From Cephalotus follicularis (lineage: Eukaryota > Streptophyta > Magnoliopsida > Oxalidales > Cephalotaceae): 64,000 bases of DNA. A program made the translations under genes and the position numbers. Below the pieces are notes generated by a model. The model saw only the letters and a program-made list of their open reading frames with translations. It searched no databases and was not told the DNA's origin. Shown here in pieces: positions 1 through 64,000 of this stretch. The first letter of the stretch is position 1. Each line of letters begins with the position of its first letter. The stretch is from positions 101,817-165,816 of the forward strand of contig BDDD01002386.1 in the NCBI GenBank assembly GCA_001972305.1. The letters are read 5' to 3'.

Positions 1-1863
1 TGTGTTTTGATGCAGCACGGTCATGTGATAGCTTATGCTTCGAGACAGTTGAAGCCTTATGAAGTGAACTATCCTACACATGATCTCGAGTTGGCAGCGG
101 TAGTGTTTGCATTGAAGATTTGGAGGCACTACTTGTACAGAGAAACTTGTGATGTCTTTACCGATCATAAGAGTCTCAAGTACATCTTTACGCAGAAAGA
201 GTTGAACATGCGTCAGAGAAGGTGGTTAGAACTTCTGAAGGACTATGATCTGAACATTCAGTACCATCATGGTAAAGCAAATGTGGTAGCTGATGCTCGT
301 AGTCGGAAGAGTTCTGGGAGTGTAGCGGCTTTGCTTACTCAGCCACAGTTGATAGCTGATATGGAGCTGATGGATTTGCATCTGTATGTTCGGGGTTCTG
401 AAGGTAGTATTGCTGCGATGAATGTTGAGCCTACTCTTATATTTCGGATTAAGACAGCTTAGAGTGATGATGGTGAGCTTTGGGCCTTAGTCCAGAATGT
501 TGAAAAGGGTAAGCAATCGGAGTTTCGCATGGATGAACACGGTGTGATATGGTTGGGTAATCGGTTGTGTGTTCCGTCAGATTCTTCTATCAGAGATGCT
601 GTTTTGTCTGAGGCACACAGTTCTCCATTTTCTATACATCCGGGTTCTACGAAAATGTATAGAGACTTGAAGAAGAACTTCTGGTGGAATGGAATGAAAA
701 GGGATGTGGCGGAGTACGTTGGGAAGTGTTTGATCTGTCAGCAAGTAAAGATTGAGCACCAACGTGCTAGTGGTTTATTACAACCCTTGGAAGTTCCGGT
801 GTGGAAATGGGAAAGTATTTCGATGGATTTTGTTACGGGTTTGCCGAGAACATTAAGAAGGAATGATGCTATCTGGGTAGTAGTGGATTGATTGACAAAA
901 TCGGCTCACTTCTTGGCTATCCGAGAAGACTTTTCTGTTGACCGTTTGGCTGAGGTGTTTCAGCAGGAGATAGTGAGACTGCATGGGACTCCTGTATCCA
1001 TTGTCTCGGATAGGGATCCTCGTTTCACATCGCGGTTTTTGAAAGGGTTTCAGAAAGCTTGGGGTACCAGGCTCAGTTACAGTACAGCTTTTCATCCACA
1101 AACAGATGGGCAGACAGAGAGAACCATCCAGACCTTAGAAGATATGTTGAGGTCTTGTGCTTTGGAGTGGATTGGGAGCTGGGATGAGTATTTGAGCTTG
1201 GTGGAGTTTGCCTACAATAACAGTTGGCATGCTAGTATTGGTATGGCTCCGTTTGAAGCTCTGTATGGGAGGAAGTGTCGTGTTCCGACATGTTGGGATG
1301 AGGTTGGAGAACGAGTTATCGAGGGAGCTGAGCTAGTGCAGGTCACTACGGAGAAAGTGGCTATAGCAAGGGAGAGATGGAAGGCAGCTCAATCTCGACA
1401 GAAAAGTTATGCGGACAGCCATCGGAGGGATTTGGAGTTCAAGGTTGGTGAACATGTGTTCTTGAAAGTTTCACCTTGGAAAGGAGTCCGACGCTTTGGG
1501 CTGAAGGGAAAGTTGAGTCCGCGGTTTATCGGACCTTTTGAAGTTCTGGAGAAGATAGGCGCGGTTGCTTATCGGTTAGGTTTGCCTCCGCAGTTAGCAC
1601 ATGTCCATAATGTGTTCCATGTATCTTTGCTGAGAGGTTATCAGTATCATCCCCTACATGTGGTTCACTATCCGATGGACAGTATTCGTGAGGATCTATC
1701 TTGTGACGAGGAGGACGAGGCTATTCTGGATCGACAGGAACGGGTGACACGTAGCAAGACCGTTTCTTTTGTGAAAGTGTTGTGGAGGAATCATCCCGAA
1801 CGTAAGGCTACTTAGGATCTTGAGGAGCATATTCGGGAGCGATATCCGCACTTGTTTGTTTGA
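1..1863 (+). pseudogene. Family-1 gypsy pol, 3' part (RNase H, integrase, chromodomain-like tail), element A
   Basis: One continuous reading frame (frame of position 7) runs to the TGA at 1861-1863 with no frameshift. It encodes the end of a Ty3/gypsy polyprotein. RNase H comes first ([11 protein letters not shown], then [14 protein letters not shown] and a degraded ADALSRK as ADARSRK). The integrase zinc-binding HHCC region follows (HSSPFSIHPGSTKMYRDL to CLICQ), then the integrase core (SDRDPRFTSRF, FHPQTDGQTERTIQT) and a C-terminal chromodomain-like segment ending RERYPHLFV. Three in-frame stops break it: TAG 460-462, TGA 889-891 and TAG 1813-1815. Each is explained by one transition (CAG, CGA and TGG), judging by the H copy and the family consensus. 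The 5' part of the element lies outside the window. The same family is present as element H on the minus strand. Confidence 0.93.
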
Positions 1864-1905
1864 GATATGTTTGTGTTTGTGATTTCGGGATGAAATCTTC
1901 TTTTT

Positions 1906-1917
1906 AGGGGGGGTGGA
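1906..1917 (+). promoter_or_regulatory. Polypurine tract of element A
   Basis: AGGGGGGGTGGA lies directly before the 3' LTR. This is the usual place and composition of the plus-strand primer used in reverse transcription. Confidence 0.85.
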
Positions 1918-3060
1918 TGTAATACCCTGCTCGTTCGTAAATATATTTTACGGATTTTATGTGTGTTTTCGGGGTTTTAATTGTGTTTAAATTTAAAGTC
2001 CGGTTGCCCTTTGATTTGGGCTTATATGATTTGGGCTGACTGATACCAGTCCAATTTTGGGTACGTAATGCTATGTTGGATTTGGATTTATTTTATCAAA
2101 ATTTATTTCACTAAAACAATTTATTTTTACTTTATAAATCCTTTTTGTTTTATTTATTTTAATTATTTCTTTATTTCCTTTTTATTTTTATTTTCCTTTT
2201 CTTTTTCTTTCCGATTTTCTCTTCTTCCTATTCGTCTACCTCTCCTCACCCGATGTCTCCGTTTCCCTCATTAAATTCCACTCGTTTACAATCTTCCTTT
2301 TCCTTTTCTATTCCCCACAAATCCTCCTTTCTTCCATTCTTGGCAGATTTTGTCTCCTTTTTACCATTGTGAGAGTGACATTTCCTTTTAAAAAGTGTGT
2401 CTCCCTTCTTTGTTATGTCACTGCCGAATTCTTCTTGTGGTGTCTGTGTAGCTGCTGTGTAAACGTTTCCTCAAGTCTGAAGAGGTAAATTCGATCCTTT
2501 AGTTGTTCTTTTGAGTTGAATTCATTGAGTTGCTAAGCTTCTCTTTGTTTTGGTTTCCCTTGGTTCCTTTGGTTTCTGTTTTGTTCACAGACGAATTGTG
2601 AGTGTGTGCTAGTGTTTCTTCTACTGTTTTTGTGTTCTGGGAAATCATTACAGGTCAGTTAATTCGTTACCTCCAGTGATAATTTTGTTCTAATGTCATA
2701 AATTCAGTTTTTATGCTTTTGGTGTCTTTGGGTCTTGATTCCTGCCTAAACATGTTGTCATTGTGTTAGTAATATTGCCAACACGGTTTATGCACATAGA
2801 TATGTCACAAACTGGGTTTATAACATCCGTATTTGATAAAAGACAGAATTTGAATACATAAATATGCATTGTCTTCTTGTTTCCTTTTGTAAGTTAACCC
2901 ACTGTCAGGTTGTTTTCTTGTCAATTCTGTGTTTTTATGTCACCTACAAGTCATATATGATCATATGTTTATGTGCATATGTCTCCGGTTTAATGTAGAA
3001 ACCATTTGAATCATTTTTAGTATTGATTTGTCGAATTTCCAACTGTTCTGTCGCCCAGAA

Positions 3061-3266
3061 CAGTCGGCTGTCTCTGTGGACAGTCGGCTGGAATGGATGA
3101 GTAGTCGACTGCCATATGAATGCAGTCGACTGCCTTAGGTTGAGTAGTCGACTGGATGTATGAACCAGTCGACTGCCTGCACTTTTATTTGAGTAGTCGA
3201 CTGGACATTATGAATAGTCAACTGTCTTGCTTCCCCAGTCGATTGGTGCCCTGTATTAGTCGACTG
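3061..3266. repeat. 21-bp-phased array of CAGTCGACTG palindromes (LTR A, 10 units)
   Basis: Ten copies of YAGTCGRCTG begin at 3061, 3081, 3102, 3123, 3145, 3166, 3194, 3215, 3236 and 3257. Steps are 20, 21, 21, 22, 21, 28, 21, 21 and 21 bp. The 11-bp spacers differ from one another, so this is not an ordinary tandem repeat: only the palindrome and its phase are kept. Confidence 0.95.
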
Positions 3267-3852
3267 TTTTGCCCAGAAATGTACTGTTTTCAACTGTTTT
3301 AATTCGTTTGATCCTCGAATCGATCCGAGTCTTTTCCAAACACTATTAAGAGTCTGTTTAATACTTCTGATGTATTTTAGACTCTTATACGTATGATTTT
3401 GAATGTCTTTTTAGATTGATTGTGATTCAAGTGAAGTTTGGTTTAAGTCATCTATTCGTAAGTATTTGTGAGCGCATAAGGTACGGATCTTCGTTTCTTG
3501 ATACCCTCCTATCAGTTTTACTGAAGTAAATAAAAAATAGTTTTACTTTATGAATAATGTACGGATTTTCTGTTCCTTGGCTATCTGATGTTTCGAACTG
3601 AAAATAGTATTGCAATGTTTCTTCGTTTATGAAATCGATGATGTTTTATGATTTTGATACGTTTCGAATTTAAAGTTGGTTCGACATTTTTAAATGATTC
3701 CGACTTTATCCATGCGATATGAAATGATACGATATGTTATGATACCGTTGTGAGCGGTTTTCGAATATGTAATGTGAAAACATATGTTATGTGATTTTAA
3801 ATTTATTTTGATAAATCAATAATTTTGAAATAAATACTGAGTATTGTACCCA

Positions 3853-4110
3853 CCTATGGGGCGTACCATAGGCACATCGTAGGCCTGGCACGGGGACGTG
3901 ACACTTCCGTAGCAGTGTGATTAGACTACGGCGTCTCTGAGTGTATGAACAAATCCCATGAGGTGGATTTGTGGATTTTCTATGTATGATAGAAGCGTAT
4001 GAATCGATTCTAGTTTATGTGATTTGAGGTATGATCAGATATGTGATCCGAGGGGTGATCGAACATGTGTATGTGAGAATTGACTGGTGTAGTGCCGTAC
4101 ACTTCAATTC
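3853..4110 (+). other. Conserved structured block of family-1 LTRs (three hairpins)
   Basis: Hairpin 1 (3853-3872) pairs CCTATGG with CCATAGG. Hairpin 2 (3907-3931) pairs CCGTAG with CTACGG. Hairpin 3 (4077-4110, 34 nt) pairs GAATTGA with TCAATTC and inside it GTGTA with TACAC. Hairpins 1 and 2 recur in M, N, Q and H with small changes. Hairpin 3 recurs in Q (43299-43332) and H (62633-62666), each exactly 34 nt. Its function is unknown; RNA packaging, dimerisation or translation signals are guesses. Confidence 0.7.
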
Positions 4111-4696
4111 TAGTGGGCATGTGGAATTAGCGTCTCCCTTGCCAAATTTATGATATGTGATATGTATACGGCTCAGTATGAACTATGATTTTTGATGTTT
4201 TAAAATGTTCCGTAATTGTTTCAAAAGATATGCAATTGTTATTTGAATATGATTAAATTGTTTTATCTGTTGAAGATTTATGTTACGTTATTATTGAAAT
4301 ATTAATGTTTTTATATTACCGTTTACTGTTTTATTTCCCTTATCCGTACTGAGGTTTGCTCAGCCGCGTTTTTGTTTCCATGCGGCAGGTTTTCAGGAGC
4401 AGCGGGGGAAAGTGTGATTGAGTGATGACCACCCTATGTGTTGGATTCTTAGGAGAGTGATCCTTATGTTATATTTAGTGGTCAGAAACATTGATTATTA
4501 TGTTTTTAAATTGGAACTGAATTATGTTTTGAGTTTTCCGCAACTTCTTAATATGTTAAATGGTTAAGCTTTAATGTTATGATATGACTGCCACGTTTTT
4601 GGCTGTTATTGACTAATAAAGTAAACGTATGATTTGATAAGTAATGTTATGTATGATATGACCCTGTGACGACTCCCGCCGTCCGGGGGTGTTACA

Positions 4697-6865
4697 CACA
4701 TCATATCATATCACATTGCATATCTTATCACATATGCCAAATACTAGAATCGATTCATACACCTCTATCATACATAGCAGATCCATAAATCTACCCCATG
4801 TGATTTATTCATAAAATACAGAGACGCCGTAGACTAATCACACCGCTACGGAAGTGTCATGTCCCCGTGCCAAGTCTACGATATGCCTATGGTACGCCTC
4901 ATAGGTGGGTACAAATACTCAGTATTTAATCATTTCTAAAATATTGATTTATCAAAATCAATTTAGAAACACATAAAATTTGCCTTTTCAAAACATATTC
5001 AAAAAGCATTATCAAACGATACATTTCATATTTAGAGTATCAACTCATTTATTTCTCACTATAAACGAGATGATCATAACATATAACATATCATAATGTA
5101 TCATGGCATAAGAATAAAGTCGAGAACATTCAATATCACAAAATGTCAAAACTGACTTTATTTCTGGAACATATCGAATTCGAATCATAGCGAAGTTCAT
5201 AAAACCAAAGAAACGTCACAAGGAAACGAATATCCATTCATAAATCAAAACTAAATTTTGTCTCAATAAAGTCGAAGCGAGTATCAAAGAGCAGAATATC
5301 CGTACCTTATGCGCTCACAAAAGTACTAACGAAAAGATTGTTAAGTTAAACTCCCTTTTGAAGCACAACAATCTAAAAGACACAACTATTCATATAAGGG
5401 ATATTAGAAACATAAAATAGATTCATTACAGTGTTTAGAATAGACCTAGATCGATTCGAAGAACTAACAAACCAAACAGTTGAAAATAGGAATTTTCTGG
5501 GCAAAACAGCCGACTGTTACAGAGCCCCAGTCGACTGAGGAAGCTTGGCAGCCGACTATCCAACAGGGCCAGTTGACTACTCAAAACAGACTGTAGCAGT
5601 TGACTGTGACAGAGGTCCAGCCAATTGTGCAAAACAAAGAAGTCGACTGTTTTCATAAGGCAGCCGACTACTCAACCAAACCAGCCGACTGTCCATAAGA
5701 ACAGCTGACTGTTTTGGACAACAAAACAGCATAACTTGACATTTTTCAATGCAGAAACTATCCAAACATGTATACCAGAATACCAAAAGCCTATAAACAC
5801 TTATATGTGACATTGCCTGTTGCTTAGACAGTTAAAAAACACAGAATTAACATATCTTGTGAGACCAGTGGCTATATTCAAAGGAAAAGAGAGGAAATCC
5901 TATACACATGCATACATCTATCAAACCAAATTTACTGTCCAAAGCTACATTCAGTTTCTAGGATCAGATTACAACATATACATATGCTAAAGGACTGATT
6001 AACAGGTCCATAAACCATGATAGAAAACAAAGGGACTGGAATCAAAACTCTAACAGCCTATATGCATATCAAACCGAATAACAATGTGGAACAAACCATC
6101 ACAACAAAGATTACTAACATGTAATGGTTTAACAGACACTGGAACAATATGAGAAACACCATAATTTATTGATCACCTGGCTGTACACAAGAACAATGGG
6201 AAGAAAAAGCAAAGCAATACACAACCTTAATGCCAGCCGAAAGAAACATAACCCAATAGAAAAACAAAGGATTGTGATAACATAACAAACCTGGCTTGAT
6301 GAACACGAATACACAAGAATGCAAAACGAATTCCTATATTGCAGAGTCGACAGTGGCTTACAATGTTAAGAGAGAATGTCATTACACGGTGAATAAATAA
6401 CAAACTTAAACAGAAAAGAGAGGGGATTTCGGCTAGGATATGGAAAGAAGAAACAGATTTGAGTTGGATAACGAAACAAAAGAGAGATATTCGGGATTGA
6501 GGGAGAGAAACGGGTTAGAAGATAAGGGAGAGGAGAGATACGGGGAAAATAAATAGAAAGGGAGGGAAGAAAGGAAATAAGATAAGTAAAATGAAATAAA
6601 AATAGAAAATAAAAGATTTCATGTAAATAAATTTTGAAAATTGTAAAATTGTAATTATGCAAGTTAAAAAAAATGACATAAGCATAAACCCATCTTTAAA
6701 GCATAAACATACCCACATACCCAAAATCCAGGCTGTATCAGCCAGCCCCAAACACATAGGCCCAAACACAGGGCAAACGGACTTCATAACAAGACAATTT
6801 AAAAAGCCCGAAAATAACCAGATTACAATTCGTAAAATATGCATACGAATAAGCAGGGTATTACA
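4697..6865 (-). repeat. Partial family-1 LTR in minus orientation (LTR M)
   Basis: This reads as the reverse complement of the A and Q LTRs. Its right end, GCAGGGTATTACA (to 6865), is the complement of the LTR start. Its left end is cut by insertion of element A; the missing LTR end should lie upstream of the window. The five bases after it, GACAC (6866-6870), are the expected TSD. Frames open here are non-coding LTR. Confidence 0.9.
5507..5711. repeat. 21-bp-phased palindrome array (LTR M, 10 units)
   Basis: Units of the CAGYCGACTG type begin at 5507, 5528, 5549, 5570, 5597, 5618, 5640, 5661, 5682 and 5702. Steps are 21, 21, 21, 27, 21, 22, 21, 21 and 20 bp. In LTR orientation the long step falls just before the last four units, as in A, N, Q and H. 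Confidence 0.93.
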
Positions 6866-8188
6866 GACACATAAGAGAGAAGCACCTGGCGTTAAAACGC
6901 CAGGCACTTCAAGCAAAAAAGGGAGAGACACGAAAGAGAGAGCGGGAGAGAGAACCAGAGCTGGAGAGAGAGGCGCCGGAGAAGATGACGACGCTGGCGA
7001 GCGAACGACGTAGGTCCTCCACTGCCAATGGTGAGCTCCTTCCTTCTCCTCTCTTTTCTTTTCTTTCCTCTGTCGCCCGAAGCCTTGCCATTGCCGTGCA
7101 TTCCACCACCGGTTAGCATCGCGGGAAGGTCCGGTCTTCACCAAGGAGGCCGGCTACACCTATTTTAGTGGCTGACTTGGCGCCATTCGGCCGAAAACGG
7201 CCGGATTCGAACTGACGAGTTGACTCAGTGAAGCTAACTCGCTGCCACCTTTAACCGCGCGTTTAGCGCTGAGTCTCAGCAATTCTCGGGCAGTGGTGTG
7301 TTGATATGATTATTGTGTGGCTGTTGAGGCGTTGTTCGGCCGAAAACGGCCGGGAATGGTTGACTGAGTTAACCCAGCAAGCTTGACTCGCTGCCTGCTG
7401 TGACCGCCGGTTCCTTGGTGAGTCTCGATGAGTTTAAGGCTGGAATATGTTAATCTAATGCTAGTGTGGTGTTTTTGGGTGGCGGCCGGAGTTGTTTAAC
7501 GTCCGGCGAGTCAACTCAGTGAGTTGACTCACTGCCGGCTGTGACTGCGCGATTTACGGTGAGTCACGGTTACCAATGTGTAGATCGTAACGAAATGTGT
7601 GATTGTTATTGCAGCGATGCTGAAAGAGAAATAGAGCTCTGTTAACACCAAATGGAGCTGTGATCATGATCGCGAGTGAAGCTTATAGGAGGAGGCGGCT
7701 AGTCGATTCCACTGCAAGTCGTCCCGACTCGCAAGCTCAACCGTTAACAAGTAGGTATACATATGCTCCAACGGTACATGCCCAGATGACTATGGGCTTG
7801 ATCCCCTTCGTATAGGCCGGTATGGGACGGTAGTATACGAATGGTAGATCATTAAAGTAGGGTTACACTGTTTTACTTGCATTCCTGCATTTTGAGTGGA
7901 TTCTGTTCATTGATGATTGTATGCTAAGTTGATTGTTATGGTTATGCATGATTACTAGCTACGTGGTTTAATGAACTGTGTACGAGTATAATGGACTAAA
8001 TGGAGAATTGAGAGAAGTTGAGCTTCTACTTTCTCTCAATTCAAGGGTCATGAAAATGGAAATGGTTTATGGGTTATGGATATTGTATGGATTGATCAAT
8101 TGTATTGCATGAGACTAAATGAGATAACCCATTCACGACCCTCATATATGTCATGAAGGTCATGAATGTTAGACCACATAATGTTTAT

Positions 8189-8290
8189 CCCACATCGTGG
8201 GAGGATCGATATGGACAATGTTACCCCACATCGTGGGAGGATCGATATGGATAGTGCTTGCCCCACATCGTGGGAAGACCGATATGGACG
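8189..8290 (+). repeat. 36-37-bp minisatellite with hairpin core, 3 copies (LTR E)
   Basis: CCCACATCGTGGG (stem CCCAC/GTGGG) occurs at 8189, 8225 and 8262, each followed by a GGATCGATATGGA-like tail. Open frames on both strands here are a by-product of the repeat. Confidence 0.88.
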
Positions 8291-8399
8291 GTATGGTATG
8301 GATATGGTATGCATGGACCTATGGTATGCATGGTGTGGTCAGTGTTATCTCGACCCTATTCGTCTATGACACAGAGAGTGCGTAGATAATGGAATGGAC

Positions 8400-9480
8400 C
8401 TTATGGATGGTTATGGAATGTATTGTTATCAAATCGTATAGTACCGCATCGTTATCATATCGTATAGTACCGCATCGTTATCATATCGTTATGGATCGTA
8501 TCGATATTGTATCATTATCAAATCGTATCGTATCGTTATCGTATCGCATCGTTATATATAGTATCGGTATCGTATCAGAATAGGACCTACGAGGGACTAG
8601 TATATCGGACCAGGACCTTCGAGGGATTGGGATGGTATCGTTATCGGACTAGGACCTACGAGGGACTAGTATATCGGACCAGGACCTTCGAGGGACTGGG
8701 ATTGTATCGTTATCGGCTAGGACCTACGAGGGACTAGTATATCGGAATAGTGATCGTATCGTTATCGAATCGTATCGTATCGTTATGGATCGTATCGTAT
8801 CGTCATCGTATCGTTATGATTCGTATCATATCGCTGGACTAGGTCCATTATGAACAAGTCCATATTGTAATAAGGGTTGGGACCATTGTGAACAAACCTT
8901 ATCATATCGCTATGGTTAATGCTACGGATGGCTATGGATATGGTTACGGAAAACTGTTACGGTAAACGGTTATGGACAATATTGAACCAAGACCTTTGGG
9001 AACTGGGTAATCGTATCGGTATCGATCCAGGACCTTCGGGAACTGGGTAATCGTATCGTTATCGTGCCAGGACCTTTGGGAACTGGGAATCATATCGAAT
9101 TGTTATCAAATCGTATCGTATCATTATCGTTATCGTATCGTTATAGATCGTATATATATCGTTATTGGACTAGGACCTTCGGGAATTAGTATATCAGACC
9201 AGTACCTTCGAGGAACTGGGAATCGTATCGAATTGTTATCGAATTGTATCGTATCGTTATCGAATCGTATTGTATTGTTATAGATTGTATAATATCGTTA
9301 TCGAATCGTCATGGATTGTAAATGGTTATGGAGAGTAAATGGATGTGAATTGTAAATGGATATGGACCGTAACGGTTATGGTTATTGAGGACAACGGTTA
9401 TGGCTATGGATGGATACGATATGGTTATGGACCGTATCGCTATGGATCATGATGGTACTGATTGTTATGGTATGGATATG
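8400..9480 (+). repeat. TATCG-rich cryptic simple repeat with longer units (LTR E)
   Basis: About 1.1 kb is dominated by TATCG and GTATCGTTATCG words. A 68-69-bp unit containing AGGACCTACGAGGGACT starts at 8582, 8651 and 8719. A shorter unit with AGGACCTTCGGGAACTGGG occurs three times near 8990-9090. Later parts degrade to TATGGATCG and GGTTATGG words. I see no coding potential. Confidence 0.85.
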
Positions 9481-10385
9481 ATATGGTTACGGTAGGACCA
9501 TGGTATGTATCCCTAGATGGTTGTTGTTGATCCCATTCTTATACGCCGGTATGGGACGGTTGTATACGAATGGTAGATCCTAGCGTATATGAATCTAGGG
9601 GAATGGTTGTAATGGGCTAGAACCTTTGGGGTCTGACATTGGCCTGTTAAAGAGTGATGATTGATTTGATCCCATTCCTTACACCGGTATGGGACGGTTG
9701 TATACGAATGGTAGATCACATGTTTTATTGGTCTCTAGGTTATGATGCACGACCTTTATATTATGAGCTACATTGCTATGAATTGGCATTCATACATCTC
9801 TTGCCATGCATACATCTCTCATATTGTACACATATCTGCTGCACTTCTATTTGTTCATTGCATATGTATATCCTACACAACCTTCTGGTTGCTGACCCAT
9901 TGCATTGTATTGTAATGTAATGGGTCAGGTTCAGGTCCAGGTGACGCGCAACAGTGACCAACCAGGTTAAATCGCATGGTAAGGATTTACATCTCCTCTG
10001 ACCTACTTTGACCTGCCGGCTAGTGGCAGTGCTTGATCTATATGAGTGTTGATGTAAAGGATATGGATGGGACCTACTACTGTGATTATTGTTGATTCCT
10101 CCTTCGGGAGTGTGGTTGTTGAGGGCTGAGCCCATATATATAAATTGAGTTTTTCTTTACAGGGGGTTTAGTCCGATAAACGAATACTTCATGCCGAAAT
10201 TTCAGGAAATTCCAAGAGTTAGAATATATTCATGATTGATTATTCTGCTTGCTTGACTTTGAATTAAGTTTTATAAATTTGAAATATAGCACTTTAGAGA
10301 ATATGAATACGAATGGATTGACTGAATGGAAGGCATCTCACGTGTCGGATCGTGGGGGTTCACTCTCGCGGTTCAGGGCGTGACA

Positions 10386-11161
10386 CTCTGACCACACCAT
10401 AAACATGCTCCAAATTGGTTGATCAATACAACACTACTGGAGACTTGATGTGACTCGCTACAGAATGCGCTGTCACGGTCGGCAATGAGTCTAACTCATG
10501 AGCTGACTCACCGGACTTCAAAAACTCCAACCGCTTCATAAAAGTACCACAAAACCTTCAGTTCTAGGCATCTACACCCAACACTCGTAGAGAATCAGCG
10601 CAGGTTTGCCTCACCAGAGCTCAGGCCAGGTCACCTAAACTTCTGTCACGCCATAACTAGCATCAAAAGCCTTCAATCTACCAGTGGGTGACCGAGACTC
10701 GCTGTGACTCGGCGCAAAATGCCAACCATGGGTGGCGGTGAGCCGAGGTGACTGTGTTGACTCAGCTGGCACAAAAACGTAGGATTCATGCTGGAAAAAG
10801 CTTAAACCGTCATCACCATGGGCATAGCTGATCTTCTAGACAATGACCGGCTCCACCTACAGTGATAGCGGTGGCGGAAGAGCAGTGGCAGTGACGACAA
10901 TGCTCGGGGAGGAAGAAGGAAAAAGAGAGAGAAGGAGAGGAAGAGGCTTACCGTGCAATGGAGATCGGAGTCTTCTCTTCCTGGTCTGGCACCTTCATCT
11001 TCTCTGGGGCTCTCTCTCTTTCTCTCCTGCTAACTGGTTCTCTCTCTCTCTCTGTCTCTCTCTCTCTCTTCTCTGGCACGGGCACTTTATGAGCCCTCTT
11101 CTTTCTATATACGGGCGCTTCATGCGCCTGTAATTTTTTCTTTTGGCTTCGGGGCATTACA
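10386..11161 (-). repeat. Family-2-like LTR fragment, minus orientation (LTR F)
   Basis: The right end GGGGCATTACA is the complement of an LTR start TGTAATGCCCC, as in D (TGTAATGCCC). On the minus strand it shows the family-2 order: GC hairpin (11111-11131), GA-rich tract, and a donor-like GGTAAGCCTC. It is cut on the left by E. AGCAT (11162-11166) is the expected TSD position. Confidence 0.78.
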
Positions 11162-11550
11162 AGCATCTTTAGTTTGTTTTGGTCAAAATTTATATCTCCC
11201 TCTCCTTGACTTGGATTTTATGATCTCTCTTGGTGTGGACTATCTTAGAGATATCATACAATTGCTATTCAAGTGCCTTGAAGTAAGATAGGTTTTGAAA
11301 AGTAAAGTAGTACAGGAATCCAAAGTAAGTTTGATCTCTATCTTCTTCTCTTAATATTTTATGTTGTTATATCAAAGTATTTGATCAAATGAGATCTCCG
11401 TATAGGTTTTTAATCTTGTTAGTCCATTCCACTTAGGATTGTATGATATGGTTAGATTAAGAGTCAATATAGCCACTTTATATAGAAACCAACAGGAGAT
11501 ATGCCTCTATTTCATGTTGTGCATGCATGTTTTAAAGCAGACTTTCGAGT

Positions 11551-11561
11551 CTATATAAAAG
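11551..11561 (+). promoter_or_regulatory. TATA box upstream of the antisense ORF
   Basis: CTATATAAAAG is a near-perfect plant TATA box 60-70 bp upstream of the ATG at 11622. A start of transcription near 11583-11590 would give a 5' leader of about 35 nt. Confidence 0.6.
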
Positions 11562-11621
11562 AGGCTCCCCTATTCTTTCTTGGTCACATTTTCCCTCCTA
11601 AGGCTAGGTATCAAAGATTGA

Positions 11622-12029
11622 ATGGTAGAACCCTCCCAGTTGAGGAATGAGATATTATATCTCAGAAAGAAGGCCATTGACCTTGACCTTGAGCTGGGAC
11701 TAGCCCGAAATAGTATTGAACATCATAATAGATTGTTCAGGCATCTTGATTGTTTCCTCAAGTGTGGCCAAAAGAAGATCGCCTTGTTGGAGAGGTCATT
11801 AGCTTCATCCAATGAGGTGTTCAAAAAGCTTTGGGAGGATCTTTCCATGGCGGGTCTGAGGAAGAAGAAGGAAAAGGTCTTTCAAGGCATAGTGTACTTC
11901 AGGGAGATCAAAAGGCTAAAGGCTAGACTAGCCAATCTTGATCCTAAACTCGACGTGGGTGAGGTCTTCAAGGATGTCAAGATAGGGCCGGTGAAAAGTG
12001 AGGAGAAGTATCATGTTGTGCTCGAATAG
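11622..12029 (+). CDS. Antisense ORF in the 3' region of the Tat element, 135 aa coiled-coil protein
   Basis: This uninterrupted ORF lies on the strand opposite the Tat pol gene, beyond the integrase end, where extra antisense ORFs are known in Tat-lineage elements (Retand, Grande, RIRE2 types). The product is charged and mostly helical. Residues 1-65 (from MVEPSQLRNEILYLRKK to KKIALLERSLASSNEV) look coiled-coil, a basic stretch GLRKKKEK is near residue 87, and a second helix (REIKRLKARLANLD) follows. I recognise no catalytic motif, signal peptide or membrane segment. A canonical TATA box lies 61 bp upstream of the codon region. It is the only frame in this decayed element without stops, which hints at selection or recent origin. 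It could instead be the exon of a captured gene. Its function is unknown. Confidence 0.6.
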   Translation: MVEPSQLRNEILYLRKKAIDLDLELGLARNSIEHHNRLFRHLDCFLKCGQKKIALLERSLASSNEVFKKLWEDLSMAGLRKKKEKVFQGIVYFREIKRLKARLANLDPKLDVGEVFKDVKIGPVKSEEKYHVVLE

Positions 12030-12714
12030 TGCGATCTCCTCCCTTGAAGATATGTTTTTTGTGCAAGGTCATGTCGATCGTGTTGGATTTGTCGACCGGA
12101 ACGACGATCAACCTGCTCTTTTTGGACTTTTTAATGACATTGTAGTCATTGTGTTTAGATGTTTATTGTTTCTCTAGTGTTTGTGTTTATAGTTTTGGAG
12201 TCTCGAGTTACTATGTTTCTTGTAATAGTTGTTTTGGGCTCTTAATGAAGTTGGCACATTTCTTGTATTGAATTTCTCTTCAAAAAGCTATCGAGATTTT
12301 TTTTTTATTCTGAGCATTGCATACCGCATGATTGGCATCGGTTGCTTGCATGTTTTTTAACCTGGGATTAGTTACGCCGGTGTTAACCTTATTCCAATCT
12401 CATGTGGACTTGCCATCAGGGTCAAACATCACCGAGGCGACTTGGTCAGAATGAAGTGGTGACCCCATTTTTGATTTTTAACAGACTTAACAAAGATCCT
12501 ACTTCTGGTCATTGGTCTTGGCCTTAACTGAGTTAGGTGTGCTCTAAGAGAACCCTTATTTTTTTTTGGAGATTTGTCGATCTCCCTCGGGATTGTGACT
12601 TCCGAGGAGTCAGAGCGATATAGAATTTGTAGAGAAGTTTGTTTGGAGAAAGAAAAACACATATATATGTGTAAAAAGGTGAATACATGTCAGAGAAATA
12701 TTTCTTACAACACA
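12030..12714. other. Non-coding stretch between antisense ORF and Tat integrase end
   Basis: AT-rich sequence with no supported ORF. It corresponds to the untranslated region between pol and the 3' LTR of the Tat element. An AATGAA poly-A-like word near 12244 could serve the antisense ORF. Confidence 0.5.
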
Positions 12715-14297
12715 ACCCAGCCATCCCAATTGGAACTATTCTTCAAATTTAAGGAGTTCCACGTTCTAGTATCTCTCTTCCTTCAAGGTCTTCCAACTTA
12801 TAAGCTCCATTTCCCAACACGTCATTGACCATATAAGGACCATCCCAGTTTGGGGACAACTTCCCCTCACCAACATTGGGTTCGAAACAGAGGCCTTTTA
12901 GAGACGAGGTCCCTAACATTGAACTCCCTGTTTCTGACCCTTATATTGTAGTAATGTTTGGCCCTCTGTTGGTAGGCAGCATTCTTTAAGGCTGCCGTGT
13001 CTCCTTGCTCTTAAAAAAAGTTCCGAGTTAGCTCAGAGCTTTTCCAAATTCTCCCCATTGTCATAATCTTCAATTCTGAGTGAGTAACTCGTCTGCCTAA
13101 CGCCCCTTAGCTCCTCCTAACTTCTTTTTTATCACTATAAAATTACTTAGTTTATGACCTCAGTCTGCCCATTCGCTTGCGGGGGAGCCACATATGTGGT
13201 CTTGTGTTTGATCCCCTACTCTTCGCAAAATTATGAGAATTTTTTGTTCTCAAACTGGGTCTCATTGTCGATTATCAAAAATCTAGGTAACTTAAAGTGG
13301 AAAATGATATTTCTTCATACAAATTGTCGCGTGTTGGTCTCGGTAATTTTTGACAATCCCTTCACCTCAACTCGCTTGGTGAAATAATCCATGACAACTA
13401 CTATGAGCTTTCTTTTCCCAGTCGCTTGTGGAAATGGTCTGGGAATGTCAATCCCCCATTGGGTAAAGGACCAGGGAGAGGAGATCGACGATAATTCTTC
13501 AGTCGGCACCTGAGATATGGAGGCGAACCTTTGGCACTGGTCACACCTCTTTACCATTTCCATCGCATCTCTAACCACTGTGGGCCAATAATAGCCTTGC
13601 CTTAGAATTTTCTAGGCGGAGACCCTGCCCCCTATGTGGTTCCCACATACCCCCTCGTGCACCTCTTCGAGGGAATGCTTGGCCTTCAACTCTTTCAAGC
13701 ACTTGAGGAAAGGGTGAACGAAGGATCTTTTGTATAACATTCCCTTTCTTAGCACATATATGAGGGACATGTACTTGATCTTCTAGGCTTCTACGGGGTC
13801 TTCGGGCAATTTCCCTTCTATCAGCCAAAGCACAATCGGGTCCATCCACCCAAGATCAACTTCCACCACACTATCTTCCTTCAACTCAATAACACTAGGC
13901 TTCGCCAGGTGTCCATGAAAACTGTTTTAGCACCCTCGAGCCTTTCGGCCATTGCAAGTTGAGATAGGGCATCTGCCTTTGTGTTCTCCCCTCTCTTGAT
14001 CTGAACAATGTCAGAATCATCAAACTTCTCCACCATCTACCTTGTCGTCTGCAAGTAAGATGCCATCATGGGGTCCTTTGCTTCAAAGTTGCCCTAGAAT
14101 TGGTTGGATATGAGTTGCGAGTCGGTGTATACCGTCAAACGCTTTACTTATAAGTGTGAGGCAAACCTCAATCTCGACAGCAGTACTTTATATTCCGCCT
14201 CATTATTGGTGGCCCCAAAGGAGAAGTAGATGAAATACTCTAGGTTCAGCCACCGAGGCTTGTGAGGATTAAACCAGCCCCGAACCTTGAGAATAAG
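12715..14297 (-). pseudogene. Tat-lineage gypsy pol: second (archaeal-type) RNase H and integrase
   Basis: Read on the minus strand from 14297 down. The second RNase H typical of the Tat lineage comes first (GATNNEAEYK, VYTDSQLISNQF, AKDPMMASYLQ). The integrase follows: CDQCQRF zinc-binding half near 13530, then WGIDIPRPFPQATGKRK and VVVMDYFTKRVE at 13390-13480. The C-terminal region has KNAAYQQRAKHYYN near 12960 and KLSPNWDGPYMV near 12850. Stops and frameshifts are scattered throughout, so it is dead. The part upstream on the minus strand continues at 19165 beyond element C, then at 21709 beyond LTR P. This is the outermost, oldest layer of this part of the window. Confidence 0.88.
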
Positions 14298-14302
14298 ATG
14301 AG

Positions 14303-15174
14303 TGTTGACTTTTAGTCTCAATCCTAAGTTTTAATGATTACAAATTTGCATTTAACTTTGTTACTTTCTGTGCAAGTAAAAAGATAAACAAAATTAAGAA
14401 GTGTAGAAACAGAGCAAAGCATCGACGGTCCCAATCAAAGCGTCAGCCCTTTATGCCAAAAAGTCGACGCCCAAGAAGCTTGTGTCTGCCGTTAAAACCA
14501 GTGAAGTGCAAAATCAGTTGAAGTACTCAAAGCGTCGACGCTCAGGATTAAAGCGTCAGCGCTTTATGGCGAAGAGTCAACACTGAGAACAAAGCGCCGG
14601 CAGACAAAACGAGAAAATTCAAATTTAACTCATAACGGTAACCTAAGCGCCGCGCTTTAGGCAACACTGTCGACGCTTTGTACGTCTGGTACAATATCAG
14701 AACTTGTTTTAAAGAGCCAACTTAGTAGCAACAACTTCCAAGACTTCTCCAACGGCTCTATTTCTTCACCAATGGCTAGAATCAAAAGAATGCTATAAAT
14801 ACAAGCCAAGAAACAAGCTCAAAGTGATTTGGAACAACTTTTGATCATCCAATCTAAAAGAGAGAATTTGAACATCCAAACTCAAACTTGCACATCCATA
14901 AAAGAACATCAAGCTTTTGTTTACACTTTCATATCTAACCTTCAAGAGGTTATTGTAAATACAAACCAATCCTTTTATCTTTCATTGTAAAAGAGGGGAG
15001 TGAACCCTTGTAAGGTGTTTGATTGATTTGCACCCGGAACCCAAAATCAAGTGTAAGGTGGTTTGCTTTGATTTGCACCCGGAAGCCGAAAATCAAAGGT
15101 TGCTAGTGGTCTCTAGTGGAATCTCAAGGGGTTCTTGAGAAAGTGGACGTAGGCACGGATTTGCCGAACCACTA
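14303..15174 (+). repeat. 5' LTR of element C, interrupted
   Basis: It starts TGTTGACTTTTAG and matches the 3' LTR at 18144 closely up to GCCGAACCACTA, where LTR N is inserted. The palindrome array spans about 14420-14680. A TATA box CTATAAATA is at 14793-14801. Confidence 0.93.
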
Positions 15175-17195
15175 TGTAATACCCTGTTCGTTCGTAAATG
15201 TATTTTTACGGATTTGTAAATGTTTTTACGGATTTTATATGTGTTTTCGGACTTTTAATTTCGTTTAAATTTTAAAGTCCGGTTGCCCTATGATCGGGTT
15301 TATGTGAATTGTGCGGTATGATACCGGTCCGATATTTGGGTATGTTATGCTATGTTGGGTTTTATAAATTCTTATTTTAATCCAAAACTTATTTTATTAA
15401 AAACAAATTATTATTCTTTGATTTTAATATTCCTAAATTCCTTTTTCATTATTAATTCTTTTATTATTAATTCTTTTTATTTCCTTTTCCTATTTTATCA
15501 TTTTCCACCCTTTTCTCCTACTACCTTCCACCTTCTTCTTCCTTTCCAGCAGATTTCTCCTTCCCACCATCTGAATTCACATGTTAAGCCTCTCCTTTTC
15601 CATTTCAAAATCCAGAAAAGTTCCCCATTTCTTCCACTTTTGTCAAATCTTGTCTCCTCCTTTCTCCCTTATTGAGTATCTTGCCATTTTAAATGTTGCC
15701 TTCATCATTCTTGCTAGCTACTGCAGATTCCATCTTGTTAGTGTGTAACAAACTGCTGTGTAATTCATTCATCAAATTCGTGGAGGTAGATTCGATCCTT
15801 AGTTGTTCTTCAAGTTGAATTCATTGGGTTTGCTAAACTTTTCTTTATTTTGGCTTCTTTTGGTCCCTGTTTTTGTCACAGCAGATTGTGTGTTGGTGTT
15901 TGTGTTATTCCTACTGTTTTCTGGGTTTCTTAACATCACTACAGGTCAGTGAATTCATCTCCTTCAATTATGGTTTTGTTTCAATGGCTTACTATGAGTT
16001 TTTGTGCTCTTGGTATCTTGGAGTCTTTGATTCTTCCCTAAACATGTTGTCAATGTATTAGCGATGTTATCTGCACGTTTTATGCACCTATATATGTCAC
16101 AAACTAAGTTTATAACATTTGTACTTAATAAAACACAGAATCTGGACATGTTCATGCAATGTCTCCTTACTTCCTTTTTCAAGTTAAATCATTGAAAGGT
16201 CGTTTCTTTGTCAAATTTGTGTTTGTAAGTCACCTACAAGTCATATATAATCATATGTTTATGTCCATATGTCTTTGGTTTAATGTAGAAATCATTTGAA
16301 CCATTTTCAGTAGCAAATCATCGGATTTCCAACTCTTCTGTCGCCCAAAACAGCCGACTGTCTGAGTGGACAGTCGACTGGAATGATTGGGTAGTCGACT
16401 AGATTGAAGAACACAGTCGACTACCTGCATTTTTGGTTAAGTAGTCGACTGTTCATATGGTCCAGTCGACTGCCAAGCCAAACCAGTCGACTGGACCCCT
16501 GTTCTAGTCGACTGTTATGCCCTGGAATGTGCTGTTTTCAACCGTTTTGATTCGTTTGACCCCCGAATCGATCCGAATCTTTTCCAAACACTTTTATGAG
16601 TCTGTTTAATGCTTCTAATGGGTTTTAAACTCTTATACATATGATTTTGAATGTCTTTATAGATTGTTGAATTTCAAGTGGATTCCGTTTAAAATTGTCT
16701 ATTCGTAAGTACTTTGCAAGCGCATAAGGTACGGATTTTCTGTTCCTTGGCTATCTGACATTCAAACTGAAACTGTTTTGATAAACATCTTCATTTATGA
16801 AGTAAATGATGTTTCATGATTTTGATACGTTTTGAATTTAAAGTTGGTTTGACATTTTAATTGATTCCAACTTTATCTATACAATATGTTATGGTACGAT
16901 ATGTTAAGATACGATACGATACGTTATGATATGTTATAATACTTTTGTGATCAGTTTTTGAATATGTTGTGTGAAAACATATATATGTGATTTAAGTTGA
17001 TTTTGATAAATCAATTATTTTTAAATTAAATACTGAGTATTGTACCCACCTATGGGGCGTATCCATAGGCACGTCGTGGGCCTAGCACTGGGACGTGACA
17101 CTTCCGTAGCGGTGTGATTAGACTACGGCGTCTCTGAGTGTATGAACGAATCCCATGAGGTGGATTTGTGGATCCGCTATGTGATAGAGGCGTAT
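15175..17195 (+). repeat. Family-1 gypsy LTR N, truncated at its 3' end
   Basis: It starts TGTAATACCCTGTTCG inside the C 5' LTR and follows A and Q through TATA (15361-15369), palindrome array and hairpin block. It stops abruptly within TATGAAATTGA and continues as copia gag. Both partners have ATGAAATTGA-like sequence at the joint, so a microhomology-mediated deletion removed the LTR end together with the rest of the C 5' LTR, PBS and 5' gag. Confidence 0.9.
16351..16514. repeat. 21-bp-phased palindrome array (LTR N, 8 units)
   Basis: Units begin at 16351, 16371, 16392, 16414, 16442, 16463, 16484 and 16505. Steps are 20, 21, 22, 28, 21, 21 and 21 bp. The long step again precedes the last four units; there are two units fewer than in A. 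Confidence 0.95.
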
Positions 17196-17597
17196 GAAAT
17201 TGAGATTCTAAATCTTTCTTCAAATTTATCAATTGATTCTTTGGAAGAAAATGAAAAGCTAAAAATTGAAATTGATGCTTTGAAGAAATCTTTTTCCATT
17301 TTTTCTAATAGTAGCACTAAATTGGATAATCTCTTAGGTCTTCAAAGGTGTGTGTTTGACAAAGCCGGTCCCGGCTACGAAGAAATGAAAAATGTCAAGC
17401 ATTTTAAGAATTTCTTTGTTAAGAAAAATGAGCCTCAAATTTGTTGCAATTATTGTGGTAGATTAGGACATATTTCTACCTCTTGCTTTTTTAGAAATAA
17501 TCTTTGCTATGGTAAAACTAGAAAGATTTGGATTCCAAAAGGAACTTTTGTGACTAACTTGCAAGGACCCAAGTTCAAATGGGTACCAAAAGCTTAA
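17196..17597 (+). pseudogene. Copia gag C-terminal fragment of element C
   Basis: Only the distal part of a Sirevirus-type Gag is left. It has a coiled-coil stretch (SLEENEKLKIEIDALKKSF), the family block LLGLQRCVFDKAG..GYEEM, one CCHC zinc knuckle (CNYCGRLGHISTSC) and the ending GPKFKWVPKA, then TAA. It parallels the Gag ends of B and J. The frame is open back into LTR N, but its first 20 codons there are LTR sequence, not gag. No pol follows. Confidence 0.9.
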
Positions 17598-18143
17598 ACT
17601 TTGTTTTGTAGGTGTACTTGAAGTCAAGTTAAATATGTTCAAGTACATAACATTGGGGAGAAAGCTTTAGTTGAGGAGGAGGTATTGATATAATGTTGTT
17701 TCTTTTAAATCTTTTATTTAGTATCATTTTATCCTTCAATTGGTATCTTTAAATATGTATCCCTTTAAAATTGTTTAATTGGTATCAAATTTTAGACTTT
17801 ATCTTTTTGATGCTAACAAAAAGGGGGAGAATGCTTAATGCTTAAGAAAAAATTATAGCTTATGCTAAGGGGGAGCTAGATATGAAAATGTGCTATTAAT
17901 GAAAAATGTGTTAAAGGAGAGTTCATGGTAAAAGGGAAGCTAAATAAGATTATTTGCATAAATCTCCATTTTGAAAAATGAAAATTAGATGACATATTAA
18001 GGGGGAGTTTATCTAAAGTTTTTATGTTGGCATCAAAAGAAAATCTTTGTCTTGGTATCTAAAGAAAATTTCTTTTTGTCTTCAATTGGTATAAATTTTT
18101 CCTTAATATAGAAATTTTTTGTAATCATCAAAAAGGGGGAGAT
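17598..18143 (+). other. 3' non-coding region of element C with repeated polypurine tracts
   Basis: It begins with TTTGTAGGTGTACTTGAAG, shared with B and J at the gag-pol joint. AAGGGGGAG-type purine tracts occur near 17820, 17868 and 18000, and the true PPT at 18130-18142 (AAAAAGGGGGAGA) abuts the 3' LTR. No ORF is supported. Confidence 0.85.
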
Positions 18144-19159
18144 TATTGACTTTTAGTCTCAATCCTAAGTTTTAATGATTACAAATTTGCATTTAACTTT
18201 GTTACTTTCTGTGCAAGTAAAAAGATAAACAAAATTAAGAAGTGCAGAAACAGAGCAAAGCGCCGACGGTCCCAATCAAAGCGTCAGCGCTTTATGCCAA
18301 AAATTCGACACCCAAGAAGCTTGTGTCTGCCGTTAAAACCAGTGAAGTGCAAAATCAGTTGAACTACTCAAAGCGTCGATGCTCAGGATTAAAGCGTCAG
18401 CGCTTTATGGCGAAGAGTCGACACTGAGAACAAAGCGCAGGCAGACAAAACGAGAAAATTCAAATTTAACTCATAACGGTAACCTAAGCGCCGACGCTGT
18501 AGGCAACACCGTCGACGCTTTGTACGTCTGGTACAATATCAGAACTTGTTTTAAAGAGCCAACTTAGTAGCAACAACCTCCAAGACTTCTCCAATGGCTC
18601 TATTTCTTCACCAACGGCTAGAATCAAAAGAATGCTATAAATACAAGCCAAGAAACAAGCTCAAAGTGATTTGGAACAACTTTTGATCATCCAATCTAAA
18701 AGAGAGACTTTGAACATCCAAGCTCAAACTTGCACATCCATAAAAGAACATCAAGCTTTGGTTTACATTTTCATATCTAACCTTCAAGAGGTTATTGTAA
18801 ACACAAACCAATCCTTTTATCTTTCATTGTAAAAGAGGGGAGTGAACCCTTGTAAGGTGTTTGATTGATTTGCAGCCAGAACCCAAAATCAAGTGTAAGA
18901 TGGTTTGCTTTGATTTGCACCCGGAAGCCGAAAATCAAAGGTTTCTAGTGGTCTCTAGTGGAATCTCAAGGGGTTCTTGAGAAAGTGGACGTAGGCACGG
19001 ATTTGCCGAACCACTATAAATCGTTTGCACACTCTCTATCCCTTATCTCTTTACTTACAATTGTATTATTTGTTCTTGTGTGCTTGTTTAGTTTCATAAT
19101 TTAATTTTTTAATTCCGCAAACAAATTTAGTAATTAAAGGTTGCCATACATCACCAACA
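18144..19159 (+). repeat. 3' LTR of element C
   Basis: This LTR is 1016 bp, begins TATTGAC (G to A change from TGTTGAC) and ends CACCAACA. The array of GCGTCGACGC-type units has core positions 18263, 18284, 18305, then 18376, 18397, 18418, 18438, then 18491 and 18512, with 20-21-bp steps inside each cluster. TATA box CTATAAATA is at 18635-18643, about 120 bp after the array. Confidence 0.93.
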
Positions 19160-19164
19160 ATGAG

Positions 19165-19274
19165 CCATCGACATAAAGGGTCCACCTCGATACTTCCCTT
19201 AACTCTTCCATTGCTTGCTGTTCTTCAACAATTGGGCTCGTGCATTCAACGAGAAAGTCAACAATTACCTAGGA
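19165..19274 (-). pseudogene. Tat pol fragment between elements C and P
   Basis: The minus strand reads VDFLVECTSP, EEQQAMEELREV and WTLYVDG, the joint between the two RNase H domains of Tat pol. It restores the order of the Tat gene across both insertions. Confidence 0.85.
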
Positions 19275-21708
19275 CTTCATGTTAGAGATGGTGACCCGTC
19301 AAGCCACTGAGTGGTAGAGTGTAGCCATTATGATCTCTTGGTTAAAACAGTCTTATTCCATTCATGTGATATATGTGTATATTTTATTATTATTGACAAG
19401 CCGTATGTGTTTTATCACATCATCGAAGCATTTTATCTGCTTATACATATGGGGTCCAGTCACATCAAAGGTTGGATGTCGAGCCGGGTTATTCCCTGTG
19501 AATAAACCATTCTAAGTCGAAGGTTCATTTAAATGGGGCATAAGTGAACTGGTTAGACTTGATGCGTTATACTTGCTCCGGCGAATGGGAGGGTGGAGTA
19601 TCTCAATACCACTTAGGAGGAACCCTAAAGCTAATGTGGGGTGCATGCTAGGAGCATGTACACTAAACATGACCCACCTTAGGAATGCTATTTGGATGGT
19701 CTCTAATCCTATGTCAGTAGCTATTCCTATATGTGGCGGTAGTGTATAGGCACTTAGTGCCTAGAAGGACCTGAGAGGACCTGTCTAATGCTTAGACCTG
19801 AGCTGCTGCTCTATGTTATGTGGAGGAAGTTTGGCTTTGATCTTCGCCCTACCCAGTCCTTTCACGGGGCTGCAAATAGGCGGTCTTTGGGTCTTACCGA
19901 ATCTGCATGAATATAGGGGAGTACGCAAGATGGAATCGTCACATCCGTAGCGAGGGTGATAGGCTTTATGCTATCTGTATGCATAGTGGACTAAAAATAC
20001 CTGCGCGGGTTACGGGGATTGGAAACGGGGTTTTCGGAAAGGTTTGCCTATAGTCGTAATGAGTTTACGGATTTATAAGCATCGGGAAAAACTAGGGTTG
20101 ACACGTATCCTTACCCTAGGCCGTGGACGAGCCGAGATGACAAGGGATTATAGTACACAGTAACCGTCAACATGTGGGAAATTAATATGGGATTAGTTTT
20201 CACACCTAAAATATGTTGAACATGATTTTAGGGTTGTTAAAATAGTCGAGGTCTATTTACGATGATTTTACCTGTGCGTTGGAGCGCTATGATAATTTAC
20301 CGATGTTACAGATTTTGAACCAGACTTTCGGATCTCGCCTGATTATCGGAAAGTGTTGTGTTGGACACATGTCACTTGGTGGTAAATCTAATTGTTTAAC
20401 TAGTAGATATTTATTGGACATTAGTGGGACATTTGACATCACATGGATGTGATCATTTGTATCTTACCCTGCTAAATGCTTGATTAATATATAAAGAGAA
20501 GATTACATATGGGGAGATAGATACTAGTGTAACCAGCTCATTTTCATTAAAGAGAGACGTGTGAGATGCGTCCTTGGTGCTGGCAATACACACATTCACG
20601 ATGCTAAATGGAAATAATGCGTGACGCATTTTCTTGTTGAAGGCGTTAAAAAGAACGCACAAAAGAAAAGAGAAAGAGTGAATGGGCATGCATCAATGGC
20701 TATGGCGCTGAGCGAAGAAAACTAGAGAAGAGAGAGACGGAGAGCGATGTTCACTGCCAATTCAAGGGCCTCCGTTCAAGCAACACGGTAACTCGTTTCT
20801 CTTCTTCTCCTTCTCCCTTCTTTCTCCTATCTTTTCTCCCCAACGACAAAGCTCCAAGCTTTTCCGTCACTTTTGCCGTCACTGTCGACTTCTCTTTGCC
20901 ACCGATAGTCTTTGTAGGTGGAGCTAACCTTTAGCTCTACCTATATTGATATTATACTAGGCGTTTTCTATTCGGATCGTCGTTGATTTTTTTCGGATTT
21001 AGAAAATTGAGTAAACTCAGTTGGTTTGGCGCGGTGAAGGCTGTGACTAGGCATTGTGGGGTGAGTCACAGCGGGTCTTTGGTAGCAATGAATAGATTGG
21101 ATGATTTGGAGGCCAGTGATGGCATGGCTGGAGCTCAAGCGATATGGCCGGAGCTCTGGCGCAATGACTCAGTGACGAGTCACAGTGATTCTCGAGCAGA
21201 GACGAGCATATTAGAGTTGTTTGTGGCCCTGTGATGGCGCGGTTGGAGTTGTGGTTGTTGGGTGAGTCAACTCAGTGAGTTGGACTCACTGCCAGCTGTG
21301 TCTATCCTTTCTACGGTGAGTCATGGCGAGTTTCCCACACCAGCATGTATAGGCAGATTTGCGGGCCAAATTTAGCATGGCCGGAGCTCTGGTGATGAAC
21401 GGTGTCTGCCATCATAAGGAGGCTGCTTCAAACTTGTATCGGTAAAGATGATGGAGCCTCCAAATGATGGTATGATTCCAATCAATATGTTTATGCCGAA
21501 TTGTATTCTATTTTGTTTATACATGCTTGACTAATTAAATTGGTTCGATGGAATATTAAACAGAGATCCTGGGACATTAATTTTGGATTTAGGATGCCAG
21601 TTAATCCTTGACTTGGAGTCTTGGTAGTTTTTGAAAAATTAAAATTATTCCGCATAGCATCCTACGCCCAAATTCGACCGGGAACCTAGCAGGTTTCCCA
21701 ACACTTCA
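19275..21708 (+). mobile_element. Solo LTR P with TSD CTTCA
   Basis: The 2424-bp LTR (19280-21703) starts TGTTAGAGATGG and ends TTTCCCAACA, flanked by CTTCA at 19275-19279 and 21704-21708. It splits the Tat RNase H. It shares layout with family 2: a hairpin GCGTT/AACGC (20643-20658), GA-rich tract near 20715-20745, donor-like GGTAACTCG near 20788, and GACTCAGTGA..AGTGAGTTGGACTCACTG blocks. It has no coding sequence and no GTCGAC array that I could see. Confidence 0.9.
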
Positions 21709-23200
21709 TTGCTTGCCTTGGTTTAAAGTGTATGTCAAACTCTCCCAACTCCATCGTCCATTTGACCAACCGACCCAAAGTTTTTGGTTTTTGTAGAATT
21801 TGCGGAGAGCCTGGTCGGTCATCACATGGATTGTATGAGCCTGAAAGTATGGCCAGAGCTTCCTTGTTAAGACCATTAACTCGAATGCCAACTTCTGGAT
21901 GGGAGGGTATCGAGCTTTGTCCTTTCCTAGTACCTCGCTCACATAATACACTAGTTTCTGCATATTGTCTTCTTCCCTATCAAAGCGGAGCTGACAGCAA
22001 AGTCGAACGCGAAAAGGTACAAGAGCAAAGTTTCATTATTTTTTTTTTGAAATTCGGGGGGGGGGGGGGGGTCATCAGGTACAACTTCAACTCCTCGAAT
22101 GCTTCTTGGCAGTCTGGCATCCATGAAAAGTCCTTGCCACTCTTCAACTTTTTGAAGAAAGGTAAGCAACAGTCAGTCGATTTAGAGATAAATTTGTTCA
22201 AGGCTGCCAACTACCCGTTGAGTCTCTGCACTTCTTTTACATTTGTGGGAGGTTTCATCTCCAGAACCGCTGCAATATTATCCGGATTTATTGAAATTCC
22301 TTGCTGTGTCACCATGAAGCCAAAGAATTTTCCCAACATTACTCCAAAGGCACATTAGCTGGTGTTGATGAAGCACGCGAAAACATTCGTCCAAATCACC
22401 AAGATAGGCATTCATGACAAAATTCTTGATAAGCAAATCATCTACGTATACTTCCATATTTCTCCCAATTTTGGTACAAAAAGCTTATTCACCAATCTCT
22501 GGAAGGTAGCCCCAGTATTATTCAATCCGAACGGCATACCTTTGCAACAGAAGGTTCTAAAATTGGTGATGAAAAATGTTTTCTCTTGATCCAGTTCAAA
22601 CCTCTAGATCTTGTTATATCCATAGAATAATCCATGAAACTTGGTATCTGATTCCCCGATGTGGAGTCTACCAGCTGATCTATGTGCAAGAGAGGATAAT
22701 TGTTCTTTGGGCAGTCGTTGTTTAGGTCCATAAATTCAATGCACGTCCGCTATTTGTCGTCGACTTTTTGACCAAGCAACGTTGGCCAACCCTTTTGTGT
22801 ATCAACCTCCCATATTAGCCCCGCCTCGAGAAGCTTCCTTACTTCTTACTCTATCACCTCTTGCCTCTCCTCAGCAAAGGCCTTTTTCTTCTGTTTCACT
22901 GGTCGGCATTTTGAAACCCCCAGATTGTGAACCGTCATCTCGAGATCAACCTAGGGATGTCACTCGCCGACTAGGCGAACAAATCCTGATTTTCATACAA
23001 GAAACAGAAAACTTTCTCTTTTGCTTCAATGTTAAGTCCTACACTAACCTTCACAGCCTTTTTCTCAGCTTCTCCTCCTACTTGTACTTCCTCTAATTCA
23101 TCAACCAGTTTACCCATTCCTTTATTCTCTTCTTGAACTTCTAGCTGCTCGATGGGCAACACTTTTTTCATCTTCAGGGATGTTGTGTAGCACTCCTTAG
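21709..23200 (-). pseudogene. Tat pol: reverse transcriptase and first RNase H
   Basis: Reverse transcriptase signatures on the minus strand are CIEFMDLNNDCPKNNYPL and IDQLVDSTSGN near 22660-22730, and an intact catalytic YVDD in EVYVDDL near 22440. RNase H follows: YYVSEVLGKDKARYPPIQKL, YFQAHTIHVMTDQ and the FDIHFK motif near 21730. Many stops and several frameshifts are present, and a 16-nt G run (22056-22071) disrupts the region between the two domains. The domain set and the second RNase H place the element in the Tat lineage. Confidence 0.88.
22056..22071 (+). repeat. Homopolymer of 16 G
   Basis: It reads as a run of prolines on the minus strand inside the decayed Tat pol, where the family normally has two prolines. 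It is preceded by a T-run. This is probably slippage expansion or a sequencing artefact. Confidence 0.9.
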
Positions 23201-23860
23201 CTGTACGCTTGTCCTCCTTTACTATTCATACCCCACATGGGGTAAGTAATTTTATCTTCAAATAGGGAACATCGACCACTACTTTAAGTGCATCCTGAAC
23301 TGACCTCCTGAAGATGGCATTGTAGGTATCTGGCATCTTCACGAATAGGAAGTCCACTAGCACAATTGCTTGGGCTAGTGTCTCTCCTAAGGTCACAGGC
23401 AAGGTGATCACGCCCTCAGAATCCAAGGCATCTCCCATGAACCCTACTAGTAGGGATTGTATCTTCCTCAACTCCCCCTTTCTGCAAGCTCATCCTGGAG
23501 TACGCTTCAAAAGATAATACATCTACTGAACTCCCACTGTCAATCAATATTCTCTTCACACTATGATTTGCAATGTTGACACTGATTACCAATGGATCAT
23601 CATAGGGAGTCCTAGCTCCTTCAAAATCTTTATCAGAAAAGACAACAAAACATCCGAATTCAGTTTTTTACAGGCTGATTAACCTCTCGGATTTCTCTTG
23701 CGTATCTCCTCCTGAAGGAGCTACTGGATCCCCTGATGCCAACCCCCCTGAGATGACATTAATAGTGGCAATGACGTCTTGGTGTGGGTTATCCCGGGAT
23801 CGATTACCCTCCCTTTCTGGGGACTCTCTTTCGTCCCCTGATTTTGGTTTATCTTGACAT
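23201..23860 (-). pseudogene. Tat protease region
   Basis: The aspartic protease active site reads LIDSGSSVDVL near 23520-23550 on the minus strand. It is followed by the family block LVGFMGDALDSEG..ITLPVTLGE and VDFLFVKMPDTYNAIF (23226-23471). Stops and small shifts separate the parts. Confidence 0.82.
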
Positions 23861-25035
23861 ACAGATATTGCAGGTCAACGTGCCGACCCAACTTCCCTCT
23901 ACGTATTAACTTCTCGATCTCTCCTTTTAACTCCCAACACTCATTTGTGTTATGTACGTGGTAGTGGTGAAACCCACACCAACGATCTCAGTTTCTTTTG
24001 TTATTGCCAGTTGACATCTTCATTGGACACTTGATTCTTTTGTAGTTCCTGATCTGAATCAGTACTTGTCTCTTGGAGTCCAGAGTAGGGTGAAATTCTT
24101 GAAGGAAGGGGGTTGAGGTCGTTCATCCCTCCTTCCGGACTCCCCCATTGGGGATTCTCCCTACCCCATCAGATATCCGTCCGCCTAGGCTTTCCTCTTT
24201 TAGGTTCTGGTGTGCTTTCAACCTTCTTCTTCCTTCCTTGCTAGCAGGGTTTCCTCCAAATTGATGTACGTATTTGCCTGAGACAATAGATCATGGAGGC
24301 TTGTCGCCTCATTCTTGACCAAAGACGTGAGGAACCTCCCAGTCCAAAGTCCGTTAGTGGGTATTACTGCGGTAACTCTTTGATCCATGTCTCAAGCTTC
24401 AAATGCTTCGGCCTAGAAGCGCTTGATATAATCCTGTAGCGATTCTCCTTGTCTATGTTTCACATTCATAAGATTGAAAGTTTTCTTTCACTATCTTCTA
24501 ATGCTAATGAAATAGTTACGAACTCCTTGCTGAGTTCCTTAAAAGTCGATATGTAGTGTCAAAGATGAGTGGCACACCAAGATCTGGCTGCCCCTTTGAG
24601 CGATGCATGGAACAATCAACATTTGATGGCGTCCTCCATGTTGTGAACTATCATTAGGTCCTTGAAGCTCACCAAGTGATCCCCTGCATCTGAGTTCCCA
24701 TCATAGTGCTTGAATTGCAGGAATTTGAACTCCCTCGGCATCAGTTCCTCCATAACTTCATCGGTAAAGGGGTGAGCGTTGTAGTTAAAGAGCTCCTTAA
24801 TGTGTTGGTTATGACATTCATTTAAACCCATGTGGCCAAGCTGCGAAAGGGCAACTTTTCTTGGCCTTACTTCGGATTGTCCCTTAACCTGTGAGGCTCC
24901 AAGGTTACCAATTGGTGATGCCTCACGCTTGCCTATTGCGTGTCTCAGCCTTGGGGTAGCTGAAGAACTTTCTTCCTCATAGTCAGGATTCCATGAGGGT
25001 CTAGGAGCCCATGGTGACCTTTCCCTCCTCCCCAA
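23861..25035 (-). pseudogene. Tat gag
   Basis: From the ATG at 25035 the minus strand encodes a Gag with HPFTDEVMEELMPREFKFLQ and FKHYDGNSDAGDHLVSFKDL (24650-24780), then FHASLKGAARSW after a stop at about 24616. Near 23950-23990 is the CCHC-like tail of Tat Gag (CGFHHYHVHNTNECWELK, EIEKLIRRGKL). It is broken by several stops and shifts. Region 24080-24480 is too degraded to follow closely. Confidence 0.82.
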
Positions 25036-25530
25036 CCTTCCTCTCTGGGCCTTTGGTCTTTCTTCCTCTTGTCATCCCCAAGTTACCGACCTTGGTACCC
25101 GGTACGTGTCGAACTCATTAGCTTCTTCATTGTGCTCACAGTGGTTGGTTGGAGGCGGTAAATTTGAGAAAGGGGGTCCATCATCCATCGTCAAGCAAAG
25201 CACTCCATTGCTCACTCTAGCCTTTCGAGGTCAGCCCTCATTGCAAATTGTTCTTCGGTTGTGATCCTCGAATCAGGCTTATCCTGATCTTGGTTCTGAT
25301 GGTGTATGGTTTCATCGGGGATCACCCTGATATTGGAGCGAGGTGCTCATGTAAGATCTGCTTCCCAGGGTTCAGTCCCCGGGTTATTCCTGATTCTCAG
25401 GCTGTAGGAGCATCCGGCAATAGAAAAGACTCTCCTGAAGCCTTTATGTTCTTCAGCCATCTATAAAGGGTAAGACAAATCGAGCTAAGACTTGGCTTTT
25501 CATTTGCTTCCCACAAACGACACCAATTAT
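25036..25530 (-). other. Tat leader and primer-binding site
   Basis: On the minus strand the Tat LTR end CTACA is followed by ATAAT and TTGGTGTCGTTTGTGGGAA (about 25507-25526). This is the Tat/Athila-type primer-binding region. The rest up to the gag ATG is leader with no supported ORF. Confidence 0.75.
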
Positions 25531-25926
25531 TGTAGTACGGTTCTGGTCAACAATAAATTTCTTTCTTCCGGATAGGCCGAGTATCTAAATCCGGCTCTGA
25601 AGTCGAAACAGGTCCTAGGTAAACAAGAAAAGCGATCAGAGGGTAGCTCGAGATCTATCCCTGAGGCTACTCTCCGAGAGTTAAGCCAATGTCGACCATC
25701 TTAAGAGGATATTTTTTGCCTAAGGATATATGCAGGGAATGATTCAAGTAGAGATAAGATATGGTGAGGTCAGCAGAATGTCTGAGTATGAAAGGCTACC
25801 TTCAAAAAAGGACATGGGGTCCTTTTACCATGGAACTGTAGTTGGCGTCAAATGATTAATGCACCCCTATTCGTTCCTCAGCCATTGGAGGGCAGACGAT
25901 AATTTTGCTTAGGGCTATTTGGCTCA
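25531..25926 (-). repeat. Tat 5' LTR, 3'-terminal 396 bp
   Basis: Starting TGTAGTACGG on the plus strand (complement of an LTR end), it extends to 25926, where LTR G is inserted. The rest should lie beyond the right edge of the window. GCTCA (25922-25926) is the expected TSD of G. Confidence 0.72.
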
Positions 25927-25977
25927 TGTCACACCCCATTCTCACAACCGAGCCGGAGGTCATTGCAATCAATATAT
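25927..25977 (-). repeat. LTR G (family 3), first 51 bp before element D
   Basis: TGTCACACCCCATTC is the complement of an LTR end GGGGTGTGACA, the same end as solo LTR K. It is interrupted by element D and resumes at 36637. Confidence 0.78.
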
Positions 25978-27372
25978 TGTAATGCCCGAAATTTTATAAA
26001 TAATTATTTTAATATTGACACAGTGTATGGCCGTATTGAGTCGATGGAGCCCGAATCAATAAAAAGCATCGCGTATTAGAGCCGTAAATGATAAGGCCCA
26101 AAATGAATAATAAAGCCCATTTTTAATGCGCGACAGTAAGTCTCTATGTTCGCATTTTTATTGAGATTATTTTGGTCCCCGTTCGGATAATTAATATCGC
26201 CGTTTGCCGATTAAACGGAACCCATGCCTTAGTATTTGGATAGTAAATACAAAGAAGGGAAGCAAAAATTAAAGAAAGAAAAGAGGGGACACGGGCGCAT
26301 AAGGCGCCCGTGCAAAAGAAAGAAGGAGAGACGCTAGAGGGAGAGAGACAACGGGAGAGAAAGGGAGAGAGGGAGAGGTCGACGCTGGAGAAGACGACGA
26401 CGCTGGACTAGGAGCTCACCGGTCAGAGCCTCCACTGTCGACGGTAAGCCTCCTTTCCTTTCCTCTTGTTTTTTCTTCTTTTTTTTTTCTCGTTTTTCTT
26501 CTCCCCAACGCAATGCCACTATGCGCGTTGCCGAGTGTTCTGCCGTCGGTTAGCATCACGGGAAGGTCCGGTCTTCACCTAGGAGGCCGGCTACACCTAT
26601 TTCAGTGGCTGATTTGGCGCCATTCGATAAAAAACGACCGGATTCGAACTGACGAGTTGACTCAGTGAGTTGACCAACTATCAGCTTTGACCATGTGTTT
26701 AGCACCGAGTCTTGGTGAGCTAAGGGCAAGGATGTGTAGAGTTGATGATTGTGAGGCGTTTTATGGTGGTAGCCAGAGTTGTTGACTACCGGCGAGTTAA
26801 CTCAGTGAGTTGAACTCACTGGCCGGCCGTGACAGAGCGTTTCACGGTGAGTCACAGTGAGCCTCCAATGGTTTTCAACACATCGTCCAATGTGGAACCT
26901 GTTTTTGGGTTTCACCGGAGCTAAATGAGTTGCCCGGAAACTGGCCGAAGCTCCGATGGCGGCTGTGTTTGGTTTTTGTGCATAGAGTGTAATGGAAATG
27001 TGTTGTGAATGCAGGATAAAGGAAACGATCAAGGATAAACGAAACTATCAAGTATAGAGGATTTTCGAGATTTACGAGCTCAGTTGCTAAGAGGTAGGTT
27101 ATACTATTGCTTGCATTACATTCATGCATTCTAAATAGTTATATGGATTGATATGTGTACGAATTGTACTTGTATGGATGCATGATTGTATATATATATA
27201 ATTGCATATGGCATATGATATAAGGGTTCGATATTGAATTAAGAGGAGATGAGTTCTTACCTTCTCTTAATTCATGGGCTATGGTATGAATCTTAAAGGG
27301 TTTTGAACTGTTTTGGACATAGTTCCATTGATTTACAAACTCTTTCACAAACTGCATTTTCTATCAAAACCG

Positions 27373-27640
27373 TCGACGCTTTATGCTTTCAAAACCAAAC
27401 CCGTCGACGCTATCATGTCTTAAATTGAGTAGTCGATGTTTTATACTTATGCCTTCTAAAACCGTCGACGCTTTTATATGTTAAACTTACTGCCGACGGT
27501 TTACGCTTTTAGACAAACCCGTCGACACCTTGCACCTTACTGTTTTGACCAATGACGCTTTAACATTTAAGCGTCGACACTCAATACCAAACTATCAATG
27601 CTTAAGTGCTGAGCGTTGATGCCCGGGGCTAAGCATCGAC
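27373..27640. repeat. GTCGAC palindrome array in D 5' LTR
   Basis: Core starts are 27373, 27404, 27433, 27465, 27493, 27522, 27552, 27574, 27595, 27616 and 27636. Steps are 28-32 bp in the first part and 20-22 bp in the last part, roughly three then two helical turns. The 3' LTR carries the same array at about 34360-34630. LTR E lacks it. Confidence 0.9.
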
Positions 27641-28341
27641 GCTCAGTACCCCATTCTGCCCCAACACCCTGTTTTACATGGTTTTCCATCCAACATGGTT
27701 TTATCTTCAACCGGATTCCATAGAAAGCCTCCGTAAGGGTTTGTAACCTATGGAAATCCTTCTGTATCACTTTTGATTTCTAAATCGATGTTCAAAGTGA
27801 AGTTTTAAGGAATGTACTCAATAAAAGAATTTTACGCAAATGGTTTCTAAATGGTTTTCAAAATGGTCAAGATAGTTCCATTGAGATATTGAGACGCGGA
27901 TATCTTATTTGGACTTCCTCTTCATTGTTTTATGGATTTCAAAATGGTCAGGTACTTCCATTGGGACATCTGGGCGTGGATACTCCCATTTGGACTCCCT
28001 TTCCATTCATTATAACTTCGATAGGGACCAAGCAAATGATATATGAAAAATTGATTACAAAATGGATTATGAACACGAAATGGCCATTGGATATGAAAAA
28101 TGAGTTATGATTATGAAATGATCTTTATATGATTTGACGGATGTGGATCCTATGAGAATCTTTAGGAAATGGTCCCTATCCATTAAATGAATATATGTTA
28201 TGGGTTACGAGTATTAGAAGGTACGACTATGATATATATTATTGTTTGAGACCTATGAGATAACCTATTCATAATCTACATTTCCATCGCGAGGATTATG
28301 GGTGTTCGATCACATCAGCACTGGAGGTTACTGGCGCCTAC

Positions 28342-28460
28342 GGGTTCTGACCGTTTTTATGGCTTTACCACCATATTACGGGTTCTGACCATTTTTACGG
28401 CTTTATCACTATACTTACGGGCTCTGACCGTTTTTACGGCTTAGCCATGATGTGATCAGC
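28342..28460 (+). repeat. 38-bp minisatellite, 3 copies (D 5' LTR)
   Basis: Units with GGGTTCTGACC and TTTTTACGGCTTTACCACC start at 28342, 28380 and 28419. The 3' LTR has five copies. Confidence 0.93.
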
Positions 28461-29488
28461 GTTATCTCTTCCCCACTCGGCTACGACCTTAAAAGGGTAG
28501 GTAGTCGGTGGTAGTACTTTCTCGGGCCGGAGGGGCAGAGTAGTACTCAAACCTATGGATTGTTTGGCCCTACGTATGATGACTGATTGTTTATGGAGTG
28601 TCTGCAGGCCTATGACCTTTTATGTGATTAGGACCAGCCCAGTATACAACTACTTAGGGACAGTTGGTATACTGACGCTGTCCGCAATTGTCATTTATGC
28701 ACACGACATGCCATACATATATATTATACTGTTGTGCACATATCACCATTATGCTGATGCACTACATGACATACATTGATATACTGTTACACGCATATCA
28801 CTATTATACTGTTGCATGCATAGCATAGTATACCTACTCGACATTATGTCGCTGGCCTATTTCCCCTCTTTGCAGAATGGGTCAGGCTCAGGCACAGGTG
28901 ATGGACTGCAGTGAGGTAAGCTGAGAAGGACGAGTTTTCTATAGCAGATTTTGTTAGCCAATTGTATATGGAGTTGCTTGTGTTTGGATTTGCTTATGAG
29001 TTATATATAAGATTTGTATAAAAGGGGCCTCACATTTATAAGGATTGTGAAAAGGAACCCTATGTATTTGAGACAAATATAAAGATGTTATAGTTATGTT
29101 TTATTCAGCTATCGACCTGCCGACATGTGGCAGTGCTTATGATATGGGTGTTGATGTAAAAGATATAGACAGGACCCCTATTGTGATAAACTGCTGTTTC
29201 CTCCTTCGGGATTGTGGTTGTTCAGGGCTGAGCCCAAGATATAAATTGTGTTTTTCTTTACAAGGGGTTTCGTCCGATAAATGAATACTTCATGCCGAAA
29301 TTTTGGGTGATTTTAAGAGTTAGTTTTTATTTGGATTGATTAATTCCGCTGTTGTAATACGATTGTTTAAAGTTTTAAATTTGTATCATTCTTGGCGTAT
29401 GGATTATATGACTAAATGGAATGAAAGGGAATGAATATCACGCGTTGGATCATGCGGGTTCCCTCTCGCGGTTCAGGGTGCGATAGCT

Positions 29489-29501
29489 TGGTATCAGAGC
29501 C
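29489..29501 (+). promoter_or_regulatory. Primer-binding site of element D
   Basis: TGGTATCAGAGCC, three bases after the LTR end, matches the 3' end of plant initiator tRNA-Met. Confidence 0.93.
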
Positions 29502-31089
29502 AGTCCTATGCTGGATACGCCAGGATAGGGTCCTTGGCTATGGGAATTGAGAATGATTGATGGAAATAAAGTGATATTTGGAGTTACTTGGAGTAGCGGA
29601 ATGATAAGTGTTACATGGAGTTTCTTGGAATTATGGGTATGAGAAGTCGATAACTGAATCTTTGTCTCTTAAAGAAGTAGATATGGAACAGAAAAGCAAA
29701 GGAACTACCATACCACATTTAGACTAGTCCCGCGGTCGGGAATTATCGAGGACATACAATTTGACCTAGTCTCATAGTTTTATGGTATGGGCTGGTTATA
29801 CAGTTATGGATTGTACGATTGTGGACCGTACAGCCATGAATCGTACGGCTAGGGATCGTGCGGTCATGGTTAAGGGATAAGGTATGGATATGAATACGAT
29901 ATGCTTGCGGATCGTATCATTATGATCGTAATGGTCCGTATTGTGATGGTATAGTCGGAAGACAGTATGTGTGTTTAGTTAACCCTCCTAAGGATATAGG
30001 ATGGATTGGTTAGCAGCACATTGTACCCATGTGAATGGTTACGGGAAGGTTAAGACCTTCAATATATCAAGATAGTCTCAATTCCAGTTTTTTGGGACTT
30101 TGGATCATCAGCCAGTTCAGATGATATCAGCCCTTCATGTTGATAGAATTATGGGACAAGGTTACAGTGGATATCTGTCATATGTGCCGATAACAGGAGA
30201 CTGTTACCGAGGTTTGAGGATGTTCTGGTTGTTTGTGAATACCCAGACGTGGTTCCGGGTGAGTTAACATCCTTACCTCTTGAGAAGGGTTCAGAGTATC
30301 TGATTGATTGTTTCTAGGAGTTTGGCAGGAATTCTCCTTTGTTTGTCAACCCCTCTGTCGATCAACACGTCAACGCATTGGTTCATAGCGTCTACGCCTG
30401 TGAGTGAAGAGTTGACACCCTAGAGGTGAGCAGTTGACACGATGACCATTCTTTCACGTTTTTGTGCATTAACTAGTGTTACACGTCGACACCTACCCTG
30501 AATGTGTGCTCATCGCGTTGACGCTTAAACATAGTAATTGATGAAGCTTAGCAAAAACACGTTAACGCCTAAAATGGAATAGTTGACACCAACAGTGATG
30601 ACGTCGACGCCTAGAGGATGGTGTTGATGCCCAAATGTCCTGTTTTATATGAAGTTTCTCGTCTTACTTGGGTTCTATCCTGAAAGGATTCCCCAGTCAG
30701 GCTAGCACCTAAGGCTACCATGTAGGCTGTTTCTGAGGCCGCCAAGTAGTCTAGACTTACTAGGGAGGCCGACTTCGAAAAGGCAACCCCTCTGAAACCC
30801 CATGCGATATACCAATGGTGTGACAGTGAGGGCCATGACATGTGAAGCGAACAGGTCACCGACTGAGATGACCGTGGTAGATCTGTGTGGCACCGAGAGG
30901 AAGGGTCGACAAGCCCTGACTACAGGATGTATATTGTACAGTTTATGGCATACTGTTATGGATCCGAGTTTGCTCAGTTCATGTATTGCCTTGTGACTCA
31001 TATGTCATGCTAATGTGAAACTAGAACCCTTATGGAATGTTATGTAAGTTAACACCCCAATGGGAGAATCTATTTATCCTGAAGGAGTG
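29502..31089 (+). other. Decayed 5' internal region of element D
   Basis: Where gag and protease should be I find no motif. 29740-29970 is rich in CGTACGG and TATGGATCG words, like LTR E. 30360-30640 holds GTCGAC/GTTGAC-type units (next entry). Small open frames around 30700-31000 on both strands match nothing I know. Confidence 0.6.
30360..30640. repeat. GTCGAC-type unit array inside element D
   Basis: Cores (TCAAC, TCTAC, TTGAC, TCGAC) begin at 30370, 30391, 30412 and 30434, then 30486, 30518, 30538, 30562, 30583, 30604 and 30624. Most steps are 20-22 bp. It is degenerate but keeps the phase seen in the LTR arrays. Confidence 0.78.
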
Positions 31090-32947
31090 TGTGAGTTGTG
31101 TGCTATGAAGATAGCCGACCCTATATGACGGCAACCCTCCTAGTGTTGCCGATGGATGAGTTAGAAAGTGATTACAGAGATGGATCCATTTGGATATGTG
31201 TTATCATCGACAGTCTCCAAGTCACGATATGGACCTTATGGGTGGATCATAGTGTCGTTGGTGGGGATGATCAATTCCCTACTACATTCATGAACTTTAT
31301 GGAAGGGGTGTGTAATCCATATCTTGACCATATCATCGTAGTCTCCTTCAATGATGTATTAGTGCATTCCAAGCTTGCGGAATGCCATGGGAAGTGGTTG
31401 TGCTAAATATGACAGGTCTTGCGAGATCGCCAATGGTATGCTAAGTTCAGCAAGTATGGACTTTTGTTATTGGAGGTAGTTTCCTTGTTCACGTTGACCA
31501 CAGTGCTGGTTCATCTGTGGACCTAACAATGATAGAAGTAACGAGGGATTGGAAATGGCCGATAAACATGATAACAGTCCGTGGTTTCTTAGGCTTAGCA
31601 GGTTACTATCGCTGCTTTGTCGAGAAATTTTTACGGATTACCACACCTTTGACTCGATTGACGCAGAAAGACGGGATGTAAAAGATGACTGTGGTAAAGG
31701 GAGCTTCCAGGAGTTAAAACATCGTCTGATATCCGCGCCGATCATGGTTTACCTGAGAGCAATGATGGTTTTGTGGTATATAGTGATGCCTTAGGGAACA
31801 GTGCGAATTGTGTTTTGAGATTGTTTGGGGAATGAGCCCCTATGTCTTAAGGAAGGTTGGAGCCTCAGGAGTAAGTTATTCTACTCATGACCTAGAATTT
31901 TGCAGCGTTAGCCATGTGCTACGCCAATGGAGACCCTGTCTATACGGCACAAAGTTAGAGGTTTTCACAGATCACAAGGGTCCGAAACCTCCTTTCTCTT
32001 AGAAGGATCTAAATATGAAACAAAGAAGGTGGATGGAGCTACTCAATGGTTACATCTATGAGATCCAATGTCAACCAGGCGAGGCTAATAGGGTGGCAGA
32101 CGCCTTAAGTCGCTGATTAGCTTACTTGACGGTCTCCTGAGTTCAAGCACGACCATGGTTGGTGGATAGAATTGAGAGGCTTAAGGAATGGTTGGTGAAT
32201 TGCTTAAGGCTACATTACACGATCAAGACAGATTCAAACCAGAATTCTTGATTCATGGTGATGAGTCGATAAAATCCCAAGGAAGAGTTTTTGCCCTTTA
32301 CAACGAAAAGCCGACGGAGGAGCTATAGTTACAAGCTTATCACTCCAGTTTCTCAGTACATCCAGCGATTAGCAAGATGCATCGAGATTTATAATTCAAT
32401 TTGGTTGAATGACATGAAGAGAGAGTAGGTGCAGTTGCCCATATACTTGCCTTACCACTCAGCCTACGGGACCGGAACCTACCACATAAGGTAGAGTATA
32501 TGCCTGGATCAGGGTGGCATCACAAAAGCGTGATGGATAGAGATAACGGTTGGAATGGACTTCTGCCGTTAGCAGAACTCACACGGGAAGATCATGTATT
32601 TCATAAGGTGTTCATATCTCAATACTCAGAGTATATTATCCAGATCCTTCTCACGTGCTACCATATGAGCCGTTAGAGCTAAAGGTGGATACAAGCTTGA
32701 GGAGAACTCATATATATGTATATAAATATATGTTCAGAGATGGTTTTCGAATGATATGGACGCCGAAGGACGATGAAACGGGTTATACGGTCGTGGACCA
32801 AATGGTTAAAGAATGAGGACGTTTCATGGGTGAAGTGTGATGATAATACTATGAGCTTTAGAAAGTTGTATGAGATGCGAGAAAGAAACGAAGACATTAT
32901 ACCCTCACATGATTTAACCCAGGAAATCTCGAGGACGAGATTTTTCT
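31090..32947 (+). pseudogene. Gypsy pol remnant of element D (RT, RNase H, integrase)
   Basis: Short matching pieces appear in the right order. RT end: NPYLDHIIVV then SFNDVLVHSK near 31310-31370, where the usual FIDD is FNDV, so the second catalytic Asp is lost. Next is the RT-RNase H connection (TVRGFLGLAGYYRCFVEKF, PLTRLTQKDG at 31560-31680). RNase H follows (EVFTDHKGPK near 31970, MKQRRWMELLNGY, NRVADALSR near 32110). The integrase zinc-binding part is near 32350 (HPAISKMHRDL). Then come traces of integrase and a tail just before the PPT. Stops and shifts are frequent. Confidence 0.85.
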
Positions 32948-32960
32948 AAGGAGGGGAGGA
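32948..32960 (+). promoter_or_regulatory. Polypurine tract of element D
   Basis: AAGGAGGGGAGGA sits immediately before the 3' LTR start TGTAACGCCC. Confidence 0.93.
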
Positions 32961-35900
32961 TGTAACGCCCAGAATTTTATAAATAATTATTTTAATATTG
33001 GCACAGTGTATGGCCGTATTGAGTCGATGGAGCCCGAATCGATAAAAAGCATCGTGTATTGGAGCCGCAAATCATAAGGCCCAAAATGACTAATAAAGTC
33101 CATTTTTAATGTGCGACAATAAGTCTCTATGTTCGAATTTTTATTGCGATTATTTTGGTACCCGTTTGGATAATTAATATCATCGTTTATGGATTAAACG
33201 GAACCCATGGCTTAGTATTTGGCCAGTAAATACAAAGAAGGGAAGCAAAAATTAAAGAAAGAAAAGAGGGGACACGGGCGCATAAGGCGCCTGTGCAAAA
33301 CAAAGAAGGAGAGACGCTAGAGGGAGAGAGACAGCGGGAGAGAAAGGGAGAGAGGGAGAGCTCGGCGCCGGAGAAGACGACGACGCTGGACTAGGAGCTC
33401 ACCGGTCAGAGCCTCCACTGCCGATGGTAAGCCTCCTTTCCTTTCCTCTTCTCTTTTCTTCTTTTTTTCTTCTCGTTTTTCTTCTCCCCAACGCCAAGCC
33501 ACTGTCCGCGTTGCGGAGCGTTCCACCATCGGTTAGCGTCACGAGAAGGTCCTGTCTTAACCTAGGAGGCCGGCCACACCTATTTCAGTGGCTGATTTGG
33601 CGCCATTCGGCTGGAAACGGCTAGATTCGAACTGACGGGTTGACTCAGGAAGTTGACCCAATGTCGACTTTGACTGTGCGTTTAGCGCCGAGTCTCGGCG
33701 AGTTAAGGGCAAGGATGTGTAGAGTTGATGATTGTGAGGCGTTTTATGGTGGTAGCCGGAGTTGTGGATGACCGGCGAGTGAACTCAGTGAGGTGAACTC
33801 ACTGGCCGGCCATGACAGCGCATTTCACGGCGAGTCACGGTGAGCCTCCGATGGTTTTGAACACATCGTCCAATGTGGAACCTATTTTTGGGTTTCGCCG
33901 GAGCTAAATGAGTTGGCCGGAAACTGGCCGAAGCTCCGATGGCGGTTGTGTTTGGTTTCCGTGCGTAGAGTGTAACAAAAATGTGTTGTGCATGCAGGAT
34001 AAAGGAAACGATCAAGGATAAACGAAACGATCAAGGATAGAGGATTTTCGAGCTTTACGAGCTCAGTTGCTAAGAGGTAGGTTATACTATTGTTGCATTT
34101 CATTCATGCATTCTAAATAATTATATGGATTGATATGTGTACGAATTGTACTTGTATGGATGCATGACTGTATATATATAATTGCATATGGCATATGATA
34201 TAAGGGTTCGATATTGAATTAAGAGGAGATGAGTTCTTGCCTTCTCTTAATTCACGGGCTATGGGATGAATCTTAAATGGTTTTGAACTGTTTTGGACAT
34301 AGTTCCATTGATTTATGAACTCTTTCACAAACTGCATTTTCTATCAAAACCGTCGACGCTTTATGTTTTCAAAACCAGACTCGTCGACGCTTTCATGTCT
34401 TAAACTGAGTAGTCGATGTTTTATACTTATGCTTTGTAAAACCGTCGACGCTTTTATATGTTAAACTTACAGTCGACGCTTTACGCTTTTAAGCAAACCC
34501 GTTGACACCTTGCACCTTACTGCTTGGACCAATGACGCTTTAACCTTTAAGCGTCGACACTCAATACCAAACTATCGACGCTTAAGTACTGAGCGTTGAC
34601 GCCCGAGGCTAAAATCGACGCTTAGTACCTCGTTCTGACCAAACACACTGTTTTACATGGTTTTCCATCCAAAATGGTTTTATCTTCAACCGGATTCCAT
34701 AGAAAGCCTCCCTAAGGCTTTGTAACCTATGGAAATCCTTCTTTATCACTTTTGATTTCTAAATCGATGTTCAAAGTGAAGTTTTAAGGAAAGTACTCAA
34801 TAAAAGAATTTTACGCAAATGGTTTCTCAATGGTTTTCAAAATGGTCAGGATAGTTCCATTGAGATATCGAGACGCAGATATCTTATTTGGACTTCCTCT
34901 CCATTGTTTTATGGATTTCAAAATGGTCAGGTACTTCCATTGGGAAATCTAGGCGCGGATACTCCCATTTGGACTCCTTTTCCATTCATTATAACTTCGA
35001 TAGGGACCAACCAAATGATATATGAAAAATTTATTACAAAACGGATTATGAACATGAAATGGCCATTGGATATGAAAAATGACTTATGATTATGAAATGA
35101 CCTTTATATGATTTGACGGATGTGGATCCTATGAGATCCTTTATGAAATTGTCCCTATCCTTTAAATGAATATATGTTATGGGTTACGAGTATTACAAGG
35201 CACGACTATGATATATATTATTGTTTGAGACCTATGAGATTAGCCATTCATAATCTACGTTTCCGTCGCGAGGATTATGGGTGTTCGATCACATCATCAC
35301 TGGAGGTTACTAGAGCCTACGGGTTCTGACCGTTTTTACGGATTTACCACCATACTACGGGTTCTGACCGTTTTTACGGCTTTACCACCATACTACTGGT
35401 TCTGACCGTTTTTACGGCTTTACCACCATACTACGGGTTCTGACCATTTTTACGGCTTTACCACTATTCTTACGGGCTCTGACCATTTTTACGGCTTAGC
35501 CATGATGTGATCAGCGTTATCTCTTCCGCACTCGGCTACGACCTCAAAAGGGTAGGTAGTCGGTGGTAGTGCTATCTCAGGCTGCAGGGGCAGAGTAGTA
35601 CTCAGACCTATGGATTGTTTGGCCCTACGTATGATGACTGGTTGTTTATGGTGTGTCTGTAGGCCTATGGCCTTTGATGTGATTAGGACCAGCCCAGTAT
35701 ACCACTGCGTAGGCACGGTTGGTATACTGACGCTGTCCGCAATTGTCATTTATGCACACGACATGCCATACATATATATTATATTGTTGCACGCATATCA
35801 CCATTATGCTGATGCACTACATGGCATACATATATATTATGCTGTTGCACGCATATCACCATTATGCTGATGCACTACATGACATACATTGATATACTGT

Positions 35901-36636
35901 TACACGCATATCACTATTATATTGTTGCATGCATAGCATAGTATACCTACTCGACATTATGTCGCTGACCCATTTCCCCTGTATGCGGAATGGGTCAGGC
36001 TCAGGCACAGGTGATGGACTGCAGTGAGGTAAGCTGAGAAGGACGGGTTTTCTATAGCAGATTTTGTTAGCCAATTGCATATGGAGTTGCTTGTGTTTGG
36101 ATTTGCTTATGAGTTGTACATAAGAGTTGTATAAAAGGGGCCTCACGTTTATGATTAAAATGTATTGAAATATAAGGCTTGTTATGTTTAAGGATTGTGA
36201 AAAGGAACCCTATGTATTTGAGACAAATATAAAGATGTTATAGTTATGTTTTATTCAGCTAACAACCTGCCGACATGTGGCAGTGCTTATGATATGGATG
36301 TTGATGTAAAAGATATAGACAGGACACCCTATTGTGATAAACTGTTGTTTCCTCCTTCGGGAGTGTGGTTGTTGAGGGCTGAGCCCAAGATATAAATTGT
36401 GTTTTTCTTTACAGGGGGTTTGGTCCTATAAACGAATACTTTATGCCAAAATTTCGGGAGATTTTAAGAGTTAGTTTTTATTTGGATTGATTAATTCCGC
36501 TGTTGTAGTACGATTGTTTAAAGTTTTAAATTTGCAGCACTTTTAGAGTATGAATTATATGACTAAATGGACTGAAAGGGAATGAATATCACGCATCGGA
36601 TTGTGGGGGTTCCCTCTCTCGGTTCGGGGCGCGACA
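32961..36636 (+). repeat. 3' LTR of element D
   Basis: This 3676-bp LTR starts TGTAACGCCC and ends GGGGCGCGACA. It is colinear with the 5' LTR: GC hairpin 33273-33295, donor-like ATGGTAAGCC near 33425, 38-nt hairpin 34216-34253 and GTCGAC array 34360-34630. It is longer than the 5' LTR because of two extra 38-bp repeat units and a 58-bp tandem duplication (about 35765-35880), plus a roughly 40-bp stretch near 36150. Confidence 0.95.
35321..35511 (+). repeat. 38-bp minisatellite, 5 copies (D 3' LTR)
   Basis: Units start at 35321, 35359, 35397, 35435 and 35474 (steps 38, 38, 38, 39), against three units in the 5' LTR of the same element. Confidence 0.93.
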
Positions 36637-37217
36637 TATATATTCAGCTTATATAAAAAAATACGGGAAATTTAAAACTTCCCAATTCATACATAATCAT
36701 TGCGGAAGCATAAGTCATAAGCCAAATTAAGTATGTATCATTCATCCCATACTACATGTTACCAAAGTTTAATATTAATACAATAACAACATTGTTAATT
36801 TCCCATAAAACGGAGTATGAACTAAAAATTGGTCAACACATTTATCCATTATTACAATAATCCATTTCTCAAAAGAAATACAACTTAAACTTCTCTTCAT
36901 TTTCCCAAAGCTCGACGATATCAGTCCGCTGCATCAATCTGAAATTGATAGGGTTAGCCGAATCCACTGGCTAAGTAGGAAAAATATAAATGCACTTTGG
37001 GGTCAACGATAATGAATGTCATGAAATGAATGCATTATGATGCGTACTTCATATATCTCAATACATATAAATATATGTATATGTGCCAATAGGTAAGCAA
37101 CCATGCCAAGTGGCTACAACCATACAATCCATCAGTCATGTCCCAAAGGGACCAATCAATCCAATCAATAGTTTGATATCTACCGACCGTAGGTGGGTAG
37201 TATCTAATACCTATGCT

Positions 37218-37422
37218 AACCAGCCCATGCTAGGAAAGCACGTTGGCTAACTGGCACGTAGGCAGGGAAAGCTTGATCAAACAGATGATGTTAACCATCC
37301 AAGGCGAGGAAAGCGCGTAGGCGAACCGGCCAACGGGAGGAAAGCTCAAGGTGTGACGCTAACCGTCCAAGGCGAGGGAAGCTCATAGGCTAACCGTCCG
37401 AGGGGAGGAAAGCTCATAGTAT
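37218..37422. repeat. 31-bp-based tandem repeat in LTR G
   Basis: Six units of the form AACCGTCCAAGGCGAGG..AAGCTCATAGGCT start at 37218, 37249, 37293, 37324, 37361 and 37392. Steps alternate 31 with 37-44 bp, suggesting duplication of a two-unit block. Confidence 0.85.
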
Positions 37423-37857
37423 GGTATCCCTAGCCATCTCTTGGCCCCTAGGCAACATCCTGCCATTAGCGTAAGAGATAACCTCCGTCACCGCAGTAAC
37501 AGCGCAACAATCACAATCAATTCAGTCAAATATGTTCCAAGTAATTTATATGTTAATAAACGCTTGAAATCATACTTTTGTTTGGATGTACATAAAATAA
37601 TCCTTTCCAAATTCATCATCAAGTAATTTATGTGTCATAAAATACTTGTCAAAACATATTTAATCAAAATATGTAACCATCTTCGAAACCACATTTGAAT
37701 TCGTTGAAATATAATATTTCATGTAAAATAATGATTTATAACAAAATCATGTATGCACTTTTCTAAAATGATAAAACACTTTAGAAATCAACCACGTCTC
37801 AATCCACAATAATTATGCAAGCAAACATATGCTCAAATGCAAAATAGACCCTTTTGG

Positions 37858-38240
37858 CGTCAATGTGTTCCCTCTGGGCGTCAACGCGTATATAAGTCCT
37901 CTTTGGCGTCAACATGTAACTTACGCATCAACGTGCATAGCAATCCTTCTAGGCGTCAACATATACCTCTCTAGGCATCAACGTCCGTAACCGTCTCTTA
38001 AGCATCAACGTTTCATTCCTTTGCTTCGACGCTCTAAGGCAGGAGCCTTAGGCATCAACTTCTATCTCATTTTGGCGTCGACGCTATAAGGTAGGAACCT
38101 TAAGCGTCAGTGCCTTATCTCTGGGCTTCGATGCTTAAAGCGTCTTCTTCCCTGTATAACAGGCCAAGGTGTCAACATCTTTTCCTCTAGGCGTCAATGT
38201 TTAACAAACCAGAACAAGGTCGTAATCGCATCAATGTTTC
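37858..38240. repeat. GGCGTCAACG / GCGTCGACGC unit array in LTR G
   Basis: Core starts include 37860, 37881, 37909, 37928, 37956, 37978, 38005, 38026, 38055, 38078, 38107 and 38128. Steps are mostly 19-23 or 27-29 bp. A second, looser group lies at 38890-39065. Confidence 0.85.
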
Positions 38241-38660
38241 AAACTAGTGGGAATCATGCATACAACACATGAAAATCAATCCATTTTCATTCCAAATCAT
38301 AGCATGCATACAGGTTATGGCAAACCTCAACATGAATAGTCACAATCAACAATTTTATACATTTCACCAAAGGAACACTTACTATAGTTGAACTCAAAAT
38401 ACAGTTATATGATCCCTACCTTTGTTTCCAAGTTAGGAATCGAAGTCCACCTCTTCAAGTCTCACCAACCAGTAGCTTTTGAGCTCCTAGGTTCGGCGCA
38501 GTAGCTCTAAGTTCGAGCTTCCAACTCCCAAGCTTTCAAGCTTTTAACCAGTACAACAATGGAGACTGTGGTTCTCTCTCTTTCTCCCGTTTCTCCCTTA
38601 TTTCTTTCTCTCTATTTCCTCTCTTTCTTCCTCTTTTGGGCGCTGAAGGAAGGAGATGAG

Positions 38661-38708
<48 letters not shown>

Positions 38709-38732
38709 TCATGCATGCAACGCACCATGTAC

Positions 38733-38760
<28 letters not shown>
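38661..38760 (+). repeat. CT microsatellites in LTR G
   Basis: Two (CT)n runs at about 38662-38704 and 38730-38760 lie in the promoter-leader region of the minus-strand LTR. They create spurious Ser/Leu-rich open frames. Confidence 0.95.
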
Positions 38761-38763
<3 letters not shown>

Positions 38764-39087
38764 TCAGCTGCACAAACGTCCATTCTATCTCTTCCCCTTG
38801 CCATTTCAGTGCTTGGGGAAGAGATAAAGTGTCTCACACATGTCCTTCAAGCGTCTTCAATCAGTGCTTTTGTCTTATTCTACCGGTAGTTTAGGCGTCA
38901 ACATTTACGCTGCATGTCAACACGTTGACTATCCTCTTTAGCGCTAAAAGGTTCTGTGAACCGCGTTAACACTCATCTCTTGACGTCGACGCCTTCGGGC
39001 AAGGACCCCTAGTGTCGCACCTTACTTCCTGGCATTGACGCTATTTCATGGTGTCGATGCTTTAAGGCCAGAATCCTTAAGCTTAGT

Positions 39088-40198
39088 TGTTGGCTTTTGC
39101 CACCCCTTAAATGCTTTAAAGATTGATATTTCGATGATTAAAAAACATGGAATACATGTATGCATACTTTTCTATCTTAAAAACTCATCGACATACTTGA
39201 TTGAATGTCCAAAGTGTTGCAAAGCTTAAAACTTTAGGTACAGGCAACAACAGCCGACTGCCCAATATGAACAGCCAACTGTTTGGTTTGAGTAGCCGAC
39301 TGGAAATGCAAAGAATCCCAGAAACTGGAATGACTCTCAACCAGCCGACTGGAACAAGGGTCCAGCCGACTGCTGAGGAGAAACAGCTGACTGCCAAGAA
39401 TTTCCAACCGACTGTCCAAATAAACCAGTATCTTTTTGAAAATCTTATCTTCCTCCACCGGCCAACTGAAACAGGGATACAGCCGTCTGTTTAGTCAAAA
39501 TAGCCGACTGTCAAGTTCAACCAGCCGACTGTCTGCACCAACGGCTATACTCAGAAATATGCACCAAAAGCTCCAGCTGACTGGATTGGATCTGATGTTT
39601 AAAAATAGATCTGTTGGAACATGTCTTTATAAGCAAAAGTGAGGTATCATTCCAAAGAAGAGATAGCAAGACAACACTCAATTCTTTCAAGCAACTTAAG
39701 AGCAAACCCACACCTTTCAAATAATATCAAAGCTTGTTTCAAGTGCTGTTGTAATCATACATGAGAGCTATCATTTGTGAGCTTTACTTATCTATATCCA
39801 ACCTTTGATAAGGTTATATCCAAACACAAATCATCTTTGTAATCCACATTTGTAATAGGGGAGTGAACCCTAAGTAAGATAATCAAGAGGAGTGAACTCT
39901 TAGTAGGATTATCAAAGGGGAGTGAACCCTTGCTTGTAAGGTGTTTCTATTTGCACCCGTAACCCAAAATCGAAGTGTACTAGAAGGTGTCTAGTGGAAC
40001 CTCAAGGAGGTCCTTGGGAAAAGTGGACGTAGGCAAGAGTTAGCCGAACCACTATAAATCGTGTTTGCAATCTCTCTAACTCTATCACTCTTTACTTATT
40101 TTGTTTAATTAATTCTTGAATGATTGTTTAATCTTCATAGTTTAATTTGTATTTTCTGTAAACCCCATATCTCTTTAGGTTGCCATATAGCACTTTCA
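39088..40198 (+). repeat. 5' LTR of Sirevirus-type element B
   Basis: The 1111-bp LTR starts TGTTGGCTTTTGCC and ends GCACTTTCA. CAGCCGACTG-type units start at 39251, 39272, 39293; 39342, 39363, 39384, 39405; 39459, 39480, 39501, 39522; and 39574. Every step inside a cluster is 21 bp and the gaps are 49-54 bp. A TATA-like CTTTATAAGC at 39625-39634 follows the last unit by about 45 bp. Confidence 0.9.
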
Positions 40199-40199
40199 G

Positions 40200-40211
40200 T
40201 TGGTATCAGAG
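40200..40211 (+). promoter_or_regulatory. Primer-binding site of element B
   Basis: TTGGTATCAGAG directly follows the LTR and matches initiator tRNA-Met, as usual for copia elements. Confidence 0.92.
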
Positions 40212-40253
40212 AGGTAGATTCATAATTCTTAATTGTTAGAATCCTAAAGATCC

Positions 40254-41097
40254 ATGGCAACTTCTATGAATCTAAACGTAGGATTGGAAGGTTCGTCCAT
40301 AACTAGACCACCCTTCTTTGACGGAAATAATTATAGGTTTTGGAAAACTAGAATGACCATATTTTTACAATCCTCAGACTATCAATTGTGGCATATTATT
40401 GTTGATGGTCCTAGGGTTCCCACGAAAACTGTAGAAGGAGTAGTTTCCATAAAACCCAAAAATGAATTTAATGATAGTGATTTTAGAATGCCTCAATTAA
40501 ATTCAAAGGCTAAACACGTTTTGTTTTGTGCCGTGGGTCCAAATGAATTTAATCGTATTTCTTCTTGTGATTCGGCTAAAGAAATGTGAAACTTATTAGC
40601 AATTTCATATGAAGGTACTAACCAAGTAAAGGAATCGAAAATAAGCATGCTTGTACATGAATATGAATTGTTTATGATGAATGACAATGAAAATATTAGT
40701 GATATGTGTTCTCGCTTTACTACGATTATAAATTCTCTTAAAAATCTTGGCAAAAGCTATTCTAACCATGAACTTGTTAGGAAGATTTTAAGGTGTTTAC
40801 CAAAAAGCTGGACACCTAAGGTGACAGCGATTGAGGAAGCAAAGGACCTCACAACTTTCCACTTGAGCAGCTCCTTGGTTCTTTAATGACACATGAGACG
40901 ATAATGAAAAATCATGAGTGCGTGGAGACCAAAAAGAAGAAGACTACTGCTTTAAGAGCCTCGAAGGAAGAAAGTGAAAGTGATGACGATAGTGATATGG
41001 GTCTTATCACTTCTCAATTTAAGAAGTTCCTTAAGAGTCAAAAAGGTAAAAAGGCTTTCAAGAAGTACCCGCAAAAAGAAGAATCAACAAAGAAAGA
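40254..41097 (+). pseudogene. Copia gag of element B, N-terminal part
   Basis: The ATG is 55 nt after the LTR. The product has the gag/UBN2-type fold of copia elements: RPPFFDGNNYRFWKTRM near residue 20, WHIIVDGP, then KEM before a TGA (40587-40589) where the family has Trp. It continues with VHEYELFMMNDNENISDM and NHELVRKILRCLPKSW (40647-40830). A one-base shift near 40857 moves the frame to PLEQLLGSLMTHE. The last part (40886-41097) is acidic then basic (ESESDDDSD, KKFLKSQKGKKAF). Solo LTR Q interrupts it at 41097 and it resumes at 43980. Confidence 0.93.
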
Positions 41098-43979
41098 TGT
41101 AATACCCTGCTTGTTCGTATATGTGTTTTACGGACTTTTTATATGTTTGTTTTCGGGGTTTTTAATTTGTTTTGTTTTAAAGTCCGGTTGCCCTGTGTTT
41201 TGGGCCTATGTGTTTTCGGCTGACTGATACCGGCCTGAACTTTGGATATGTTGGAATGTTAATGCAATGTTGGGTTTGGGCCTATGTTATGTCTTTTTAT
41301 TTTTTTATTTTTTTATTTTTTATCAAACTTAATTTTACAACTTTGAAAATTATTAAAACAATTCCTTTTTATTTTAAAATTCTTTTCTTTTCTTTTCTTT
41401 TCTTTTTCTTTTTTTCTTTCTTCTTTCCTTCTTTCTTTTCCTTCTCTCCCGTAACTCCCTCATTCCCTCATCAATTTCACACATTTTCAATCTCTTCCTT
41501 CCATATGTAATCTAATTTTGTCCCTTTTTATTCCTTATCTTTTTCTCAAATCTCTCTTTTCTTTCCTGTTTTAAGAGTACCATTGTTTTGGGTTATGCCA
41601 TCCGTTCCTCCTAGCTGCTCACTGCCAAATTCTGCATTATAGAAGTCTATCTTGATTCTTGTGGAGTTGTTTCGTCAAGTTGATAGAGGTAATCTGTCTT
41701 TTGTTGTTCTCTTGCTTATGTTTTCCTTGGAAGGCTTTGAATTGTGTATTTGTTCTCTTCTTTTTGGCTTACTGTTGCACAGCTGATTGACACTGTACTG
41801 TGGTGATCTTTCTGCTATTTTTCAGTGTCGGTAATACCATTATAGGTTAGTAATTCTTGCTGTGATGGTTACTTCCACATTGTTATAAATTTGGTTTTGT
41901 TGTTAGTGTCTCTTGGTTTTGATTCCTGCCTATATATGTTCTGTCATTGTATTCCTAAGCCTGCCAGTATGTTTTAGACATCATGGACATGTTGTAATCT
42001 GGTTTTAATATCTGTAAATGGTAATGGACAGAAAACTGGACTTATATGTATGCATATGTTCAAAGGTTCTTTCTTTCTTTCTTTCTTTGGAAGGTAAGTC
42101 ACTGTTTATGTATTCTATGTCAATTCTGTGTTTTTGTGTCATCTAAACATCATACAATGTCTTGCGTATATGTTCATATGTCTCTGGTATGGTGTTAGTT
42201 GAGTTTGGACAGTTTCTGCATTGAAATTTCTAAGTTTCTGCTGTTCTGTCGTCCAAAACAGTCGGCTGATCTTATGGACAGTCGGCTGGTTTGGTTGTGT
42301 AGTAGGCTGATCTTATGAAAACAGTCGACTATCTTGTGTTGTGTAGTCGGCTGCCTTATGAAACAGTCGACTGCCTTGCTATGCACAGTCGGCTGGACTT
42401 CTGTCACATTCGACTACCTGCAGTCTGTTTTGAGTAGTCGACTGGCCCTTATGATTAGTCGACTGTCAAGCTTTCCCAATCGAGTGGTGCTCTGTAACAG
42501 TCGGTTGTTTTGCCCAGGAAATTGCTATTTTCAACTGTTTTGATTCGTTTGTTCCTCGAATCAATCTGAGTATTTTCTAAACACTGTAATGAATCTGTTT
42601 TTTGTCCCTAATGTTTCTCAGACCCTTATATGAATAGTTTTGTGTCTTTTAGATTGTTGTGCTTCAAAGGGTAGTTTGAATTAACAATCTTTTCGTAAGT
42701 GCTTTTGTGAACACAAAAAGGTACGGATTTCTATCGTTCTTTGGCTATCTGGTTTTATCGAACGAAAATAGGTTTTGCTCTTATGATATGTTCTTCGTCT
42801 TATGAATTCGATTTTGTTTTACGGTTTTGGTATGTTTCGAAAATAAAGTCGGTTTTTGACATTTTGCGAAATTGAATGTTCTTGACTTTATTCTTATGCT
42901 ATGATACGTTACGATATGTTATGAAATGATCGTCTCTTTATAGCAAAAAATAAATGAGTTGATGTTTTGACTATGAAATGTATGTTATGATATCGTTGTG
43001 AACGATTTTCAAATATGTTTTGTGAAAGCATATCTATGTGTATTTAAATTGATTTTGACAAATCAATGTTTTCAAAGTGATAAAATACTGAGTAATTGTA
43101 CCCACCTATAGGGTGTACCATAGGCATGTCGTAGGCCTGGCGCGGGGACATGACACTTCCGTAGCGGTGTGATTAGTGTACGGCGTCTCTCAATGTTATG
43201 ACTAAATCCCATGAGGTGGATTTATGGATCAGCTATGTATGATAGAGGTGTATGAATGGATTCTAGTATATGGATATGTGATATGAAATGATATGTGAGA
43301 ATTGACTTGTGTAGTGCCGTACACTTCAATTCTAATGGGCATGTGGAATTAGCGCCTCCCTTGCCAATATATGTTATGAAATGTGATATGTTATGTGGCT
43401 CAGTATGACTTTATGAATCATGAAATGATGTTTGTGAAATGTTTCATAAATGTTTCGAAAGATATGAAATTGGTATTTTATGGAAATTTCGAATATGATT
43501 TCAAAGAATTTTTAAGCTGTTTTAATTGTTTAAGATTTATGTTACGAGTTTTATTGAGATCTTACGGCTTTTAAACTTATCGTTTACTGCTTTTACTTTA
43601 TTTATCCGTACTAAGGTTTGCTCAGCCGCGTTTTGTTTTCTATGCGGCAGGTTATCAGGAGCAGCGGGGGAATGTGGGAATGAGAGTTGACCACCTTTAT
43701 GTCGTGGATCCATAGGAGTGTGATGCTTATGTGTTTTCTATTATAGTGGTCATGAACAATAAGATACATATGGTTTATGTTTCAATATTTGACTTTTGAA
43801 TTATGTTAAGATTTTTTAAAATGTTAAGTTTCAAGTTTTGAACAGTTTTTTAGTTACGCTATGACCGCCACGTTTTTGGCTAATAAAGTTAAGTTTATGT
43901 TCAGTTAAGTTATGCTATGTTGATAGCATCTGTATTATGACCTGCGACGACTCCCGCCGTCCGGGGGTGTTACAAAAGA
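41093..43979 (+). mobile_element. Solo family-1 LTR Q with TSD AAAGA
   Basis: The 2877-bp LTR (41098-43974) starts TGTAATACCC and ends GGGGTGTTACA, with AAAGA at 41093-41097 and 43975-43979. It interrupts the gag of element B. No internal gypsy sequence is present, so it formed by recombination between two LTRs. Confidence 0.96.
42259..42507. repeat. 21-bp-phased palindrome array (LTR Q, 12 units)
   Basis: Units begin at 42259, 42279, 42300, 42322, 42344, 42364, 42386, 42407, 42435, 42456, 42477 and 42498. Steps are 20, 21, 22, 22, 20, 22, 21, 28, 21, 21 and 21 bp. This is the longest array in the family here. Confidence 0.95.
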
Positions 43980-44695
43980 GGAACTAATATTCTATGAGTG
44001 CAAAAAGCAGGGTCATTTCAAAAGCGATGATTGCTACATGGGACGATAGCCATGAATCGAGCTCCGATGAAGAAAGTGATGGCGAAGTAGCCAACATTGC
44101 TTTCATGGCAATTGAGGAGGAGGAAGAAGATGAGGTGCAATTTTCTTTTGATGAATTACAAGATGCTTATGAGAATTTATATAATGAATATAAAAATGTT
44201 TGTTTGAAGAATAAATCTCTCAAGAAAGATGCTATTTCAATGTCAAAAGAAATTAAAACTCTTTAGAATGAGAATAGTAACTACATAAATGAAATTGAAA
44301 TTTTAAATGTCTCTTTAAAGTTGTCAAATGATTTTAAGGAAGAAAATGAAAATTTGAAACTTGAAATTGACGCTTTGAAGAAAACTTTTTCTAAGTTTGC
44401 AAATAGTAGTGACAAATTGGATAATCTTTTAGGATTACAAAGATGTGTGTTTGACAAAGCCGGTCTAGGTTACGAAGAAATGAAAAACGTCAAATACTTT
44501 AATAATTTCTTTGTTAAAAAGAAATATGACTCCAAGATCACTTGTAATTATTGTGGTAAACAAGGACATATTTCTACTTCTTGTTTTCATAAAAAGAATT
44601 TTGGTTTTGGTAAAATTAAGAAAGTTTGGGTTCCTAAAGGAACTACTTTCACTAACCCTCAAGGACCCAAATTTATTTGGGTACCAAAAGTTTAA
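43980..44695 (+). pseudogene. Copia gag of element B, C-terminal part
   Basis: It resumes after LTR Q with a damaged first zinc knuckle (FYECKKQGHFKSDDC, first Cys replaced by Phe), then a frame change to KAMIATWDDSHESSSDEE. An acidic and coiled-coil stretch follows, with a TAG at 44264-44266. The second part has LLGLQRCVFDKAGLGYEEM, one intact CCHC knuckle (CNYCGKQGHISTSC, near 44540-44585) and the ending GPKFIWVPKV, then TAA at 44693-44695. Confidence 0.92.
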
Positions 44696-45222
44696 ATATC
44701 CTTGTTTTGTAGGTGTGCTTGAAGGAAATGTTACAATGAAAACTTCAAGAAAAAAATGATCACTTTAAGCACATGAGTAGTAAGTGTTTTGATATTGTAA
44801 ATATCGTGATTTCTGTATGATTGTGTGCTTTTACGAACTTTAAAAGTCAATTATGTGTTTTGATATGTATGAAATGCTTTTCAAACTAATGTCATGCATC
44901 CAACATTGAGTTTTAACTCAAATACATCAAGATGCTCAAATATCTAAGTCACTATTAGTTAATAGTAGCTTATTATGGATTTTCGGATCAAAGGGAAGCT
45001 CAAAATCTACATATTCAAGTTCTGCAGAATCCAGCTGACTGGTGTCCTTATCCAGTTGACTGTCTCAACATCCAGCCTACTGGCCAAAAATGCCCAGTCG
45101 ATTGTCGATGCGCGAATCAGGTTTTAAAACCCTATTTTTTTCCTCTCCCCCAAATCAAAACTCCTCTAAACACTGTCAAAACTCGATTCTCACCTCTCCC
45201 AAGTCGTTCCCACTGATTTCTA
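44696..45222 (+). other. Gag to env-like junction of element B, pol absent
   Basis: Where about 3 kb of pol would be expected there are only some 530 non-coding bases. They open with TTTTGTAGGTGTGCTTGAAGG, shared with J and C. Two or three CAGCTGACTG-like palindrome units lie at about 45030-45105. No protease, integrase or RT motif is present. Confidence 0.85.
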
Positions 45223-45839
45223 TGGCGTCCAAGAAAAGGAAAAGCGTCGGAACCAAGAATGTGAGAAGCTCAAACCCTATCAACGATTTTGACGACGATC
45301 TCTTTCTTTCTAAAGAGAATGAACAAAGGTATAATTCCGTGCTCAATTCAGTTAAGCTTCATAACGAAAGGTGGTTAGATAGAGATATTTTGGTTAGCAA
45401 TATTGCTTCTATTAAATCTTGGCTAGAACATATGGGGTGGTTTGATTACTTGTGCTCATCCCACATTATTACCCTAGGTTAGTTAAATTTTTCTATGCCA
45501 ATATAGAGCAAACCATTAGCTGTGTTGCTAAATCCTTTGTTCTTGGCAATCCAGTTGAAATTTCCCCTGAGATCATTGCCGAAACTGTAGGAATTCCTTG
45601 CTCCGGAATCACCCATTTTAATGATATAGAAAAATTGGATACCTTGGAAATTTGTCTAGAACGGTCCGATTTAAATCCTCTTATGACCGTCACTCGTAGT
45701 CACTTGCCTATTGCCACTCGCATTCTCTTGTTGATTGTCACTAACACTTTGTTTCCAAGAGAAGGCTCACACACTTTACCATCCGATCGAGACCTCAAAT
45801 TAATGGCATGTAAAAAAAAATGGCACCTTAGTTAACCTC
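45223..45839 (+). pseudogene. Env-like ORF of element B, 5' part
   Basis: The best start is the ATG at 45223, giving MASKKRKSVGTKN, a basic and possibly nuclear-targeting start. A frameshift near 45465 moves the frame to YYPRLVKFFYANIEQ, which aligns with SYPKLIKEFYVHV of the J env-like ORF. The next part, VEISPEIIAETVGIP, parallels the J segment FDVPTLANMLGIP. A run of nine A near 45811-45819 shifts the frame again. Element H is inserted just after, so the C-terminal part is displaced beyond the window. No signal peptide or clear membrane segment is visible in this part. Confidence 0.78.
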
Positions 45840-45844
45840 CCTTA

Positions 45845-46323
45845 TGTAACACCCCTGGACGCCAGAAGTCGTCACAGGTCATAATACTGAACCTAACATA
45901 ACAAAGCATAACTTAACCGAACATAAACATAACTTTATTAGCTAAAAACGTGGCGGTCAAAACATAACATATATGGATAATAATACTGAAAACTTAACAT
46001 ATTCTAAAAACTTAAACATGTTCCAAGGGTCAATTATTATTAAAAACATAAAACCAAAAGTAACTTATTGTTCATGACCACTCCTAACAGAAAACAAAAA
46101 GGGATCACACTCCTAGAGGATCCTTGACATATGGTGGTCATCTCTCAATCACACTTTCCCCCGTTGCTCCTCATAACCTGCTACATGGAAACAAAAACGC
46201 TGCTGAGCAAACCTCAGTACGAATAAAGAATGTAAAAACAGTAAACGATAATTTAAAAGCAGTAAGATTTCAAAAGTTATCTCAAAACAGAAATCTTAAG
46301 CAGTAAATCACTCATAACTTCCG
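45845..46323 (-). repeat. 3' LTR of element H, last 479 bp
   Basis: TGTAACACCCCTGG is the complement of the family-1 LTR end, and the sequence follows the H 5' LTR (from 61999) for 479 bp. It then stops at TTCCG against the J 5' LTR. CCTTA (45840-45844) is the expected TSD of H, with its partner beyond the window. The other 2.3-2.4 kb of this LTR are missing. Confidence 0.88.
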
Positions 46324-47455
46324 TGTTGACATTTATGTCTCAATCCTAGTTTTGATGATAACATATTTGTGTTTAACAAAGTTTCTTTATGTGCCAGAAA
46401 AAGATAGGATGTGCAAAACAGCAAGAAAATTGCAGAAACAACTTAAAGCGTCGACGCTCAGGAAGTAAGCGTCAACGCTTTGTGCAACCGTTGAAGCAAG
46501 GAACAAAGCGTCAACCGTTGAAGCGTTTCGAGGAAAGGAGTAAGTGTCCAAACCGTCAACGCTTAAATGAAAGCCAACGCTTTAAATCAAAGCGTATGCG
46601 CTTTGACACCATTTGTCAGCGGTTAAAACCAGAGATTTCTTGGAGCCAATCAATTTGACAAAAGCAGAGATGCTCACCACAAAGCGTCAGCGCTTTGAGG
46701 AAACGGTCGACTCCAGAATCCAGAACGCCAGCGCTTTGACCAGACAATTCAAATTTGAACTGCCCAACGGTCATATAAGCGGCGACGCTTTGAGGCAAAC
46801 TGTCGACGCTTTGCACAGCTGAAAAAATTTCTGACAGAGTTTTAATGCGCCGTTTTTGAAGCAACAAATTTCAAGACACATCCAACGAATTTATGAAGCA
46901 AGAAACGACTATAAACAAGTAGTTTTGAAGAGAGAACAAAAAAAAGCATACAAGTGAACATACACACAAAGATCAATCAAGCAAAAACACCACAAGCATT
47001 CAAAATGATCAAGTCTCCTTCAAAAGCTCTTGGCTTGTATCTTAGCTTATATTTGTTCCCACTTAGATTGAGAGATATTATCTTGTAAAATCCAACCTTT
47101 GAGAGGTTAAGAACAAACATTATTCTTTTTACACTTTGATTGTAATAGGGGAGTCAACCCTAAGAGAGATTGGGGAGTGAACCCAAAGAGGATTGTAAGT
47201 GATTGAGGTCAATCACAAAGGTGTACCGAATAGCACCCGAAATTTTATTCGGAGACTAGTGGAAACTCAAGGAGACCCTTGGGAAAAGTGGACGTAGGCA
47301 AGAGTTAAGCCGAACCACTCTAAAACCGTGTTTGCAAATTCTCTTACTCTCTCTCTTTAAATTAGTTTACTTATTTTCTTTTGATTGCACATATATATTG
47401 TTCATTGATTTTAACTTAGATTTGTAAAAAGTTAATTAAATTTTTAGAAACTACA
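46324..47455 (+). repeat. 5' LTR of element J
   Basis: The 1132-bp LTR starts TGTTGACATTTATG and ends GAAACTACA. GCGTCGACGC-type cores are at 46451, 46472, 46491, 46511; 46556, 46575, 46595, 46616; 46687, 46708, 46728; 46782, 46803, mostly 19-21 bp apart. TATA box CTATAAAC is at 46909-46916, about 100 bp after the last unit. Confidence 0.93.
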
Positions 47456-47457
47456 AG

Positions 47458-48348
47458 GAGGAAGAAGAAGAGGAAGAAAGCGATGAGGTAACCTATGATG
47501 AACTTGTCTTAGTCGTAGAGAAATATAGTTCTATGATTGCATCTTTAAAGAAAAAGGTCAAGACTTTAGTAAATGAAAACGAGGAACTTAAATCAATTAA
47601 TTTGGCTAAAGAAGATAACTCAAACGAAATTGAAGTAGATCTTCTAGAGAATGAAGTAGCATATTTAGAGAAGGAAAATAGAATACTTAAGGAAGAAATA
47701 GACACATTAAAGAAAACTTTCTCAAAGTTTTCTAATAGTAGTGAAAAGCTTGAAAACTTTCTCGGTATGCAAATATGTGTTTTTTATAAGGCCGGACTAG
47801 GATATGAGGAGATGAACAATGTTAAGCTTTATCAAAACTTCTTTGAGGGGAAAGAGAGGATAGAGAAAGAAAAGGTTGAAAAAGCTCACATTAAGAAAAA
47901 AAGTGTAAAGATTTCATGTGACTATTGTGGTAAAAATGGACATACATCTTTTACATGCTTTCATAAGAAAAATGCCATGTTTAAGAAAAATATAAATAAC
48001 TCTTGTAATTTTTGTGACAAACATGGACATACATCTTCATCATGCTATCATAAGAAAAATGCCATATATAAGAAAAAGATAAATTCTTTGTGTGTTCATT
48101 GTGGTAAATATGGTCATGCATCTTCATCTTGTTTTTATAAAAGAAATATTACGTATAAAAGAAGAATAATTGTATCTTGCAACAATTGTGGTAAGAATGA
48201 CCATACTTATACCTCTTGTTTTTACAAAGAAAATATATTAAATGATTCAAATTTCTCTAGAGTAAAGAAAAGTTGGGTTCCCAAAGGAACCATCTCGACT
48301 AACCCCAAAGGACCCAAGGTTTGTTGGGTACCTCAAACAAATATTTGA
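47458..48348 (+). pseudogene. Gag of element J, N-terminal part missing, four zinc knuckles
   Basis: The frame is open from the LTR edge (EEEEEEESDEVTYDELV) and the first ATG is 47533. A coiled coil spans residues 1-75 of that ORF, followed by FLGMQICVFYKAGLGYEEM. Then come four tandem CX2CX4HX4C knuckles, CDYCGKNGHTSFTC, CNFCDKHGHTSSSC, CVHCGKYGHASSSC and CNNCGKNDHTYTSC, about 78-87 bp apart (47928-48220). It ends WVPQTNI, TGA at 48346. B and C have one knuckle here. The N-terminal Gag domain and PBS are deleted: LTR sequence joins directly to mid-gag. Zinc knuckles bind element RNA in packaging; what four would do is unknown. Confidence 0.92.
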
Positions 48349-48363
48349 AAATTGTGTTTGTAG

Positions 48364-51300
48364 GTGTGCTTGAAGGCACTATCCAAGAAGACACAATGGT
48401 ACTTGGATAGTGGTTGCTCCAAACATATGACGAGCGACAAGAGTCTCTTCGTCAATTTCGAATCAAACGAAGGAGGAGATGTAACCTTTGGAGACAATGC
48501 AAAAGGAAAGATCAAAGGCTTTGGCTTCATAGGTAACAATAAAACCTCTATTCATAATGTTCTATTTGTTGATGGACTCAAGCACAATCTCTTGAGCATA
48601 AGTCAATTATGCGACAAGGATTGTAGAGTCACCTTTGAAAAGGACTCTTGTAAAGTGATAGACATAAATAGTAATCAAATTAAGTTTGTAGGATATAGAC
48701 ATGGGAATGTGTATGTGGTAGATATACATGACTTGAATATTGTTAAATGTCTAGTGTCTATAAATGAAGATAGTTGGCTATGGCATAGAAGATTAGGCAT
48801 TGTAGGTATGTCAACTATATCAAAGCTTCTAAAACATGAACTAGTTAAAGGACTCCCTAAAATTAGCTTTGAAAAAGATAAAGTTTGTGACGCATGTCAA
48901 TATGGGAAACAAACTAGAGCATCATTTAAAAGCAAAGACATTGTGTCCACAGCTAGGCCATTGCAACTTTTGCATATATATTTGTTTGGTCCAATAGATA
49001 TTAGAAGTCTAGGTGGTAAATCATATGTCATGGTAACATTAGACGATTATTCTAGATATACATGGGCTATTTTCCTAGCCCATAAAAATGAAGCTTTTAA
49101 AGAATTTTCAAATTTTTGCAAAATCGTTCAAAATGAAAAAGACACTTCTATTTCTAAAATTAGAAGTGATCATGGAAAAGAATTTGAAAATCATTTGTTT
49201 GAAAATTTTTGCAATGAAAATGGATTTATACATGAGTTCTCTACTCCTAGAACACCTCAACAAAACGGGGTTGTTGAAAGGAAAAATAGAACTTTATGAG
49301 AAATGTGTAGAACATTTTTAAACGAAAATAACTTACCAAATTATTTTTGGGCGGAAGCAATAAGTACTTCGTGTTATATCTTAAATCACATATCAATAAG
49401 GTCAATTCTCAAAAAGACTTCATATGAATTACGGGGGAGGAGAAAGCCTAACATTAGTTATTTTAACACCTTCGGATGCAAGTGCTTCATCCACAATAAT
49501 GGAAAAGAGCATCTTGGTAAATTCGACTCCAAAGTCGACGAAGGTATCTTTCTTGGTTATTCATGTAATAGTAGAGCTTATAGATGCTTCAATAAAAGAA
49601 CATTACTTATTGAAGAATCAATGCATGTTGTATTTGATGAAACTAACCCAAAACTTCCAAAAGAAGTTATTGATGATGATTGCATAGATTTTATTGAAAA
49701 TGGAGTTGATAAGCTAAATCTAGAAGAAACCAAAAAGGAGGAATCCACACTTGAAGAAACCCCTCAAGAAAGTTATCAAGAAGCTCTCCACGATAAAACC
49801 TTGAAGGTGGTAATAGGACACCCTTGATGAAGTAATAATAGGTAATCCTAGATTAGGAGTATCTACTAGATCTTGTGTTAATCATAATTATATTGCATTT
49901 TTGTCATAAATAGAACCTACGAATATAGATGAAGCCGAAAAGGATGAAAATTGGATTAATGCCTTGCAAGAGGAATTAAACCAATTCGAAAGAAATAAAG
50001 TATGTAATTTAGTTCCTAGACCTAGTGACCAAAACATAATTGGAACTAAATGGGTATTTCGTAAGAAAGTAGATGATCAAGGAATTGTGATTAGAAATAA
50101 AGCTAGGCTAGTTGCTAAGGGATATTTCCAAGAAGAGGGAATTGACTTTGATGAGTCATATGCACCCGTAGCTAGACTAGAATCTATACGTATGTTACTT
50201 GCATATGCATCGTTTAAAGATTTGAACCTTTTTTAAATGGATGTTAAGAGTGCGTTCTTAAATGGTGTAATAAAGGAGGAAGTTTATGTGGAACAACCTC
50301 CCAGGTTTGAAAACCCTCATTTTCCTAACCATGTATTTAAACTCTCAAAAGCGTTATATGGTTTAAAACAAGCTCCTAGAGCTTGGTACGAAAAGTTAAG
50401 TGGTTATTTACTTGAAAATGGCTTTAAAAGAGGAACAAGCGATATTACTCTTTTCACAAAAACTTTTAATAAAGAAATCTTAATTGACCAAGTCTATGTT
50501 GATGATATAATGTTTGGGTATACTAATAAAAATTTGTGCAAGAGTTTTGCTAAGATCATGTAGGACGAATTTGAAATGAGCATGATGGGTGAGCTCAACT
50601 ATTTCCTTAGACTTCAAGTCAAACAACTAGAAGAAGGAATATTCATCAACCAATCAAAGTATGTCAAAGACCTACTTAAAAGATTTGGGATGGAGAACGC
50701 CAAAAAGAGTAAGACCCCCATGAGCACTGCTACTAAACTAGACAAGGACGAACAAGGTAAATCTATAGACCAAAAACTTTATAGAAGCATGATAGGTTCG
50801 TTGCTTTACTTAACGGCTAGTAGGCCGGATATCTTGTTTAGTGTGTGTTTATGTGCTAGATTTCAAGCATGCCCTAAGGAATTTCACTTGCATGCGGTAA
50901 AATGAATATTTAAGTATCTAGCATATACTCATTTTTTAGGATTATGGTATCCTAGGAACTCATCATTTCACCTACATACATACTCCGATGCCGACTTCGG
51001 AGGATACAAAGTAGATAGAAAAAATACAAGTGGCACTTGTCTATTCTTAGGCAATATACTTATTTCTTGGTTTAGCAAGAAATAAAATTCGGTAGCACTT
51101 TCCACTACCGAAGCTGAATACATTGTCGCGGGAAGTTGTTGCGCTCAAATCATGTGGATGAAACAACAACTTCTTGACTATGGATTTAATTTTGAGAAAG
51201 TGCCAATTAGGTGTGACAACAGTAGTGCAATTTTTCTAGGAAAAAATCCCGTACATCATTCTAGGACAAAACATATTGATATTAGGTATCACTTTATAAA

Positions 51301-51439
51301 AGACCATATTGAGAAAGGAGACATTGAATTAGTATTCGTTTCGACTCAAGAACAAGTCGCGGATATTTTCACAAAACCTTTAGATGAACAAACCTTCTCC
51401 AAATTTAGGATGGAACTAGGGTTGTGTGAAATTGAATGA
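48364..51439 (+). pseudogene. Copia pol of element J (protease, integrase, RT, RNase H)
   Basis: Same frame as gag, after TGA (48346) and TAG (48361). Protease: WYLDSGCSKHMT. GAG-pre-integrase: WLWHRRLGIVGM. Integrase core: LDDYSRYTWAIF, RSDHGKEFEN, FSTPRTPQQNGVVERKNRTL. Then a TGA (49297), CYILNHISIRS and FLGYS. One frameshift lies near 49825. [16 protein letters not shown], a TAA (50234), [23 protein letters not shown], intact YVDD near 50500, TAG (50561), LTASRPDILFSV, TGA (50903). RNase H: SDADFGGYK, TAA (51083), STTEAEYIVAGSC and VADIFTKPLD. Stops are single C-to-T steps from CGA, CAA or CAG. The end is TGA 51437-51439. Confidence 0.95.
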
Positions 51440-51805
51440 TTAATATGGTTGTATACTTGTGTGATCTTTGCTTGAATTGCTTGTATATTGTGTGTTGCAT
51501 CATTTGCATTCATTCATACGTGTTTTTGAAAAAAATCGGCAGAAAACAGAGCAAAGCGCCGACGCCTGGAATTAAAGCTTCAGCGCTTTACACAAAATTA
51601 GGGTTCGAGTTAGGAAAATTGAGCAAAGCGCCGACGCTTTACCCGAGTCCGTCGATGCTTTAGTCGTATTTTAAAACAGAAAGCGCCGTCTATCAGCCCA
51701 TTTTAACCCTAAAATCTCAAATCCCTAACTCAAAAAACTGTCTCTTGCGATTTCGAACCTCCTTTCTGCCGAAAATAGTTATTAAACCTCAACCAATCAC
51801 CAAAG
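51440..51805 (+). other. Pol to env-like spacer of element J
   Basis: 366 bp without a supported gene. It contains two pairs of the GCGCCGACGC-type palindrome, with cores at 51559 and 51580, and at 51631 and 51652; both pairs are exactly 21 bp apart. This shows the same phased motif outside the LTR. Confidence 0.8.
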
Positions 51806-53038
51806 ATGCCTAATACCAAGAACATTGAAGCTGGGGAAGGGTCTAGCAAGAGGACAAAATCGGTTGGATGGAAGAACAAAGGTGCAAGCACACTACCAGC
51901 CACACCAGAGGCGACCCCTTCACTCCCAAGGTATCCCGAAGCCTACTTCAATCGCAAAATACTAGTAGGCAAAGTGTTAGACTTTGATTTTTGCAACAAT
52001 GAGGGTTTCCCCATTGTTGAGTGGTTAAGTGCACAAGGGTTAGAACCTCTATTTTCAATTAATTTGCCTAGTTATCCGAAGCTAATCAAGGAATTTTATG
52101 TTCATGTACCTCTAGGGTAGATTTAACCACAAAAGTTAAGGATTCGGAGATAGCATTTGATGTACCAACTTTAGCAAATATGCTAGGAATCCCACGTGAA
52201 GGTCCAAGAGGATGGAATCAAAGGAATTGGCTTGTAAATGAAAACTTTCATAAGGTAGATTGTGTCAAATTGCTATTCGGAGAACATGCTAACTTTATGC
52301 AAAGAATGTACACTAGGAACCTTAGCTTACACCATAGGTTCCTACATCGTGCTGTCGCCACACACATTTTACCTAAGGCTGGAGGGTTTGATGAGGTAAC
52401 ACACATGGAGGCCTACACTATGTATCACCTCATCACTGGTAAAAAGATCAATGTGCCCTACCTAATAATCAACCATAAGCACGCAATCCATGATCAAAAG
52501 AATGCTAGACTAGGCTACAGTAACATCATCACCAAAATCCTTCTATTTTTTGAAATTGACCTAACTGGAGAGATACATCACCCACTCCAAAGTGTAGACA
52601 AGCTAGGAAAGGGAACCCTCGGAAGAATGGGAACATAAGAGACTTGGGACATGGATCCCTAGGGAGGAGGACTCGAATAGAGTCATTAAAGAAGAAGGAG
52701 AAGCGGAAATAGGTGATGAAGCTCAAGCTGAAGCAAGAGATCCCCAAGAGGAGCCCACACCAAATATCAACCTGCTAGGCACTAAACTCGAAGAAATCTT
52801 GGAGGCAATTAAAGGCCTACAGCAAAATGTCCAAGAAATGAAGGTGAATGTTGACACAATTAAAAGAAGGCAAAAGAGGATGGCAAAGAGATTTGCGAAA
52901 ACAGGAATAATTGGCAACGAAGGCCTTATCTCCTTTTCAAGCCAAGATGACGATGACATTCAGCGAGATGATGTAGGGACAGATGACTTGGAGGGTGATA
53001 TGGTTGGAGATAATGAAGACACTCCGATGGACGATTGA
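51806..53038 (+). pseudogene. Env-like ORF of element J
   Basis: The ATG at 51806 gives MPNTKNIEAGEGSSKRTKS, a hydrophilic basic N-terminus. SYPKLIKEFYVHV follows, then a frameshift near 52115, and DSEIAFDVPTLANMLGIP. The middle part (GGFDEVTHMEAYTMYHLITG, 52390-52440) belongs to the conserved domain of Sirevirus env-like proteins. A second shift near 52625 leads to an acidic stretch and a coiled coil (EAIKGLQQNVQEMKVNVDTI, 52800-52860), a basic KRRQKRMAKRF, and an acidic end before TGA 53036-53038. I see no signal peptide or obvious transmembrane helix, so a true envelope role is doubtful. Confidence 0.82.
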
Positions 53039-53536
53039 GCTCATGCATATCATGATTCATTATGCATGTTATGATTATGTATTGCTTTGTTGTGAAAAAC
53101 ATTTTATGGTTTGTGCTATTAAAGATTGTAATGTGAACTTGTGATGTAATCAATAACTCTGTAACATTTCATTATGCATTTTATCTAATGTGAATGATAT
53201 TGTGTTAATGTATTGAATTGTATTAATGAATGCTTGGTGTGCAATGTGAATGATTCAAAGTTAAAGTGACATTGCTTTATAACTATAAACAGTTTTAATT
53301 GTAAGAAATTCAATCCTTTTTGAAATGATAACAAAAGGGGGCAGAAAGTATAAGAAAAGATGGAAAATAATGACAAGTAAACACCCATTGTTTAACTAAG
53401 GGGGAGATATTGAATTAAGGGGGAGCATGTGTACATGAATATGTTTTATTTGTACAGACTTGTGCATTATTGTTATATTGCTTAAAACGTGTGTTTAAAA
53501 TGAAGCAAATTTTGTCATCATCAAAAAGGGGGAGAT
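53039..53536 (+). other. 3' non-coding region of element J with repeated polypurine tracts
   Basis: AT-rich. AAAAGGGGG near 53333, AAGGGGGAGAT near 53398 and AAGGGGGAG near 53418 precede the main PPT AAAAAGGGGGAGA (53523-53535) that abuts the 3' LTR. Repeated PPT-like motifs are a Sirevirus trait. Confidence 0.85.
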
Positions 53537-54669
53537 TGTTGACATTTATGTCTTAATCCTAGTTTTGATGATAAAATATTTGTATTTAACAAAGTTTCTT
53601 TATGTGCAAGAAAAAGATAGAATGTGCAAAACAACAAGAAAATTGTAGAAACAACTTAAAGCGTCGACGCTCAGGAAGTAAGCGTCAGCGCTTTGTGCAA
53701 CCGTCGAAGCAAGGAACAAAGCGTCAACCGTTGAAGCGTTTCAAGAAAAGGAGTAAGTGTCCAAACTGTCAACGCTTAAATGAAAGTGCCAGCGCTTTAA
53801 ATCAAAGCGTCTGCGCTTTGACACCATTTGACGTGGTTAAAACCAGAGATTTCTTGGGGCCAATCAATTTGACAAAAGCGGGATGCTCAACACTAAGCGT
53901 CAGCGCTTTGAGGAAACGGTCGACTCCATAATCCAGAACACCAGCGCTTTGACCAGACAATTCAAATTTGAACTACGCAACGGTCATATAAGCGGCAACG
54001 CTTTGAGGCAAACTGTCGATGCTTTCCACAGCTGGAAAAATTTCTGACAGAGTTTTAATGCGCCGTTTTTGAAGCAACAAATTTCAAGACACATCTAACG
54101 GATTTATGAAGAAAGAAACGGCTATAAAAAAGTAGTTTTGAAGAGAGAACAAAAAAAAATAATACAAGTGAACATACATACAAAGATCAATTAAGCAAAA
54201 ACACCACAAGCATTCAAAATCATCAAGTCTCTTTCAAAAGCTCTTGTCTTGTGTCTTAGCTTATATTTGTTCCCACTAAGATTGAGAGATATTATCTTGT
54301 AAAATCCAACCTTTGAGAGGTTAAGAACAAACATTATTCTTTTTACACTTTGATTGTAATAGGGGAGTCAACCCTAAGAGAGATTGGGGAGTGAACCCAA
54401 AGAGGATTGTAAGTGATTGAGGTCAATCACAAAGGTGTACCGAATAGCACCCAAAATTTTATTCGGAGACTAGTGGAAACTCGAGGAGGCCCTTTGGAAA
54501 AGTAGACGTAGGCAAGAGTTAAGCCGAACCACTCTAAAACCATGTTTGCAAATTCTCAAACTCTCTCTCTTTAAATTAGTTTACTTATTTGCTTTTGATT
54601 GCAAATATATATTGTTCATTGATTTTAACTTAGATTTGTAAAAAGTTAATTAAATTTTTAGAAACTACA
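53537..54669 (+). repeat. 3' LTR of element J
   Basis: The 1133-bp LTR is nearly identical by eye to the 5' LTR, with the same GTCGAC array (53661-54020) and TATA box CTATAAAAA at 54122-54130. It ends GAAACTACA and is followed by element H sequence. Confidence 0.94.
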
Positions 54670-54714
54670 ATACATACCTCAAGCAAACAAGTGCGGGTAC
54701 CGCTCCCGCATGTG
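54670..54714 (-). pseudogene. C-terminal end of element H pol, left of solo LTR K
   Basis: On the minus strand this continues the H polyprotein across solo LTR K: EHMRERYPHLFA, then the stop at 54679-54681. It matches the end of element A pol. Confidence 0.88.
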
Positions 54715-57329
54715 CTCCTTGTAATAACCGCAATTTCAATTCGTGTATATTGTACTCTTGATGAATAAAATATGCACTTACATTGATTTTTAATGTCCAT
54801 TTGTTATATGAATTGTGGTTGTGAATTTAATTGCGGGAATAAACTTAAATAACCCAAAATCAGCCACCTACAGACGACTGTCCCAGGGCAACAGTCGACT
54901 GCCTAGTTCATGGAAGAACAGCCGACTGTCGCAGGGCAACAGTCGACTGGTTGGGTTAAGTAAGGACAATTGACTGTCACAGGAAAACAGCCGACTGGTC
55001 TGGCACAGACAAGTGTCTGTGCATGGCGTGTGAAACAGGCCAGAAGCGTGGCATGCAATGGACAGGTGTCGTACGCATGCCACCAGATGTAGCAACATGC
55101 AAGGGTGATGCCTTGCATGCTCTCTATCCATCCCTGCACACCTGCAAGACCTGCAACCTGCAATCACAGCAGAAAAGTGAGAAAGAAATTTAAGGAAGAG
55201 ATGCATGTGAGAGAGAGAAGAGAAAAGAGGGAAGGCTAAGTTAATGGAACCTAACGAATTCTAAGGCTTTAAAACCTTTATATCAGCTGTGAAGAGCTGA
55301 TTTGTGTGTTAGAAAACACTAAGGAGAGGAAATCGAAGGAGAGAATTGTTGGAGCTTGCATGTTGATAGTTGGAGTTGCAAAAGGAGAGTGAAGCTTGAA
55401 TCTTCCTGGTAAGTCTCTAATTCGAGCTCACTGGATGTTGTTATAGCTAATAGTAGATATAACCCCCTGATTGCAGTTGTATACCTACTGTTAATATGGT
55501 TCCATAGTTATTGTAAGGAGTTGGAGAATTGGTTAAAAGTGGGATTAGAAGCTTAAGAAAGAATGATAAGGTACTGATTGGATTATAATTGTTAGCATGG
55601 TTAGATAACTAGTTAAACTTGCTGGTTTTGGTATCTAAACCCACAAACGTACAATTGTATAGAATAACCTATTGGAATTGGGAAAGTTAGTGTGGAGTTG
55701 AGACTTGGGACTCAAAGAGAGAAATCAACTCAATTTGATTTCGGGATAGCGATTGAGGTAGGGGTTTTGACATGCTTTAGAAGATATTATATGTATATCA
55801 TGCCTGGATGTTTTCTGTATGATTGCATGTTATGGATTGATTGAAATTGGATTGTGAGCATGCATGCCCTGTTATTTTAAACTGCTGCCTGGCTTTTCTG
55901 GGCAAAAATAGTCGACTGTTTAACCCCAACAGTCAACTACTCAATGTAAACAGTCGACTGTTAAGGACAAACAGTCGACTACCTAATTAAAACAACCGGC
56001 TATTCTTATGAACAACCGACTGTTAAGTGACAAAATGCTAGGATTAGCTATTGTTAGGCTTATAATTGTGCGTAATTACCCTGGCCTCCGCATGGGATGA
56101 TTGTAACAGTCAATCCTGGCCTTGTGTAGTTACATTACTGAAGTAAACAACTTATGCACTCATTGTGAGAAGTTGTGCAAGAATGACTAGGGTATGCTAA
56201 CATCTTGTTGAACCCTTGAATTGTCTGTTCCGCTGCTGTTATTGATGCGGTTATACATTCTGTATAGCTGATAAGTGTTCACAAATACTATTGTTACCCT
56301 TAAAAATCAATGATTGAAGCAACTAGTGCTATAAGCACAAATTATGGATTTTCTTCTTATTGTTTCAAAAAGAAAACTCATTGTCAAATGAACCACTGGT
56401 TTTCCTCCCTGAGAGGCACTATTACTGTACTGAATATTGTTTCCTCCAATGAGAGGTACGGTCACTGAACTGAAAAAATTGCTTCTAAAGAAAACAACTT
56501 TTATATTGCATACTTGATATATGTAATATTGCTATTGAATTGATTGAATTGTTTGTCTATGTTATTGCCGTTAGTCGAAGTGATAGGAGACATCAGTGGC
56601 TACGGGGTGGTCCTAGGTGCCAGGAGTTGGCTAGAGTTTCCACCACATTTATCCGCAATGCAGATCCTGATTGTTACCTGCCTGCTAAATGCCGGCAGAA
56701 CTGACCTCACCCTTCATCTTCGGAGTGTAGGATGATAGTTAGGTGATGCGCAGTTGGTGCTAGGAGTTAGCGACATGTGACACTCAAACCACTGTATTGA
56801 TTGATTTTACCCTTGTGCGGTATTCCTGAATTGTATTGTCTATGGCCACTTGGCATGATTGCGTATATATATTGGAATACTCATATATATGTTTTTTCAG
56901 ATAACTGACATGCATGTTACATATATATATATATATATATATTCTTTTTCATGCATTATTTTCCTACTTAGCCAAGTGAGGACAACGGCTAACCCCTTAC
57001 AATTTCAGATTAAGTGAAGGCGTTCGGGAAGTGCTGCTAAAGCGTTATTGGAGAGCTTCTATTTTGTTAAGGTTGTTATTCTTTATGTTTTGTATTGAAA
57101 TGAACGCTCACACTCCGTTGTTGTATCTTTACATTTCCAATATGTAAAAGAATAATTTTGTTAGTATTGTATAAGCACGTAGTATGGGCCGCGTGCGGAT
57201 GAATTTATAATCCGGCTATGTATGCTTCCGCTATTCTTTTGAATTTGGTTTATGTCGAATGCTGGATTATTATTTATATCTGATATCACCATATATGCAT
57301 GTCATGTGGAAACGGGGTGTGACACTCCT
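54715..57329 (+). mobile_element. Solo LTR K (family 3) with TSD CTCCT
   Basis: The 2605-bp LTR (54720-57324) starts TGTAATAACCGC and ends GGGGTGTGACA. CTCCT occurs at 54715-54719 and 57325-57329. It interrupts the last codons of H pol. It shares its end and several blocks with LTR G. TATA-like CTTTATATC is near 55275. Internal frames are non-coding. An AT run lies at about 56920-56941. Confidence 0.96.
54871..56022. repeat. Two phased palindrome arrays in LTR K
   Basis: Array 1 units start at 54871, 54892, 54919, 54940, 54967 and 54988 (steps 21, 27, 21, 27, 21). Array 2 units start at 55909, 55930, 55951, 55972, 55993 and 56013 (steps 21, 21, 21, 21, 20). The CAGTCGACTG core is the same as in family 1. 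Confidence 0.93.
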
Positions 57330-60300
57330 CCAACTGCCAAGTAGCTTTGCACTCGGGATGGTTCCTCCATAGAACTTTCACAAAAGGAACGGTCTTGCTA
57401 CGTGTCACCCGTTCCTATCTATCCACAATAGCCTCGGCCTCTTCGACACAGGATAGGTCCTCTCGAATGCTGTCCAGAGGATAGTGAACCACATGCAGGG
57501 GATGATACTGATAACCCCTCAACAGAGACACGTGGAACACATTATGGACGTGTGCTAACTGCGGAGGCAAAGCTAACCGATAAGCAACCGCACCTAACTT
57601 TTCCATAACTTCAAAAGGTCCAACATACCGTCGACTTAAGTTTCCTTTCAGCCCAAAATGTCGGACTCCTTTCCACGGTGAAACTTTCAAGAACGCATGT
57701 TCACCTACATTGAACTCCAAGTCCCTCCAATGTCTGTCCGCATAACTTTTTTGTCGAGATTGAGCTGCCTTCAATCTCTCCCTTGCTATTGCCACTTTCT
57801 CCATAGTGATCTGCACTAGCTCTAGTCCCTCGATAACTGGCTCTCCAACCTCATCCCAACATATCGGAGCTCGACACTTCCTTCCATAAAGAGCTTCAAA
57901 CAGAGCCATATGGATGCTAGTGTGCCAACTGTTATTGTATGCAAACTCCACAAAGCTCAAATAGTCGTCCCAGTTTCCAGTCCACTCTAAAGCACAAGAC
58001 CTCAACATATCGTCTAAGGTCTGGATGGTCCTCTCAGTCTGCCCATCTGTCTGTGGATGGAAAGCTGTACTGTAACTGAGCCTTGTACCCCAAGCTTTCT
58101 GGAACCCTTTCCAAAATCGCGAAGTGAAATGATGATCCCTATCTGAAATAATGGATATCGGAGTCCCCTGGAGTCTCACTATCTCCTGCTGAAACACCTC
58201 AGCCAAACGATCCACCGAAAAGTCCTCTCGGATAGCCGAAAAGTGAGCCGATTTAGTCAACCGATCCACTACTACCTAGATAGCATCGCTCCTTCTGAAA
58301 GTTTTCGACAAACCCGTAACAAAGTCCATCGAAATGCTTTTCCATTTACATAGTGGAACTTCCAAGGGCTCTAACAAACCACTAGCACGCTGGTGCTCAA
58401 TCTTTAGCTATTGACAGATCAAACACCTCCCAACATACTCTGCTACATCCCTTTTCATTCCATTCAACCAAAAGTTTTTCTTCAAGTCTCTATACATTTT
58501 CGTAGAACTCGGATGTATAGAAAATGGAGAACTATGTGCCTCTAACAAAACAACATCTCTGATAAAAGTATCTGCCGGAACACACAAGTGATTACCGAAC
58601 CATATCACACCATGCTCATCCACACGAAACTCTGACTATTTACCCTCTCCAACATTCTGGACTAAGGCCCAAAGCTCACCATCATCACTCTGTGCTGTCT
58701 TAATCTGAGATACAAGAGTAGGCTAAACATTCATTGCAGCAATACAACCTTCAGAACCCCGAACATACAGATTCAAATCCAACCACTCCATATCGGTTAT
58801 CAACTGCGGCTGAGTGAGCAAAGCTGCTACACTCCCAGAACTCTTCCGACTAAGTGCATCAGCTACCACGTTTGCTTTACCAGGGTGGTACTGAATATTC
58901 AGATCGTAGTCCTTCAGAAGCTCTAGCCATTGCCTCTGACGCATGCTCAACTCTTTCTGCGTAAAGATGTACTTGAGACTCTTATGATCGGGAAAGATGT
59001 CACAAGTTTCTCCATACAAGTAGTGCCTCCAGATCTTCAACGCCAACACCACTGCTGCTAACTTGAGATCATGTGTAGGATAGTTTACTCATAAGGCTTC
59101 AACTGTCTCGAAGAATAATCTATCACATGACCATGCTGCATTAGAACACACCCCAAACCCTTTTTAGAAGCATCGTTGTAAATCTGGTATCCACCCGACC
59201 CAGATGGTAAACGAAGAATCGGTGCCGACACAAGACCATTCTTCAATTTCTCAAAGCTTGCTTCTTATTCTTCATTCCACTCAAACTTAGCTCCCTCGAT
59301 CATAAGCTGAGTCAATGGTAAGGCTATGAAGGAAAAACCTTCCACGAACCGCCTATAGTATCCACCTAAACCCAAGAAACTCCTAACCTCCGTCACTGTG
59401 GTAGGTATCGGCCATTTAGTAATAGCCTCAACTTTAGCAGGATCCACACCGATACCTTTAGCTGTAACCACATGACCCAAAACGCCACCTGTTCCAGCCA
59501 GAACTCGCATTTTGAAAACTTTGCGTATAGTTGATTCTTCCTCGGAATACCCAAAACTATACGAAGCTGTTCTTCATGTTCTTCCTTCGACTTAGAATAC
59601 ACAAGGAAGTCATCTATGAACACAAGCACAAACTGATCCAAGTACTCATGAAACACCCGATTCATCAGATCCATGAAAACTGCTGGTGCATTAGTAAGTC
59701 CGAACGGCATCACCAGAAACTCATAATGCTCATACCGAGTACGAAAAGCAGTTTTAGGCACATATTCATCCTTTATCCGAAGCTGATGGTATCCTGATCT
59801 CAAATCGATCTTAGAGAAATACCGAGCACCTTGGAGTTGATCAAACAAGTCATCAATTCTAGGCAGAGGGTATTTATTCCGAACAGTAATCCTATTCAAC
59901 TCTCTGTAGTCTATGCATAGCCTCATAAACCCATCTTTCTTCTTCACAAAAGGAACTGGAGCACCCAATGGTGAAACACTAGGTCGAATGGAACCCCGAT
60001 CCAACAACTCTTGCAATTGCTCCTTCAGTTCTTGCAACTCAAGTGGTGCCATCCTATAAGGTTCTTTACATATAGTTGCCACTCCAGGAATGAGCTCAAT
60101 GGTAAACTCCACTTCCCGTTGTGGTGGCAAACCCGGTAATTCCTTCGGAAACACATTTGAAAACTCTCAAACCACAGGAGAGTCTTCAAGGCGAGCCTCA
60201 ACCTTAGAGACATCCTTCACAACAGCTAAGAAACCCTCAGCTCCTTTAGCCACCAACTTCCGAGCCTTCAAAGTAGAAATAACCTTCATTCTTTTCTCGG

Positions 60301-60589
60301 CTGTGAACCCTAATAAATAAAATCAGGTCTATCCACATCCCTAAACAAAATCCTCCGAGCGTGATAGTCAATCGTAGCTCAATGGCGAACCAACCAATTC
60401 ATACCCAAAATCACATCAAAGTCATACATATCGATAGGCAGAAGATCCGCATCACGAATCCGATCATCGAAAACAAGAGGGCAAGCATAAAACCACTCAG
60501 ATATCACAACAGATGTCCCGGTAAGGGTCAAAAGAACCAGAGTTGGATCAAGCAACTATGAAGGCATACTAAGATGCCGAACAAAAGAT
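57330..60589 (-). pseudogene. Gypsy pol of element H (protease end, RT, RNase H, integrase, chromodomain-like)
   Basis: Read on the minus strand. [51 protein letters not shown] and the intact catalytic [10 protein letters not shown] near 59600. RT-RNase H link: [20 protein letters not shown] near 59370. RNase [15 protein letters not shown] and [10 protein letters not shown] near 58860. Integrase: HHCC region 58408-58560, core with ISDRDHHFTSRF near 58140 and FHPQTDGQTERTIQT, then HNVFHVSLLRGY. The chromodomain-like tail keeps the Trp that is a stop in A. A frameshift near 59530 and several stops, mostly CAR or TGG to stop transitions, inactivate it. Same family as A. Confidence 0.94.
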
Positions 60590-61829
60590 CTCGCTACAAC
60601 TGAGTGGGTCGATCCAGTATCATACAAAACATATGCCCTCGGTTACCAACAGAAACAAAACCTGAAACCGTCCCTGGTACATTAGCAGCCTGTTGTGTCG
60701 TAATGGCAAAGACTCGACCTCCCACATTGCGCTGTCCATATTCTGCATTGTTTCCCCTCCTATCCTTCGCTCGAGGATCAACACAATCTTTCATGAAGTG
60801 CCCTTTCTGTCCACATACAAAACAGGCCCCGATGGCCTTATAGCAAACTCCTACTGGATGTTGTCTACCACAAGTATCACACTTGGTAATCTGAACATCC
60901 CCAGCTTCCTATGTCTGCTTCTGATCATTACCCGACTGTCGCTGTCCCCGGTTATCATTCCTCCTTCCTCGTTTGCCATTTCTGTTCTTGCCATGTTGTC
61001 CAGAACCTTGCCCCTGAGAATCTCCTATGTTTCTCTTCTTATCATTTTCCTGCCGAGCTACCTAGAAATCTAGCCTCTCCAGTTCTATATTCTTTGCTGC
61101 ATTTGCCACTTTGGATACATCAGCAAACCTGGTATTAATCAGCTTACCACGGAGCTGATAGTGCAGTTTCCACTTGAACTTCTCAGCCTGTTCCAGTTCT
61201 ATCCCCGCTGCAGACCCAGCAAAACCAGCAAGCCTAGTGAAACGGGTCAGAAGCTCCGTGACCGATTCTCCATCCTTCTGTCTTTAATTTATGAACTCCC
61301 TGGCATAAGCCTCCTTATCAGCAGCGGGAAAATACTACTGAGAGAAGACTTCACAAAACTCCGACCAAGTCAAAGCATCAACATAGTTACCACCCTTAGC
61401 CAAACCCAGAGTCTTCCACCACTTTTGAGCATCACCCTCAAGCATGTAAGCAGCTAACCTAACTTTCTGCTTGTCACCACAACCAAGCACATCAAAGATC
61501 GTGTCCTTATGCGCAATCCAATGCTCCGCTTCCACAAGAACCATGGCTGAGCTAAAAGACTACGGCCTCTGTTTCTGGAACCGCTCAAGCCATATATAAA
61601 CTGGTGTATCGGTTCTGTCCCCAGTTTCCCTTCTCAACTGAACATCAGCTGGAGCATTCTCCTCAGCAACTGGCTCCCTACAGCCTTGTTCCTGATTCTG
61701 CTGACTCATCACACAACGTACCTCCTAAGCAACTGCCTGACGTACCAACTCTTCCATAGAAGGCTCATTTCTGACTTTTCGAGCCTCAACTGTTGCAGTT
61801 CTCTGAGCAGCATTCCTTGTACATACCAT
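60590..61829 (-). pseudogene. Gypsy gag and protease start of element H
   Basis: The ATG (61829 on the minus strand) gives MVCTRNAAQRTATVEARK. The Gag core is at 61335-61544 (FDVLGCGDKQKVRLAAYMLE, then AQKWWK), followed by FPAADKEAYAREF and RFTRLAGFAGSAAG. Two zinc-knuckle-like motifs follow near 60790-60880: CDTCGRQHPVGVC and CFVCGQKGHFMKDC. The protease active site DTGS lies near 60612-60621 in another frame, so a one-base shift separates it from gag. Several TAG stops replace CAG or TGG codons. Layout and motifs fit a chromovirus of Tekay/Del type. Confidence 0.9.
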
Positions 61830-61998
61830 CTATGAAAAGACACTCAAAACATGAAACATCACAAAGAACAAAAACCAAAACAGAAAACATATCATAAGAT
61901 CGTAACGAAGCAGCCTAACCCAGTGTCTACCCAATCTCACAGGTCAAACCTAGTTAGGTCTTCTAAGGAAACAAAACCTATTCTCTGATACAATAATT
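61830..61998 (-). promoter_or_regulatory. Leader and primer-binding site of element H
   Basis: Just inside the LTR the minus strand reads ATTGTATCAGAGAATAGG (61977-61994), a slightly changed form of the initiator-tRNA-Met site TGGTATCAGAG. The remaining leader is short, as in other chromoviruses. Confidence 0.8.
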
Positions 61999-63780
61999 TG
62001 TAACACCCCCTAATAGCGGGAGTCATCATAGGTCATAATACAGATCATAACTTAACAAAACATAACTTAACTTAATATAGGCATAACTTTATTGGCCAAA
62101 ATGTGGCGGTCAAACATAATATACTGAAAACTGATCATAAACTGAAAAACTTAACATATTTAGAAACTTAAAACATATGTTCCAAAGGTTAATTATTTAA
62201 AAAAAAAAAACATAGCTCAGAAGTATCTTATTGTTCATGACCCCTCTAACTGAAAGCACATAGGGATCACACTGCTAGGGATCCATGACATAAAGGTGGC
62301 CAACTCTCATTCACACATTCGACCGCTGCTCCTGATAACCTGCCGCATCGAAAGAAAAACGCGGCTGAGCAAACCTTTGTACAGATAAAAAATATAAAAC
62401 AGTAAACTGTAATTTAAAAGCAGTAAGATTTCAACAAAACTCGTAACAAAAATCGTATGCAGTAAAACATTTGAATGTTCATTTCCGAACTTCATAAAAC
62501 CTAATTCATATCTTTCGAAACATATGCGGAACGTTTCAAAAATATAATTTCATAATCCATACTGAGTCACATAACATATCACATATCAGAAACATAAATG
62601 GCAAGGGAGGCGCTACTTCCACACGCCCATTAGAATTGAGGTGTACGACACTACACAAGTCAATTCTCATTACATATCATATCACACATTGCATATCTTT
62701 CACATATGCCATAAACTAGAATCGATTCATACGCCTCTATCATACATAGCGGATCCATAAATCCACATCATGGGATTTATTCATACCATACAGAGACGCC
62801 GTAGACTAATCACACCACTACGGAAGTGTCATGTCCCCGTGCCAGGCCTACGACATGCCTATGGTATGCCCCATAGGTGGGTACAAATACTCAGTATTTA
62901 ATCATTCTCAAAACATTGATTTATCAAAATCAATTTAGAACACATAAAATATGCTTTTTCAAAACATATTCGAGAATCGTTATCAAACGATATCATTTAC
63001 ATAACATACATTTCATAACATATCGTAACATACGTATAAAGTTAAGAATATTAAATTCATAAAATGTCAAACCGACTTTATTTTCCAGAATATATCAATT
63101 TCACAACCAAGTTCTTAAAACGAAGGAACATAGCATAATACAAAACTAATTTCCCTTCGATAAAATCAAAGAGAGTATCAAAGAGCCGAATATCCGTACC
63201 TTATGCGCTTATAGAGAAGATCTACGAAAAGATTGTTAACTCAAACTCCCTTTTGAAGCACAACAATCTAAAAGAGACAAAACTATGCATATAAGGGTTT
63301 GAGAAACATTAGAGACATAAAACAGATTCATTATAGTGTTTAGAATAGACCCAGATCGATTCAAAGAACAAATGGATCAAACCAATTAAAAACAAGAATT
63401 TTCTGGGCAAAACAGCCAACCGTTACAAAGCTCCAGTCGACTGAGGAAGCTTGGCAGCCGACTATACAACAGGGCCAGTCGACTACACAAACTGGACTGC
63501 AAGCAATTGACTGTGACAAGGGTCCAGTCGACTACTTAACACAAAACAGTCGATTAAATTCATAAAATAGCCGACTGCTCAACCAAACAAGTCGACTGAT
63601 CATAAGAATAACCGACTGTTCTGGTCAACAAAACAGCAGAAACTTAGCCTTTTCAATGCAAAAACTTGTCTAAACATGTATAACTCGATACCAGAGACCT
63701 ATGAACATATACATGAGACTTTATATGATGTTTAGACAGTGTAAAACAAATAATTGACATGAAGAAGTATATAAACAGTG
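61999..63780 (-). repeat. 5' LTR of element H (partial)
   Basis: TGTAACACCCCC is the complement of the family-1 LTR end. It is colinear with M and with the reverse of A and Q through hairpin 3 (62633-62666), hairpins 2 and 1 (about 62795-62880) and the palindrome array. Near 63780 the match in this orientation ends. Confidence 0.9.
63413..63618. repeat. 21-bp-phased palindrome array (LTR H, 10 units)
   Basis: Units begin at 63413, 63434, 63455, 63476, 63504, 63525, 63547, 63568, 63589 and 63609. Steps are 21, 21, 21, 28, 21, 22, 21, 21 and 20 bp, almost the same as in M. Confidence 0.94.
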
Positions 63781-63799
63781 ATTAACTTTAAGAGACATG

Positions 63800-64000
63800 A
63801 ATCTGTTTTTGCATGTCTACATAGGTGTTAGAATTCGGTTTGGGTTCCTGCAGACTTTATTTATTCTGTCATTGTGTTCTGAGTCTATTAGCAAGTCTGT
63901 AGACACATAGAAAGAGTTATGTAATCTGGTTTTTAATATCTGTAAATGGTAATTGGACTAATATATTTAATATCTGTAAATGGTAATTGGACTAATATAT
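63800..64000 (+). repeat. Family-1 LTR segment in opposite orientation, with a 34-bp direct duplication
   Basis: From about 63830 the plus strand resembles LTR Q at 41900-42025 (GATTCCTGCC region, CTGTCATTGT, GTAATCTGG, AATATCTGTAAATGG), i.e. the reverse of the LTR just to its left. The last 68 bases are an exact 34-bp unit twice (63933-63966 and 63967-64000), ending at the window edge. Confidence 0.75.

Follow-up and report, generated by a model that had tools for sequence, protein, structure and literature searches.

Several retrotransposon families of Cephalotus follicularis carry the same palindromic box at steps of about 21 bases, probably as protein docking sites

Several different retrotransposon families carry the same box, repeated about every 21 bases in their LTRs, probably as docking sites for a protein. 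We found the boxes, with this spacing and in high copy number across the genome, in copia as well as gypsy LTRs of a 64,000-nt stretch of Cephalotus follicularis DNA (the window) and at other genomic places, and the boxes and their CpG sites were better conserved than spacers and flanks. To the reading of these as protein-binding, enhancer-type cis-regulatory arrays common to copia and gypsy elements we assign a probability of about 0.5. An earlier sequence-only reading had described palindrome arrays in one gypsy family; its observation was confirmed and its interpretation was partly supported.

Arrays in a gypsy LTR family

With at most one mismatch, CAGTCGACTG matched the window 46 times, compared with a mean of 1.04 and a maximum of 4 in 100 shuffles. 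Five gypsy LTRs held arrays of boxes near this sequence. Our recount gave 10, 10, 8, 12 and 10 boxes for arrays A, H, N, M and Q in window order, in agreement with the 8–12 palindromes per LTR reported before, and likewise reproduced the reported steps, 40 of 45 being 20–22 bp and five 27–28 bp.

Array A (3061–3266, forward strand) lies at offset 1144–1349 of the 2779 nt of a complete gypsy 3′ LTR (1918–4696) with termini TGTAATACCC...GGTGTTACA and pol domains upstream. Array H (5507–5711, reverse strand) is in a 3′-truncated gypsy LTR running from 6865 down to about 4697, and array N (16351–16514, forward strand) is in another 3′-truncated copy (15175–17198). Array M (42259–42507, forward strand), which contains a 42-bp tandem pair detected by TRF, belongs to a solo LTR (41098–43974) with the target-site duplication AAAGA. 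Array Q (63413–63618, reverse strand) is in the 5′ LTR (LTR end 61999) of a minus-strand gypsy element with zinc knuckle, RT and integrase at 60908–57418. The elements carrying A and Q have a gypsy-type pol (RT_RNaseH, Integrase_H2C2 and SH3_Tf2-1), and among the gypsy ORF pieces scanned against Pfam there was no recognisable extra DNA-binding gene. We take the family to belong to the same broad lineage as Del.

The five arrays align as homologues, each with one 27/28-bp step at the matching place; their 45 steps are therefore one inherited pattern and not independent. Units have been gained or lost among copies, M having extra units and N missing some. A better-conserved region comes directly after the array. 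No TATA consensus was found close after the gypsy arrays, the only conserved candidate being CTTATAYR about 115 bp on. In 200-bp windows over the five arrays the CpG observed/expected ratio was 0.36–0.96 and the G+C content 0.32–0.48, values that do not make a CpG island.

Arrays in other elements

The arrays are not confined to one gypsy family. Four more were found in the window, and all 47 of its perfect YAGYCGRCTR sequences lie inside the nine arrays. One of the four, C39 (39251–39583, forward strand, 12 boxes), is in a copia LTR with inferred bounds of about 39088–40198; copia gag at 40248–40883 places it in a copia element, and TTTATAAG was seen by eye about 45 bp past its last box. All 12 of its boxes have C at position 4, four are exact CAGCCGACTG and none is CAGTCGACTG; the box need not be a strict palindrome.

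Solo LTR T (57324–54720, target-site duplication AGGAG) carries 12 boxes in two reverse-strand arrays of six: T55 (55909–56022, steps of 20–21 bp) in mid-LTR, and T54 (54871–54997, steps of 21 or 27 bp) near the 3′ end, at offset 2330 to 2450, approximately, of 2605. S45 (45032–45104) consists of four degenerate boxes at steps of 21, 20 and 22 bp, in one spot with no strand or host element assigned. The array occupies the upper LTR half in A, M and C39 (about 164–496 of 1111). Copies per array numbered 8–12 in the five gypsy LTRs and 12 and 18 in copia LTRs, and LTR T had 12. The copia and T arrays, together with a random genome sample, rule out an artefact of a single family.

Three further LTR pairs in the window carry related boxes with the core 5′-GTCGAC. 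In a copia element, the 5′ LTR (46324–47456) has 13 AAGCGTCGACGCTT boxes matching at least 9 of 14 letters (46446–46811, forward strand; 9 of 12 steps 18–21 bp) with CTATAAA downstream of them, and the 3′ LTR has 12 boxes of this type (53659–54024, forward strand). Four more (51554–51660, forward strand, steps of 21, 51 and 21 bp) lie between pol, with RVT_2 upstream of them, and an ORF in the env position (52072–52638) that has PF20167. A copia-type LTR at 14303–15174 has eight related boxes (14417–14678, forward strand, steps of 20–21 and 71–73 bp) and its partner at 18258–18520 has seven. CTATAAA lies after the related boxes in two copia-type LTRs. The third pair, a long LTR (25980–29483) with boxes such as AACCGTCGACGCTT at 27368–27644 (forward strand) and a partner with boxes at 34348–34623, has irregular steps of 28–81 bp over both LTRs, not 21 bp.

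Box sequence and abundance

In the 1.58-Gb genome, CAGTCGACTG occurs 197,377 times and its reversed control 939 times. With 177,392 copies of CAGCCGACTG over both strands, exact sites number about 375,000, or about one per 4.2 kb. A chance origin of the boxes is ruled out by the shuffle counts, the placement in arrays and the excess over the reversed control.

Among 257 boxes, CAGTCGACTG was the commonest (83); the core was TCGA in 139 and CCGG in 6. In three copia arrays, 4 of 12, 10 of 18 and 8 of 18 boxes, respectively, were exact CAGCCGACTG. The left and right halves vary independently, with 90 perfect palindromes among the 257 boxes against 95.9 ± 5.2 expected. The core of the DRE/CRT element, bound by a DREB/CBF factor, is RCCGAC; 25 of the window's 54 such cores fall within the 2,079 array bases, and we take DREB/CBF to be a candidate binder of these boxes.

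The viral contigs searched gave no matches, and the prokaryote genomes searched gave four loci, taken as unrelated by record title. A literature search by motif letters and keywords returned nothing on such arrays among the matches listed.

Step length and helical phase

The steps did not spread broadly. We sampled 39 arrays, from the window, from 18 stretches taken at random and from stretches of contig 1 picked because they contain boxes. Of their 218 steps, 178 were 20–22 bp, a sharp mode at 21 bp in boxes that recur throughout the genome. For the 26 arrays with at least five boxes, mean phase coherence was 0.80 for a period of 10.3 bp and 0.64 for one of 10.5 bp, compared with a null maximum of 0.45 on average and 0.52 at the largest. 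Of 820 within-array box pairs, 411 lay at most 1.5 bp from whole turns of 10.5 bp (expected fraction, 0.29). The proposal that every site faces one side of the helix thus holds loosely; the 27–28-bp steps are off-phase.

Gaps shorter than 18 bp were rarer per 100 aligned bases in arrays than in flanks for T55 (0.77 and 2.09), T54 (0.33 and 1.16) and the gypsy family (0.75 and 1.32), with no deficit in copia (1.24 and 1.20). When the gaps were divided by spacer bases alone, on the assumption that all small gaps are in spacers, the deficit vanished in two of the four sets. We therefore do not claim selection on step length, and phase as a selected property, as suggested earlier, was not borne out.

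Conservation of boxes and spacers

Three LTR families were compared. Identity was 84–90% for boxes, 59–66% for spacers and 64–77% for flanks, boxes being called on a third copy for the conservation count; an ordinary 21-bp satellite would instead have spacers as conserved as its boxes. CpG was kept at 120 of 145, 60 of 72 and 296 of 359 sites in boxes (about 83%), compared with 22 of 79, 40 of 130 and 116 of 273 outside them (28–43%). Methylated CpG is normally the fastest to decay. The compared copies are related, so these counts are not independent; two of five T54 copies, for example, are 97% alike. The exception is the closest copies, M, H and Q among themselves, where boxes (0.79–0.86) were no better conserved than spacers (0.75–0.83) and the spacers align between copies at 75–83%. 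The earlier statement that palindrome and phase are what is kept is therefore supported for the boxes of three families but not within M, H and Q.

The companion statement, that spacers are not conserved, also held in part. Neighbouring spacers within A, N, Q, C39 and S45 were not above shuffles at 0.05, so the identity of boxes in these arrays is not easily explained by copying of whole units. In M, H, T54 and T55 neighbouring spacers were alike above shuffles, and words are shared between spacers, also between copia and gypsy, with above-chance matches between families; CAGGG, expected in 2.0 of 178 spacers, occurs in 31. Inverted spacer matches, such as inversion of single spacers between boxes might leave, also exceeded shuffles for M–N, N–C39, M–T55, H–T55 and C39–T55; as the spacers are short and A/T-rich, we do not propose such inversion.

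Such likeness would be expected if the arrays were ordinary LTR minisatellites, in which a 21-bp tandem unit spreads by slippage and element copying and the box is its least-diverged part. The units gained in M and missing in N and the TRF periods of 20, 21, 42 and 48 bp in arrays agree with this, as do the shared spacer words. We nevertheless consider it unlikely: five arrays keep their boxes alike while their spacers are at shuffle level, CpG retention in boxes is two to three times that of other CpG, and other copia-type LTRs, although their box is another one, share its core and mostly the step.

Comparison with known systems

The closest known system is the repeated-motif (RM) boxes of Sireviruses (PMC2829016), which were overlooked when the sequence-only reading stated that no described element has this layout. 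As here, where part of the boxes are perfect palindromes, these are short palindromic boxes in at least eight copies with diverged flanking sequence, and they are described as Sirevirus-specific and missing from classic retrotransposons (PMC2829016). They lie in the upper LTR half, as do A, M and C39 but not the arrays of LTR T, and upstream of the promoter region and TATA, and extra boxes lie upstream of an env gene (PMC2829016), much as the four extra boxes of the related type here precede the ORF in the env position. The RMs of Vitis (CGGTCGACCG) and Tnd-1 (ACAATCGATTGT) are identical to (A)CAGTCGACTG(T) except for one symmetric transition pair (PMC2829016). Sirevirus boxes are in Ty1/copia elements, whereas the present box is in Ty3/gypsy LTRs too; their CGG-CCG core signature is absent here, although Tnd-1 also lacks it in the published table; and their clusters form a CpG island, unlike the five gypsy arrays. 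The available text of PMC2829016 gives no regular step, in contrast to that of about 21 bp here.

Stress-response elements of plant LTRs, such as those of Rider and ONSEN, likewise offer sites for host factors upstream in the LTR, as proposed here, but with one or few sites per motif and no 21-bp array mentioned in the available text (PMC6762207). Del LTRs have a CpG-rich, variable 5′ part, to which the present gypsy LTRs may be likened; those of eudicots are reported without CpG islands, and the accessible part of the source makes no mention of palindromes (PMC4029996).

By analogy with VANC, which acts for VANDAL elements, a mobile-element protein might bind the boxes and remove silencing; VANDALs are not LTR elements, and we regard this as improbable. 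VANC targets are short motifs, amplified in tandem in non-coding regions of the elements and rapidly diverging (PMC5735166, PMC10398659), and the dynamics here are similar. The present box contains one CpG and two CHG sites, and this mechanism would need no place in U3 and so would suit LTR T. However, the available text of PMC5735166 describes no palindrome and reports the motif to be rare in other transposable elements, unlike the present box. Sharing between copia and gypsy would demand that the factor work in trans, on elements that are not related, the gypsy ORF pieces yielded no candidate gene in the Pfam scan, and the ORF with PF20167 belongs to a copia element whose box is another one.

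An element acting as RNA, with paired boxes forming hairpins for packaging or dimerisation or drawing small-RNA silencing, has very little probability, although array A (z = −7.99, far below shuffles) and one copia array with related boxes (z = −3.66) folded better than shuffles and palindrome clusters with a small-RNA excess are reported for maize Sireviruses (as cited in PMC10760457), since C39, the third array folded, did no better than shuffles (z = −0.04) and box halves vary independently, which together rule out a strict hairpin or compensatory model as common denominator.

Binding arrays and a possible shared enhancer code

In the binding-array reading, a DNA-binding protein with sequence specificity, most likely one of the host, would dock on many 5′-GTCGAC-type boxes (YAGYCGRCTR) about two helical turns apart, mostly in the part of the LTR taken as U3, and would raise transcription of the element. 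A cooperative dimeric binder would be compatible with such arrays. Duplication of 21- or 42-bp units may make the arrays grow and shrink, the box being kept while the spacer drifts. We favour this reading because boxes and their CpG outlast spacers although methylated CpG normally decays fastest, because the box is common to gypsy, copia and T LTRs, because arrays A, M and C39 sit in the upper half of their LTRs, and because related copia-type boxes precede CTATAAA as Sirevirus boxes precede TATA (PMC2829016). The arrays of LTR T, in an unusual place for U3, count against it. The conservation parity among M, H and Q, the alike spacers in four of nine arrays, the lack of a TATA consensus close after the gypsy arrays, the outcome for step length and the relatedness of the compared copies were also counted against it.

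More tentatively, one DNA-binding protein might read many LTR families of both superfamilies, as a shared enhancer code passed between copia and gypsy as arrays or reached by convergence; we think this possible but doubtful. If true, the exact sites together would be a large sink for one protein. Arrays of palindromic boxes were presented as characteristic of a single copia genus, and here the same box is in gypsy and copia elements. Whether rival element families converge on, or swap, the binding sites of one factor can now be tested, as can the question of how such a factor copes with hundreds of thousands of sites, and a 10-bp probe is a ready handle for finding it.

Box arrays and their host elements

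The window contains 46 matches to CAGTCGACTG with at most one mismatch, against 1.04 expected. The five gypsy-family LTR arrays described in the sequence-only reading were all present, with 10 (A), 10 (H), 8 (N), 12 (M) and 10 (Q) boxes in window order, and 40 of their 45 steps (box-to-box distances) were 20–22 bp, as it had claimed. Four additional arrays were found: C39 at 39251, S45 at 45032, T54 at 54871 and T55 at 55909. All 47 perfect matches to the consensus YAGYCGRCTR in the window were inside these nine arrays. With the nine excluded, GTCGAC was the top CG-containing 6-bp palindrome (35 copies; 6.75 in whole-window shuffles).

The LTRs of A, H, N and M begin with TGTAATACCC, and those of A, M and Q end with GGTGTTACA. 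A was assigned to a gypsy 3′ LTR because RNaseH, integrase and SH3_Tf2-1 domains and a polypurine stretch precede it. Q is in the 5′ LTR of a second gypsy element, whose zinc knuckle, RT and integrase are encoded on the minus strand, and M is in a solo LTR flanked by the duplication AAAGA. Among the best 120 of 8000 scored relatives of the A integrase, those named were mostly from Asteraceae, Tanacetum foremost, with at most 79% identity, and many carried the chromodomain PF00385. This family is putatively of the Tekay/Del lineage. The host of C39 is a copia LTR, with a copia gag downstream of the array. T55 and T54 are the first and second arrays of LTR T, a 2.6-kb solo LTR on the minus strand (57324–54720; duplication AGGAG). 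They lie about 0.9 kb apart, and similarly distant array pairs were seen in the randomly sampled stretches L020, L021, L023 and L026.

Two further repeats were noted in the window. Dense mixed tandem repeats occupy 8180–9489, with ATCGT-like units and periods of 11, 21, 26, 36, 40, 63 and 69 bp. One element has a 38-bp tandem repeat in both of its LTRs (28339–28442 and 35317–35497), with 2.7 and 4.7 copies, a change in copy number between the two.

Genome-wide occurrence

In the assembly (1,577,397,061 bases), CAGTCGACTG occurred at 197,377 sites (reversed control, 939), and CAGCCGACTG 88,572 times on one strand and 88,820 times on the other (controls, 708 and 622, respectively). A random sample of 18 genome stretches (167,099 bases including 9,606 N) had CAGTCGACTG as its top perfect palindromic 10-mer (30 copies) and held 16 arrays of at least three boxes, located in six stretches. 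By BLAST, 12 of the 16 were inside matches to LTR T or the A/M family (the gypsy LTR family of A and M), and one was just past the end of an LTR T match; the array in L016 matched LTR T under a looser search. The L028 arrays (351–500 and 1323–1488) had no solid BLAST match to the window LTRs and perhaps represent a further family. Twelve contig-1 stretches, selected for box content, matched copia LTR C39 (2), the A/M family (5) and LTR T (5). Two of the contig-1 stretches, L031 and L032, carry copia-type arrays with 18 boxes in sub-blocks; their step lists are identical apart from a swap of the first two steps.

When arrays from the window, the random sample and contig 1 were pooled (39 arrays, 257 boxes), 178 of 218 steps were 20–22 bp and 23 were 27–29 bp. 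Among 163 contig-1 sites, listed without reverse-strand CAGTCGGCTG sites, 71 of the 103 steps of at most 70 bp were 20–22 bp. Phase coherence over 26 arrays was maximal (0.80) at 10.3 bp, with 0.64 at 10.5 bp; the largest null maximum was 0.52. Step lengths are inherited within families. Since a few families gave rise to many of the arrays by copying, these figures are not independent draws.

Conservation of boxes and spacers

For the LTR T and A/M arrays, one copy defined the boxes and the remaining copies were compared. Identity was 0.878 in boxes, 0.661 in spacers and 0.743/0.734 in flanks for the first array of LTR T (6 copies); 0.900, 0.632 and 0.673/0.767 for the second (5 copies, including one pair 97% alike); and 0.844, 0.589 and 0.635/0.754 for the A/M family (8 copies). 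Pairwise identity among four copia copies was 0.864, 0.603 and 0.703. No box–spacer difference was seen in the closest trio, M, H and Q (0.79–0.86 vs 0.75–0.83).

CpG was retained selectively in boxes: 120/145, 60/72 and 296/359 box CpGs in the first and second T arrays and the A/M family, compared with 22/79, 40/130 and 116/273 non-box CpGs. For the five window LTRs, the values were 120/149 in boxes, 70/198 upstream and 304/583 downstream.

The earlier claim that spacers are not conserved held in part. In M, H, T54 and T55 the spacers of an array resembled each other more than shuffled sequence did, and likeness in A (p 0.057), N, Q, C39 and S45 did not surpass that of shuffles. CAGGG was present in 31 of 178 spacers, with 2.0 expected; thus the spacers are not random words. 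Between copia spacers and those of gypsy and LTR T, in arrays whose family assignment was rechecked and upheld, the mean best match was 7.33 (6.68 in shuffles), and four matches reached at least 9 letters (0.36 in shuffles); none of 200 shuffles reached either value. This likeness points to common ancestry, exchange or a second constraint between the arrays of the two superfamilies.

Box form and related boxes

Positions 4 and 7 of the box were variable (TCGA 139, CCGA 57, TCGG 22 and CCGG 6 of 257). Perfect palindromes numbered 90, with 95.9 ± 5.2 expected from independent halves; therefore, the box halves are not coupled. RNA folding of three arrays, relative to shuffles, was strong in A (z −7.99), moderate in a related-box copia array (z −3.66) and absent in copia array C39 (z −0.04). 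The common feature of the arrays is the DNA box rather than a fold.

The copia-type LTRs 46324/53537 and 14303/18145 have a different box, AAGCGTCGACGCTT, which shares its core with the first, with 7–13 boxes per LTR at ≥9/14 letters, many steps of 18–21 bp and CTATAAA downstream. At ≥10/14 letters, AAGCGTCGACGCTT had 73 window matches vs 12.5 in shuffles. Element 46324/53537 has four extra boxes between pol and the ORF in the env position. This ORF (52072–52638, plus strand) matches PF20167, a putative plant transposon protein (E 3.7e-15), and starts about 400 bp downstream of the four-box GTCGAC-type cluster. A copia gag at 47440–48348 (plus strand) has tandem 87-bp repeats coding CCHC-like motifs; its bZIP_1 match, slightly below threshold (26.8 bits; cut-off 27.6), is perhaps a coiled coil. 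Not all boxes follow the 21-bp step: in a third long LTR pair, 25980/32961, GTCGAC boxes are irregularly spaced, with steps of 28–81 bp.

Relation to known boxes and possible function

Sirevirus LTRs carry palindromic RM boxes, including CGGTCGACCG and ACAATCGATTGT, which are termed Sirevirus-specific in PMC2829016; the present boxes are one symmetric transition pair apart from each. In the sections consulted, we found no mention of box use by LTRs of gypsy elements, of boxes shared across superfamilies within one genome, of a 21-bp step or of such a copy number. No publication on these four points was found in our search, which covered mostly open-access literature.

Arrays A, M and C39 each fall within the upper half of their LTR. 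In LTR T, the first array is mid-LTR and the second close to the 3′ end, an arrangement not expected under a simple U3 model. RCCGAC is the core bound by DREB/CBF factors. It is present in many boxes, and 25 of its 54 window copies fall in arrays. As candidate box-binding factors, DREB/CBF are only a lead, because the core common with the related boxes is GTCGAC.

The box, its copy number, its placement in LTRs and its selective retention are established observations; in the best-supported account, arrays of protein-binding boxes drive LTR transcription. A putative protein, as a dimer, would dock cooperatively on the boxes of an array and so activate transcription from the LTR.
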